Position numbers and translations under genes: made by a program
Assembly (NCBI GenBank): GCA_014526335.1
Contig: JACTAT010000217.1
Location: 463,482-527,481 of the forward strand
Reading direction: 5' to 3'
From: Chrysaora quinquecirrha
Taxonomy: Eukaryota > Cnidaria > Scyphozoa > Semaeostomeae > Pelagiidae
Length of the DNA: 64,000 bases
Notes under the pieces: generated by a model
Database searches by the model: none
The model's input: only the letters and a program-made list of their open reading frames with translations
Told to the model about the DNA's origin: nothing
Shown: positions 1-64,000 of the stretch, one piece after another
How positions within the stretch are numbered: the first letter of the stretch is position 1
Layout of the letters: every line of letters begins with the position of its first letter

Positions 1-85
1 CATTGGTGCCTGTTTTAGCCATCGCCCGATTGTTTTCTGTAGGAGGATTATCACTAAATCACTAATAGGCACAATAGCACGGTCG

Positions 86-147
86 GTAAGGGGGCGTGTC
101 TCCTGCGCTGCGATGCAGAGTCGGGAGTTCGACTCCCCTTAGGGGTA
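86..147 (+). other. Second tRNA-like module (copy 1)
   Basis: Contains tagcacggtcggta, similar to a tRNA A-box, and ggagttcgactcccc, a good B-box/T-arm match. It lies about 260 bp upstream of the other tRNA-like module and is repeated with it at about 1796-1868. A complete cloverleaf could not be drawn. Confidence 0.4.
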
Positions 148-346
148 AATCTTTTCCTTTCGATTTCTTTTATTTATGTTATTTTCGTGTTGGAAATGTT
201 TTCAAAATGCCAAGGGGACGTCTGGTAACTAAAATTTGCTTTTGGTGTAATTTTTAAGTTCGTTACACATAATATTTTAGCGCTTTTTGTTGTTCCCTTC
301 AATGAACATAAGGATCACTAGGAGATTATTGTCAACTAATCAATAC

Positions 347-418
347 GGCTGTGTAGCTGAGTGGTTAAATGCTCGCCTGCTACCCAGAATGGCTGGAGTT
401 CAAGTCCTGTCAAGGGCA
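347..418 (+). other. tRNA-like A/B-box module (copy 1)
   Basis: An A-box-like tagctgagtggttaaatg is followed about 35 nt later by a B-box-like ggagttcaagtcc. Spacing suits an internal Pol III promoter, but the ends do not pair as an acceptor stem, so this is a tRNA-derived SINE head or relic rather than a functional tRNA gene. Confidence 0.4.
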
Positions 419-739
419 AATTTTTGGTACTTTTGTTTTTGTGATTTAAATAGTTCAACATTCTTTTTAATTTTAAAAGTCACTTCCACAAAACTAGGAG
501 GTCTTTTGAATGACTCAAATCTTTAGATCTATTTTTTCTCATATTTTTTCAGTTATAAATTTATTTTCAATTTATCTCTCGACACTAACTTTCATTTTCA
601 TTTGGTTTTTATTTCTATTTTAATTTCATCTTTCATTTTAATTTAAAGTTTTATTGCAGCTGAAGAATTTAGAATAATATAAAAATTTATTTTAAATTTC
701 ACATTAATTTCATTTTCACTAATATTAACATTAAGGCCA

Positions 740-924
740 ATACTCAATTTTGTTCAAAACATTCATAATCTGGGGGGTCCTTATAAGGTCTGGATTGTTT
801 AATCTTTTCACAAGTGAAATTGTTTCTTCGAAAATTAATAAATGGAGATCATAACAACATTTGGGGATGGGGGGAAAAACTAAATTAGTAAACGGGGGGA
901 CGTTTATTTGGCATCTAAGAGTAT
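740..924. mobile_element. G-rich MITE, degenerate copy
   Basis: The 3' end gtttatttggcatctaagag is the inverted partner of the atactcttaggtg...aaataaac terminus seen in better copies at 2616 and 3470. The 5' terminus is eroded here. The interior has the family's gggggtccttataaggtc and aattaataaa words. Confidence 0.5.
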
Positions 925-1189
925 GAAGATGAATTAAGATTATGATAAAGTTTGAGATTGACAGTATTGCATGTGGTAATAAACAACAACATTAACATTA
1001 ATTGTAAGTTTCAATGTTATTTCAGATTTACATCAGGATTAACATAACATAAAGGTTCAGATTAAGACTGATTTGAAAATGAGCTTCAGTTTACAAATTA
1101 ATAATAACTTTAAGTTTAACTTCAAAAATCAAAGGCTTATACTTAGACCAAGACTAAAAAAGACTAAGACTAATATCAAGTTGGACTTA

Positions 1190-1410
1190 ACGACTTACTA
1201 AGACTAAGATTACATCAACATTAAGATTAAGGTTAAGAGTAAGATTAGGATTAAAATTGAGAGTCAGATTCTGATTAACATTAACATTCAGATTAAGATT
1301 ATGGTTAAGATTCCAATTCAGGTAGAAGTCTAGATTAAGATTACATTTAAGTTGAAGACTAAGATTAAGACTGCACTAACATTAAGATTAGAGTCAAGAT
1401 TTCAATTAAC
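1190..1410. repeat. Degenerate GATTAA-rich tract
   Basis: Low-complexity purine/AT tract built of irregular gattaa, gattaag and acatta words. Related tracts occupy about 3110-3420 and 3975-4275 as part of the duplications. It does not match the TTAGGG telomere repeat. Confidence 0.7.
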
Positions 1411-1795
1411 AGCAAATATAGTCACCTCAATGCACGGTGCCTTTTTAGGTGGAAATTGTTTTTGGCGGAGTTCCTTGGAGGCGGTGGTCCTCATGAGGCG
1501 GTGGTCTTACACGGGCAAGGGCTAGTCTCTTATACTAAAATGGTAATTTCCATGGAAACCGGTTTTTCGACCCTCACTCCTCCCAAGTCGTAAGTGGTAC
1601 GCTTTTCCGACTTTTTCGCTGCTCGGCCGACAGTGGGGTAGGCGTGTCATCGCCCTTTCGTTTTTTGCAAACTTCTTTCGCTTCTGGGGTAATTGGGGCT
1701 AACCCTTCTTTGAAGTGCGTCATTGGTGCCTGCTTTAACCATCGCCCGATTGTTTTCTGTAGGAGGATTATCACTGAAATGCAACAAGTCACTGT

Positions 1796-1868
1796 AGCAC
1801 GGTCGGTAAAGAGGCGTGTCTCGTGAGCTGCGATGCAGTGTCGGGAGTTCGACTCCCCTCAGGGGCAA
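1796..1868 (+). other. Second tRNA-like module (copy 2)
   Basis: Duplicate of the 86-147 module with the same A-box-like start and gggagttcgactcccc T-arm. Anticodon-arm bases differ from copy 1, consistent with relics and not a maintained tRNA. Confidence 0.4.
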
Positions 1869-2065
1869 ATGTTTTCCTTTCGAATTTTTTTATTTCTGTT
1901 ATTTTCGTGTTGGAAATGTTTTCCCAAGGCCGAGGAGACTTCTGGTAACTAAAATTTGCTTTTGGTTTAATTTTAAAGTTTGTTAGACATAATTTTTTAT
2001 CGTGTTTCGTTCTTCCCTTCCATGAATATTAGGACCACTAGGAGATTATCGCCCACTAAGCAAAC

Positions 2066-2137
2066 GGCTGTGTAGCCAAGTGGTTACATGATCGCTTGCT
2101 ACCCGGAATGACTGGAGTTCAAGTCCCCTTGAGGGCA
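2066..2137 (+). other. tRNA-like A/B-box module (copy 2)
   Basis: Counterpart of the module at 347-418 in the duplicated segment, also 72 nt. Its A-box tagccaagtggttacatg and B-box ggagttcaagtcc are kept while flanking positions drift; no acceptor pairing. Confidence 0.4.
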
Positions 2138-2615
2138 AATTTTTGGTGTTTTTGTTTTTGTGGTTTCAATAGTTTACGATTCATTTTAATGTCAAAAAGT
2201 CACTTCAACAAAACTAGAAAGCTTTTGGAATGACTCAAATCTTTAGATCCATTTTTTTCAAATCTTTTCAATTCTAAATTTATTTTCAATTTATCTCTCG
2301 AACACTATAACTTTCATGTTCATTTGGTTTTTCTTTCAATTTTAATTTCATAAGCTTTTGGAATGACTCAAATCTTTAGATCTATTTTTTTCAAATCTTT
2401 ACAATTCTAAATTTATTTTCAATTTATCTCTCGAACACTATAACTTTCATGTTCATTTGGTTTTTCTTTCAATTTTAATTTCATCTTTGATTCTAATTTA
2501 AAGTTTTATTGCAGCAATTTAAAGTTTTATTGCAGCTGAAGAATTTAGAATAATATTAAAATTTATTTCACATTAAAGATTAATTTCACTTTTACTAATA
2601 TTAACATTAAGTCCG

Positions 2616-2873
2616 ATACTCTTAGGTGTACTAAATAAACGGGGGTCCAAATAAATGGGGGGGTGGCAAATTTTTGTAGAAAATTTAATAAAGAGGGGGG
2701 TCCTTATAAGGTCCCGGGTTGGGGGACAATTAATAAACGTAGTTTCATCCTTTCACAAGTGAAATTGTTTCCTCAAAAATTAATAAATGGGGGGTCCTAA
2801 TAAAGTCTGGAGGGTGGAGGAAAACACTCAAAATTAATAAACGGGGGCAGGCTTATTTGGCACCTATGAGTAT
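2616..2873. mobile_element. G-rich MITE
   Basis: Terminal inverted repeats atactcttaggtg and cacctatgagtat bound a 258-bp element. Next to the termini are aaataaac on one side and gcttatttgg on the other. The interior is G-rich with gggggtcc, cttataaggtc and cctaataaagtc words. No coding capacity, so it would depend on a transposase in trans; superfamily not determined. Confidence 0.6.
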
Positions 2874-3469
2874 GAAGATGAATTAAGATGATGATAAAGT
2901 TTGACATTGGCATTATTGCATGTGGCAATAAAGAACAACCTAAACATTAATTTTAAGTTTCAAAATTATTTCAGATTTACATCAAGATTACCATGAAGGT
3001 TCAGATTATGACTCATTTGAAAATTAACTTTAAGTTTAAGTTCAAAAATTAAAGACTGATACTTAGACCAAGACTAACAAAAACTAACACTAATATTAAG
3101 ATGGAGTTCAAGATTAATTAAGACTAAGATTAAGAGTAAGCTTAAGATTAGGATTAATATTAGAATTATGATTCAGATTTAGATTCACATTTAGATTCAG
3201 ATACAGATTCAGATTAAGATTAAGATTAACATTTAGATTAAGAGCAAGATTAAGATTAAAATTGAGATTTAGATTCTGATTAAGATTAACATTTAGATTA
3301 ACATTAACGTTAACATTCCAATTCAGGTAGAAGTTAAGATTAAGATTCCATTTAACTTGAAGACTAAGATTAAGACTAGACTAACATTAAGATTGAGATC
3401 AAGATTTAGATTAACAGAAAATATAGCAACCTATTAATTTCACTTTTACAAATATTAACATTAAGGCCG

Positions 3470-3734
3470 ATACTCTTAGGTGTACTAAATAAACGGGGGT
3501 CCAAATAAAGGGGAGGGGGTGGGGTGGCAAATTTTTGTAGAAAATTTAATAAAGAGGGGGGTCCTTATAACGTCCCGGGGTGGGGGACAATTAATAAACG
3601 TAGTTTCATCCTTTCACAAGTGACATTGTTTCCTCAAAAATTAATAAATGGGGGGTCCTAATAAAGTCTGGAGGGTGGAGGAAAACACTCAAAATTAATA
3701 AATGGGGGCAGGCTTATTTGGCACCTATGAGTAT
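3470..3734. mobile_element. G-rich MITE (duplicated with its host segment)
   Basis: Same family and termini as 2616-2873; it lies inside the 854-bp tandem duplication, so it was copied with the surrounding DNA and does not mark a separate insertion. It carries a small extra G-run relative to its twin. Confidence 0.6.
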
Positions 3735-4402
3735 GAAGATGAATTAAGATGATGATAAAGTTTGACATTGGCATTATTGCATGTGGCAATAAAGAACAAC
3801 CTAAACATTAATTTTAAGTTTCAAAATTATTTCAGATTTACATCAAGATTACCATAAAGGTTCAGATTATGACTCATTTGAAAATGAACTTTAAGTTTAA
3901 GTTCAAAAATTAAAGACTGATACTTAGACCAAGACTAACAAAGACTAACACTAATATTAAGATGGAGTTCAAGATTAATTAAGACTGAGATTAAGAGTAA
4001 GCTTAAGATCAAGATTAATATTAGAATTATGATTCAGATTTAGATTCACATTTAGATTCAGATACAGATTCAGATTAAGATTAAGATTAACATTTAGATT
4101 AAGAGCAAGATTAAGATTAAAATTGAGATTTAGATTCTGATTAAGATTAACATTTAGATTAACATTAACGTTAACATTCCAATTCAGGTAGAAGTTGAGA
4201 TTAAGATTCCATTTAACTTGAAGACTAAGATTAAGACTAGACTAACATTAAGATTGAGATCAAGATTTAGATTAACAGAAAATATAGCAACCTCTGTGCA
4301 CAGTGCCTTTTAAGTGGCAGCTCTTATTGGCAGAGTTCATCGGAGGCGGTGGTCCTCATGAGGCGGTGGTCTTACACGGGCAAGGGCTAGTCCTATATTA
4401 CT

Positions 4403-5430
4403 AATATTCAGCTATGCAAATCAGGTTGCCCCATTGTTATGATCCATTGTTCGATTCAACAAGAAAGGCTCCAGTCCTGGGCCACCTAGAAATGCGCTTT
4501 ATTTTTTAATCAAAGCCCTTTCTGCCCAGGTAGTGCACGCCGTATTTTTCTAAATCTTTTGAGAAGCGCAAGTTGATGAAAATTTCGATTTTATCTCGGC
4601 CTCAAAAAGTTTTGATTTTGATGGCGGCCATCTATTGTTCCTCTCACCACACGCACAGTGATTCTTTTGTCTTGCGGAAGTTTTTTTCGTAATTGCTCAG
4701 TTAATGTTGACATGAAATTGGAGCCAAAATTACTGAGTATTTCAAATGGAGGAAACATTCAAAATTTACTCGATTTTTACTCAAAAGTCTTGCTGTAAAT
4801 TCTCCTAAACTTTCTCCAGCAAGTTGGACATTATTTCTGCTGTTGCTTTCACGAATATTCTCAAGATTTATCACGCATCCCGACTCTTTTGTTGTCTCTA
4901 AAAAACATTTCTTAGAGGTCAAACAAAACTGATTGATTTTGGAATCTTACCGATATTTTTTCTGGTTTCAAGAAGAGTTCTTGCTTTGATAGCTCCAGAA
5001 ATTGCCAGGGTAAGAATTGTGTTTTGCTGTTTCCTCTAAAATTTTTCCACTGATAACGCACAGTTGAAACATTTTAAAGCACTGTGCACGCAACGCAATG
5101 AAAAAAACTCGTAAGGCCTATAGGCCTACAGTACCCTATGCAACTCAAAGGCCTAAAATTTGTTTGGGTTCTTTTAAATAGTCAAAGTTTGAACACAAAA
5201 AAGTCGACATTTTAATGAGATAGACTATTTGTTGTTGATGTAGGAAATTGGAAATTGAAGTTTTTGAGTTTTCTGTGGGATGTGGGAGGAATTTTGAACT
5301 AACCAAGCAGTAATTTTTTTTGCATGTAATAGAAATTCAAGTGCAGACAGGTCATATAAAAATTTTGTTACATTATAGTTCAAGTAGATGGAAGACAGTC
5401 AAAGATATCCATCACCTCCATGTTCACTTG
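4403..5430. other. Non-coding stretch, nothing recognised
   Basis: AT-rich unique sequence with only short ORFs in all frames. No convincing exon, RNA gene or repeat terminus was seen. Confidence 0.5.
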
Positions 5431-5436
5431 CTCACA

Positions 5437-5512
5437 ATGGTGATGATGATGATAATGATGATGACGATAATGATGATGACCATAGTGATGATTGTGATGA
5501 TGATGACAATAA
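5437..5512. repeat. GAT/ATG trinucleotide microsatellite
   Basis: Interrupted (gat)n with gac and aat interruptions. It creates spurious Met- or Asp-rich ORFs in two frames. Confidence 0.9.
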
Positions 5513-5532
5513 CATTCTTTTTTGTCCACAGT

Positions 5533-5673
5533 ATACTCTAAGGCGCCAAATAAATGGGGGGGGGTGGGAAATTTTGCAAAAATTTAATGAATGGGGGGTC
5601 CTAATAAGGTCCGTGTGGGTGGGGAAAAAAACTCAAAATTAATAAATCGAGACGTTTATTTGGAACCTTAGAG
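5533..5673. mobile_element. G-rich MITE, short copy
   Basis: Termini ctctaaggcgccaaataaa and tttatttggaaccttagag are inverted repeats of the same family as at 2616. The interior has aaatggggggggg and cctaataaggtcc. Its 3' terminus overlaps the left arm of the hairpin at 5662-6059. Confidence 0.6.
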
Positions 5674-6059
5674 CAATACCCTTTTATCAATTCTCCAATG
5701 TGTTTACCATTACAAGTAGACTAGCCTTTTAACTTGAAGCCCGCTGAACTTCGCCAGAGTCCGGGAGGCCAGGGATGCCATGAGGAGCCAACCTTTACCC
5801 GGACGATGCAGGTGAATATTAGTACCAGTTTAGCCTTGGGAAGACAAGATACCACTCAGCTGCCTTTTAACTTGTCTTCCCAAGGCTAAACTGGTACTAA
5901 TATTCACCTGCATCGTGGGTGTAAAGGTAAAACTCACCGGCATCGCGGGTGTCAAGGTAAAAAGCTCGCCCGCATCGCGGGCTTCAAGTTAAAAGGCTAG
6001 TCTACTTGTAATGGTAAACACATTGGAGAATTGATAAAAGGGTATTGCTCTAAGGTTCC
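5662..6059. mobile_element. Nested fold-back element (hairpin within hairpin)
   Basis: Outer arms 5662-5744 and 5977-6059 are 83 bp each and read as exact reverse complements. Inside, 5803-5848 and 5871-5916 form a second exact 46-bp inverted pair around a 22-bp loop. Between outer and inner right arms lie tandem words of gcatcgcgggtgtcaaggtaa type. Arm identity implies recent formation or ongoing correction. No ORF; probably a non-autonomous fold-back transposon or MITE. Confidence 0.85.
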
Positions 6060-6892
<833 letters not shown>

Positions 6893-7238
6893 CACGTTTT
6901 ATTATAAGGAACACCTGGAACTCGAGGCTGAAAATACCCAAAAAATAAAGGAAATTTAAGGAACTGCCGAGGCTCGGATGAAAAACTAAGAATAATGTTT
7001 TTCAAGAACAAGACGATTTGTGCAAACAAATAGCAGAATAACAATGTATTTCCCATCATTCTTGCAAAAAAGACTCCATTTATATTTAAAGTTAGAAAAT
7101 GAAGCAAGTTTTTATGAATTTGCGGTAACAATTAGTATTCAAACATTTCTCAAGAAAAGGAACAGCATAAGGAACTTCAGCCTGATTTTGTTGAAAAATT
7201 GAGGAATACCAGCCTAAGGCTCCTTATAAAAAAACGTG
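6893..7238. mobile_element. TA-target MITE (CACG...CGTG family), copy 1
   Basis: Termini cacgttttattataagg and ccttataaaaaaacgtg are inverted repeats, and each end is flanked by TA. The family recurs at 11298, 51372, 52495 and 53236. TA duplication and short inverted ends suggest a Tc1/mariner-type non-autonomous element. The word gttggc stands outside both TAs, which may be chance. Confidence 0.7.
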
Positions 7239-7240
7239 TA

Positions 7241-8340
7241 GTTGGCTGCTTGAAGATGCAACGACAGTTTCCCTCAAATTAAAAATTAATTCTCTCAGAT
7301 AACAACATGAATATATGGATGGATAAGATGCAACACGACTGGTAAAAAGAGATTCTATTTTCTTTTTCTTCTCACAGTATTTTTACGCTTGACGCAAAAT
7401 GGCGCCCAAGAGTAGCCACAGAAGAGAAGCCCATGCGTAGGATTGGATTTGGTATGTAAACTCTGTGATTTGAGCCAAAGCAACTGCTAGCTGCCATTTA
7501 AGGCCAAGCATTGCCACTTAAAATTTCCACTCAAGTCTTAATTGATTTTCCTTATTCTGTGTTCATTATGTTTTTTGAATTACTATACTCTTTGCGAAAA
7601 TTAGAAAATTACAGAGACATTAGTCAATCTAAAATTGGTCAGGAATGTTTCAAGATTTCAAGTTGTTTCCACTTAATGCCTTTACGCAAACACCAGGTTT
7701 TATTCCATTGTAAACAAATTTGAAATTCTGTTCTGAAAAACTCTAATTTGAAAAAACAGCGCTCACAAGAGTCTATATACAAGAAGCATTAAATTATTTT
7801 TGTGACACGCAAACAAATTTCAAAGCTAAAAGTCGGGCAAAAGTGGGGCAAAAGTATTCAAATAAGATCGATAACATGAGATCAAGGCCGTTCTCGAAGA
7901 TCCAGAGTGTATATAATGTTGTTGCTGTTAATAAATAAATTAGCATAAATTATAATGATCAGGAAATTGCACCACTTGAACGATAATTAGCAGTTGATTT
8001 AGTAACGCAGTAGATTACGAAGAGAGAATCTTGGATTTGCTATGTTTTGGTAATCAACGGTCTTTATTGCGTCGTTCCTTTAAAACATAACAAAAAGTTT
8101 CTAAAATCAGCGAGCCTAAAGCAATTCTAAAATCAACTAACTAATTACCACGCGGCCTACAGCTTATGATTGACAGGTCCAGAAGAAAATTGCACAGTGT
8201 TCCAAAACGTCCCAATATACTCCCTGAATCATTAAATTCAAAAAGTTGAACTAATCAGAGATATCTATTCGCAAGATTTACTCTGAACAACAGGAATTTC
8301 GAGATGTATAAGAATAATTATGGCCTATTTTGCTGCTCTT
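7241..8340. other. Non-coding stretch, nothing recognised
   Basis: AT-rich unique-looking DNA with short ORFs only. No splice-bounded exon with recognisable protein similarity was found. Confidence 0.5.
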
Positions 8341-8360
8341 CCAGGGAGTCGTGTTTCTGT

Positions 8361-9044
8361 TTAACTTCTGTTTAAGATCTGGCAGCACCCTGATATTGTT
8401 TGGGATACTGTTCCCGCAGTAAGAGCTGAATAATGAAAGCCTATTTTCACATGTTCAAGGTTATATCTTGTGATTTGTATATTCTTGCAAATTCTTGTTC
8501 CATATTTTGATGGCAAGGATATCGGAGGAAACTTGCCCCAAAGGCTTTCTGGGCATCTCCTGTTCATGATTTTACAGGTCATCGTAGATCGATCAAATTT
8601 AATCAGTTGCTCTACGTTGAGCTAATTATAGGTCCAATCGTCTTTGACTCTTGCTGTCTCTATAATGGTTCGGGCTCGATCCTGTAGATTTCGTAGAACT
8701 TCTAATTTGGAGTCTGGGATACTTCCCCAGATTACATTAGCATAGCGTAAGTGACTTTCCACAAGGGTTCGATAGCTATATTTATCAAGTTGTTTTTGTG
8801 GTACAAGATTTTTTAGTCTCTTTAGAGATGATAGACCTCCACGAACGTTTCGTTTGACATTTTTGAAATGTTGTTCCCAGTTTAAACCCTCATCCACGAT
8901 AACTCCCAGTGATTTCGTCTTTTTCATGCGTTTTATTTCCGAGTGGTTGAGTATTAGCGTTTCAGAGACTTCCATTTCGTTAACTCTGTGATTGCTCTTG
9001 TGCAATTGTAACACACCTTCTGTCTTTCGATAACTGCTTTGCAT
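8361..9044 (-). pseudogene. LINE reverse transcriptase, C-terminal fragment
   Basis: Minus-strand frames read KSLGVIVDEGLNWEQHFKNV, then SHLRYANVIWGSIPDSKLEV and, after a frame break near 8600, MTCKIMNRRCPESLWGKF with GFHYSALTA. This order is typical of the thumb and C-terminal region of CR1/L2/Jockey-like LINE proteins in cnidarian genomes. The catalytic palm is absent and the frame is broken, so the copy is dead. Its 5' side abuts a BEL/Pao-like gag fragment near 9000. Confidence 0.75.
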
Positions 9045-9332
9045 TCTGCTAGCCCAAATACTTGTTTACATTCAGTTGGCTTATGGTATTCTTTTTCAGA
9101 GTAGAATAATGGACGTTGTTTCCATTCTCTTTGTGCTGTTTTGAAAGACTTCGTGTCGATTATCTTCATACCAGACACCAGACTGTAACTCACGTGGATT
9201 TCTTTCGGTCCATTTTCTAAGAGCCTCTTCTGGATGAGGAAATTCCCATTTCGTCCAGTCATCATCATTCCGGGCAAGATCAGGTCTTATTCCATGGGCA
9301 ATAATGCACGGTGTGTGTAACTTTGAAATCAA
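8990..9332 (-). pseudogene. BEL/Pao-like gag fragment
   Basis: Minus-strand frames give WEFPHPEEALRKWTERNPRE and, in another frame, YHKPTECKQV...RQKVCYNCTRA. The second resembles the cysteine-rich knuckle of BEL/Pao gag proteins with some cysteines lost. The two pieces lie in different frames, so the gene is broken. An LTR-like sequence starts 38 bp away on its 5' side, fitting the order LTR-gag. Confidence 0.5.
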
Positions 9333-9370
9333 TATTCAAATTTAATCCTCCCATCTAGGGTGCCACTTTG

Positions 9371-9717
9371 TGTCGGGAATTTTAGACTGGACGACATAAA
9401 AACTAAACTCACTTTCTTATTTTTCCTTCTTTTCTAAATATAACAAAACTCACGATAATAAGAATATAGAATTGATATGAAACCTCGCAAAGTTCGAATG
9501 TCTCTTTCCTTGTCTAGCCAGCCTATATATATATCCCTCAAAGCATTAACAATGACGTCATTAAAACGTTTCCGTCATGCGGTACTCATATTTCTGGCTG
9601 CGTGACCTTTTGTCTTTGTTTTGATTTCAGATACAGTTCTTCTGCGCGTTCTGTGAGATCTTCTTTCTCTTCTTTCTCATCTGTGAGATCTTCATATGGC
9701 ATTTTTTACCATACACA
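9371..9717 (-). mobile_element. Probable LTR of the BEL/Pao-like remnant
   Basis: On the minus strand the segment begins TGTGTATGG and ends TTCCCGACA, matching the TG...CA rule, and lies just 5' of the gag remnant. It contains TATATATATA and a TGACGTCA site that could serve a promoter. The outer boundary is tentative because the second LTR is not in the window. Confidence 0.4.
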
Positions 9718-9849
9718 ATCAAGTATTAGCGGAATCATGAAGGAGTTGTTAAACAACACCTTTAAACCTGTCACAACATTAGAAAATAACACTGAAGCCG
9801 ACTGAGCTCCCATCAGTCTTCTCAGGGCTATCTTTAAAATCCGAATCTG

Positions 9850-9960
9850 GAATCTGGAAATTGGAATCAAGAAAACCCGGAATCTTTAAAACCAGGAATC
9901 TAGAAAACTCGGAATCTTTAAAACCCTGAATCTAGAAAACCTGGAATATTTAAAACGTGG
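9850..9960. repeat. 32-bp minisatellite, about three units
   Basis: Units beginning ggaatcttta at 9879 and 9911, and a variant at 9943, are 32 bp apart with the pattern ggaatctttaaaacc...aatctagaaaac. Confidence 0.8.
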
Positions 9961-9969
9961 CATCTGTTA

Positions 9970-11297
9970 ACAATGTAATATATCTATGTGCTAAACTATC
10001 GCTGGATCACCAGACTGTAAACAAATAGACTATTAGTGCAGCAAATAGCAATTTGAATGGAGAAATTTGGTCTTTGATTTGCGAATTCAAAAGAGATACA
10101 GATCACAGATTTTGGGCTTGTGGATAGGTTGAATCCACAGGGAAAGCTGCTGTTACAAATCAGCTTCTATCTAAGCAATCCTTAAACATATGAAAACTTA
10201 AATTGGTTTTTTGAAAAGTGTTAAGATTCAGCTTCAGTACGATGCATTTATTTCGACGATGGAGTTCGAAACTTAAGCGAAATACTTCATCAAAAGTAAA
10301 GCAACCTGTTTCAAAACAAATGCTTGACCCAGCCCTTTTGAGCAAACCTTCGATATTTTCCAATTTCGATATTTTTAATGAAGAAATTTCTCCATGACGT
10401 TCTTGTACCTTTGTTAAAATTTCGTGCGCAAATAATTATACCTGCAGCAAAGTGCCTTATTAAATTGAATGAATTTATTTATCAATACGACAAGTAATCA
10501 CCTCATCCAATTCAGTGTTTTATTTGGTTAAAAAAAATAAACCTTTTCAGCAATTGCCACACTTTTTCTAACCATTCGTACACACAACGTGGAATTTGAA
10601 CAACAAGGGAAACACTGAATATTCAAAGTGAATGTCATTCTGTATATATATAGTTTGGCACCTATGCTATTCTCTGGTGTTACTTAAGGCTAGGTAGCAA
10701 AATTCTTCGAAAGATATTCAGAGACTAAATCAAAAGAAAAGAAGACAACCCTATATGTAGAGATAGCCCTATATCCCCTGATAACCTTGGTTAACCCCTA
10801 CCTTACACTACTGAAGCCCCTAATTTGTAACTAGAAGAGGAAGGAACTTGCATGTGAAGCGCCTTCTGCCCTTTCTACCAATACTCCTCAGTTTCAATCA
10901 CAGGAAGCCCAATCGCATAAATATCATGAATGATATAACCTTGTGCTGTTTTCTGCCTAAAACGTCCTATTTTCAATATAGCATATTGTATTGTCGTTGT
11001 TGTTGTGGTGAAACGTCACATTGTAATAGCTTTGTACGTATAAAATAAATAATAACAAGGAGTGAAGCTTTTTGAATAGCCTTGATAAAACATTATTTTA
11101 TTTAGCCTGAATTTCGGTGAATTTTGCGTTAAACGCCAACTTCTTTAGATCAAAATGTTCCCCAACACCTGAACTGTCTACAACAGGTATGAAAATGTTT
11201 TATTTATCTGGCGGTTTCAAATCTCCCGAGGCGCAGTCCTATCACTATCACATTTGCAAATTTCGGCCTGGCTATAGCAAGCTAAAATAGATACCTA
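9970..11297. other. Non-coding stretch, nothing recognised
   Basis: No supportable gene. ORFs of 60-70 codons occur here but lack any recognisable domain or splice context. Confidence 0.5.
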
Positions 11298-12520
11298 CAC
11301 TCTTTTTTATAAGAAACCCTGTAGTACTTACTAAAACGCAGAACCACCCAAAACAACCCAAAACCACCCAAAAAAGTCTAACTTACTGTTAAATCATTGA
11401 TTTTAGGAAGAATCCCTGAAATCCCCACAAATTCAACATATGCTTTGAAATATTTCTCTTTTAAATTCTTCTTTTGCCTTGGGAGTTTCGTTGTCATAGA
11501 AGGTCAGAAAGGCAGCACGTTTCATCAATAAATATACCTTTGGGAAAGGCATGCATTGTCTGGAACAGGTGCTGCATATCTCAAAATATCCACTCAAAAT
11601 ATCTAGTAAGACTCCGGAGAAAGGAGTGGCTGTAATAACGGTGTGTTAGAAGTCATGGGTAGTGATCTTTAATTTCCTTTTAAACGAAAATATTTTCAAG
11701 AATTTTTTTATCAAAACTGTAAATCTTAGCAATAGGTGTACAGGTCTGCAGGGCTGCAAAGTGAATGAATGCCAGAATGAAATGCCCCTTGCTCGAATCA
11801 TCTCACAATTGTGCGATAATCATTCTACATTAAAAAAATTCTAATGGAAGATAGGCTTGAAAAGCTGCAGGTGATTAAATAGGCCCCTGAGAGCAATTCA
11901 CAAAAGATTTGTCCACCATTCCGAGAATTGATAGCTAACAATGCATATTGTTTACGCTTTTCGCCCCAAGAGGAAAGACAAATTTACAATGGAGGGATGA
12001 TGTTTTGAAGAAAATTAAGGATTTCGAGGGGCTTTCTGCTCCTCAATGAGGGAAAATGACATTTTGGCTAGTTTTGGGTGATTTTGGGTTGTTTTGATCC
12101 AATTATTGGTCATTTTGGGTGGTTTTGGCTGGTTTTGGGTCGTTTTGGCTGGTTTTGGGTCGTTTTGGGTTGTTCCACATTTTAGTAAGTACATAAGAAA
12201 CCCATTTATAAGAAACTCAGTACTGAGTTCAAAATTGGTTAAGAAACTTTCAGTTCTTGACCAAAAATGATAAGAAACTCGTAGGTTGCAACAATCTTTA
12301 GAATCAGAAATATAGTATCGAAAACAACTTTTATAACATAAATGTCTATTTTTGCAAAAAAAACAGCTGATGTAAACATGAATTGTATCAATTACCTGTT
12401 TTGGCACTAAAAAAATTTTGATCCCTACAAAACTGCTAAAAAACTTTCAGTACCAAAATTGTTCAAAAATTAAGAAACTTTGGGTACTGAAAAAATCTTA
12501 GTTTCTTATAAAAAAGATTG
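11298..12520. mobile_element. Long composite member of the TA-target MITE family
   Basis: Starts cactcttttttataagaaac after TA and ends gtttcttataaaaaagattg before TA. Internally, a run of aaccacccaaaac words (about 11341-11375) is inverted against a longer ttttgggtggttttgg run (about 12095-12175), each followed by tttagtaagtac. It looks like a nested or rearranged pair of family members. No transposase ORF. Confidence 0.55.
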
Positions 12521-12957
12521 TATTCCTTATAGGCCTATAGATATAGTTTCATGCCAAAAACAGTTGACTTTATTCTTGAAATTCAATTCTTTACGGGATC
12601 AAAACCTCAGATTTATTATTGGTGATACCATTTTAGCCAATATTTAGAATTTTTTAGTCAACTAAACCAGGGACGCCAGAAGCACTGGGACAGCACTATG
12701 CCCTCCTTGTAATCTAAGAAATGCTTTTCGTTTCATTATGAGTTAAGTTTCTCAAAGCCCACACAAAGCATTGACAAACTTTACATTCGTCTGCAAGAGC
12801 TCCATTCAGACGAGGAGTTTCACTGTCTTTTTCTGCGACAAAAAATCTATCAGCAATCAAAAGGAGCTGTGAAACAAGCAGTGCAAAAGAGAAGAGAGCC
12901 ACCACTGCCCCCGCCGCCCCAAATTGCTTCTGGCGCCCCTGAACTAAACAGAAGCTC

Positions 12958-13408
12958 GGGCCTGTTTATATTGACAAAATCATCCCACCTTCCAGCCCGT
13001 CAGCTGAGCAGTGAGACGAATTTTTCTAGAGTTTACATGTAGAATTCCATCCCACCTTATTCCAGTTGCTTGTCTCATATTTCCGCTTTTGTTTAATTTT
13101 GTTTAATTTTCTTTTTGCTTTTGTTTAATTTTGTTTAATTTTTTCATTTTGTCTGGCGCTTGTGCATAATGAGCAATTTCATCCCACCGTCCAGCTTTCA
13201 TCCTTCCTTCCAGCGCTTATATGAGAAAATTTCATCCCACCTAGGTGAGATCCCACCTCTCAACGAGTGAGATCTCACCTGACTGGGATGAAACGTTTTC
13301 CATATAAACAGAAGATGAAAAATACAAAGATTTGTATTGGAAGGTGAGATCTCACCTCTCAGCTACAGGGCTGGAAGGTGGGGTGATTTTCCCAATATAA
13401 ACAGGCCC
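12958..13408. mobile_element. MITE with GGGCCTGTTTATATTG termini
   Basis: The left end gggcctgtttatattg and right end caatataaacaggccc are exact inverted repeats, and pairing continues through a cccaccttccagccc segment. The interior is rich in gtgagatctcacc palindromes and atcccacc words plus a tttgtttaatttt run. Target duplication not readable. Confidence 0.75.
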
Positions 13409-15122
13409 ATAGACACCCCAAACCGCTGATTTGAAGGGGAGGGGCCAGGGGGTAATGGTGATGATTGATTGATTGATGAGCCAAGATATTGGTTGCAACG
13501 TTGCGGGACAAATTTTTGAACTTACAACTTTTTTGCATCTGATGCTCCTTTCCCTCCAGATTGTCTTGACATTTGGGTTTGAACAAGAGAGTTCTTTGAC
13601 ACATAAATCAAGATAACCGAAAATGACAGCTAACAATATTGTGTACAGTGTGTTGATTCTAGTTCTGAGTTCAGGATTCGGTTTAGGATGGCTCCAGATG
13701 AAATGCGGAACACGGAACGAAACAAGGAACGATTCAGTGACTAAAATGCGAAACAACATGTCTAAAATACGGAACAACAATGGTGACTGAAATGCAAAAC
13801 GGTTTTATAACTGACTGAAATACAAAACAACGTCTAAAATACTAAAATACGAAACTACTCATCTGATTTACGGGTAACCGTAACAGTACATGTTTTTGTT
13901 AGACATTTATTTAGTCACGCAACTGATTTTGTGTTGATTCCAGTTCTGGGTTCAGTATTCGGTTCAGGGTTCGGTTCAGGATTGAGTTCAGGACACAGGG
14001 GTCCACATTACGGAGAATAACTTTCGAAAGATGGGATTATCTCTGAGTAGTGCGGGGGATGCTCAGTAGTGTGGAGGGATATCTTTGAGAAGACTGGGGG
14101 TGTTTGCATGGCTATCATGTTAATCAAGCGTAATCAGTTTTAGATACAGTGTTAAAAGACGGGGGCTCGGCAACCCGCATTTTGAAAGAGCTAAGAAATT
14201 GAGCGATTCTTTCAAAATGTGGAAATTTACTAAAAAGAAATACTGTAAAGAAATTTTTCACAGTTTTCGTTTGCTGATCTTTGTATACCTAAAAACGATA
14301 AATGATTGATAAAACGATAAAACGGCATTTCGCAACCTAAAATATCTACCAAGAGAAGTGTGTGGTGTCAATATGAGGTGAATAAAGTTCAGTTAAAATT
14401 GCCAAAAAATGTGAAAAGAAGCTTTCTAGACAGAAAAAGAATTTTTCTGCCTGTTTCGACTTTTTGTGACAATTTGAGCGACTTAATTACTTTTTCGGCT
14501 ACAAACTGCCTAACACAAATGCTATGCCCATTTGGAGCACAGATAGGACGTCAAAATAAGGTGAATAGCCAAACTTTCGGCAAAATGTTTAAAATAATCT
14601 TAGAAATTTCATTTTTATATGGAAGTTGAATTTCTCTCCCAGTCTTATATACGGTAGGATTTCAAATTTTTTAAAACCACAAGATATTAATTTGTCGATG
14701 CGAAAATCATATAAAGCACCCATAAATTAGTCTAGGTGCAAAGTTTTCATATCTTAGCGCTTGTCTTATCAATTTTGTGAGCGTTCAAAGTTTGCGATTT
14801 TATAAGGACTCAGACCGTGTTGGGTAAAAAGTCTCACCAAGTTCGTTTTTTGCGGTCAAATCCTTTATGAAATCGTGTATTTTGAATGCTCTTAAATTAA
14901 GAAAACAAGCGCTAGGACATTGAAACTTTGTCCCTATACTAAGTTTTGTATGCTTTATACGAATTTTGCATCGAAAACTCTTTATCTTGTGCTGTCGACC
15001 GTCTACCGAAGTGATCTATAGCCTTGGAAAAATCCATGCCGTTTATGGCTGTTTTTCGACACAAATACAGTACATCAAAGTGAGGTGAATGATATTTTTG
15101 TAGGCGTAATCTGACAAGGACG
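13409..15122. other. Non-coding stretch with weak repeats
   Basis: About 13700-13855 holds irregular repeats of aaatacgaaacaac type. A word like gtgttgattctagttctg occurs near 13650 and again near 13930, followed by ggttcagg runs. No gene supported. Confidence 0.5.
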
Positions 15123-16560
15123 ATGACGAGAAGACACACGAATACAAGAAACCTACCAACTGGACACCACCACGTAACCTTGACCCAGCACTGGACCTCT
15201 ACATCAACAATATTGAACGCGACATAGAGAAGATTACACCTACAAAAATTTCGACAACCCCACTAAAACTGAACGCACAGCTCTTACACAGTTAACTAAA
15301 CGCACTGACATTGTCATCAAACCCGCTGAAAAAGGGTCTGGTACAGTAGTCATGGACAAACAGTTTTACATAGACGAATGCAACCGACAGCTCAACGACA
15401 CTAATTTCTACAAAAAACTTGACACTGAGCACACCATTTAAGTCACTTGTCTGGTGGCGCTACATTGAAGATATTTTTTTATTTGGACGCACGGACAACA
15501 AAAAATTGCTGACTTTATTGACAATCTTAACAACATTCTTCCCACTATCAAATTCACTAGCGACATCTCCTCCACCTCAACTCACTCCCTTGATGTTACT
15601 GTCACACTCAACATAGACCAAAGCATCTCCACAGACCTTTACATCAAACCGACTGATACCCATCAATATCTGCTCCATTCTTCTGCGCATCCCAAACACA
15701 CCAAGAACTCCATACCATTCAGTCTTGCTTTACGCCTGCGACGCATCTGTTCTGACGGCACGACCTTTACAAAACGAACTACTGAACTGCTTACGTACCA
15801 TACGAACAGAGGTTACAGACCTAAACATGTATGAAACGAAATACGGAAAGCTTCTCGTATTACTAGACAGGACAGCTTAAAGACAAAAAACAAGCAATAG
15901 AACAACAGGACTCCTTTTGTGGTAACCTACCATCCAGGGTTACCTCAATCGGGTCAAATACTTACAAAACATTACACTTCATTTCAGAACTCTGAAGACT
16001 GCAAAGAAGCTTTCCCCCAACCACCAGTACTGAGCTACAGAAGGACGAAAAGCCTAAGGGATCATCTAGTACGTGCGAAGATAAAAAATGACGCAACCAA
16101 CGATCCCAAAGGCGTACACAAGTGCTCGTCCAAGTGCAACTGCTACATATGTACGCACATACGTGACGGGGCCACTACAGTAACATTAACCAACACAGAC
16201 AAAACATTCAACATCAAACAGCGACTGGACTGTAACTCGACCAACGTTATTTACGTCATAAAATGCCTGCGGTGCAGACAGAACAGGGACAAGAACTGCC
16301 AGTACATCGGACAGACGGGAAGACGACTACGAGACCGACTCAACGAGCACCGTAGGGACATTATCAACAAAAGACATGACAAATCCGGGGTTGCAGATCA
16401 CTTCTGTAAACCCGGACACACAGTTGACGACCTACAAATTCTACCCATCCTACAATTACATAACAAACGGGAGAGTGTTAGAAGAGCCAAAGAACAATAT
16501 TTCATTGGCCTAGTTAACACTCTCGCTCCTAACGGACTTAACAGGACTACTGACCGCTAA
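15123..16560 (+). pseudogene. Penelope-like element, internally deleted
   Basis: Plus-strand pieces in family order: WTPPRNLDPALDLYINNIE, then TDIVIKPAEKGSGTVVMDKQ and LNDTNFYKKLDTEHT (reverse transcriptase N-terminal region), then directly SLVWWRYIEDIFLFGRTDNK (the usual YIDD catalytic motif reading YIED), then LDVTVTL, DLYIKPTDTHQYLLHSS and SLALRLRRICS, and finally the GIY-YIG domain. The central palm segment is missing near 15437 and several frameshifts are present, so the element is inactive. Confidence 0.85.
15901..16560 (+). pseudogene. GIY-YIG endonuclease domain of the Penelope-like element
   Basis: An open frame of about 220 codons follows a TAG at 15898-15900 and has no upstream ATG, so it is the C-terminal part of a broken polyprotein. 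It reads VTYHPGLPQ (linker after the reverse transcriptase), a Cys-rich segment HKCSSKCNCYICTHI, then VIYVIKCLRC...CQYIGQTGRRLRDRLNEHRR and a late Glu in RAKEQYFIGL. These match the GIY, YIG, Arg and Glu elements of GIY-YIG nucleases, with V replacing the first G. In Penelope-like elements this domain nicks target DNA. It is the best preserved part of the element. Confidence 0.85.
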
Positions 16561-17216
16561 CCCACTCTAACCTCTTCTTCCCACTACCTAACTATTTTTA
16601 CCCTCATTACTATTATAATAATTAAGGAGTTTATTTTTTCTTTTCTCATTAATAAAACAATTTTCTATAATTATTAATTTTATTATCATTTCACCGTTAT
16701 GATTATTTATCATTACGACAACATGCACATCTTCCACACCACACCTTGCCACTGTGATGCATCAAACATACCACCAATCAGATTTCACCAACCATAATTC
16801 AAAATAATTGCTTGTTTATACTGTTAAAAATTTTTTTTCGGTTCTATCACACCACTCTGAAGAAGAAATATTAGTTTTAAAAAAATTTTCTAATTCGAAA
16901 CTTTAGTTTATCTTTTGTTTTTGCGTCGCGGTGTTCCTGCTTGGTTTTATATTTATCTCTTCGCCGCAAGAAAAACTTCTACACGCAGCAGCCAGTTAAG
17001 TGGTCTTTCCTTTATCAATTTATAAACGAAGAGTGGGAATTCTCCCAATTTACATATGAAAAAAATACAATAAACCACTGGATGACGGTGAACAAGAAGT
17101 TACAAATGACTAGATATATGTCTTGGCAAGGCCATGTTAGCTAAGCAAGCTTATGAATTTTTGATGTCTTTCTCATACACACATTTTTATGTTCGAAGAA
17201 TTTCCAACATATTGGT
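16561..17216. other. 3' region of the Penelope-like element and unassigned DNA
   Basis: AT-rich trailer after the GIY-YIG stop, with the hammerhead-like motif described separately. Nothing else recognised. Confidence 0.4.
16857..16901 (+). other. Possible hammerhead-like core downstream of the Penelope-like element
   Basis: CTGAAGA fits the hammerhead CUGANGA core and is followed, after a segment in which attag and ctaat can pair, by CGAAAC. Hammerhead motifs are known from Penelope-like elements. Stems I and III are not evident, so this is a weak call. Confidence 0.25.
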
Positions 17217-17655
17217 GTGGGGTGGATGTCACTCACTCACTCACTAACTCACCCACTCACTCACTGACTTACAAAATTACTAACTAACCAACGCTTGAAC
17301 AAAGGAAAACGTGTAACAATAGGGCCATTGTCAAGAATGCCATTAGGGCCATCGTCTCGGCCATTGAAGCACAATTTGCGGTTATTTAAGGAACGGCACC
17401 ACCACCACAAGCATCCCTAAAACCATCACCACGACCATCCCTATCACCACCACCACAACCAACCCTACAACCATCACCTGGACCACCCCTATCACCACCA
17501 CTACAACCACCCCTTCAGCACCACAACCACCTCTACCACCACCACCACACCCACCATACCACCACAATCACCCCTATCAACCAGGATCATGATCATCGTG
17601 TTCATCATCATAACCACCATCATTATCATCATAATCATTATCATCATCGTTGTGC
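17217..17655. repeat. Simple-sequence cluster
   Basis: Three neighbouring tracts: (cact)n-like at about 17228-17272, (acc)n-like with interruptions at about 17395-17575, and (atc)n-like at about 17585-17655. Any ORF here is a by-product of the repeats. Confidence 0.9.
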
Positions 17656-18000
17656 ATACCAATAAACATCTTTCATCATTTGACCGAAATAGCTATATTC
17701 AACCAGAGTCGTTCTTCGAACATGCCCATAGGGCCCCTATGTTTTAATAAGAATACAGTCTATGTGAATACTGAGGCTCAAAATCGCTGAAATTTAAGAA
17801 TTAATAAAGCCAAGCTCAAGCCTCATGAAGACATTTCTCTTCGATTTTCACAAAGCAAAAAATGTTATTGTGGCGCTGTATTTGTTTTGCAATACACATT
17901 GGGCTGCATTGGTTTAATGAGATAGGCGGAGCTGAAATAGTACCTTATCTACCTTTGGATCAGGTTTTTTGGCTTTTTATCATAATATGGTATATGACAA

Positions 18001-18345
18001 AAATTTGACGAGTGTGCTAAATTACGTGCCATACATGCCACATTTTCTTATGTACCTTTCCAAAGCTTTGTACGTTTCAACGTGCCTACATGCCACATTT
18101 TCTTACGTACCTACATGCCAAAGCTTTGTACGTGCCAACGTGCCTACATGCCACATTTTCTTACGTGCCTACGTGCCAAAGCTTTGTACGTGTCAACGTG
18201 CCTACATGCCACATTTTCTTACGTGCCAAGGCCAACGTGCCAAAGTGCCTACGTACGATATTTTCTTACGTGCAAACCTGCCAAATTTTGTACGTGCCAA
18301 CGTGCCTACATTCCGTTTTACGTGCCAAAGCTTCTTACACTTCAA
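18001..18345 (+). repeat. 58-bp GTGCC-rich minisatellite, left of tRNA array
   Basis: cgtgcctacatgccacattt starts at 18081, 18139 and 18197, giving a 58-bp period; flanking units are partial. Each unit mixes acgtgcc words with acattttctt and aaagctttgtacg. The left edge aaatttgacgagtgtgctaa reappears inverted at 50459-50485, right of the tRNA array. Confidence 0.85.
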
Positions 18346-19673
18346 TGTAGGTTCCAATTATAGGTGCCAACCTGTCGCCGCAGGGAATCTTTAAACGAAA
18401 TTCTACTCGTGGGGATTACTCCGCTGTCCACATTCGACCCTGGTATCGGCCTTGTCTATTCGCAATTTGATTGGCTGTTCAAACAATAGATAATTTAAGT
18501 GACGTCACAGTTTCTTCAAAATTTCACACCAAAATAGGTCGAAAACTATGTGAAAAAACATCTATAAAAACCAAAAAATGATGCTACATGAGATATTGTA
18601 TCTTGCCTGATAGTTATCAATGAAATTCTTTGCGTTTCCTTTCAAAGAACAACTGCTTTTAGAACCTTCATCATGTTTTGATGCCTAGGCCAAATTTGCC
18701 AGTATTTTGGCAGATTTTCGTGGCCGGTACCAGGGACCAAATCGATTTGACGGTTGAGATTCGATGAAATTCGATTTGTCCCCTGGGGACGAGGTTGTCG
18801 CAAGGGTTTATGGCAATTGGTAAAATGAGTGACCGTACCAAGTGAATCTTTGAAGCCTTGCTGTGACTGTTCTTCCATCGTGAGGTTTGTGCCCCCTTTT
18901 TCCAATTTCGCTTAACCAACGCGGCTTTGAATTTCCTTTTCTTAACCGACCATTTGATTGGTAATGGATCCCAGGAAATTAATGTTGTCAACTTTAATAA
19001 AAGGGGTAGGTACTTAACTGGTGGGGAATCTTTTTCAACTGGTGTGGAAATGTGAGGGCCTGGTGGGGATTTTCTCACTAGTTTGTATGTTAAAAGATCC
19101 CTATGCCGTCGTATCATCTACGTATCATTACAGTCTTTTACTTTATTAAACAGTGTTTATTATTTGTTCATTATTATTTATCATTTATATTTATAACAAA
19201 AAAATTGTTAGGCCAAAGATTGCTTTAAAATACGTGTATAAAAAGCGTTTACCCTATCTGCATTCAAAAGGAACGCCATAAGCCCTCCGCATTTCTCACA
19301 GCTGCCCTTCGAAATTTTCAAATGTCCAAAAAGTAGACTTTTGCGCGCACATCTTAGTATTAGTTCAGTCTTGAAAAAGTACCGTATTTCAGAAAAAAAA
19401 ATCAACCATATCGTCGGTCGAACTTTCGAACATATTTTGCACGTTAATTAGAAATTTCACCTTCAAAACGACCACTTAAAACATCTTTGCATTTTAAAAA
19501 TACTTGACCACTGTGTAATGACTAACCCCAACAGGAACTCTTTAAAGGTTCCTTGATTGGGTGGGTACTCTATTGTAGTTTTCGGAAAAGCTGCAATAGG
19601 CTAATGGAAAAGTAGAGCGAATGGGGTTCTGCTCATAGTCATTATGGTCTAGTCAGGTTTAAAGGCAAATAAA
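18346..19673. other. Unassigned DNA between minisatellite and tRNA array
   Basis: About 1.3 kb without a supportable gene. A gattggct CCAAT-like word and gtgacgtcac lie near 18470-18505. A minus-strand ORF of 148 codons at 18671-19117 has no recognisable domain and is not called. Confidence 0.4.
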
Positions 19674-20622
19674 ATGGTTGCCTTCCAAGCAATCTATCCG
19701 GGTTCCACTCCGGCCGACACATAATTATTAAGATATCATTTTTCATTAAGAGAATACTATTTCAACCAAACGAAAAAGTAAATCAACTATTTCCCGTTTA
19801 AAATTCAAAAAGCGTTGGTGGTGTAGTTGTCAGCATTGTTGCCTTCCACGCAATCGATCCGGGTTCAACTCCCGGCCGACGCATAATATTTAAGATATCA
19901 TTTTGCAGTAAGAAAAAACTATTTCAACCAAACAAAAAAGTAAATCAACTATTTCCCCTTTAAAATTCAAAAAGCGTTGGTGGTGTAGCGGTTAGCATGG
20001 TTGCCTTCCAAGCAATCGATCCGGGTTCCACTCCCGGCCGACGCATAATTATTAAGATATCATTTTGCATTAAGAGAATACTATTTCAAACCAAACGGAA
20101 AAGTAAATCAACTATTTCCCCTTAAAAATTCAACAAGCGTTGGTGGTGTAGCGGTTAGCATGGTTGCCTTCCAAGCAATCGATCCAGGTTCCACTCCCGG
20201 CCGAGGCATAATTATTGAGATATCATTTTGCATTAAGAGAATACTATTTCGAACCAAATGGAAAAGTAAATCAACTATTTCCCCTTAAAAATTCAACAAG
20301 CGTTGGTGGTGTAGCGGTTAGCATGGTTGCCTTCCAAGCAATCGATCCGGGTTCCACTCTCCCGAGGAATAATTATTAAGATATCATTTTGCATTAAGAG
20401 AATACTATTTCGAACCAAATGGAAAAGTAAATCAACTATTTCCCCTTAAAAATTCAACAAGCGTTGGTGGTGTAGCGGTTAGCATGGTTTCCTTCCAAGC
20501 AATCGATCCGGGTTCCACTCCCGGCCGACGCATAATTATTAAGACATCATTTTGCATTAAGAGAATACTATTTCAACCAAACGAAAAAGTAAATCAACTA
20601 TTTCCCCTTTAAAATTCAAAAA

Positions 20623-20694
20623 GCGTTGGTGGTGTAGTGGTTAGCATGGTTGCCTTCCAAGCAATCGATCCGGGTTCAACTCCCGGCCGACGCT
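20623..20694 (+). tRNA. tRNA-Gly(UCC), near-consensus
   Basis: All stems intact. D-loop agtgg instead of agcgg, and discriminator base T instead of A, which could weaken charging. Confidence 0.7.
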
Positions 20695-21108
20695 TAATAT
20701 TTAAGATATCATTTTGCAGTAAGAAAAAACCATTTCAACCAAACGAAAAAGTAAATCAACTATTTCCCCTTTAAAATTCATAAAGCGTTGGTGGTTTAGC
20801 GGTTAGCATGGTTGCCTTCCAAGCAATCGATCCGGGTTCAACTCCAAGCCGACGCATAATTCTTAAAATATTTTTTTGCAGTAAGAAAAGACTATTTAAC
20901 CAAACGAAAAAGTAAATCAACTATTTCCCCTTAAAAATTCAACAAGCGTTGGTGGATAAGCGGTTAGCATGGTTGCCTTCCAAGCAATCGATCCGGGTTC
21001 CACTCCCGGCCGAGGCAAAATTATTAAGATATCATTTTGCATTAAGAGAATACTATTTCAAACCAAACGAAAAAGTAAATAAACTATTTCCCCTTTAAAA
21101 TTCAAAAA

Positions 21109-22476
21109 GTGTTGGTGGTGTAGCGGTTAGCATGGTTGCCTTCCAAGCAATCGATCCGGGTTCCACTCCCGGCCGAGGCATAATTCTTAAAATATTATTT
21201 TGCAGTAAGAAAAAGCTATTTCAAACCAAACGGAAAAGTAAATCAACTATTTCCCCTTAAAAATTCAACAAGCGTTGGTGGTGTAGCGGTTAGCATGGTT
21301 GCCTTCCAAGCAATCGATCCAGGTTCCACTCCCGGCCGAGGCATAATTATTAAGATATCATTTTGCAGTAAGAAAAAACTATTTCAACCAAACAAAAAAG
21401 TAAATCAACTATTTCCCCTTTAAAATTCAAAAAGCGTTGGTGGTGTAGCGGTTAGCATGGTTGCCTTCCAAGCAATCGATCCGGGTTCCACTCCCGGCCG
21501 ACGCATAATTATTAAGATATCACTTTGCATTAAGAGAATACTATTTCAAACCAAACGGAAAAGTAAATCAACTATTTCCCCTTAAAAATTCAACAAGTGT
21601 TGGTGGTGTAGCGGTTAGCATGGTTGCCTTCCAAGCAATCGATCCGGGTTCCACTCCCCCGAGGAATAATTATTAAGATATCATTTTGCATTAAGAGAAT
21701 ACTATTTCGAACCAAATGGAAAAGTAAATCAACTATTTCCCCTTAAAAATTCAACAAGCGTTGGTGGTGTAGCGGTTAGCATGGTTTCCTTCCAAGCAAT
21801 CGATCCGGGTTCCACTCCCGGCCAATGCATAATTATTAAGACATCATTTTGCATTAAGAGAATACTATTTCAACCAAACGAAAAAGTAAATAAACTATTT
21901 CCCTTTAAAATTCAAAAGTGTTGGTGGTGTAGCGGTTAGCATGGTTGCCTTCCAAGCAATCGATCCGGGTTCCACTCCCGGCCGAGGCATAATTCTTAAA
22001 ATATTATTTTGCAGTAAGAAAAAGCTATTTCAAACCAAACGGAAAAGTAAATCAACTATTTCCCCTTAAAAATTCAACAAGCGTTGGTGGTGTAGCGGTT
22101 AGCATGGTTGCCTTCCAAGCAATCGATCCAGGTTCCACTCCCAGCCGAGGCATAATTATTAAGATATCATTTTGCATTAAGAAAATACTATTTCAAACCA
22201 AATGGAAAAGTAAATCAACTATTTCCCCTTAAAAATTCAACAAGCGTTGGTGGTTTAGCGGTTAGCATGGTTGCCTTCCAAGCAATCTATCCGGGCTCCA
22301 CTCCGGCCGACACATAATTATTAAGATATCATTTTGCATTAAGAGAATACTATTTCAACCAAACGAAAAAGTAAATCAACTATTTCCCCTTTAAAATTCA
22401 AAAAGCGTTGGTGGTGTAGCGGTTAGCATGGTTGCCTTCCAAGCAATCGATCCAGGTTCAACTCCCGGCCGACGCA
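21109..22476 (+). repeat. Nine-unit array block, first copy
   Basis: The units starting at 21109, 21272, 21434, 21597, 21758, 21918, 22081, 22244 and 22405 match, in order and in private variants, those from 24346 to 25642. The offset is 3235-3237 bp, twenty units. Confidence 0.85.
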
Positions 22477-23534
22477 TAATATTTAAGATATCATTTTGCA
22501 GTAAGAAAAAACCATTTCAACGAAACGAAAAAGTAAATCAAGTATCAACCATTTCCCCTTTAAAATTCAACAAGCGTTGGTGGTGTAGAGTTTAGCATCG
22601 TTGCCTTCCAAGCAATCGATCCGGGTTCAACTCCCGGCAGACGCATAATTCTTAAGATATCATTTTGCAGTAAGAAAAAACCATTTCAACCAAACCAAAA
22701 AGTAAATCAACTATTTCCCCATAAAATTCAAAAAGCGTTGGTGGTGTAGTGGTTAGCATGGTTGCCTTCCAAGCAATCGATCCGGGTTCAACTCCCAGCC
22801 GACGCAAAATTCTTAAAATATTATTTTGCAGTAAGAAAAAACTATTTAACCAAACGAAAAAGTAAATCAACTATTTCCCCTTAAAAATTCAAAAAGCGTT
22901 GGTGGTATAGCGGTTAGCATGGTTGCCTTCCAAGCAATCGATCTGCGTTCAACTCCCAGCCGACGCATAATTCTTAAAATATTATTTTGCAGTAAGAAAA
23001 AACTATTTCGAACCAAATGGAAAAGTAAATCAACTATTACCCCTTAAAAATTCAACAAGCGTTGGTGGTGTAGCGGTTAGCATGGTTGCCTTCCAAGCAA
23101 TCGATCCGGGTTCCACTCCCGGCCGACGCATAATTATTAAGATATCATTTTGCATTAAGAGAATACTATTTCAAACCAAACGGAAAAGTAAATCAACTAT
23201 TTCCCCTTAAAAATTCAACAAGCGTTGGTGGATAAGCGGTTAGCATGGTTGCCTTCCAAGCAATCGATCCGGGTTCCACTCCCGGCCGAGGCATAATCAT
23301 TAAGATATCATTTTGCATTAAGAGAATACTATTTCAAACCAAATGGAAAAGTAAATCAACTATTTCCCCTTAAAAATTCAACAAGCGTTGGTGGTGTAGC
23401 GGTTGGCATGGTTGCCTTCCAAGCAATCTATCCGGGCTCCACTCCGGCCGACACATAATTATTAAGATATCATTTTGCATTAAGAGAATACTTTTTCAAC
23501 CAAACGAAAAAGTAACCCCTTTAAAATTCAAAAA

Positions 23535-23606
23535 GCGTTGGTGGTGTAGCGGTTAGCATGGTTGCCTTCCAAGCAATCGATCCGGGTTCAACTCCCGGCC
23601 GACGCA
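23535..23606 (+). tRNA. tRNA-Gly(UCC), consensus copy 1
   Basis: Identical to the array consensus over all 72 nt. The spacer before it is shortened (gtaacccctttaaaattc) and the one after is the gcagtaag type. Confidence 0.9.
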
Positions 23607-24345
23607 TAATATTTATAATATCATTTTGCAGTAAGAAAAAACCATTTCAACCAAACGAAAAAGTAAATCAAGTATCAAACTATGTCCCCTTTAAAATTCA
23701 ACAAGCGTTGGTGGTGTAGCGTTTAGCATCGTTGCCTTCCAAGCAATCGATCGAGGTTCAACTCCCGGCAGACGCATAATTCTTAAGATATCATTTTGCA
23801 TTAAGAGAATACAATTTCAAACCAAACGGAAAAGTAACCCCTTTAAAATTCAAAAAGCGTTGGTGGTGTAGCGGTTAGCATGGTTGCCTTCCGAGCAATC
23901 GATCCGGGTTCCACTCCCGGCCGACGCATAATTATTAAGATATCATTTTGCATTAAGAGAATACTATTTCAAACCAAACGAAAAAGTAAATAAACTATTT
24001 CCCCTTTAAAATTCAAAAAGTGTTGGTGGTGTAGCGGTTAGCATGGTTGCCTTCCAAGCAATCGATCCGGGTTCCACTCCCGGCCGAGGCATAATTCTTA
24101 AAATATTATTTTGCAGTAAGAAAAAGCTATTTCAAACCAAACGGAAAAGTAAATCAACTATTTCCCCTTAAAAATTCAACAAGCGTTGGTGGTGTAGCGG
24201 TTAGCATGGTTGCCTTCCGAGCAATCGATCCGGGTTCCACTCCCGGCCGACGCATAATTATTAAGATATCATTTTGCATTAAGAGAATACTATTTCAAAC
24301 CAAACGAAAAAGTAAATAAACTATTTCCCCTTTAAAATTCAAAAA

Positions 24346-25713
24346 GTGTTGGTGGTGTAGCGGTTAGCATGGTTGCCTTCCAAGCAATCGATCCGGGTTC
24401 CACTCCCGGCCGAGGCATAATTCTTAAAATATTATTTTGCAGTAAGAAAAAGCTATTTCAAACCAAACGGAAAAGTAAATCAACTATTTCCCCTTAAAAA
24501 TTCAACAAGCGTTGGTGGTGTAGCGGTTAGCATGGTTGCCTTCCAAGCAATCGATCCAGGTTCCACTCCCGGCCGAGGCATAATTATTAAGATATCATTT
24601 TGCAGTAAGAAAAAACTATTTCAACCAAACAAAAAAGTAAATCAACTATTTCCCCTTTAAAATTCAAAAGCGTTGGTGGTGTAGCGGTTAGCATGGTTGC
24701 CTTCAAGCAATCGATCCGGGTTCCACTCCCGGCCGACGCATAATTATTAAGATATCACTTTGCATTAAGAGAATACTATTTCAAACCAAACGGAAAAGTA
24801 AATCAACTATTTCCCCTTAAAAATTCAACAAGTGTTGGTGGTGTAGCGGTTAGCATGGTTGCCTTCCAAGCAATCGATCCGGGTTCCACTCCCCCGAGGA
24901 ATAATTATTAAGATATCATTTTGCATTAAGAGAATACTATTTCGAACCAAATGGAAAAGTAAATCAACTATTTCCCCTTAAAAATTCAACAAGCGTTGGT
25001 GGTGTAGCGGTTAGCATGGTTTCCTTCCAAGCAATCGATCCGGGTTCCACTCCCGGCCAATGCATAATTATTAAGACATCATTTTGCATTAAGAGAATAC
25101 TATTTCAACCAAACGAAAAAGTAAATAAACTATTTCCCCTTTAAAATTCAAAAAGTGTTGGTGGTGTAGCGGTTAGCATGGTTGCCTTCCAAGCAATCGA
25201 TCCGGGTTCCACTCCCGGCCGAGGCATAATTCTTAAAATATTATTTTGCAGTAAGAAAAAGCTATTTCAAACCAAACGGAAAAGTAAATCAACTATTTCC
25301 CCTTAAAAATTCAACAAGCGTTGGTGGTGTAGCGGTTAGCATGGTTGCCTTCCAAGCAATCGATCCAGGTTCCACTCCCAGCCGAGGCATAATTATTAAG
25401 ATATCATTTTGCATTAAGAAAATACTATTTCAAACCAAATGGAAAAGTAAATCAACTATTTCCCCTTAAAAATTCAACAAGCGTTGGTGGTTTAGCGGTT
25501 AGCATGGTTGCCTTCCAAGCAATCTATCCGGGCTCCACTCCGGCCGACACATAATTATTAAGATATCATTTTGCATTAAGAGAATACTATTTCAACCAAA
25601 CGAAAAAGTAAATCAACTATTTCCCCTTTAAAATGCAAAAAGCGTTGGTGGTGTAGCGGTTAGCATGGTTGCCTTCCAAGCAATCGATCCAGGTTCAACT
25701 CCCGGCCGACGCA
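24346..25713 (+). repeat. Nine-unit array block, second copy
   Basis: Repeats the 21109 block including the truncated cccccgaggaata unit (24832) and the ggccaatgca unit (24993). It differs by single-base indels only. Confidence 0.85.
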
Positions 25714-25792
25714 TAATATTTAAGATATCATTTTGCAGTAAGAAAAAACCATTTCAACGAAACGAAAAAGTAACCCCTTTAAAATTCAAAAA

Positions 25793-25864
25793 GCGTTGGT
25801 GGTGTAGCGGTTAGCATGGTTGCCTTCCAAGCAATCGATCCGGGTTCAACTCCCGGCCGACGCA
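25793..25864 (+). tRNA. tRNA-Gly(UCC), consensus copy 2
   Basis: All 72 nt match consensus. Preceded by the shortened spacer, followed by a gcattaag-type spacer. Confidence 0.9.
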
Positions 25865-26270
25865 TAATTATTAAGATATCATTTTGCATTAAGACAATAC
25901 TATTTCAAACCAAAGGGAAAAGTAAATCAACTATTTCCCCTTAAAAATTCAACAAGCGTTGGTGGATAAGCGGTTAGCATGGTTGCCTTCCAAGCAATTG
26001 ATCCGGGTTCCACTCCCGGCCGAGGCATAATTATTAAGATATCATTTTGCATTAAGAGAATACTATGTCAAACCAAATGGAAATGTAAATCAACTATTTC
26101 CCCTTAAAAATTCAACAAGCGTTGGTGGTGTAGCGGTTAGCATGGTTGCCTTCCAAGCAATCGATCCGGGTTCAACTCCCGGCAGACGCATAATTCTTAA
26201 GATATCATTTTGCATTAAGAGAATACTATTTCAAACCAAACGGAAAAGTAACCCCTTTAAAATTCAAAAA

Positions 26271-26342
26271 GCGTTGGTGGTGTAGTGGTTAGCATGGTTG
26301 CCTTCCGAGCAATCGATCCGGGTTCAACTCCCGGCCGACGCA
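26271..26342 (+). tRNA. tRNA-Gly(UCC), near-consensus
   Basis: Stems intact, D-loop agtgg; the base after the anticodon (position 37) is G instead of A. Confidence 0.7.
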
Positions 26343-26431
26343 TAGTTCTTAAAATATTATTTTGCAGTAAGAAAAAACTATTTAACCAAACGAAAAAGTA
26401 AATCAACTATTTCCCCTTAAAAATTCAAAAA

Positions 26432-26503
26432 GCGTTGGTGGTGTAGTGGTTAGCATGGTTGCCTTCCGAGCAATCGATCCGGGTTCAATTCCCGGCCGAC
26501 GCA
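26432..26503 (+). tRNA. tRNA-Gly(UCC), near-consensus
   Basis: As the preceding unit (G37, agtgg D-loop) with T-loop TTCAATT; the B-box is still acceptable. Confidence 0.7.
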
Positions 26504-27731
26504 TAGTTCTTAAAATATTATTTTGCAGTAAGAAAAAACTATTTAACCAAACGAAAAAGTAAATCAACTATTTCCCCTTAAAAATTCAAAAAGCGTTGGT
26601 GGTGTAGTGGTTAGCATGGTTGCCTTCCAAGCAATCGATCCGCGTTCAACTCCCGGCCGACGCATAATTCTTAAAATATTATTTTGCAGTAAGAAAAAAG
26701 TATTTAACCAAACGAAAAAGTAAATCAACTATTTCCCCTTAAAAATTCAAAAAGCGTTGGTGGTGTAGCGGTTAGCATGGTTGCCTTCCAAGCAATCGAT
26801 CCGCGTTCAACTCCCGGCCGACGCATAATTCTTAAAATATCATTTTGCAGTAAGAAAAAACTATTTCAAACCAAATGGAAAAGTAAATCAACTATTTCCC
26901 CTTAAAAATTCAACAAGCGTTGGTGGTGTAGCGGTTAGCATGGTTGCCTTCCAAGCAATCGATCCGGGTTCCACTTCCGGCCGAGGCATAATTATTAAGA
27001 TATCATTTTGCATTAAGAGAATACTATTTCAAAGCAAATGGAAAAGTAAATCAACTATTTCCCCTTAAAAATTCATCAAGCGTTGGTGGTGTAGCGGTTA
27101 GCATGGTTGCCTTCCAAGCAATCTATCCGTGTTCCACTCCGGTCGACACATAATTATTAAGATATCATTTTGCATTAAGAGAATACTATTTAAACCAAAC
27201 GAAAAAGTAAATCAAATATTTCCCATTTAAAATTCAAAAAGCGTTGGTGGTGTAGCGGTTTGCATGGTTGCCTTCCAAGCAATCGACCCTGGTTCAACTC
27301 CCGGCCGACGCACAATATTTATGATATCATTTTGCAGTAAGAAAAAACTATTTCAACCAAACGAAAAAGTAAATCAAGTATCAACTACTTCCCCTTTAAA
27401 ATTCAACAAGCTTGGTGGTGTAGCGGTTAGCATGGTTGCCTTCCAAGCAATCTATCCGGGTTCCACTCCGGCCGACACATAATTATTAAGATATCATTTT
27501 GCATTAAGAGAATACTTTTTCAACCAAGCGAAGAAGTAAATCAACTATTTCCCATTTAAAATTCAAAAAGCGTTGGTGGTGCAGCGGTTAGCATGGTTGC
27601 CTTCCAAGCAATCGATCCGGGTTCAACTCCCGGCGGACGCATAATATTTAAGATATCACTTTGCATTAAGAGAATACTATTTCAACCAAACGAAAAAGTA
27701 AATAAACTATTTCCCCTTTAAAATTCAAAAA

Positions 27732-27803
27732 GCGTTGGTTGTGTAGCGGTTAGCATGGTTGCCTTCCAAGCAATCGATCCGGGTTCAACTCCCGGCCGAC
27801 GCA
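27732..27803 (+). tRNA. tRNA-Gly(UCC), near-consensus
   Basis: Only change is T for G at position 9 (ggttgtgtag), outside the stems. Same sub-family as 29686 and 45175. Confidence 0.7.
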
Positions 27804-28546
27804 TAATATTTATGATATCATTTTGCAGTGAGAAAAAACTATTTCAACCAAACGAAAAAGTAAATCAAGTAGCTATCAACTATTTCCCCTTTAAAATTCA
27901 ACAAGCTTGGTGGTGTAGCGGTTAGCATGGTTGCCTTCCAAGCAATCTATCCGGGTTCCACTCCGGCCGACACATAATTATTAAGATATCATTTTGCATT
28001 AAGAGAATACTTTTTCAACCAAACGAAAAAGTAAATCAACTATTTCCCATTTAAAATTCAAAAAGCGTTGGTCGTGTAGCGGTTAGCATGGTTGCCTTCC
28101 AAGCAATCGATCCTGGTTCAACTCCCGGCCGACGCATAATATTTGTGATCTCATTTTGCAGTAAGAAAAAACTATTTCAAACCAAACGGAAAAGTAAATC
28201 AACTATTTCCCCTTAAAAATTCAACAAGCGTTGGTGGTGTAGCGGTTAGCATGGTTGCCTTCCAAGCAATCGATCCAGGTTCCACTCCCGGCCAAGGCAT
28301 AATTATTAAGATATCATTTTGCATTAAGAGAATACTATTTCGAACCAAATGGAAAAGTAAATCAACTATTTCCTTAAAATTCAACAAGCGTTGGTGGTGT
28401 AGCGGTTAGCATGGTTGCCTTCAAGCAATCGATCCGGGTTCCACTCCCCGAGGCATAATTATTAAGATATCATTTTGCATTAAGAGAATACTATTTCGAA
28501 CCAAATGGAAAAGTAACTCAACTATTTCCCCTTAAAAATTCAACAA

Positions 28547-28618
28547 GCGTTGGTGGTGTAGCGGTTAGCATGGTTGCCTTCCAAGCAATCGATCCGGGTT
28601 CAACTCCCGGCCGACGCA
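28547..28618 (+). tRNA. tRNA-Gly(UCC), consensus copy 3
   Basis: All 72 nt match consensus; it follows a damaged unit whose T-arm is truncated (ccactccccgaggcata). Confidence 0.9.
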
Positions 28619-28709
28619 TAATATTTAAGATATCATTTTGCAGTAAGAAAAAACCATTTCAACCAAACGAAAAAGTAAAATCAACTATTTCCCCTTTAAA
28701 ATTCAAAAA

Positions 28710-28781
28710 GCGTTGGTGGTGTAGCGGTTAGCATGGTTGCCTTCCAAGCAATCGATCCGGGTTCAACTCCTGGCCGACGCA
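28710..28781 (+). tRNA. tRNA-Gly(UCC), near-consensus
   Basis: One C-to-T change in the T-stem gives a G-U pair, so the fold is kept. Confidence 0.75.
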
Positions 28782-29685
28782 TAATATTTAAGATATCATT
28801 TTGCAGTAAGAAAAAACCATTTCAACCAAACGAAAAAGTATATCAAGTATCAACCATTTCCCCTTTAAAATTCAACAAGCGTTGGTGGTGTAGCGTTTAG
28901 CATCGTTGCCTTCCAAGCAATCGATCCGGGTTCAACTCCCGGCAGACGCATAATTCTTAAGATATCATTTTGCAGTAAGAAAAAACCATTTCAACCAAAC
29001 CAAAAAGTAAATCAACTATTTCCCCATAAAATTCAAAAAGCGTTGGTGGTGTAGAGGTTAGCATAGTTGCCTTCCAAGCAATCGATCCGGGTTTAACTCC
29101 CAGCCGACGCATAATTCTTAAAATATTATTTTGCAGTAAGAAAAAACTATTTAACCAAACGAAAAAGTAAATCAACTATTTCCCCTTAAAAATTCAAAAA
29201 GCGTTGGTGGTGTAACAGTTAGCATGGTTGCCTTCCAAGCAATCGATCCGCGTTCAACTCCCGGCCGACGCATAATTCTTAAAATATCATTTTGCAGTAA
29301 GAAAAAACTATTTCAAACCAAATGGAAAAGTAAATCAACTATTTCCCCTTAAAAATTCAACAAGCGTTGGTGGTGTAGCGGTTAGCATGGTTGCCTTCCA
29401 AGCAATCGATCCGGGTTCCACTCCGGCCGACACAAAATTATTAAGATATCATTTTGCATTAAGAGAATACTTTTTCAACCAAACGAAAAAGTAAATCAAC
29501 TATTTCCCATTTAAAATTCATCAAGCGTTGGTGGTGTAGCGGTTAGCATGGTTGCCTTCCAAGCAATCTATCCGGGTTCCACTCCGGTCGACGCATAATA
29601 TTTAAGATATCATTTTGCATTAAGAGAATACTATTTCAACCAAACGAAAAAGTAAATAAACTATTTCCCCTTTAAAATTCAAAAA

Positions 29686-29757
29686 GCGTTGGTTGTGTAG
29701 CGGTTAGCATGGTTGCCTTCCAAGCAATCGATCCGGGTTCAACTCCCGGCCGACGCA
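29686..29757 (+). tRNA. tRNA-Gly(UCC), near-consensus
   Basis: T at position 9; otherwise consensus. Its block-B counterpart at 42252 has lost bases in the anticodon loop and T-stem. Confidence 0.7.
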
Positions 29758-30018
29758 TAATATTTATGATATCATTTTGCAGTGAGAAAAAACTATTTCA
29801 ACCAAACGAAAAAGTAAATCAAGTATCTATCAACTATTTCCCCTTTAAAATTCAACAAGCTTGGTGGTGTAGCGGTTAGCATGGTTGCCTTCCAAGCAAT
29901 CTATCCGGGTTCAACTCCAGCCGACACATAATTATTAAGATATCATTTTGCATTAAGAGAATACTTTTTCAACCAAACGAAAAAGTAAATCAACTATTTC
30001 CCATTTAAAATTCAACAA

Positions 30019-30089
30019 GCTTGGTGGTGTAGCGGTTAGCATGGTTGCCTTCAAAGCAATCGATCCTGGTTCAACTCCCGGCCGACGCA
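30019..30089 (+). pseudogene. tRNA-like copy with UCA anticodon, short acceptor
   Basis: Loop CTTCAAA gives anticodon TCA, cognate to UGA. The 5' acceptor strand has lost one base (gcttgg), which should prevent normal processing. Confidence 0.6.
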
Positions 30090-30341
30090 TAATATTGGTG
30101 ATCTCATTTTGCAGTAAGAAAAAACTATTTCAAACCAAACGGAAAAGTAAATCAACTATTTCCCCTTAAAAATTCAACAAGCGTTGGTGGTGTAGCGGTT
30201 AGCATGGTTGCCTTCCAAGCAATCGATCCGGGTTCCACTCCCCCGAGGCATAATTATTAAGATATCATTTTGCATTAAGAGAATACTATTTCGAACCAAA
30301 TGGAAAAGTAACTCAACTATTTCCCCTTAAAAATTCAACAA

Positions 30342-30413
30342 GCGTTGGTGGTGTAGCGGTTAGCATGGTTTCCTTCGAAGCAATCGATCCGGCTTCCACT
30401 CTCGGCCGACGCA
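30342..30413 (+). pseudogene. tRNA-like copy with UCG anticodon
   Basis: Loop CTTCGAA gives anticodon TCG (CGA, Arg). Anticodon stem gtttc has a mismatch and the T-loop is of the TTCCACT type. Confidence 0.5.
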
Positions 30414-30664
30414 TAATTATTAAGACATCATTTTGCATTAAGAGAATACTATTTCAACCAAACGAAAAAGTAAATCAACTATTTCCCCTTTAAAATTCAA
30501 CAAGCGTTGGTGGTGTAGCGGTGAGCATGGTTGCCTTCCAAGCAATCGATCCGGGTTCCACTCCCCCGAGGCATAATTATTAAGATATCATTTTGCATTA
30601 AGAGAATACTATTTCGAACCAAATGGAAAAGTAACTCAACTATTTCCCCTTAAAAATTCAACAA

Positions 30665-30736
30665 GCGTTGGTGGTGTAGCGGTCAGCATGGTTTCCTTCG
30701 AAGCAATCGATCCGGCTTCCACTCTCGGCCGACGCA
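30665..30736 (+). pseudogene. tRNA-like copy with UCG anticodon
   Basis: Same sub-family as 30342 with ggtcagc in the D-loop; absent from block B. Confidence 0.5.
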
Positions 30737-30826
30737 TAATTATTAAGACATCATTTTGCATTAAGAGAATACTATTTCAACCAAACGAAAAAGTAAATCA
30801 ACTATTTCCCCTTTAAAATTCAAAAA

Positions 30827-30898
30827 GCGTTGGTGGTGTAGCGGTGAGCATGGTTGCCTTCCAAGCAATCGATCCGGGTTCAACTCCCGGCCGACGCA
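30827..30898 (+). tRNA. tRNA-Gly(UCC), near-consensus
   Basis: D-loop ggtgagc instead of ggttagc, a form also seen in vertebrate tRNA-Gly. All stems paired. Confidence 0.75.
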
Positions 30899-31151
30899 TA
30901 ATATTTAAGATATCATTTTTGCAGTAAGAAAAAACCATTTCAACCAAACGAAAAAGTAAATCAACTATTTCCCCTTAAAAATTCAACAAGCGTTGGTGGT
31001 GTAGCGGTTAGCATGGTTGCCTTCCAAGCAATCTATCCGGGCTCCACTCCGGCCGACACATAATTATTAAGATATCATTTTGCATTAAGAGAATACTATT
31101 TCAACCAAACGAAAAAGTAAAATCAACTATTTCCCCTTTAAAATTCAAAAA

Positions 31152-31223
31152 GCGTTGGTGGTGTAGCGGTTAGCATGGTTGCCTTCCAAGCAATCGATCC
31201 GGGTTCAACTCCCGGCCGACGCA
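31152..31223 (+). tRNA. tRNA-Gly(UCC), consensus copy 4
   Basis: All 72 nt match consensus. Its block-B partner at 43390 has C for G at the top of the anticodon stem. Confidence 0.9.
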
Positions 31224-31800
31224 TAATATTTAAGATATCATTTTGCAGTAAGAAAAAACCATTTCAACCAAACGAAAAAGTATATCAAGTATCAACCATT
31301 TCCCCTTTAAAATTCAACAAGCGTTGGTGGTGTAGCGTTTAGCATCGTTGCCTTCCAAGCAATCGATCCGGGTTCAACTCCCGGCAGACGCATAATTCTT
31401 AAGATATCATTTTGCAGTAAGCAAAAACCATTTCAACCAAACCAAAAAGTAAATCAACTATTTCCCCATAAAATTCAAAAAGCGTTGGTGGTGTAGAGGT
31501 TAGCATAGTTGCCTTCCAAGCAATCGATCCGGGTTTAACTCCCAGCCGACGCATAATTCTTAAAATATTATTTTGCAGTAAGAAAAAACTATTTAACCAA
31601 ACGAAAAGTAAATCAACTATTTCCTTAAAATTCAAAAGCGTTGGTGGTATAGCGGTTAGCATGGGTTCCTTCCAAGCAATCGATCCGCGTTCAACTCCCA
31701 GCCGACGCATAATTCTTAAAATATTATTTTGCAGTAAGAAAAAACTATTTCAAACCAAACGGAAATGTAAATAAACTATTTCCCCTTAAAAATTCAACAA

Positions 31801-31872
31801 GCGTTGGTGGTGTAGCGGTTAGCATGGTTGCCTTCCAAGCAATCGATCCGGGTTCAACTCCCGGCCGACGCA
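31801..31872 (+). tRNA. tRNA-Gly(UCC), consensus copy 5
   Basis: All 72 nt match consensus. Its block-B partner is the equally intact copy at 44044. Confidence 0.9.
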
Positions 31873-32608
31873 TAATTATTAAGATATCATTTTGCATTAA
31901 GGGAATACTATTTCAAACCAAACGAAAAAGTAAATCAACTATTTCCCCTTTAAAATTCAACAAGCGTTGGTGGTGTAGCGTTTAGCATCGTTGCCTTCCA
32001 AGCAATCGATCCGGGTTCAAATCCCGGCAGACGCATAATTCTTAAGATATCATTTTGCATTAAGAGAATACTATTTCAAACCAAACAGAAAAGTAACCCC
32101 TTTAAAATTCAAAAAGCGTTGGTGGTGTAGCGGTTAGCATGGTTGCCTTCCAAGCAATCGATCCGGGTTCCACTCCCGGCCGAGGCATAAATATTAAGAT
32201 ATCATTTTGCATTAAGAGAATACTATTTCAAAGCAAATGGAAAAGTAAATCAACTATTTCCCCTTAAAAATTCATCAAGCGTTGGTGGTGTAGCGGTTAG
32301 CATGGTTGCCTTCCAAGCAATCTATCCGGGTTCCACTCCGGTCGACACATAATTATTAAGATATCATTTTGCATTAAGAGAATACTATTTCAACCAAACG
32401 AAAAAGTAAATCAACTATTTCCCATTTAAAATTCAAAAAGCGTTGGTGGTGTAGCGGTTAGCATGGTTGCCTTCCAAGCAATCGGTCCTGGTTCAACTCC
32501 CGGCCGACGCACAATATTTATGATATCATTTTGCAGTAAGAAAAAACTATTTCAACCAAACGAAAAAGTAAATCAAGTATCAAATATTTCCCCTTTAAAA
32601 TTCAAAAA

Positions 32609-32680
32609 GCGTTGGTTGTGTAGCGGTTAGCATGGTTGCCTTCCAAGCAATCGATCCGGGTTCAACTCTCGGCCGACGCA
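32609..32680 (+). tRNA. tRNA-Gly(UCC), near-consensus
   Basis: T at position 9 and CTCGG in the T-stem (a G-U pair). Fold kept. Confidence 0.65.
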
Positions 32681-32942
32681 TAATATTTATGATATCATTT
32701 TGCAGTGAGAAAAAACTATTTCAACCAAACGAAAAAGTAAATCAAGTAGCTACCAACTATTTCCCCTTTAAAATTCAACAAGCTTGGTGGTGTAGCAGTT
32801 AGCATGGTTGCCTTCCAAGCAATCTATCCGTGTTCCACTCCGGCCGACACATAATTATTAAGATATCATTTTGCATTAAGAGAATACTTTTTCAACCAAA
32901 CGAAAAAGTAAATCAACTATTTCCCATTTTAAAATTCAAAAA

Positions 32943-33014
32943 GCGTTGGTGGTGCGGCGGTTAGCATGGTTGCCTTCCAAGCAATCGATCCGGGTTCAAC
33001 TCCCGGCCGACGCA
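32943..33014 (+). tRNA. tRNA-Gly(UCC), near-consensus
   Basis: D-stem GTGC and D-loop ggcgg: the stem pairs better than consensus, but the A-box is altered. Confidence 0.65.
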
Positions 33015-34101
33015 TAATATTTAAGATATCATTTTGCATTAAGAGAATACTATTTCAACCAAACGAAAAAGTAAATAAACTATTTCCCCTTTAAAATTCA
33101 AAAAGCATTGGTTGTGTAGCGGTTAGCATGGTTGCCTTCCAAGCAATCGATCCGGGTTCAACTCCCGGCCGACGCATAATATTTATGATATCATTTTGCA
33201 GTGAGAAAAAACTATTTCAACCAAACCAAAAAGTAAATCAAGTAGCTATCAACTATTTCCCCTTAAAAATTCAACAAGCGTTGGTGGTGTAGCGGTTAGC
33301 ATGGTTGCCTTCCAAGCAATCGATCCGGGTTCCACTCCCCCGAGGCATAATTATTAAGATATCATTTTGCATTAAGAGAATACTATTTCGAACCAAATGG
33401 AAAAGTAACTCAACTATTTCCCCTTAAAAATTCAAAAAGCGTTGGTGGTGTAGCGGTTAGCATGGTTGCCTTCCAAGCAATCGATCCTGGTTCAACTCCC
33501 GGCCGATGCACAATATTTATGATATCATTTTGCAGTAAGAAAAAACTATTTCAGCCAAACGAAAAAGTAAATCAAGTATCAAATATTTCCCCTCTAAAAT
33601 TCAAAAAGCGTTGGTTGTGTAGCGGTTAGCATGGTTGCCTTCCAAGCAATCGATCTGGGTTCAACTCCCGGCCAACGTATAATATTTATGATATCATTTT
33701 GCAGTGAGAAAAAACTATTTCAACCAAACGAAAAAGTAAATCAAGTAGCTACCAACTATTTCCCCTTTAAAATTCAACAAGCTTGGTGGTGTAGCGGTTA
33801 GCATGGTTGCCTTCCAAGCAATCTATCCGGGTTCCACTCCGGCCGACACATAATTATTAAGATATCATTTTGCATTAAGAGAATACTTTTTCAACCAAAC
33901 AAAAAGTAAATCTACTATTTCCCATTTAAAATTCCACATGCGTTGGTGGTGCAGCGGTTAGCATGGTCTCCTTCCAAGCAATCGATCCGGGTTCAACTCC
34001 CGGCCGACGCATAATATTTAAGATATCATTTTGCATTAAGAGAATACTATTTCAACCAAACGAAAAAGTAAATAAACTATTTCCCCTTTAAAATTCAAAA
34101 A

Positions 34102-34173
34102 GCGTTGGTGGTGTAGCGGTTAGCATGGTTGCCTTCCAAGCAATCGATCCGGGTTCAACTCCCGGCCGACGCA
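34102..34173 (+). tRNA. tRNA-Gly(UCC), consensus copy 6
   Basis: All 72 nt match consensus. The matching stretch is missing in block B, where the offset drops by about six units. Confidence 0.9.
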
Positions 34174-34756
34174 TAATATTTAAGATATCATTTTGCATTA
34201 AGAGAATACTATTTCAACCAAACGAAAAAGTAAATTAACTATTTCCCCTTTAAAATTCAAAAAGCGTTGGTGGTGTGGCGGTTAGCATGGTTACCTTCCA
34301 AGCAATCGATCCGGGTTCAACTCTCTGCCGCCGCATAATTATTAAGATATCATTTTGCAGTAAGAAAAATCATTTCAACCAAACGAAAAAGTAAATCAAC
34401 TATTTCCCCTTAAAAATTCAACAAGCGTTGGTGGTGCAGCGGTTAGCATTGTTTCCTTCCAAGCAATCGATCCGTGTTCAACTCCCGGCCGACGCATAAT
34501 ATTTAAGATATCATTTTGCAGTAAGAAGAAACTATTTCAATCAAACGAAAAAGTAAATCAAGTATCAACTATTTCCCCTTTAAAATTCAACAAGCGTTGG
34601 TGGTGTAGCGGTTAGCATTGTTGCCTTCCAAGCAATCAATCTGGTTTCCACTCCAGGCCGAGGCATAATTCTTAAAATATTATTTTGCAGTAAGAAAAAA
34701 CTATTTCAAACCAAACGGAAATGTAAATCAACTATTTCCCCTTAAAAATTCAACAA

Positions 34757-34828
34757 GCGTTGGTGGTGTAGCGGTTAGCATGGTTGCCTTAGAAGCAATC
34801 GATCCGGGTTCAACTCCCGGCCGACGCA
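34757..34828 (+). tRNA. tRNA-Gly body with UAG anticodon
   Basis: Loop CTTAGAA gives anticodon TAG, which reads CUA (Leu). The other 70 nt equal the consensus, so fold and promoter boxes are intact. Two adjacent bases changed (cc to ag). Confidence 0.75.
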
Positions 34829-34919
34829 TAATTATTAAGATATCATTTTGCATTAAGAGAATACTATTTCAAACCGGACGAAAAAGTAAATCAACTATTT
34901 CCCCTTTAAAATTCAAAAA

Positions 34920-34991
34920 GCGTTGGTGGTGTAGCGGTTAGCATGGTTGCCTTCAAAGCAATCGATCCGTGTTCAACTCCCGGCCGACGCA
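34920..34991 (+). tRNA. tRNA-Gly body with UCA anticodon
   Basis: Anticodon TCA (UGA). Acceptor and anticodon stems are intact; T-stem ccgtg has one mismatch, shared by most of this sub-family. Confidence 0.55.
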
Positions 34992-35251
34992 TAATATTTA
35001 AGATATCATTTTGCAGTAAGAAAAAACTATTTCAACCAAACGAAAAAGTAAATCAAGTATAAACTATTTCCCCTTTAAAATTCAACAAGCGCTGGTGGTG
35101 TAGCGGTTAGCATTGTTGCCTTCCAAGCAATCAATCCGGGTTCCACTCCCGGCCGAGGCATAATTCTTAAAATATTATTTTTGCAGTAAGAAAAACTGTT
35201 TCAAACCAAACGGAAATGTAAATCAACTATTTCCCCTTAAAAATTCAGCAA

Positions 35252-35323
35252 GCGTTGGTGGTGTAGCGGTTAGCATGGTTGCCTTCCAAGCAATCGATCC
35301 GGGTTCAACTCCCGGCCGACGCA
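35252..35323 (+). tRNA. tRNA-Gly(UCC), consensus copy 7
   Basis: All 72 nt match consensus. The block-B partner at 46335 has A at position 1, breaking the terminal acceptor pair. Confidence 0.9.
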
Positions 35324-35413
35324 TAATATTTAAGATATCATTTTGCATTAAGAGAATACTATTTCAACAAAACGAAGAAGTAAATTAACTATTTCCCCTT
35401 TAAAATTCAAAAA

Positions 35414-35485
35414 GCGTTGGTGGTGTAGCGGTTAGCATGGTTACCTACCAAGCAATCGATCCGGGTTCAACTCTCTGCCGCCGCA
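35414..35485 (+). pseudogene. tRNA-like copy with ACC anticodon
   Basis: Loop CTACCAA gives anticodon ACC, still a glycine anticodon (GGU). Anticodon stem gttac has one mismatch and the T-arm ctctctgcc is damaged. Repeated at 35737 and 46497. Confidence 0.5.
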
Positions 35486-35736
35486 TAATTATTAAGATAT
35501 CATTTTGCAGTAAGAAAAATCATTTCAACCAAACGAAAAAGTAAATCAACTATTTCCCCTTAAAAATTCAACAAGCGTTGGTGGTGTAGCGGTTAGCATG
35601 GTTGCCTTCCAAGCAATCGATACGGGTTCAACTCCCGGCCGACGCATAATATTTAAGATATCATTTTGCATTAAGAGAATACTATTTCAACAAAACGAAG
35701 AAGTAAATTAACTATTTCCCCTTTAAAATTCAAAAA

Positions 35737-35808
35737 GCGTTGGTGGTGTAGCGGTTAGCATGGTTACCTACCAAGCAATCGATCCGGGTTCAACTCTCTG
35801 CCGCCGCA
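35737..35808 (+). pseudogene. tRNA-like copy with ACC anticodon
   Basis: Tandem duplicate of the 35414 unit two units downstream. Confidence 0.5.
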
Positions 35809-36060
35809 TAATTATTAAGATATCATTTTGCAGTAAGAAAAATCATTTCAACCAAACGAAAAAGTAAATCAACTATTTCCCCTTAAAAATTCAACAAGCG
35901 TTGGTGGTGTAGCGGTTAGCATGGTTGCCTTCCAAGCAATCGATCCGGGTTCAACTCCCGGCCGAGGCATAATTCTTAAAATATTATTTTGCAGTAAGAA
36001 AAAACTATTTCAAACCAAACGGAAATGTAAATCAACTATTTCCCCTTAAAAATTCAACAA

Positions 36061-36132
36061 GCGTTGGTGGTGTAGCGGTTAGCATGGTTGCCTTCCAAGC
36101 AATCGATCCGGGTTCAACTCCCGGCCGACGCA
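36061..36132 (+). tRNA. tRNA-Gly(UCC), consensus copy 8
   Basis: All 72 nt match consensus. It is followed by the 60-bp duplicated spacer. Confidence 0.9.
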
Positions 36133-36243
36133 TAATTATTAAGATATCATTTTGCATTAAGAGAATACTATTTCAAACCAGAGGCCGACGCATAATTATT
36201 AAGATATCATTTTGCATTAAGAGAATACTATTTCAAACCAGAC
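36124..36243 (+). repeat. 60-bp direct duplication inside one spacer
   Basis: Bases from about 36124 to 36183 are repeated immediately at 36184-36243, starting with the last tRNA bases and most of a spacer. It lengthens this unit to about 223 bp and is absent from the matching unit at 46821. Confidence 0.9.
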
Positions 36244-36283
36244 GAAAAAGTAAATCAACTATTTCCCCTTTAAAATTCAAAAA

Positions 36284-36355
36284 GCGTTGGTGGTGTAGCG
36301 GTTAGCATGGTTGCCTTCAAAGCAATCGATCCGTGTTCAACTCCCGGCCGAGCCA
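36284..36355 (+). pseudogene. tRNA-like copy with UCA anticodon
   Basis: TCA anticodon and ccgtg T-stem as at 34920; the 3' acceptor strand reads gagcc and is partly unpaired. Confidence 0.5.
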
Positions 36356-36778
36356 TAATATTTAAGATATCATTTTGCAGTAAGAAGAAACTATTTCAAT
36401 CAAACGAAAAAGTAAATCAAGTATCAACTATTTCCCCTTTAAAATTCAACAAGCGTTGGTGGTGTAGCGGTTAGCATTGTTGCCTTCCAAGCAATCAATC
36501 CGGTTTCCACTCCCGGCCGAGGCATAATTCTTAAAATATTATTTTGCAGTAAGAAAAAACTATTTCAAACCAAACGGAAATGTAAATCAACTATTTCCCC
36601 TTAAAAATTCAACAAGCGTTGGTGATGTAGCGGTTAGCATGGTTGCCTTCCAAGCAATCAATCCGGGTTCCACTCCCGGCCGAGGCATAATTCTTAAAAT
36701 ATTATTTTTGCAGTAAGAAAAACTGTTTCAAACCAAACGGAAATGTAAATCAACTATTTCCCCCTAAAAATTCAACAA

Positions 36779-36850
36779 GCGTTGGTGGTGTTGCGGCTAG
36801 CATGGTTGCCTTCCAAGCAATCGATCCGGGTTCAACTCCCGGCCGACGCA
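36779..36850 (+). tRNA. tRNA-Gly(UCC), near-consensus
   Basis: D-loop tgcggctagc; all stems paired. Block-B partner 47478. Confidence 0.65.
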
Positions 36851-37427
36851 TAATATTTAAGATATCATTTTGCATTAAGAGAATACTATTTCAACAAAAC
36901 GAAGAAGTAAATTAACTATTTCCCCTTTAAAATTCAAAAAGCGTTGGTGGTGTAGCGGTTAGCATGGTTGCCTTCCAAGCAATCGGTCCGGGTTCAACTC
37001 CCGGACGACGTATAATTCCTAAAATGTTATTTTGCAGTAAGAAAAAACTATTTCAACCAAACGAAAAAGTAAATCAACTATTTCCCCTTAAAATTTCAAA
37101 ATGCGTTGTTGGTGTAGCGGTTAGCATGGTTGCCTTCCAAGCAAACGATCCGGGTTCAACTCCCGGCCGACACATAATGCTTAAAATATTATTTTGCAGT
37201 AAGAAAAAACTATTTCAAACCAAACGGAAAAGTAAATCAACTATTTCCCCTTAAAAATTCAACAGGCGTTGCTGGTGTAGCGGTTAGCATGGTTGCCTTC
37301 CAAGCAATCGATCCGGGTTCCACTCCGGCCGACACATAATTATAAAGATATCATTTTGCATTAAGAGAATACTATTTCAAACCAAACGAAAAAGTAAATC
37401 AACTATTTCCCCTTAAAAATGCAACAA

Positions 37428-37499
37428 GCGTAAGTGGTGTAGCGGTTAGCATGGTTGCCTTCGAAGCAATCGATCCGGGTTCAACTCTCTGCCGCCGCA
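37428..37499 (+). pseudogene. tRNA-like copy with UCG anticodon
   Basis: Anticodon TCG with an intact anticodon stem; acceptor gcgtaag/ccgccgc and T-stem ctctg are damaged. Confidence 0.5.
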
Positions 37500-37919
37500 T
37501 AATTATTAAGATATCATTTTGCAGTAAGAAAAATCATTTCAACCAAACGAAAAAGTAAATCAACTATTTCCCCTTAAAAATTCAACAAGCGTTGGTGGTG
37601 TAGCGGTTAGCATGGTTGCCTTCCAAGCAATCGATCCGTGTTCAACTCCCGGCCGACGCATAATATTTAAGATATCATTTTGCAGTAAGAAGAAACTATT
37701 TCAACCAAACGAAAAAGTAAATCAAGTATCAACTATTTCCCCTTTAAAATTCAACAAGCGTTGCTGGTGTAGCGGTTAGCATTGTTGCCTTCCAAGCAAT
37801 CAATCCGGGTTCCACTCCCGGCCGAGGCATAATTCTTAAAATATTATTTTGCAGTAAGAAAAACTATTTCAAACCAAACGGAAATGTAAATCAACTATTT
37901 CCCCTTAAAAATTCAACAA

Positions 37920-37991
37920 GCGTTGGTGGTGTAGCGGTTAGCATGGTTGCCTTCCAAGCAATCGATCTGGGTTCAACTCCCGGCCGACGCA
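37920..37991 (+). tRNA. tRNA-Gly(UCC), near-consensus
   Basis: CTGGG in the T-stem makes one G-U pair; otherwise consensus. Confidence 0.75.
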
Positions 37992-38082
37992 TAATTATTA
38001 AGATATCATTTTGCATTAAGAGAATACTATTTCAAACCAAACGAAAAAGTAAATCAACTATTTCCCCTTTAAAATTCAAAAA

Positions 38083-38154
38083 GCGTTGGTGGTGTAGCGG
38101 TTAGCATGGTTGCCTTCAAAGCAATCGATCCGTGTTCAACTCCCGGCCGACGCA
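38083..38154 (+). tRNA. tRNA-Gly body with UCA anticodon
   Basis: TCA anticodon with intact acceptor stem; only the T-stem mismatch ccgtg. Confidence 0.55.
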
Positions 38155-38414
38155 TAATATTTAAGATATCATTTTGCAGTAAGAAAAAACTATTTCAACC
38201 AAACGAAAAAGTAAATCAAGTATCAACTATTTCCCCTTTAAAATTCAACAAGCGCTGGTGGTGTAGCGGTTAGCATGGTTGCCTTCCAAGCAATCGATCC
38301 GGGTTCAACTCCCGGCCGACGCATAATATTTAAGATATCATTTTGCATTAAGAGAATACTATTTCAAACCAAACGGAAAAGTAAATCAACTATTTCCCCT
38401 TAAAAATTCAACAA

Positions 38415-38486
38415 GCGTTGGTGGTGTAGCGGTTAGCATGGTTGCCTTCCAAGCAATCGATCCGGGTTCAACTCTCGGCCGACGCA
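38415..38486 (+). tRNA. tRNA-Gly(UCC), near-consensus
   Basis: CTCGG on the 3' side of the T-stem makes one G-U pair; otherwise consensus. Confidence 0.75.
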
Positions 38487-39063
38487 TAATATTTAAGATA
38501 TCATTTTGCATTAAGAGAATACTATTTCAACCAAACGAAAAAGTAAATCAACTATTTCCCCTTAAAATTTCAAAATGCGTTGTTGGTGTAGCGGTTAGCA
38601 TGGTTGCCTTCCAAGCAAACGATCCTGGTTCAACTCCCGGCCGACGCATAATATTTGTGATCTCATTTTGCAGTAAGAAAAAACTATTTCAAACCAAACA
38701 GAAAAGTAAATCAACTATTTCCCCTTAAAAATTCAACAAGCGTTGGTGGTGTAGCGGTTAGCATGGTTGCCTTCCAAGCAATCGATCCAGGTTCCACTCC
38801 CGGCCGAGGCATAATTATTAAGATATCATTTTGCATTAAGAGAATACTATTTCGAACCAAATGGAAAAGTAAATCAACTATTTCCCCTTAAAAATTCAAC
38901 AAGCGTTGGTGGTGTAGCGGTTAGCATGGTTGCCTTCCAAGCAATCGATCCGGGTTCCACTCCCCCGAGGCATAATTATTAAGATATCATTTTGCATTAA
39001 GAGAATACTATTTCGAACCAAATGGAAAAGTAACTCAACTATTTCCCCTTAAAAATTCAACAA

Positions 39064-39135
39064 GCGTTGGTGGTGTAGCGGTTAGCATGGTTGCCTTCCA
39101 AGCAATCGATCCGGGTTCAACTCCCGGCCGACGCA
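39064..39135 (+). tRNA. tRNA-Gly(UCC), consensus copy 9
   Basis: All 72 nt match consensus; located two units before the internally deleted copy at 39387. Confidence 0.9.
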
Positions 39136-39386
39136 TAATATTTAAGATATCATTTTGCAGTAAGAAAAAACCATTTCAACCAAACGAAAAAGTAAATCAA
39201 CTATTTCCCCATAAAATTCAAAAAGCGTTGGTGGTGTAGAGGTTAGCATGGTTGCCTTCCAAGCAATCGATCCGGGTTTAACTCCCAGCCGACGCATAAT
39301 TCTTAAAATATTATTTTGCAGTAAGAAAAACTGTTTCAAACCAAACGGAAATGTAAATCAACTATTTCCCCTTAAAAATTCAGCAA

Positions 39387-39412
39387 GCGTTGGTTCAACT
39401 CCCGGCCGACGC
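39387..39412 (+). pseudogene. tRNA-Gly copy with internal deletion
   Basis: gcgttgg is joined directly to ttcaactcccggccgacgca, removing D-arm, anticodon arm and half of the T-arm (46 nt). The flanking spacers are normal. Confidence 0.9.
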
Positions 39413-39665
39413 ATAATATTGGTGATCTCATTTTGCAGTAAGAAAAAACTATTTCAAACCAAACGGAAAAGTAAATCAACTATTTCCCCTTAAAAATTCA
39501 ACAAGCGTTGGTGGTGTAGCAGTTAGCATGGTTGCCTTCCAAGCAATCGATCCGGGTTCCACTCCCCCGAGGCATAATTATTAAGATATCATTTTGCATT
39601 AAGAGAATACTATTTCAAACCAAACGAAAAAGTAAATCAACTATTTCCCCTTTAAAATTCAAAAA

Positions 39666-39737
39666 GCGTTTGTGGTGTAGCGGTTAGCATGGTTGCCTTC
39701 AAAGCAATCGATCCGTGTTCAACTCCCGGCCGACGCA
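39666..39737 (+). pseudogene. tRNA-like copy with UCA anticodon
   Basis: TCA anticodon, T-stem ccgtg, plus acceptor mismatch gcgtttg. Confidence 0.5.
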
Positions 39738-40159
39738 TAATATTTAAGATATTATTTTGCAGTAAGAAAAAACTATTTCAACCAAACGAAAAAGTAAATC
39801 AAGTATCAACTATTTCCCCTTTAAAATTCAACAAGCGCTGGTGGTGTAGCGGTTAGCATGGTTGCCTTCCAAGCAATCGATCCGGGTTCAACTCCCGGCC
39901 GACGCATAATATTTAAGATATCATTTTGCATTAAGAGAATACTATTTCAACCAAACGAAAAAGTAAATCAACTATTTCCCCTTAAAATTTCAACAAGCGT
40001 TGTTGGTGTAGCGGTTAGCATGGTTGCCTTCCAAGCAAACGATCCGGGTTCAACTCCCGGCCGACACATAATTCTTAAAATATTATTTTGCAGTAAGAAA
40101 AAACTATTTCAAACCAAACGGAAAAGTAAATCAACTATTTCCCCTTAAAAATTCAACAA

Positions 40160-40231
40160 GCGTTGGTGGTGTAGCGGTTAGCATGGTTGCCTTCCAAGCA
40201 ATCGATCCGGGTTCAACTCCCGGCCGACGCA
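40160..40231 (+). tRNA. tRNA-Gly(UCC), consensus copy 10
   Basis: All 72 nt match consensus; pairs with the intact copy at 49272 (offset 9112) in a separate duplication. Confidence 0.9.
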
Positions 40232-40645
40232 TAATATTTAAGATATCATTTTGCATTAAGAGAATACTATTTCAACCAAACGAAAAAGTAAATCAACTAT
40301 TTCCCCTTAAAATTTCAAAATGCGTTGTTGGTGTAGCGGTTAGCATGGTTGCCTTCCAAGCAAACGATCCTGGTTCAACTCCCGGCCGACGCATAATATT
40401 TGTGATCTCATTTTGCAGTAAGAAAAAACTATTTCAAACCAAACAGAAAAGTAAATCAACTATTTCTCCTTAAAAATTCAACAAGCGTTGGTGGTGTAGC
40501 GGTTAGCATGGTTGCCTTCCAAGCAATCGATCCGGGTTCCACTCCCCCGAGGCATAATTATTAAGATATCATTTTGCATTAAGAGAATACTATTTCGAAC
40601 CAAATGGAAAAGTAACTCAACTATTTCCCCTTAAAAATTCAACAA

Positions 40646-40717
40646 GCGTTGGTGGTGTAGCGGTTAGCATGGTTGCCTTCCAAGCAATCGATCCGGGTTC
40701 AACTCCCGGCCGACGCA
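40646..40717 (+). tRNA. tRNA-Gly(UCC), consensus copy 11
   Basis: All 72 nt match consensus; the next unit (40807) carries gaggttagc in the D-arm and a disrupted T-arm. Confidence 0.9.
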
Positions 40718-41130
40718 TAATATTTAAGATATCATTTTGCAGTAAGAAAAAACCATTTCAACCAAACGAAAAAGTAAATCAACTATTTCCCCATAAAATT
40801 CAAAAAGCGTTGGTGGTGTAGAGGTTAGCATGGTTGCCTTCCAAGCAATCGATCCGGGTTTAACTCCCAGCCGACGCATAATTCTTAAAATATTATTTTG
40901 CAGTAAGAAAAAACTATTTAACCAAACGAAAAAGTAAATCAACTATTTCCCCTTAAAAATTCAAAAAGCGTTGGTGGTATAGCGGTTAGCATGGTTGCCT
41001 TCCAAGCAATCGATCCGCGTTCAACTCCCAGCCGACGCATAATTCTTAAAATATTATTTTGCAGTAAGAAAAAACTATTTCAAACCAAACGGAAATGTAA
41101 ATCAACTATTTCCCCTTAAAAATTCAACAA

Positions 41131-41202
41131 GCGTTGGTGGTGTAGCGGTTAGCATGGTTGCCTTCTAAGCAATCGATCCGGGTTCAACTCCCGGCCGACG
41201 CA
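41131..41202 (+). tRNA. tRNA-Gly body with UCU (Arg) anticodon
   Basis: Identical to consensus except CTTCTAA in the anticodon loop, changing TCC to TCT, which reads AGA. All stems and both promoter boxes are intact. The third anticodon base is an identity element for glycyl-tRNA synthetase, so charging is uncertain. Confidence 0.75.
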
Positions 41203-41445
41203 TAATTATTAAGATATCATTTTGCATTAAGGGAATACTATTTCAAACCAAACGAAAAAGTAAATCAACTATTTCCCCTTTAAAATTCAACAAGCGTTGG
41301 TGGTGTAGCGTTTAGCATCGTTGCCTTCCAAGCAATCGATCCGGGTTCAAATCCCGGCAGACGCATAATTCTTAAGATATCATTTTGCATTAAGAGAATA
41401 CTATTTCAAACCAAACGGAAAAGTAACCCCTTTAAAATTCAAAAA

Positions 41446-41517
41446 GCGTTGGTGGTGTAGTGGTTAGCATGGTTGCCTTCCGAGCAATCGATCCGGGTTC
41501 AACTCCCGGCCGACGCA
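41446..41517 (+). tRNA. tRNA-Gly(UCC), near-consensus
   Basis: D-loop agtgg and G37, the same sub-family as 26271; stems intact. Confidence 0.7.
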
Positions 41518-41606
41518 TAGTTCTTAAAATATTATTTTGCAGTAAGAAAAAACTATTTAACCAAACGAAAAAGTAAATCAACTATTTCCCCTTAAAAATT
41601 CAAAAA

Positions 41607-41678
41607 GCGATGGTGGTGTAGTGGTTAGCATGGTTGCCTTCTAAGCAATCGATCCGCGTTCAACTCCCGGCCGACGCA
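41607..41678 (+). pseudogene. tRNA-Gly-like copy with UCU anticodon, damaged
   Basis: Anticodon TCT as at 41131, but acceptor gcgatgg and T-stem ccgcg each introduce a mismatch. Confidence 0.6.
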
Positions 41679-42903
41679 TAGTTCTTAAAATATTATTTTG
41701 CAGTAAGAAAAAACTATTTAACCAAACGAAAAAGTAAATCAACTATTTCCCCTTGAAAATTCAAAAAGCGTTGGTGGTGTAACGGTTAGCATGGTTGCCT
41801 TCCAAGCAATCGATCCGCGTTCAACTCCCAGCCGACGCATAATTCTTAAAATATCATTTTGCAGTAAGAAAAAACTATTTCAAACCAAATGGAAAAGTAA
41901 ATCAACTATTTCCCCTTAAAAATTCAACAAGCGTTGGTGGTGTAGCGGTTAGCATGGTTGCCTTCCAAGCAATCGATCCGGGTTCCACTCCGGCCGACAC
42001 AAAATTATTAAGATATCATTTTGCATTAAGAGAATACTTTTTCAACCAAACGAAAAAGTAAATCAACTATTTCCCATTTAAAATTCATCAAGCGTTGGTG
42101 GTGTAGCGGTTAGCATGGTTGCCTTCCAAGCAATCTATCCGGGTTCCACTCCGGTCGACGCATAATATTTAAGATATCATTTTGCATTAAGAGAATACTA
42201 TTTCAACCAAACGAAAAAGTAAATAAACTATTTCCCCTTTAAAATTCAAAAGCGTTGGTTGTGTAGCGGTTAGCATGGTTGCCTTCAAGCAATCGATCCG
42301 GGTTCAACTCCGGCCGACGCATAATATTTATGATATCATTTTGCAGTGAGAAAAACTATTTCAACCAAACGAAAAGTAAATCAAGTATCTATCAACTATT
42401 TCCCCTTTAAAATTCAACAAGCTTGGTGGTGTAGCGGTTAGCATGGTTGCCTTCCAAGCAATCTATCCGGGTTCAACTCCGGCCGACACATAATTATTAA
42501 GATATCATTTTGCATTAAGAGAATACTTTTTCAACCAAACGAAAAAGTAAATCAACTATTTCCCATTTAAAATTCAACAAGCTTGGTGGTGGAGCGGTTA
42601 GCATGGTTGCCTTCCAAGCAATCGATCCTGGTTCAACTCCCGGCCGACGCATAATATTGGTGATCTCATTTTGCAGTAAGAAAAAACTATTTCAAACCAA
42701 ACGGAAAAGTAAATCAACTATTTCCCCTTAAAAATTCAACAAGCGTTGGTGGTGTAGCGGTTAGCATGGTTGCCTTCCAAGCAATCGATCCGGGTTCCAC
42801 TCCCCCGAGGCATAATTATTAAGATATCATTTTGCATTAAGAGAATACTATTTCGAACCAAATGGAAAAGTAACTCAACTATTTCCCCTTAAAAATTCAA
42901 CAA

Positions 42904-42975
42904 GCGTTGGTGGTGTAGCGGTTAGCATGGTTTCCTTCGAAGCAATCGATCCGGCTTCCACTCTCGGCCGACGCA
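42904..42975 (+). pseudogene. tRNA-like copy with UCG anticodon
   Basis: Block-B partner of 30342 with the same stem mismatch and TTCCACT loop. Confidence 0.5.
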
Positions 42976-43065
42976 TATTTATTAAGACATCATTTTGCAT
43001 TAAGAGAATACTATTTCAACCAAACGAAAAAGTAAATCAACTATTTCCCCTTTAACATTCAACAA

Positions 43066-43137
43066 GCGTTGGTGGTGTAGCGGTGAGCATGGTTGCCTTC
43101 CAAGCAATCGATCCGGGTTCAACTCCCGGCCGACGCA
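43066..43137 (+). tRNA. tRNA-Gly(UCC), near-consensus
   Basis: D-loop ggtgagc; block-B partner of 30827. Confidence 0.75.
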
Positions 43138-43389
43138 TAATATTCAAGATATCATTTTTGCAGTAAGAAAAAACCATTTCAACCAAACGAAAAAGTAAAT
43201 CAACTATTTCCCCTTAAAAATTCAACAAGCGTTGGTGGTGTAGCGGTTAGCATGGTTGCCTTCCAAGCAATCTATCCGGGCTCCACTCCGGCCGACACAT
43301 AATTATTAAGATATCATTTTGCATTAAGAGAATACTATTTCAACCAAACGAAAAAGTAAATCAACTATTTCCCCTTTAAAATTCAAAAA

Positions 43390-43461
43390 GCGTTGGTGGT
43401 GTAGCGGTTAGCATGCTTGCCTTCCAAGCAATCGATCCGGGTTCAACTCCCGGCCGACGCA
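43390..43461 (+). tRNA. tRNA-Gly(UCC), near-consensus
   Basis: C for G at position 27 removes a G-U pair at the top of the anticodon stem; otherwise consensus. Confidence 0.6.
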
Positions 43462-44043
43462 TAATATTTAAGATATCATTTTGCAGTAAGAAAAAACCAT
43501 TTCAAACAAACGAAAAAGTATATCAAGTATCAACCATTTCCACTTTAAAATTCAACAAGCGTTGGTGGTGTAGCGTTTAGCATCGTTGCCTTCCAAGCAA
43601 TCGATCCGGGTTCAACTCCCGGCAGACGCATAATTCTTAAGATATCATTTTGCAGTAAGAAAAAACCATTTCAACCAAACCAAAAAGTAAATCAACTATT
43701 TCCCCATAAAATTCAAAAAGCGTTGGTGGTGTAGAGGTTAGCATAGTTGCCTTCCAAGCAATCGATCCGGGTTTAACTCCCAGCCGACGCATAATTCTTA
43801 AAATATTATTTTGCAGTAAGAAAAAACTATTTAACCAAACGAAAAAGTAAATCAACTATTTCCCCTTAAAAATTCAAAAAGCGTTGGTGGTATAGCGGTT
43901 AGCATGGGTTCCTTCCAAGCAATCGATCCGCGTTCAACTCCCAGCCGACGCATGATTCTTAAAATATTATTTTGCAGTAAGAAAAAACTATTTCAAACCA
44001 AACGGAAATGTAAATAAACTATTTCCCCTTAAAAATTCAACAA

Positions 44044-44115
44044 GCGTTGGTGGTGTAGCGGTTAGCATGGTTGCCTTCCAAGCAATCGATCCGGGTTCAA
44101 CTCCCGGCCGACGCA
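44044..44115 (+). tRNA. tRNA-Gly(UCC), consensus copy 12
   Basis: All 72 nt match consensus; block-B partner of 31801. The copy 2913 bp upstream at 41131 is identical except for a UCU anticodon. Confidence 0.9.
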
Positions 44116-45174
44116 TAATTATTAAGATATCATTTTGCATTAAGGGAATACTATTTCAAACCAAACGAAAAAGTAAATCAACTATTTCCCCTTTAAAATT
44201 CAACAAGCGTTGGTGGTGTAGCGTTTAGCATCGTTGCCTTCCAAGCAATAGATCCGGGTTCAAATCGCGGCAGACGCATAATTCTTAAGATATCATTTTG
44301 CATTAAGAGAATACTATTTCAAACCAAACGGAAAAGTAACCCCTTTAAAATTCAAAAAGCGTTGGTGGTGTAGCGGTTAGCATGGTTGCCTTCCAAGCAA
44401 TCGATCCGGGTTCCACTCCCGGCCGAGGCATAAATATTAAGATATCATTTTGCATTAAGAGAATACTATTTCAAAGCAAATGGAAAAGTAAATCAACTAT
44501 TTCCCCTTAAAAATTCATCAAGCGTTGGTGGTGTAGCGGTTAGCATGGTTGCCTTCCAAGCAATCTATCCGGGTTCCACTCCGGTCGACACATCATTATT
44601 AAGATATCATTTTGCATTAAGAGAATACTATTTCAACCAAACGAAAAAGTAAATCAACTATTTCCCATTTAAAATTCAAAAAGCGTTGGTGGTGTAGCGG
44701 TTAGCATGGTTGCCTTCCAAGCAATCGGTCCTGGTTCAACTCCCGGCCGACGCACAATATTTATGATATCATTTTGCAGTAAGAAAAAACTATTTCAACC
44801 AAACGAAAAAGTAAATCAAGTATCAAATATTTCCCCTTTAAAATTCAAAAAGCGTTGGTTGTGTAACGGTTAGCATGGTTGCCTTCCAAGCAATCTATCC
44901 GTGTTCCACTCCGGCCGACACATAATTATTAAGATATCATTTTGCATTAAGAGAATACTTTTTCAACCAAACGAAAAAGTAAATCAACTATTTCCCATTT
45001 TAATATTCAAAAAGCGTTGGTGGTGCGACGGTTAGCATGGTTGCCTTCCAACAATCGATCCGGGTTCAACTCCCGGCCGACGCATAATATTTAAGATATC
45101 ATTTTGCATTAAGAGAATACTATTTCAACCAAACGAAAAAGTAAATAAACTATTTCCCCTTTAAAATTCAAAAA

Positions 45175-45246
45175 GCGTTGGTTGTGTAGCGGTTAGCATG
45201 GTTGCCTTCCAAGCAATCGATCCGGGTTCAACTCCCGGCCGACGCA
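45175..45246 (+). tRNA. tRNA-Gly(UCC), near-consensus
   Basis: T at position 9 only. Confidence 0.7.
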
Positions 45247-45677
45247 TAATATTTATGATATCATTTTGCAGTGAGAAAAAACTATTTCAACCAAACGAAA
45301 AAGTAAATCAAGTAGCTATCAACTATTTCCCCTTAAAAATTCAACAAGCGTTGGTGGTGTAGCGGTTAGCATGGTTGCCTTCCAAGCAATCGATCCGGGT
45401 TCCACTCCCCCGAGGCATAATTATTAAGATATCATTTTGCATTAAGAGAATACTATTTCGAACCAAATGGAAAAGTAACTCAACTATTTCCCCTTAAAAA
45501 TTCAAAAAGCGTTGGTGGTGTAGCGGTTAGCATGGTTGCCTTCCAAGCAATCGATCCTGGTTCAACTCCCGGCCGATGCACAATATTTATGATATCATTT
45601 TGCAGTAAGAAAAAACTATTTCAGCCAAACGAAAAAGTAAATCAAGTATCAAATATTTCCCCTCTAAAATTCAAAAA

Positions 45678-45749
45678 GCGTTGGTTGTGTAGCGGTTAGC
45701 ATGGTTGCCTTCCAAGCAATCGATCCGGGTTCAACTCCCGGCCGACGTA
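45678..45749 (+). tRNA. tRNA-Gly(UCC), near-consensus
   Basis: T at position 9, and a terminal acceptor pair changed to G-U (3' end gacgta). Confidence 0.6.
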
Positions 45750-46496
45750 TAATATTTATGATATCATTTTGCAGTGAGAAAAAACTATTTCAACCAAACG
45801 AAAAAGTAAATCAAGTAGCTACCAACTATTTCCCCTTTAAAATTCAACAAGCTTGGTGGTGTAGCGGTTAGCATGGTTGCCTTCCAAGCAATCTATCCGG
45901 GTTCCACTCCGGCCGACACATAATTATTAAGATATCATTTTGCATTAAGAGAATACTTTTTCAACCAAACAAAAAGTAAATCAACTATTTCCCATTTAAA
46001 ATTCCACATGCGTTGGTGGTGCAGCGGTTAGCATGGTCTCCTTCCAAGCAATCGATCCGTGTTCAACTCCCGGCCGACGCATAATATTTAAGATATCATT
46101 TTGCATTAAGAGAATACTATTTCAACCAAACGAAAAAGTAAATAAACTATTTCCCCTTTAAAATTCAACAAGCGCTGGTGGTGTAGCGGTTAGCATTGTT
46201 GCCTTCCAAGCAATCAATCCGGGTTCCACTCCCGGCCGAGGCATAATTCTTAAAATATTATTTTTGCAGTAAGAAAAACTGTTTCAAACCAAACGGAAAT
46301 GTAAATCAACTATTTCCCCTTAAAAATTCAGCAAACGTTGGTGGTGTAGCGGTTAGCATGGTTGCCTTCCAAGCAATCGATCCGGGTTCAACTCCCGGCC
46401 GACGCATAATATTTAAGATATCATTTTGCATTAAGAGAATACTATTTCAACAAAATGAAGAAGTAAATTAACTATTTCCCCTTTAAAATTCAAAAA

Positions 46497-46568
46497 GCGT
46501 TGGTGGTGTAGCGGTTAGCATGGTTACCTACCAAGCAATCGATCCGGGTTCAACTCTCTGCCGCCGCA
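46497..46568 (+). pseudogene. tRNA-like copy with ACC anticodon
   Basis: Block-B version; only one copy exists here against two in block A. Confidence 0.5.
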
Positions 46569-46820
46569 TAATTATTAAGATATCATTTTGCAGTAAGAAA
46601 AATCATTTCAACCAAACGAAAAAGTAAATCAACTATTTCCCCTTAAAAATTCAACAAGCGTTGGTGGTGTAGCGGTTAGCATGGTTGCCTTCCAAGCAAT
46701 CGATCCGGGTTCAACTCCCGGCCGAGGCATAATTCTTAAAATATTATTTTGCAGTAAGAAAAAACTATTTCAAACCAAACGGAAATGTAAATCAACTATT
46801 TCCCCTTAAAAATTCAACAA

Positions 46821-46892
46821 GCGTTGGTGGTGTAGCGGTTAGCATGGTTGCCTTCCAAGCAATCGATCCGGGTTCAACTCCCGGCCGACGCA
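46821..46892 (+). tRNA. tRNA-Gly(UCC), consensus copy 13
   Basis: All 72 nt match consensus; block-B partner of 36061 without the spacer duplication. Confidence 0.9.
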
Positions 46893-46983
46893 TAATTATT
46901 AATATATCATTTTGCATTAAGAGAATACTATTTCAAACCAGACGAAAAAGTAAATCAACTATTTCCCCTTTAAAATTCAAAAA

Positions 46984-47055
46984 GCGTTGGTGGTGTAGCG
47001 GTTAGCATGGTTGCCTTCAAAGCAATCGATCCGTGTTCAACTCCCGGCCGAGGCA
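46984..47055 (+). pseudogene. tRNA-like copy with UCA anticodon
   Basis: Block-B partner of 36284, with 3' end gaggca giving one acceptor mismatch. Confidence 0.5.
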
Positions 47056-47477
47056 TAATATTTAAGATATCATTTTGCAGTAAGAAGAAACTATTTCAAT
47101 CAAACGAAAAAGTAAATCAAGTATCAACTATTTCCCCTTTAAAATTCAACAAGCGTTGGTGGTGTAGCGGTTAGCATTGTTGCCTTCAAGCAATCAATCC
47201 GGTTTCCACTCCCGGCCGAGGCATAATTCTTAAAATATTATTTTGCAGTAAGAAAAAACTATTTCAAACCAAACGGAAATGTAAATCAACTATTTCCCCT
47301 TAAAAATTCAACAAGCGTTGGTGATGTAGCGGTTAGCATGGTTGCCTTCCAAGCAATCAATCCGGGTTCCACTCCCGGCCGAGGCATAATTCTTAAAATA
47401 TTATTTTTGCAGTAAGAAAAACTGTTTCAAACCAAACGGAAATGTAAATCAACTATTTCCCCCTAAAAATTCAACAA

Positions 47478-47549
47478 GCGTTGGTGGTGTTGCGGTTAGC
47501 ATGGTTGCCTTCCAAGCAATCGATCCGGGTTCAACTCCCGGCCGACGCA
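47478..47549 (+). tRNA. tRNA-Gly(UCC), near-consensus
   Basis: D-loop starts tgcgg; all stems paired; partner of 36779. Confidence 0.7.
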
Positions 47550-48126
47550 TAATATTTAAGATATCATTTTGCATTAAGAGAATACTATTTCAACAAAACG
47601 AAGAAGTAAATTAGCTATTTCCCCTTTAAAATTCAAAAAGCGTTGGTGGTGTAGCGGTTAGCATGGTTGCCTTCCAAGCAATCGGTCCGGGTTCAACTCC
47701 CGGACGACGTATAATTCCTAAAATGTTATTTTGCAGTAAGAAAAAACTATTTCAACCAAACGAAAAAGTAAATCAACTATTTCCCCTTAAAATTTCAAAA
47801 TGCGTTGTTGGTGTAGCGGTTAGCATGGTTGCCTTCCAAGCAAACGATCCGGGTTCAACTCCCGGCCGACACATAATGCTTAAAATATTAGTTTGCAGTA
47901 AGAAAAAACTATTTCAAACCAAACGGAAAAGTAAATCAACTATTTCCCCTTAAAAATTCAACAGGCGTTGGTGGTGTAGCGGTTAGCATGGTTGCCTTCC
48001 AAGCAATCGATCCGGGTTCCACTCCGGCCGACACATAATTATAAAGATATCATTTTGCATTAAGAGAATACTATTTCAAACCAAACGAAAAAGTAAATCA
48101 ACTATTTCCCCTTAAAAATGCAACAA

Positions 48127-48198
48127 GCGTAAGTGGTGTAGCGGTTAGCATGGTTGCCTTCGAAGCAATCGATCCGGGTTCAACTCTCTGCCGCCGCA
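48127..48198 (+). pseudogene. tRNA-like copy with UCG anticodon
   Basis: Block-B partner of 37428, same damage. Confidence 0.5.
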
Positions 48199-48778
48199 TA
48201 ATTATTAAGATATCATTTTGCAGTAAGAAAAATCATTTCAACCAAACGAAAAAGTAAATCAACTATTTCCCTTAAAATTCAACAAGCCTTGGTGGTGTAG
48301 CGGTTAGCATGGTTGCCTTCAAGCAATCGATCCGTGTTCAACTCCCGGCCGACGCATAATATTTAAGATATCATTTTGCAGTAAGAAGAAACTATTTCAA
48401 CCAAACGAAAAAGTAAATCAAGTATCAACTATTTCCCCTTTAAAATTCAACAAGCGTTGGTGGTGTAGCGGTTAGCATTGTTGCCTTCCAAGCAATCAAT
48501 CCGGGTTCCACTCCCGGCCGAGGCATAATTCTTAAAATATTATTTTGCAGTAAGAAAAACTATTTCAAACCAAACGGAAATGTAAATCAACTATTTCCCC
48601 TTAAAAATTCAACAAGCGTTGGTGGTGTAGCGGTTAGCATTGTTGCCTTCCAAGCAATCGATCTGGGTTCAACTCCCGGCCGACGCATAATTATTAAGAT
48701 ATCATTTTGCATTAAGAGAATACTATTTCAAACCAAACGAAAAAGTAAATCAACTATTTCCCCTTTAAAATTCAAAAA

Positions 48779-48850
48779 GCGTTGGTGGTGTAGCGGTTTG
48801 CATGGTTGCCTTCAAAGCAATCGATCCGTGTTCAACTCCCGGCCGACGCA
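48779..48850 (+). tRNA. tRNA-Gly body with UCA anticodon
   Basis: Block-B partner of 38083. TCA anticodon, D-loop ggtttgc, acceptor intact, T-stem mismatch. Confidence 0.5.
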
Positions 48851-49271
48851 TAATATTTAAGATATCATTTTGCAGTAAGAAAAAACTATTTCAACCAAAC
48901 GAAAAAGTAAATCAAGTATCAACTATTTCCCCTTTAAAATTCAACAAGCGCTGGTGGTGTAGCGGTTAGCATGGTTGCCTTCCAAGCAATCGATCCGGGT
49001 TCAACTCCCGGCCGACGCATAATATTTAAGATATCATTTTGCATTAAGAGAATACTATTTCAACCAAACAAAAAGTAAATCAACTATTTCCCCTTAAAAT
49101 TTCAACAAGCGTTGTTGGTGTAGCGGTTAGCATGGTTGCCTTCCAAGCAAACGATCCGGGTTCAACTCCCGGCCGACACATAATTCTTAAAATATTATTT
49201 TGCAGTAAGAAAAAACTATTTCAAACCAAACGGAAAAGTAAATCAACTATTTTCCCTTAAAAATTCAACAA

Positions 49272-49343
49272 GCGTTGGTGGTGTAGCGGTTAGCATGGTT
49301 GCCTTCCAAGCAATCGATCCGGGTTCAACTCCCGGCCGACGCA
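49272..49343 (+). tRNA. tRNA-Gly(UCC), consensus copy 14
   Basis: All 72 nt match consensus; lies beyond the end of block B in sequence that matches 39835-40400. Confidence 0.9.
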
Positions 49344-49758
49344 TAATATTTAAGATATCATTTTGCATTAAGAGAATACTATTTCAACTAAACGAAAAAG
49401 TAAATCAACTATTTCCCCTTAAAATTTCAAAATGCGTTGTTGGTGTAGCGGTTAGCATGGTTGCCTTCCAAGCAAACGATCCGGGTTCAACTCCCGGCCG
49501 ACACATAATTCTTAAAATATTATTTTGCAGTAAGAAAAAACTATTTCAAGCCAAACGGAAAAGTAAATCAACTATTTCCCCTTAAAAATTCAACAAGCGT
49601 TGGTGGTGTAGCGGTTGGCATGGTTGCCTTCCAAGCAATCGATCCGGGTTCCACTCCGGCCGACACATAATTATAAAGATATCATTTTGCATTAAGAGAA
49701 TACTATTTCAAACCAAACGAAAAAGTAAATCAACTATTTCCCCTTAAAAATGCAACAA

Positions 49759-49830
49759 GCGTAAGTGGTGTAGCGGTTAGCATGGTTGCCTTCGAAGCAA
49801 TCGATCCGGGTTCAACTCTCTGCCGCGGCA
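49759..49830 (+). pseudogene. tRNA-like copy with UCG anticodon
   Basis: gcgtaag acceptor as at 37428, with 3' end gcggca. Confidence 0.5.
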
Positions 49831-49919
49831 TAATTATTAAGATATCATTTTGCAGTAAGAAAAATCATTTCAACCAAACGAAAAAGTAAATCAACTATTT
49901 CCCCTTAAAAATTCAACAA

Positions 49920-49991
49920 GCGTTGGTGGTGTAGCGGTTAGCATGGTTGCCTTCGAAGCAATCGATCCGGGTTCAACTCTCTGCCGCGGCA
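49920..49991 (+). pseudogene. tRNA-like copy with UCG anticodon
   Basis: 5' acceptor gcgttgg is normal, but the 3' half reads ctctctgccgcggca, leaving mismatches in both T and acceptor stems. Confidence 0.5.
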
Positions 49992-50080
49992 TAATTATTA
50001 AGATATCATTTTGCAGTAAGAAAAATCATTTCAACCAAACGAAAAAGTAAATCAACTATTTCCCCTTAAAAATTCAACAA

Positions 50081-50152
50081 GCGTTGGTGGTGTAGCGGTT
50101 AGCATGGTTGCCTTCCAAGCAATCGATCCGGGTTCAACTCCCGGCCGACGCA
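50081..50152 (+). tRNA. tRNA-Gly(UCC), last complete copy
   Basis: All 72 nt match consensus. It is the final whole gene before the array stops inside the next copy (50243-50268). Confidence 0.9.
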
Positions 50153-50344
50153 TAATATTTAAGATATCATTTTGCAGTATAAGAAAATTATTTCAACTAA
50201 ACGGAAAAGTAAATCAACTATTTCCCCTTGAGAATTCAACAAGCGTCGGTGGTGTTGCGGTTAGCATGATAAACGTCTCCTCTTTATAAACGATCTCCTA
50301 TCAAACCATCAACTGAACAAGGCAAAAGAAAATATGTCTCGTAG

Positions 50345-50485
50345 GCACGTAACACGTTCGTACGTACAAAACTTTGGCACGTTGGCACGTGAGAAAATAT
50401 GGCACATAGGCATGTTGGCACGTTGGCACGCACAAAGCTTTCACACGTTGGCATATCTGGCACGTAATTTAGCACACTCAAATTT
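50345..50485 (-). repeat. GTGCC-rich minisatellite, right of tRNA array, inverted
   Basis: The reverse complement reads agtgtgctaaattacgtgcc, then aagctttgt, gtgccaacgtgcc and atattttct words, i.e. the 58-bp family seen at 18001-18345 in opposite orientation. It starts about 75 bp after the array ends. Confidence 0.8.
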
Positions 50486-50609
50486 GACTTATTTCTCCTG
50501 ATCTTTAGGCCGATTGGCAACATTGTAAGTTAAGAATAATTTAAGAATATTGTTAGGCTCAAAACAACCGAGGCTCGGCAAAAATTAAGGTTCACCCCGG
50601 GTAATGTCT

Positions 50610-51030
50610 GTACAGTACAGTGGAGGCTGTGCAGTACAGTGTAGGTTGTTCAGTACAGTGGGGGGATAACATTGAGTACAGTGGAGGCTGTGCAGTACAG
50701 TGGAGGGATAACATGATGCATGTGGGGGGATAACATCAGTACAGTGGAGGCTGTTCAGTTCTGTGGAGGGATAACAACAGTACAGTGGAGGGATAACATG
50801 ATGCATGTGGGGGGATAACATTGAGTACGGTGGAGGCTGTTCAGTACAGCGGAGGGATAGCATCAGTACAGTGGAGGCTGTTCAGTACTGTATAGGGATA
50901 ACATTAGTATGGTCGAGGGATAACATGATGCATGTGGGGGATAACATCAGTACAGTGGAGGCTGTTCAGTACTGTGGAGGGGTAACCAGTGCAGTGGAGG
51001 CTGCTCAGTACAGTGGGAGGATAACATCAG
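50610..51030 (+). repeat. Subterminal minisatellite (CAGTACAGTGGAGG words)
   Basis: Irregular alternation of cagtacagtggaggctgt and gtggagggataacat, sometimes with gatgcatgtggggg. The reverse-complement version fills 52250-52495. Confidence 0.85.
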
Positions 51031-51371
51031 TGAAGGTTATAGCGCCATCGTACTGCTTTCAGCAAGCTATTTTGTCGAGCATTATGGCTAAAACTTGCTT
51101 GAATTAAAAAGAATTATTGTATGAAAAATTTTACGAATGGCTGTGCAAAAATTACGGTATTCTTATCCAAAATGTGTGTGAAAACATAGTTACACAATTG
51201 AATAGATGAAATACACTGCCTGAGCAACCAAACCATTCGTAAATTACTGTGCTACACAACAGGGAAATAAAGAAAAAAGTACACCCATATGATCACAAAT
51301 ATCTCATTCTAAAAGCTAACCAAAAATTAAATACAATTGAAACAAGTCAAAACGTTAGAATTTGATTACTA

Positions 51372-51721
51372 CACGTTTTTTTTATAAGAACACTGAAATT
51401 GAAGAAAGCCATGCAATGTTCTTAATTTTTCCGATTTGAAGGCTCAAAATGTTCTTAACATGTTCTTAGGTTTCTTGCTCTTTACAAAGCTGTTGTTTTC
51501 CAATTAGGTGATTATTGCTACGAAAAGGGACGCACATGTAAAAATGTCACATATAGTCACAATGATTCATAGTTCACCTGTTTTCTAGAGTTGAGAACAG
51601 GACAGTAAATTTTCATTTGTCTCTAGCTTTACAAAGCCTTGTAATGTTCTTAGCATGTTCTTAACTTTTCAGCCTCCGAAGCCTTATGTTCTTATATACT
51701 TTGTTCTTATAAAAAAACGTG
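51372..51721. mobile_element. TA-target MITE (CACG...CGTG family), copy 3
   Basis: cacgttttttttataagaac and gttcttataaaaaaacgtg are inverted ends, each flanked by TA. 350 bp, inserted in the interior of the 2.33-kb element. Confidence 0.75.
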
Positions 51722-51926
51722 TATAAGATCAAAGGTTAAGTTATCGAAATACTTATTTGTTCTATCGAAATTGGTATTTCAGGCTACTGCTTTTCTGCTT
51801 TTCTTTGAGGGAGCTCTAAGCAAAAAGGATTTCAATTCTTCATCCATTTATGTTTTTCTTTTTCATAACTTCAGACAAGTAAGAAAGAAAAACTCGAAAA
51901 CTTGAATTGGTTACATTGACCCTGTC

Positions 51927-52104
51927 GCATTCTTTTTTAAACTCGATCACTCTTTTTACGCACTTACACGCATTTTCGGTTGCGTGCGGGGCTACGTTTT
52001 CATATCGGAAAAAATAAACAATACAAAGCGACAAAAAATTTAAATTCACTGATCTAAAATTTCAAAACTAGTCACAAACACTTATATCAGAATTCACAAG
52101 GCTT
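51927..52104 (-). repeat. 178-bp repeat core, copy 1
   Basis: Nearly identical to 54992-55169. On the minus strand it begins aagccttgtgaattctgata and ends at gaatgc. At this locus it lies inside the 2.33-kb element; its own boundaries are not resolved here. Confidence 0.85.
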
Positions 52105-52494
52105 CCATCACTGTATGTTAAGTGCGAATACTCCTATTGTTCTTATTTTACCCTTTATATTATTGAAATCAAACAGGCCTCCTTTATTTCTCAGTCAATG
52201 AAACAACACAACAAAATAGCTTGCTGAAAGCAGCACGATGGCGCTATAACCTCCACTGTATTGATGTTATCCCTCCACTGTACTGAACAGCCTCTACTGT
52301 ACTGATGTTATCCCTCCACAAGCATCATGTTATCCCTCCACTGTACTGATGATATCCCTCCACAGTACTGAACAGCCTCCACTGCACTGATGTTATCCCT
52401 TCGCTGTACTGAACAGCCTCCACTGTACTCACTCAATGTTATCCCCCACACGCATCATGTTATCCCTCCACTGTACTGCACAGCCTCCACTGTA

Positions 52495-52899
52495 CACGCT
52501 TTTTTTTTATAAGGAGCCTACCTCAAGGCCTAGTTCTTAAAGTTCCTTATTTTTGGGCCTCTTTTGAGGCAATTGTAGTTCCAAAAGTTCCTTAATAGTT
52601 CCTTAATTTTAACTGCACAAACAGTGGTCTTAACAATAAAAGAGAGACATTTGCATGTGAGCAAAGCTCGAGACTACTAAAAGAAACATTGGATACATGC
52701 TTAACGTACAATATATGTGATTTTCGACTGCAAATGAATGGAACCGGCTTTCTAATTCTTGATTATTTGCAGTGATAAAAGTATTCAACATTCAAAAGTT
52801 CCTTAATGATTATCTCTTTAGTAGTATAAGTTCTTTAAATTTTCGGGCCTTCTACATGTAGGTTCCTTATAAAGTGGTTCCTTATAAAAAAAAAGCGTG
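52495..52899. mobile_element. TA-target MITE, copy 4, with readable empty site
   Basis: Inverted ends cacgcttttttttttataagg-like and ccttataaaaaaaaagcgtg, flanked by TA on both sides. It interrupts the right arm of the 2.33-kb element. The left arm at about 50612-50630 shows the uninterrupted sequence with a single TA, so the target duplication is TA. Confidence 0.85.
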
Positions 52900-53235
52900 T
52901 ACTGCACAGACAATACCCGGGGTGAGGTTTGTTTGTTTGTTTGTCATCTTGTTTCCGATTCGATATCATATTTTAGCTTCTACAAATCCAAATCGAATTT
53001 CAAAACCTCCAAAATACAATCATGTTAATACAATTTTTATTTATTTAAAAAAAGTATAATAACTACGATCCAGAAATTTATTTTTGCATACGTGGCAACG
53101 ACTCCCAATTCCCACTCTTTAATAATGTTCTTAAAAATTTGGTTATTTTCGATAAGTTTTGCGTTTTTTGGCAAAGCATTTCAAATTTATGGGTCCAGTG
53201 CTAAGACGTTTTTCGAACCAAAAGTGACTTAATTG

Positions 53236-53614
53236 CACATTTTTTTATAAGAAACCCGGCTCGGGGCCTAGTTCTAAAAGTTTCTTAATTTTTGGCCCAA
53301 TTTTAGTTCTAAAAGTTTCTTAACACTTTCTTAATTTAATTGAAGTAAATTGCAGTAAAAACGATAAAAGAACGTGAATATAGCAAGAAAATTATTAATT
53401 TTATTGAATTACAAAGACAGCCCTGCTGGTGCGAGAAATTGCACGGAAATGCTTGAGAATTGATTACTACGTCCACAAATGTGAAATCAGTATGTTGGAA
53501 AACTGACATAAAAATGTCTTAATAACTCCTTCCTCCTAGTTCCAAAAGTTTCTTAAATTTTGGGGTGTCTAGTTCTAGGTTTCTTATAAACCGTTTTCTT
53601 ATAAAAAAAACGTG
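53236..53614. mobile_element. TA-target MITE, copy 5
   Basis: Left end cacatttttttataagaaac (flank TG, degraded from TA); right end cttataaaaaaaacgtg followed by TA. Internal cctagttctaaaag words are shared with copy 4. Confidence 0.65.
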
Positions 53615-54453
53615 TAGGTCTGTGGTGAATTAGCTCGTTTGGATTTCTTGTTGGTTTTGTTGCTTGCTGCAGCTTAAAAATGCCTTGCATATAGGGGGTA
53701 TTTAATCTTCAGAGTCTTGTAAATCTCGATGCAAAAGGTTCTTAGACGGCTTTTTCTCATAGTACATTTGGCAGCTTTGAAAAGTAGCTCTTCATATGAA
53801 CTCAAAGTGTCGTTGTAAAGAAATCTTAGAGGCCCTCGTGTATTCACTCCTTTTTTTAAATGATATTTCAGACGATAAGTGCCAGACAAGTGGGCAGTAA
53901 TTAAAATTGGAGAATTCAAAACATTTTACTAACGTATCTTCAGCTTTTGCTCCTATGTACGAATTTAGTCTTTCTACAGCGTTCAGTTGACCCGCAGCTT
54001 TTCTACACAGGTGGGATATGTGCTCATCAAAAGAAAGCTTATGATCAATTTTCACCCCTAGAAGCCTTTAAGTTTGGTCATCAGTATAGCATGGAATTTG
54101 CATGTCATTTCTTTCCAACCAGGCGAAATTATGCAGATTAGGATTCTTAATAAAAGGAAAGAGATCATTGATATATATATTAAATAAAATTTGACCTAGA
54201 ACAGATCCTTGCGGTACACCCGAGAGAACGAACTGAGAGGAAATATAGGTATTGTTAATTCGTACAGATCATCTTTTTAAGTAAGAATAAATGTAAACTA
54301 GTTCGTCTTCTTAAAGTCCATGGGCAGACAATTTTGCAATTGGAAGTTGATGGGGGATACAGTCAAATGCTTTGGAAAATTCAATTAAAACAGCTCCAAC
54401 CACGTGATCATTATCAAGGCTTTATCTCCATCCTTCAACTATCCTTATCAAAA

Positions 54454-54831
54454 CCCCCTGGGAGTACTTCCATGTTTCGTTATACCAGACGTGCCGCCCA
54501 AATGGGCAATTTTTCCGCGCCAATTTCCCTACATATGGCTTAATTTTTCGTAAAGAATCTCTACACATGGGTATTAAAACATTTTAGACGTGCATTGCTT
54601 GATAAAAGCGCTTTTTAGTTTTCAGCGCAAATGCTTTTCGCCGCACTTAGAGTTGCCTCTATCGTTAAATTGGGTTCAAACATTTGAGATATTGGTACAG
54701 ATGGGTAAAAAATTTCGTTGTTTTTTTCTATGCATGAGTACCACGACTGACAAAATTTGTCGGTAGACATGGGTGGGTTAGAAAAAACTGGGCGTCACGT
54801 ATGGGCCTTTGAACAATGAAGTACCCCCGGG
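54454..54831. mobile_element. MITE with CCCGGGGGTACTTC termini, inserted in LINE
   Basis: The left end ccccctgggagtacttcc and right end gaagtacccccggg are inverted repeats. ATCAAA flanks both sides as a likely target duplication. LINE coding words continue on either side (STQYV and LIRIVEGW), fixing the insertion point. Elements with this terminus are, as I recall, common in coral genomes. Confidence 0.75.
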
Positions 54832-54981
54832 ATCAAACATATTGTGTACTTAATGCTTGCCTATATGCTGATATGCATTTTGAGAGATGTTTGTTCAAAT
54901 GAGGAATTAGCTGTTCTTTGATGGTTTTTTCATAAATTTTCGAAAATGCGTTTAAAACACGAACGGGACGAATTACGTAAG

Positions 54982-55167
54982 TTTTTCTGTGGCATTCTTT
55001 TTTAAACTCGATCACTCTTTTTACGCACTTACACGCATTTTCGGTTGCGTGCGGGGCTACGTTTTCATATCGGAAAAAATAAACAATACAAAGCGACAGA
55101 AAATTTAAATTCACTGATCTAGAATTTCAAAACTAGTCACAAACACTTATATCAGAATTCACAAGGC
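54982..55167 (-). mobile_element. 186-bp insertion with 9-bp target duplication
   Basis: TTACGTAAG occurs at 54973-54981 and again at 55168-55176, flanking the insert. The insert contains the 178-bp core also found at 51927. On the minus strand its 3' end is cacagaaaaa, a short A-tail, so it may be a retroposed SINE-like sequence; no terminal inverted repeats and no tRNA promoter boxes were found. Confidence 0.75.
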
Positions 55168-55400
55168 TTACGTAAGGCAAACGAATTAAACAAGTTTTTC
55201 TCTGATGTGCGAATCGCCTCGCCTTTACCTAAAGGAGTGACTGCTGCCACCTTCCCTATGTCTGGGAAAATATTTCTCTTTATACTTTTATTGATTGCAT
55301 CTGCTAGAGGTGTAGTCAGCTCATCGGAAGCTAGAAATTTGGAGGAATTTCATCTATTCCAGTAGACTTTTTACTATGAATATTAGTAATTTTCTAATGT

Positions 55401-55878
55401 ATCCTTGTTGAACCTCGTGAAACGAGAAAGGAGAGAAGTCTTTCTTTGGATTTTGGAGTATAGCTAAGATACGGGATGGTTTGCATATTTTTCGAGAACT
55501 AATTGCACGATTTCTTTATTACTTTTTAGTTCATGTTTATATCAGCTAGATTTTGAGGCTTTTCCCACTCAATTTCTCTGCTATATTAATATAGTGATCA
55601 TTGAAAGCCTCTGCAAGTTCAGTTCATTATCATTTCTAATAATTCTTTTTCTTTTACAAGCAAATAATTACTCTCTGATAAGGTAAGGTATTGTTTTCAA
55701 AAAGTGTGTACCTTCAATAGTAGAATTGCACAGTAATATTACCCCCTGGTATTATTATTTGTCTTACCCCCCCTGGCGAGTGGGTGACCACCCGCTTGAG
55801 CTGTCCATCAATTCAACTCAATGAAGGTTGACCAACCATTGACATCAATGAGCAGCAGAAAAGAAAATCGTAGTCAAA
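55401..55878. promoter_or_regulatory. Region upstream of BCKDHB exon 1
   Basis: Must contain the 5' UTR and probably the promoter. No TATA box stands out. An imperfect palindrome agtgggtgaccacccgct lies at about 55785-55802, and CCCCC-rich words precede it. The call is by position only. Confidence 0.35.
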
Positions 55879-56023
55879 ATGGGGACAGTTTCTGGCTGGT
55901 TGGGACTACGCAATATAAGCCTGTTGTTGAGAAGGAAACCACGACTCTCACTTAAAAATGTCAGCCAGATCAGATATGCTGGGGGATTCAGTTACGCTGT
56001 CGAAACTGCAGCAGTTTCACTCG
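55879..56023 (+). CDS. BCKDHB: BCKDHB exon 1, mitochondrial presequence
   Basis: ATG at 55879 in a fair context (tcaaaATGg) opens 48 codons plus one nucleotide and ends at a strong donor, GTAAGT, at 56024. The peptide starts MGTVSGWLGLRNISLLLRRK and has seven basic residues and no acidic one before Glu42, as expected of a mitochondrial targeting signal. It ends in phase 1 with G, and exon 2 starts GC, so the junction codon is Gly, as at this boundary of human BCKDHB from memory. The conserved mature N-terminal segment of vertebrate proteins (HFTFQPD) is not visible, so either this lineage lacks it or a small exon lies in intron 1. The assignment rests on phase, position and targeting character, not on sequence similarity. 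Confidence 0.65.
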
Positions 56024-57050
56024 GTAAGTAAATCCACCATCCATGTTATAACTATATATCATTCACAACCCAACCAAGGTAGGATATGTAGGCAACTTTC
56101 ATTTCCAGAAAACCAGATTCAGAATAAGATGGAACAATTAAATGTCTAACTATTAATGTTTTTCTGAAATGGATATATAAGCCATCAAACAAATAAATGC
56201 AATGAAACAGGTTTGGTTTCTGTAACTTGTATCATTTTCTGCAAAATGGGGTTTGTGTGGCTGAGAATGACTGTCAATGAGCCTTATTTGTCAAAAAGTG
56301 GTCTCCATCTTCTTACAAGATTGTGAAGTTGCTGTGGTGTTGTATGTAATCCCAGTGTGCATTCCATGTAGCCTACGCTGGAGATCTCCGGCGTGGAGTC
56401 TGAAATTTTATTGGCGTACTGGCATGGATTTCTCAGCCTAGACTATTGTTTAAATTATAAAACAATACACATATAAAACAAATAAGTGTAGATCTATTGT
56501 TTGTTTTGGCGTTAAGTCTGATTTGGATGGCATATTCTCCAGCGTGGCAGTATAACGGAATTCACCCTGGACGTAATCCAGCTGACTCTCGGGGTCAGGA
56601 GCCAAGGTCGTAATTTATAAAAGTTAAACCAACCTGAACCCACAGCTAGGAGTATTCATCCTCTTTTAGAAACAAATTCGAAGATTTGCTTCCAAAATAT
56701 TGCCCTCGGAGTGAATTGCCCCTAAAATTATTTTCACATTAAAACATTGCAGTAGAACCTTTTTTATGGAAATATGAAGATAAATGCAATTATTTCTTGA
56801 ACAGGTTGAGTGGAATTTTATCATTAAGCTGAAGATTTTGTATATATTGAAACCAAACAAAAGCTGTAAAACAAAACTTCTGTTTGATTTTATTCCATTT
56901 GAATAAGGTTCCTAAAATCCCGATATTTTGATCAATTGTCCCCATCATATAATGTTGCAATCACTTACCAAAGAATGTTTGCAAGAATTTGTACAAATGA
57001 AACAATGATTGACAAAGGATGTACCAGTACAATTGCTGCAGCAAAACTGG

Positions 57051-57052
57051 TA

Positions 57053-57106
<54 letters not shown>
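57051..57106. repeat. (ATG)n microsatellite
   Basis: A run of about 18 atg/gat triplets, with a looser gat-rich continuation to about 57220. Confidence 0.95.
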
Positions 57107-57289
57107 TCTCATGGTGATCATTGTGATGATAGTGATGATGATGATGGTGTTGTGATCATGTTCATGAATCACTTTGACCATGACCATGATGATAAGAATA
57201 TGCTGAATCTGATTTAATAATGATAATGATCATGATCACATGCCAACACATTTGCAAAATAGTTTACACGAGTGAAAAATCGAACAAGT

Positions 57290-57481
57290 TCAGTACGAGA
57301 TTTAATTCCAAGCCTTGTCACTGAAATCAAAGGTAAAAGAATCACGGTGGAAAGGAATGGTCATAAAGTCACAAGAAATGCATCCTTCTTTAGAGTCATA
57401 CCAAAGCAAAGTATTGCAGATAGTGAAGTGAAGATGAACCAGTTGCCGATGTACCAGGTGGTAACGAAAACATCGACATAG
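57290..57481 (+). pseudogene. Ty3/Gypsy-like integrase C-terminal fragment
   Basis: The frame reads EIKGKRITVERNGHKVTRNA followed by SFFR, a pattern I associate with the end of Ty3/Gypsy integrase polyproteins in invertebrates. Only this tail is present, with no LTR or catalytic region nearby. Confidence 0.4.
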
Positions 57482-58242
57482 CACCTCAAGAACAACCAAG
57501 ATGCTAAATGTGAAGATGAAGATCACTAGAACCTTATGGAGTAGAATTTCCTTCATCTAATTTATAAAAAAGGGGAAGTGCGTAATTATACCCGTGCCAA
57601 TTTTGAATTCTAGATGTTCTCGTTGCAATTAAAAGGCATTTATTTTGCATTTATTTTACATTTAAATTTTGGTATGAAGATCAATGCCATTTAAAACAAA
57701 TTTAAATATTTTTGCTTTCTGGGGCGATTTCTTTTCTTTTTAAATACAGTAGCTATATATACTCTATTGATTTTCTACTTTAGTACCTACAATACTTCCC
57801 CCTTTACCCTCAAAAAATGTAGGGAATAGCTAAATCAAGACAACTTTTGTTCAGGGGAGAATGAGGAATACACAGATAATAGCAAAAATATGAAGGTTCT
57901 TCCAAGATAAGTTATTCAGCCATGAACTTGTCAGCGTGGTCAAACATTGGTAAAAGATATAATATTTGTGTCTTGACTATTTGTCACTTTTCTTTTTGTT
58001 TCTTCATATCTCGTCTTCACTGCTAGAATCACAAGGTCTGACTGGCTATCCCTCGATGGCTCAGGCACGAATTTGCACCTACGCAGCACCGCTATATGCG
58101 TCTACGCAGCGCCATGTCACCGATATATTTGCATGGAGACGCTCTTAAATTTTACGATGGATGGGCACCTTGCTAACCCAATGTGTTAACCTCATATATA
58201 TATAATATATAGTATGTGTGCGTGTCTCCGTACCTACACATA

Positions 58243-61200
58243 CACACATATAGAGAGATACAGGGATATGAAATTCATGTGGATGATGTGGACATGTGGA
58301 CCAGATACTTACACACACATAGAGAGATACAGGGAGATGAAATTCTTGTGGACGATGTGGACGTGTGGACCAGATATATATACACACATATAGAGAGATA
58401 CAGGGAGATGAAATTCTTGTGGACCATGTGGACGTGTGGACCAGACATATACACACACATAGAGAGATACAGGGAGATGAAATTCTTGTGGACGATGTGG
58501 ACGTGTGGACCAGACATATACACACACATAGAGAGATACAGGGAGATGAAATTCTTGTGGACGATGTGGACGTGTGGACCAGACATATACACACACATAG
58601 AGAGATACAGGGAGTCGAAATTCATGTGGACGATGTGGACGTGTGGACCAGATATATACACACACATAGAGAGATAGAGGGAGTCGAAATTCTTGTGGAC
58701 GATGTGGACGTGTGGACCAGATATATACACATATATAGAGAGATAGAGGGAGTCGAAATTCTTGTGGACGATGTGGACGTGTGGACCAGATATATACACA
58801 CACATAGAGAGATACAGGGAGATGAAATTCTTGTGAACGATGTGGATGTGTGGACCAGATATATACACACATATATAGAGAGATAGAGGGAGTTGAAATT
58901 CTTGTGGACGATGTGGACGTGTGGACCAGACATATACACACACATAGAGAGATACAGGGAGATGAAATTCTTGTGGACGATGTGGACGTGTGGACCAGAT
59001 ATATACACACACATAGAGAGATACAGGGAGATGAAATTCTTGTGAACGATGTGGACGTGTGGACCAGATATATAAACACATATATAGACAGATAGAGGGA
59101 GTCGAAATTCATGTGGACGATGTGGACGTGTGGACCAGATATATACACACACATATAGAGAGATAGAGGGAGTCGAAATTCATGTGGACAATGTGGACGT
59201 GTGGACGAGGTGTATACACACACATATAGAGAGATAGAGGGAGTCGAAATTCATGTGGACGATGTGGACGTGTGGACCAGATATATAAACACATATAAAG
59301 AGAGATAGAGGGAGTCGAAATTCATGTGGGCGATGTGGACGTGTGGACCAGATATATACACACATATATAGAGAGATAGAGGGAGTCGAAATTCATGTGG
59401 ACGATGTGGACGTGTGGACCAGATATATAAACACATATATAGACAGATAGAGGGAGTCGAAATTCATGTGGACGATGTGGACGTGTGGACCAGATATATA
59501 CACACACATATAGAGAGATAGAGGGAGTCGAAATTCATGTGGACAATGTGGACGTGTGGACGAGGTATATACACACACATATAGAGAGATAGAGGGAGTC
59601 GAAATTCATGTGGACGATGTGGACGTGTGGACCAGATATATAAACACATATAAAGAGAGATAGAGGGAGTCGAAATTCATGTGGACGATGTGGACGTGTG
59701 GACCAGATATATACACACATATATAGAGAGATAGAGGGAGTCGAAATTCATGTGGACGATGTGGACGTGTGGACCAGATATATAAACACATATATAGACA
59801 GATAGAGGGAGTCGAAATTCATGTGGACGATGTGGACGTGTGGACCAGATATTTTCACACATATATAGAGAGATAGAGGGAGTCGAAATTCATGTGGACG
59901 ATGTGGACGTGTGGACCAGATATATAAACACATATATAGACAGATAGAGGGAGTCGAAATTCATGTGGACGATGTGGACGTGTGGACCAGATATATAAAC
60001 ACATATATAGACAGATAGAGGGAGTCGAAATTCATGTGGACGATGTGGACGTGTGGACCAGATATATACACACATATATAGAGAGATAGAGGGAGTCGAA
60101 ATTCATGTGGACGATGTGGACGTGTGGACCAGATATTTTCACACATATATAGAGAGATAGAGGGAGTCGAAATTCATGTGGACGATGTGGACGTGTGGAC
60201 CAGATATATAAACACATATATAGACAGATAGAGGGAGTCGAAATTCATGTGGACGATGTGGACGTGTGGACCAGATATATACACACATATATAGAGAGAT
60301 AGAGGGAGTCGAAATTCATGTGGACGATGTGGACGTGTGGACCAGATATATAAACACATATATAGACAGATAGAGGGAGTCGAAATTCATGTGGACGATG
60401 TGGACGTGTGGACCAGATATATAAACACATATAAAGAGAGATAGAGGGAGTCGAAATTCATGTGGACGATGTGGACGTGTGGACCAGATATATACACACA
60501 TATATAGAGAGATAGAGGGAGTCGAAATTCATGTGGACGATGTGGACGTGTGGACCAGACATATAAACACATATATAGACAGATAGAGGGAGTCGAAATT
60601 CATGTGGACGATGTGGACGTGTGGACCAGATATTTTCACACATATATAGAGAGATAGAGGGAGTCGAAATTCATGTGGACGATGTGGACGTGTGGACCAG
60701 ATATATAAACACATATATAGACAGATAGAGGGAGTCGAAATTCATGTGGACGATGTGGACGTGTGGACCAGATATATAAACACATATATAGACAGATAGA
60801 GGGAGTCGAAATTCATGTGGACGATGTGGACGTGTGGACCAGATATATACACACATATATAGAGAGATAGAGGGAGTCGAAATTCATGTGGACGATGTGG
60901 ACGTGTGGACCAGATATATAAACACATATATAGACAGATAGAGGGAGTCGAAATTCATGTGGACGATGTGGACGTGTGGACCAGATTTATAAACACATAT
61001 ATAGACAGATAGAGGGAGTGGAAATTCGTGTGGACGATGTGGACGTGTGGACCAGATATTTTCACACATATATAGAGAGATAGAGGGAGTCGAAATTCAT
61101 GTGGACGATGTGGACGTGTGGACCAGATATATACACACATATATAGAGAGATAGAGTGAGTCGAAATTCATGTGGACGATGTGGACGTGTGGACCAGATA

Positions 61201-61617
61201 TTTTCACACATATATAGACAGATAGAGGGAGTGGAAATTCATGTGGACGATGTGGACGTGTGGACCAGATATATACACACATATATAGAGAGATAGAGTG
61301 AGTCGAAATTCATGTGGACGATGTGGACGTGTGGACCCGATATATACACACATATATAGAGAGATAGAGGGAGTCGAAATTCATGTGGACGATGTGGACG
61401 TGTGGACCAGATATTTTCACACATATATAGACAGATAGAGGGAGTGGAAATTCATGTGGACGATGTGGACGTGTGGACCAGATATATACACACATATATA
61501 GAGAGATAGAGTGAGTCGAAATTCATGTGGACGATGTGGACGTGTGGACCAGATATATACACACATATATAGAGAGATAGAGGGAGTCGAAATTCATGTG
61601 GACGATGTGGACGTGTT
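58243..61617 (+). repeat. 71-bp minisatellite, about 47 units
   Basis: Units contain gatgtggacgtgtggaccag then an alternating-purine/pyrimidine section (atatatacacacatatata) and gagagatagagggagtcg. The left third uses the agatacagggagatgaaattc type and the rest the agatagagggagtcgaaattc type. Variants (aaacacatatatagaca, attttcacaca, gaggtatatac) recur at multiples of 71, for example the gagg variant at about 59206 and 59561 (five units). Since 71 is not a multiple of three, long ORFs on both strands are artefacts. Confidence 0.95.
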
Positions 61618-61640
61618 GACTAAAATGAGTCAAAAAACTT

Positions 61641-62335
61641 TTAAATCAATCTTTATTTGAAAATTTTTCGACTCATTTTAGTTGATTCAATAAACTTTCT
61701 GGGTTTTGCACTTTGTTAATGGGCCATTTGACAGTATCAAGTGTTTGATTCCTGTATCCGTGTGCCTTAACTTTGTATCTAGGTGCAACGCGTTGAGCTA
61801 AACTTTGTATTCAGGTGTAAGGATGACTTTCTTAAATCAATCTTTATTTGAAAATTTTTCGACTCATTTTAGTTTATTTAATAAATTTTCTGGGTTTTGC
61901 ACTTTATTAATGGGCCATTTGACAGTATCAAGTGTTTGATTCCTGTATCCGTGTGCCTTAACTTTGTATCTAGGTGCAACGCGTTGAGCTAAACTTTGTA
62001 TTCAGGTGTAAGGATGACTTTTAAATCAATCTTTATTTGAAAATTTTTCGACTCATTTTAGTTTATTTAATGAATTTTCTGGGTTTTGCACTTTATTAAT
62101 GGGCCATTTGACAGTATCAAGTGTTTGATTCCTGTATCCGTGTGCCTTAACTTTGTATCAAGGTGCAACGCGTTGAGCTAAACTTTGTATCCAGGTGTAA
62201 CGAGATAACTTTTAAATCAATCTATATTTGAAAATTTTTCGACTCATTTTAGTTTATTTAATAAACTTTTTGGGTTTTGCACTTTTTAATAGGCCATTTG
62301 ACAGTATCGAAGTGTTTGATTCCTGTATCCGTAAA
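61641..62335 (+). repeat. 190-bp tandem repeat, about 3.6 units
   Basis: ttaaatcaatctttatttg begins units at 61641, 61832, 62021 and 62212 (last one ctatattt). Each contains gactcattttagtt, gggttttgcacttt, gggccatttgacagtatc and gtgcaacgcgttgagc. The first unit abuts the last unit of the 71-bp minisatellite. Confidence 0.95.
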
Positions 62336-62481
62336 ATTCCGTAAAAAAGATTCCATAAAAAAATTATATGGTGTTAATCTCCGTTGTTTCAATGGTTCAA
62401 CATTACTGAAAAGCTGCAATGGTGCATATAATTATAACCAAACCTTCAATTGTTGATTTTTTTACTTCTGTGTATTTTCAG

Positions 62482-62559
62482 GCGAAACGAAAAAGATGAA
62501 TTTGTTTCAGTCATTAACTGATGCAATGGATATTGCACTTGAAAAAGATGCCACTGCAG
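62482..62559 (+). CDS. BCKDHB: BCKDHB exon 2, branched-chain 2-oxoacid dehydrogenase E1 beta
   Basis: The acceptor tgtattttcag precedes a 78-nt exon, followed by donor GTTTGG. Translated in the phase set by exon 1 it reads (G)ETKKMNLFQSLTDAMDIAL then EKDATA, closely matching the human segment around QKMNLFQS. As I recall, human exon 2 is also 78 nt with the same phase at both ends. E1 beta pairs with E1 alpha in an alpha2-beta2 thiamine-diphosphate enzyme of the mitochondrial matrix that decarboxylates the 2-oxoacids of Leu, Ile and Val. The thiamine- and potassium-binding parts are encoded downstream of the window. Confidence 0.9.
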
Positions 62560-64000
62560 GTTTGGTTTTCATCCGTGGTTTAAGGAAAACCTTTGGATGG
62601 AATTGGGTTTTTATTTTTTTTTGCGACAGCACCGTGAGACAGTATGACTGAACATCCGAAAAGCGATCCATGTCTTTCACAAAAGTGTCTCCTGACTGAT
62701 TCCCGGCTTTTCAAATAACTGCTTTCACTTGGCTATTGAGCAGCCTTTCCCCTTTCAATCATTCTGGCAATTCTGTGTGAACAAATGACTAGCTTCACCT
62801 AAAAAGATATCACAAATAGCTAGCTATTTTGGAAATTTCACTTCTAAGTCAAAAAATGTATGATGAATTACTGTTCATTCTTCAGTTGGTCGTCATATCT
62901 CATGGTCTGTCTCGAAACTTGTAGTTGTCATTTTGCTTAAACGGTGTTACAAATGCTATGATGTGCAAATATTTCCAATAGCAGGGCTAGGAGTAGAATC
63001 AAAGTTATTCAACATATAATGTCTTCAACAGACCTGAACAGCTGAATTTCCAACAAAGAAGTAAGATCTTTGTATCACTTAGGAGTTTTGGAATGTGTTG
63101 ACATTAAAAACGGTTACGCTAATTCAGGCATATTGTCGCCCGGGTTGTCAGTTTTTTGCCAAAAAATTTGCACGGCTGTTCGGCTATGATTATTGTCTTG
63201 GTGAACGGTTTTTGGCATTATTTTAGTGCGGTTTTCTCATTAAATTGCATAGGCTTTCGTTCTCAACAGTGTCTCTGTAAACGTTTTTCGGCATTATCTT
63301 TCGACATATCGGCATTTCATCGTGGTAAGAAGAGACCATCATAGAAAAACACGGGACAATGCCAGAGTTTGTATCAGCGCCGGAACATAGTTACAGAGTG
63401 TGTCGATTACTTTTTCTGACTGTCATCCCAACATTAAGAAGATGCGTTGAGGCATGCGTGTAAGGGTGGATTAAATTGACGAGCCTCATGTTAAATATGA
63501 GAACTTTGACGAGGTTGTTCAATTCATTGAATTGACCTCATAGATATATTGGACTGTTTCGTTATATTGTCATGTCATTTCGTCGTTTCGTTTTGTCGCT
63601 TCGTCATTTCGTGGTTTACAGACTGCCTTCGTTAAGGATTCAATTGATTTGATCGATATATCTGCTATCGACTATTTGGACTCAGGCAACACAAACATCG
63701 AAGCATCGGATGTTTACAGGAAAGTGTAAAAGTAGAATTCCTACTTCGGATATGACCAAGGCCTATGAATCCCAATACCAGATAGATAATTTATACGCTT
63801 TCTCTAAAATTTTCGAGAAAATATGAATTTCAGAATAAAAAAAACAGATGATAAATAACTTTGATGAATTCGCATTATCCATATGAATAAATTGACTTTA
63901 AACTTTTATTTTGACAAATCCATTAGACATAACCAGTAGCTGAATCTGAATCTGGGGTCAAAATTTTCGTACGGACAAATTTTCGTAAATTTTGAAAACG
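62560..64000 (+). other. BCKDHB: BCKDHB intron 2 (partial)
   Basis: No exon 3 (expected to encode an FGEDVAFGGVF-like segment) was found before the window ends. A tcgt-rich run with gtcatttcgtcgtttcg words lies at about 63575-63612. Otherwise nothing recognised. Confidence 0.55.

Follow-up and report, generated by a model that had tools for sequence, protein, structure and literature searches.

A tandem array of tRNA-Gly(UCC)-like units in Chrysaora quinquecirrha that probably behaves as satellite DNA

This analysis revealed a tandem array of tRNA-Gly(UCC)-like units on the plus strand, at positions 19674 to 50268 of the window, by which we refer to the whole stretch of 64,000 nucleotides that was analysed. 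The array was recognised by Tandem Repeats Finder, an alignment scan, ARAGORN and Rfam. The alignment scan yielded 188 units: 186 full-length ones of about 163 bp, with full-length copies running from 19812 to 50152, and a truncated one at either end; the limits were reproduced by Tandem Repeats Finder. A scan row at 348-418 (score 12), outside the array, was dropped, and the two truncated end copies are not among the 186. The units lie head to tail and span 30.6 kb of a 328-Mb genome, and no minus-strand score in the window exceeds 5, so the array lies exclusively on the plus strand. The units are 150-280 bp apart, and 138 of the 186 fall within 161-163 bp. The number of units, limits, strand and period proposed in the initial annotation are thus confirmed. 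As to the TTTT run that it places about 20 nt downstream of each copy, TTTT begins 17 nt past the tRNA in 181/186 copies and 14 nt past it in one, and four units lack it.

The left-most truncated copy (19674..19721) begins at tRNA position 24, and its junction is the same as in a second contig, C209; the right-most one (50243..50268) stops at tRNA position 26, and this end is unlike that in C209. A representative of the consensus-identical copies, recovered by the alignment scan and by Rfam, is found at 50081..50152, with its predicted Pol III terminator at 50170..50173. Both Tandem Repeats Finder and the alignment scan detected two lengthened units: an exact twofold repeat of a 60-bp stretch comprising the tRNA 3' end and spacer (36123..36242) produces a unit of 223 bp, and a 118-bp duplication (39275..39512) produces one of 280 bp. 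The left flank carries an ACGTGCC minisatellite (18001..18328) that recurs to the left of the array in C209, and an inverted copy lies in the right flank (50344..50485). These inverted minisatellites were considered as the ends of a mobile element and set aside, since the locus shared with C209 extends well past them. A Pfam scan of ten reading frames in the flanks returned GIY-YIG as the sole domain.

ARAGORN predicted 166 tRNAs in the window, every one within the array, of which 146 were typed as Gly-TCC, 3 as Gly-ACC, 6 as 'SeC', 6 as Arg and 1 as Leu, with 4 left undetermined. The Rfam tRNA gathering score was reached 177 times in the window, in all cases inside the array among the 150 matches listed. 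Exactly 15 copies are identical to the 72-nt consensus, as had been noted before, and the anticodon TCC is kept in 161/186. The earlier expectation that many more copies should fold was too generous: 42/186 are free of indels and retain all 21 pairs, and only 25/186 are strictly intact (no indel, 21 pairs, TCC, invariant bases, both promoter boxes and a terminator). A strict B box is present in 90/186 ungapped copies, the count on the gapped alignment being 87/186, and 72 copies belong to an amplified subfamily that has C at position 57. Mean pairwise identity between copies is 0.904. When the consensus and four copies were folded as RNA, the consensus took a cloverleaf-like shape that lacks the D arm (z -1.6), a result to which we attach little weight.

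With regard to selection, none on tRNA structure was detected in this array by substitution rates, stem variants or comparison with random mutants. Alignment columns found in under half of the copies were excluded from the spacing, integrity, substitution, stem-variant, simulation, block and promoter-box analyses, and the monomer alignment used to compare the arrays excluded units above 180 bp, which kept 184/186 units of this array, 28/28 of C209, and 68/71 and 61/62 of the two arrays on contig C141 described below. Parsimony steps per site amount to 2.38 in the tRNA and 2.08 in the spacer, and to 2.40 in stems and 2.33 in loops. The 51 recently duplicated monomer pairs differ at 18/3651 tRNA sites and 15/4570 spacer sites. 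Pairing was preserved in 11 of 52 distinct stem variants, with 27% expected at random, and ARAGORN accepts 140/144 indel-free copies, compared with 139.7 among random mutants. Strictly intact copies number 25 among the 144 indel-free ones, compared with 29.6 +/- 3.4 in simulations and about 41 expected if 10% of copies were protected. Counting against a satellite, the four-column stretches 22-25 and 39-42 are both unchanged, more than permutation gives (36 of 5000), although anticodon base 36 has changed eight times. The 14 CpG sites show 4.07 steps and the remaining tRNA sites 1.97, and a higher mutation rate of tDNA could hide weak selection.

The array also contains evidence of block-wise growth. 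A large internal block (29201..38486, plus strand) and its second copy (41768..49343, plus strand) share 46 monomer pairs with a mean identity of 99.1%, leaving 11 units without a partner in the first copy and 1 in the second. Repeated runs reach 17 adjacent units at 99% identity, for which the joining of haplotypes is a possible alternative source. Neighbouring monomers resemble each other no more than random pairs do (0.9046 vs 0.9043), and local homogenisation by exchange between neighbours was rejected for now on these grounds.

Contig C209 carries the same locus in a second version, either an allele or a duplicate, with 28 units (one truncated) as opposed to the 188 found here. Blocks collinear with C209 lie on both sides of the array, from 9589 to 63528 of the window, and most are 94-97% identical; the left junction is common to both versions, whereas the right end in C209 falls in the spacer and is followed by other sequence. 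Two more arrays are located on contig C141, with 71 (C141a) and 62 (C141b) units. Between the array described here and C209, the consensus differs at 0/72 tRNA sites and 8/90 spacer sites (p 0.009); between the two array families, it differs at 1/72 and 12/89 sites, respectively (p 0.007). As the consensuses diverge less in the tRNA than in the spacer, the founding sequences must have been under constraint, which counts against a satellite. So does a mild constraint on the tRNA sites of C141a (1.31 steps per site, spacer 1.97) and C141b (0.93, spacer 1.43; p about 0.005), where stems are nevertheless not below loops. The comparison of strict intactness used 72-nt copies only (144/186 here, 27/28 in C209, 68/71 in C141a and 55/62 in C141b), and strictly intact copies exceed random in C209 (18 vs 12.9) and C141b (28 vs 21.8), again counting against a satellite; once identical copies were collapsed, this excess vanished in C209 (3 vs 3.0) and became smaller in C141b (9 vs 6.1).

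The same genome contains dispersed tRNA-Gly(UCC) genes, which share an identical 72-nt body in all seven cases among the matches listed. In each of these seven, CTTTT follows directly 3' of the body, placing the T-run one base behind the gene. The genes sit in at least five upstream contexts, and in a comparison aimed at tRNA-derived SINEs, the 30 nt on the 5' side and the 40 nt on the 3' side of all seven were unlike the array spacer. Their body is matched by none of the 294 full-length (72-nt) copies across the four arrays, and in this respect the copies differ from a functional tRNA-Gly(UCC) gene family. The dispersed genes have G at standard position 57, which is missing from 293 of these 294 copies; the array types carry A or C there.

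Taken together, the array probably behaves as a satellite that turns over by unequal or block exchange and whose copies are free of detectable selection. A short unit is repeated in it many times head to tail, it appears to have grown in blocks, and its individual copies show no detectable constraint, as opposed to those of the mildly constrained C141a and C141b. As selection for tRNA shape has left no trace in the copies, the array is likely to be satellite DNA rather than a needed supply of tRNA. The founder would have been a functional tRNA-Gly(UCC) gene together with its spacer, the genome having two unit families, and either unequal crossing-over or the replication-based duplication of blocks may have driven the expansion. 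Most of the tRNA-Gly(UCC) would come from the dispersed genes; a few intact array copies may still be transcribed by Pol III, yet this would not be what maintains the array, whose copies would decay while it grows and shrinks. A more specific version, which we put forward tentatively and regard as unlikely, is a nucleosome-length tRNA satellite whose expansion is driven by Pol III from the intact minority, for example through fork stalling and template switching. The satellites would form a self-renewing lineage in the genome: born functional, they would spread by duplication in blocks, lose the promoter and the cloverleaf one copy at a time and be replaced, and the versions with 28 and 188 units would be snapshots of this process.

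Among the alternatives, it seems improbable that the copies are kept for an abundant supply of tRNA-Gly(UCC), for instance for glycine-rich proteins. The persistence of the 15 consensus-identical and 25 strictly intact copies, the near-perfect tRNAs represented by the array consensuses, and the largely intact strict B box of C209 (26/28), C141a (62/71) and C141b (53/62) agree with such a dosage role, and the mild constraint in C141a and C141b makes a weak one possible. However, selection on structure went undetected here, only about half of the copies keep a strict B box, the C57 subfamily was nevertheless amplified, and dispersed genes with the canonical body exist. Extra glycine tRNA, suggested previously as the reason for the copies, is therefore unsupported; mutations in them ignore tRNA structure.

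The earlier suggestion of a TFIIIC-rich barrier is likewise unsupported. A chromatin element, in which dense binding of TFIIIC or Pol III or nucleosome phasing at 163 bp creates a boundary or a nucleation site for heterochromatin, is distinctly improbable. The nucleosome repeat is near the length of the unit, the spacers are A+T-rich and TTTT is found in 182/186 units, all of which fit this proposal, as does the barrier activity of tDNA arrays elsewhere (PMC4041453). Nevertheless, the columns of the A box (2.9 steps per site) and B box (2.5) are no less variable than the remaining ones (2.2), and the strict B box is missing from about half of the copies. Of the three roles initially proposed, a satellite is the best fit.

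It is also decidedly improbable that the array is real but owes its length, chiefly that of its second half, to haplotype joining or an error in the repeat graph. Between the middle and the second half, which duplicates it, identity is at an allele-like level, and a separate contig holds an alternative version of the locus; on the other hand, the two block copies are unequal in content, the assembly contains three more arrays and the window sequence is free of N. The integration of a tandem circle (eccDNA), with a whole number of units inserted at an ATG, is hardly credible: both ends fall at tRNA positions 24-26 with a 3-nt ATG overlap, but the right end of C209 lies in the spacer, and the matching ends are thus not common to both versions.

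Tandem tRNA arrays are already known from Hydractinia, Nematostella, Entamoeba, human and maize, and the present array joins them. The initial annotation was aware of no cnidarian example on this scale, but Hydractinia has tandem arrays, including some of tRNAs, that run to tens or hundreds of copies, and Nematostella has arrays of tRNA, 5S and U5 (PMC11067881); the authors of that report state that they found no such arrays in other cnidarian genomes. Compared with the Hydractinia arrays, the one described here has spacers of about 90 nt, a mean copy identity of 90% and mostly broken structures. In Nematostella, 89% of tDNAs are clustered, and its clusters of fifty and more tDNAs are a point of likeness to our array, whereas neighbouring pairs there are mostly heterogeneous and our array derives from a single isoacceptor (PMC2888827). 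Entamoeba likewise has long head-to-tail arrays of tRNA units, whose function was termed obscure and for which dispersed low-copy genes speak against dosage; in contrast to our array, its units contain up to five tRNA genes, and the copies are described as mostly uniform and without clear pseudogenes (PMC2652664). The maize repeat tRNASAT_ZM, a 92-kb array on chr4L, is named after tRNA and classed as a satellite, a likeness of name and class with an array from a plant (PMC10335936). The human tDNA VNTR at 1q23.3 is also a tandem array with variable copy number at one locus, but its 7.3-kb unit contains several tRNA genes, binds CTCF and occurs in 9-43 copies (PMC4041453). Xenopus tRNA arrays are covered in a commentary (PMC11500080).

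Satellite arrays can inflate tRNA gene counts, and reported anthozoan counts reach 6,033 in Orbicella (5,762 after an update), 6,951 in Astrangia and 14,806 in the anemone Actinernus. If such arrays are satellites, these counts would be no gauge of translation capacity, and false isotype entries would follow: the other isotypes predicted here by ARAGORN ('SeC' and Arg six times each, Leu once) all stem from one decaying Gly array. Given that no full-length array copy is identical to the dispersed genes and that nearly all lack G57, tRNA sequencing can separate the two sources, and the locus makes the old question of dosage in tRNA arrays testable.

The array in the window was found to be a single tandem array of tRNA-Gly(UCC)-like units (19674-50268, plus strand; Tandem Repeats Finder). 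When the 72-nt consensus was used as the query of a semi-global scan, 186 full-length copies were recovered, with a further truncated one at either end of the array, every one on the plus strand. This bears out the 188 units claimed in the initial annotation, and its figure of 15 perfect copies is also upheld, where perfect means identical to the array consensus. All 166 tRNAs called by ARAGORN lie within the array, as do all of the 150 matches listed out of the 177 that reach the gathering score of the Rfam tRNA family. The unit length is 161-163 bp in 138 of the 186 units, and 181 of the 186 copies have TTTT 17 nt 3' of the tRNA.

With regard to integrity, 144 of the 186 copies are indel-free and 42 are indel-free with all 21 pairs, while 25 are strictly intact, meaning that the TCC anticodon, invariant bases, terminator and the two promoter boxes, as these motifs are generally defined, are retained as well. 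The TCC anticodon is present in 161/186 copies, and the remaining copies account for the SeC, Arg, Leu and undetermined tRNA calls. A strict B box was counted in 90/186 copies on ungapped sequences and in 87/186 on the gapped alignment. In 72/186 copies a C occupies standard position 57 (alignment column 56), where this base is unusual in tRNAs.

The tRNA part of the window array shows no sign of selection. Parsimony gave 2.38 steps per site in the tRNA versus 2.08 in the spacer (2.33 versus 1.89 on a joint alignment), and 2.40 in stems versus 2.33 in loops. CpG sites are hot (4.07 steps), and non-CpG tRNA sites, at 1.97, are near the spacer value of 2.08. Distinct variants per site are 1.24, 1.23 and 1.21 for stems, loops and spacer, respectively, and 51 reciprocal-best recent monomer pairs differ at 18/3651 tRNA sites and 15/4570 spacer sites. 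The pair is kept by 11 of 52 stem variants, versus 27% expected. ARAGORN accepts 140 of the 144 indel-free copies, with a mean of 139.7 when equal numbers of substitutions are placed randomly, and the 25 strictly intact copies among these 144 compare with 29.6 ± 3.4 in simulation, or 41 when 10% of copies are protected. As blocks have been duplicated, the copies are not independent; collapsing them to 86 unique indel-free bodies gave the same outcome (9 strictly intact versus 10.7 expected). Plain pairwise divergence points in the opposite direction, with 0.068 for the tRNA against a higher 0.094 for the spacer; we ascribe this to a small number of old polymorphisms of the spacer that half of the copies share. 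Two runs of four never-changed columns, in the D and anticodon stems, also run counter to an absence of selection.

Neighbouring units resemble each other no more than randomly chosen pairs do (0.9046 versus 0.9043; 2109 of 5000 permutations at or above the observed value), and runs of up to 17 units reappear elsewhere in the array at 99%; visible growth has therefore proceeded by blocks and not by single neighbours. A chain of 46 monomer pairs (99.1%) links 29201-38486 to 41768-49343, although a join of two haplotypes could mimic this last growth step.

A search of the same assembly (328 Mb, 740 contigs), in which the window lies at C210:463482-527481, returned at least 272 matches. Outside the window, those listed comprise arrays on C209 and C141 as well as single genes on three other contigs (C415, C467, C257). 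The scan found 28 copies on C209, one of them truncated, and 71 and 62 in the two C141 arrays, C141a and C141b. On C209 the window locus is present in another version, either the other allele or a duplicate. The two versions share 16 collinear blocks, one of them within the array, from window position 9589 to 63528 (mean identity 93.8%); 12 are 94-97.5% identical, and the four adjoining or inside the array, two of which contain minisatellites, are 81-91% identical. The left array junction is common to both, whereas the right ends differ. A satellite at 58242-61620, with about 48 copies of a 71-bp unit, is absent from the C209 locus in this alignment, where about 80 bp stand against 4.3 kb in the window. 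The C141 arrays (L011-L012 and L014-L015) lie about 140 kb apart in opposite orientation with related flanks, and would reflect either inverted duplication or the joining of haplotypes. A 106-bp minisatellite (L012:7211-8279) interrupts C141a between tRNA units.

The window also contains a plus-strand retroelement remnant with a GIY-YIG endonuclease domain (15217-16560), presumably Penelope-like; its C209 copy is 97% identical and is interrupted at window position 15428, where about 0.6 kb of additional sequence lies. Inverted arms of a CAGTACAGTGGAGG minisatellite (50613-51075 and 52211-52495, about 1.1 kb apart) may form a foldback or MITE-like element. At 1-4407 there are direct duplications, 0.6-1.1 kb in length, that contain TAAGAT arrays. 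A weak plus-strand tRNA-like sequence (348-418), found by the semi-global scan with no ARAGORN call, is perhaps a SINE head.

Tandem tRNA arrays are already known from other organisms, and the window array is a further example. One study describes tandem arrays in Hydractinia, tRNAs included, with copy numbers in the tens or hundreds, and tRNA arrays in Nematostella, its authors finding RNA tandem arrays in no further cnidarian genome (PMC11067881). Other work reports more than 20,000 tRNA repeats in two of the three species of a coral study (PMC12005156), a 92-kb tRNA satellite in maize (PMC10335936), the human 1q23.3 tDNA VNTR (PMC4041453), and Entamoeba arrays without clear pseudogenes, whose function is termed obscure (PMC2652664). 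Judged by titles and abstract starts, with few subscription journals covered, the papers listed by literature searches include no earlier test of whether the copies in an array of this kind are under selection.

The seven dispersed, non-arrayed tRNA-Gly(UCC) genes among the matches listed share a single 72-nt body that is followed immediately by CTTTT, and the sequences upstream of it represent at least five different contexts. This body differs from the window array consensus at columns 5 (C in the dispersed genes) and 56 (G), and is matched by none of the 294 full-length copies of the four arrays (144 + 27 + 68 + 55); the dispersed-type G occurs in one of them, in C141a. The dispersed genes look like a conserved gene family, and the window array is outside it.

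Some results oppose an absence of constraint. Consensus differences are concentrated in the spacer: the two array families differ at 1/72 tRNA versus 12/89 spacer sites, and the window array and C209 at 0/72 versus 8/90 (C209 and C141 differ at 17/90 spacer sites). The founding units were therefore constrained. By column permutation, tRNA sites change less than spacer in C141a (p 0.004) and C141b (p 0.006), with stems not lower than loops. Strictly intact copies number 18 versus 12.9 at random in C209 (3/400 simulations; 3 versus 3.0 with identical copies collapsed) and 28 versus 21.8 in C141b (2/400; 9 versus 6.1 when collapsed, 38/400), with no excess in C141a (19 versus 19.4). In C209, C141a and C141b, respectively, 26/28, 62/71 and 53/62 copies retain the strict B box. 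We read these results as arrays being born from functional genes and decaying afterwards, with the window array exceeding the other three in both size and decay. The C209 and C141 arrays may have a weak dosage role; the window locus is a real, large tRNA array, best read as a tRNA-gene satellite.
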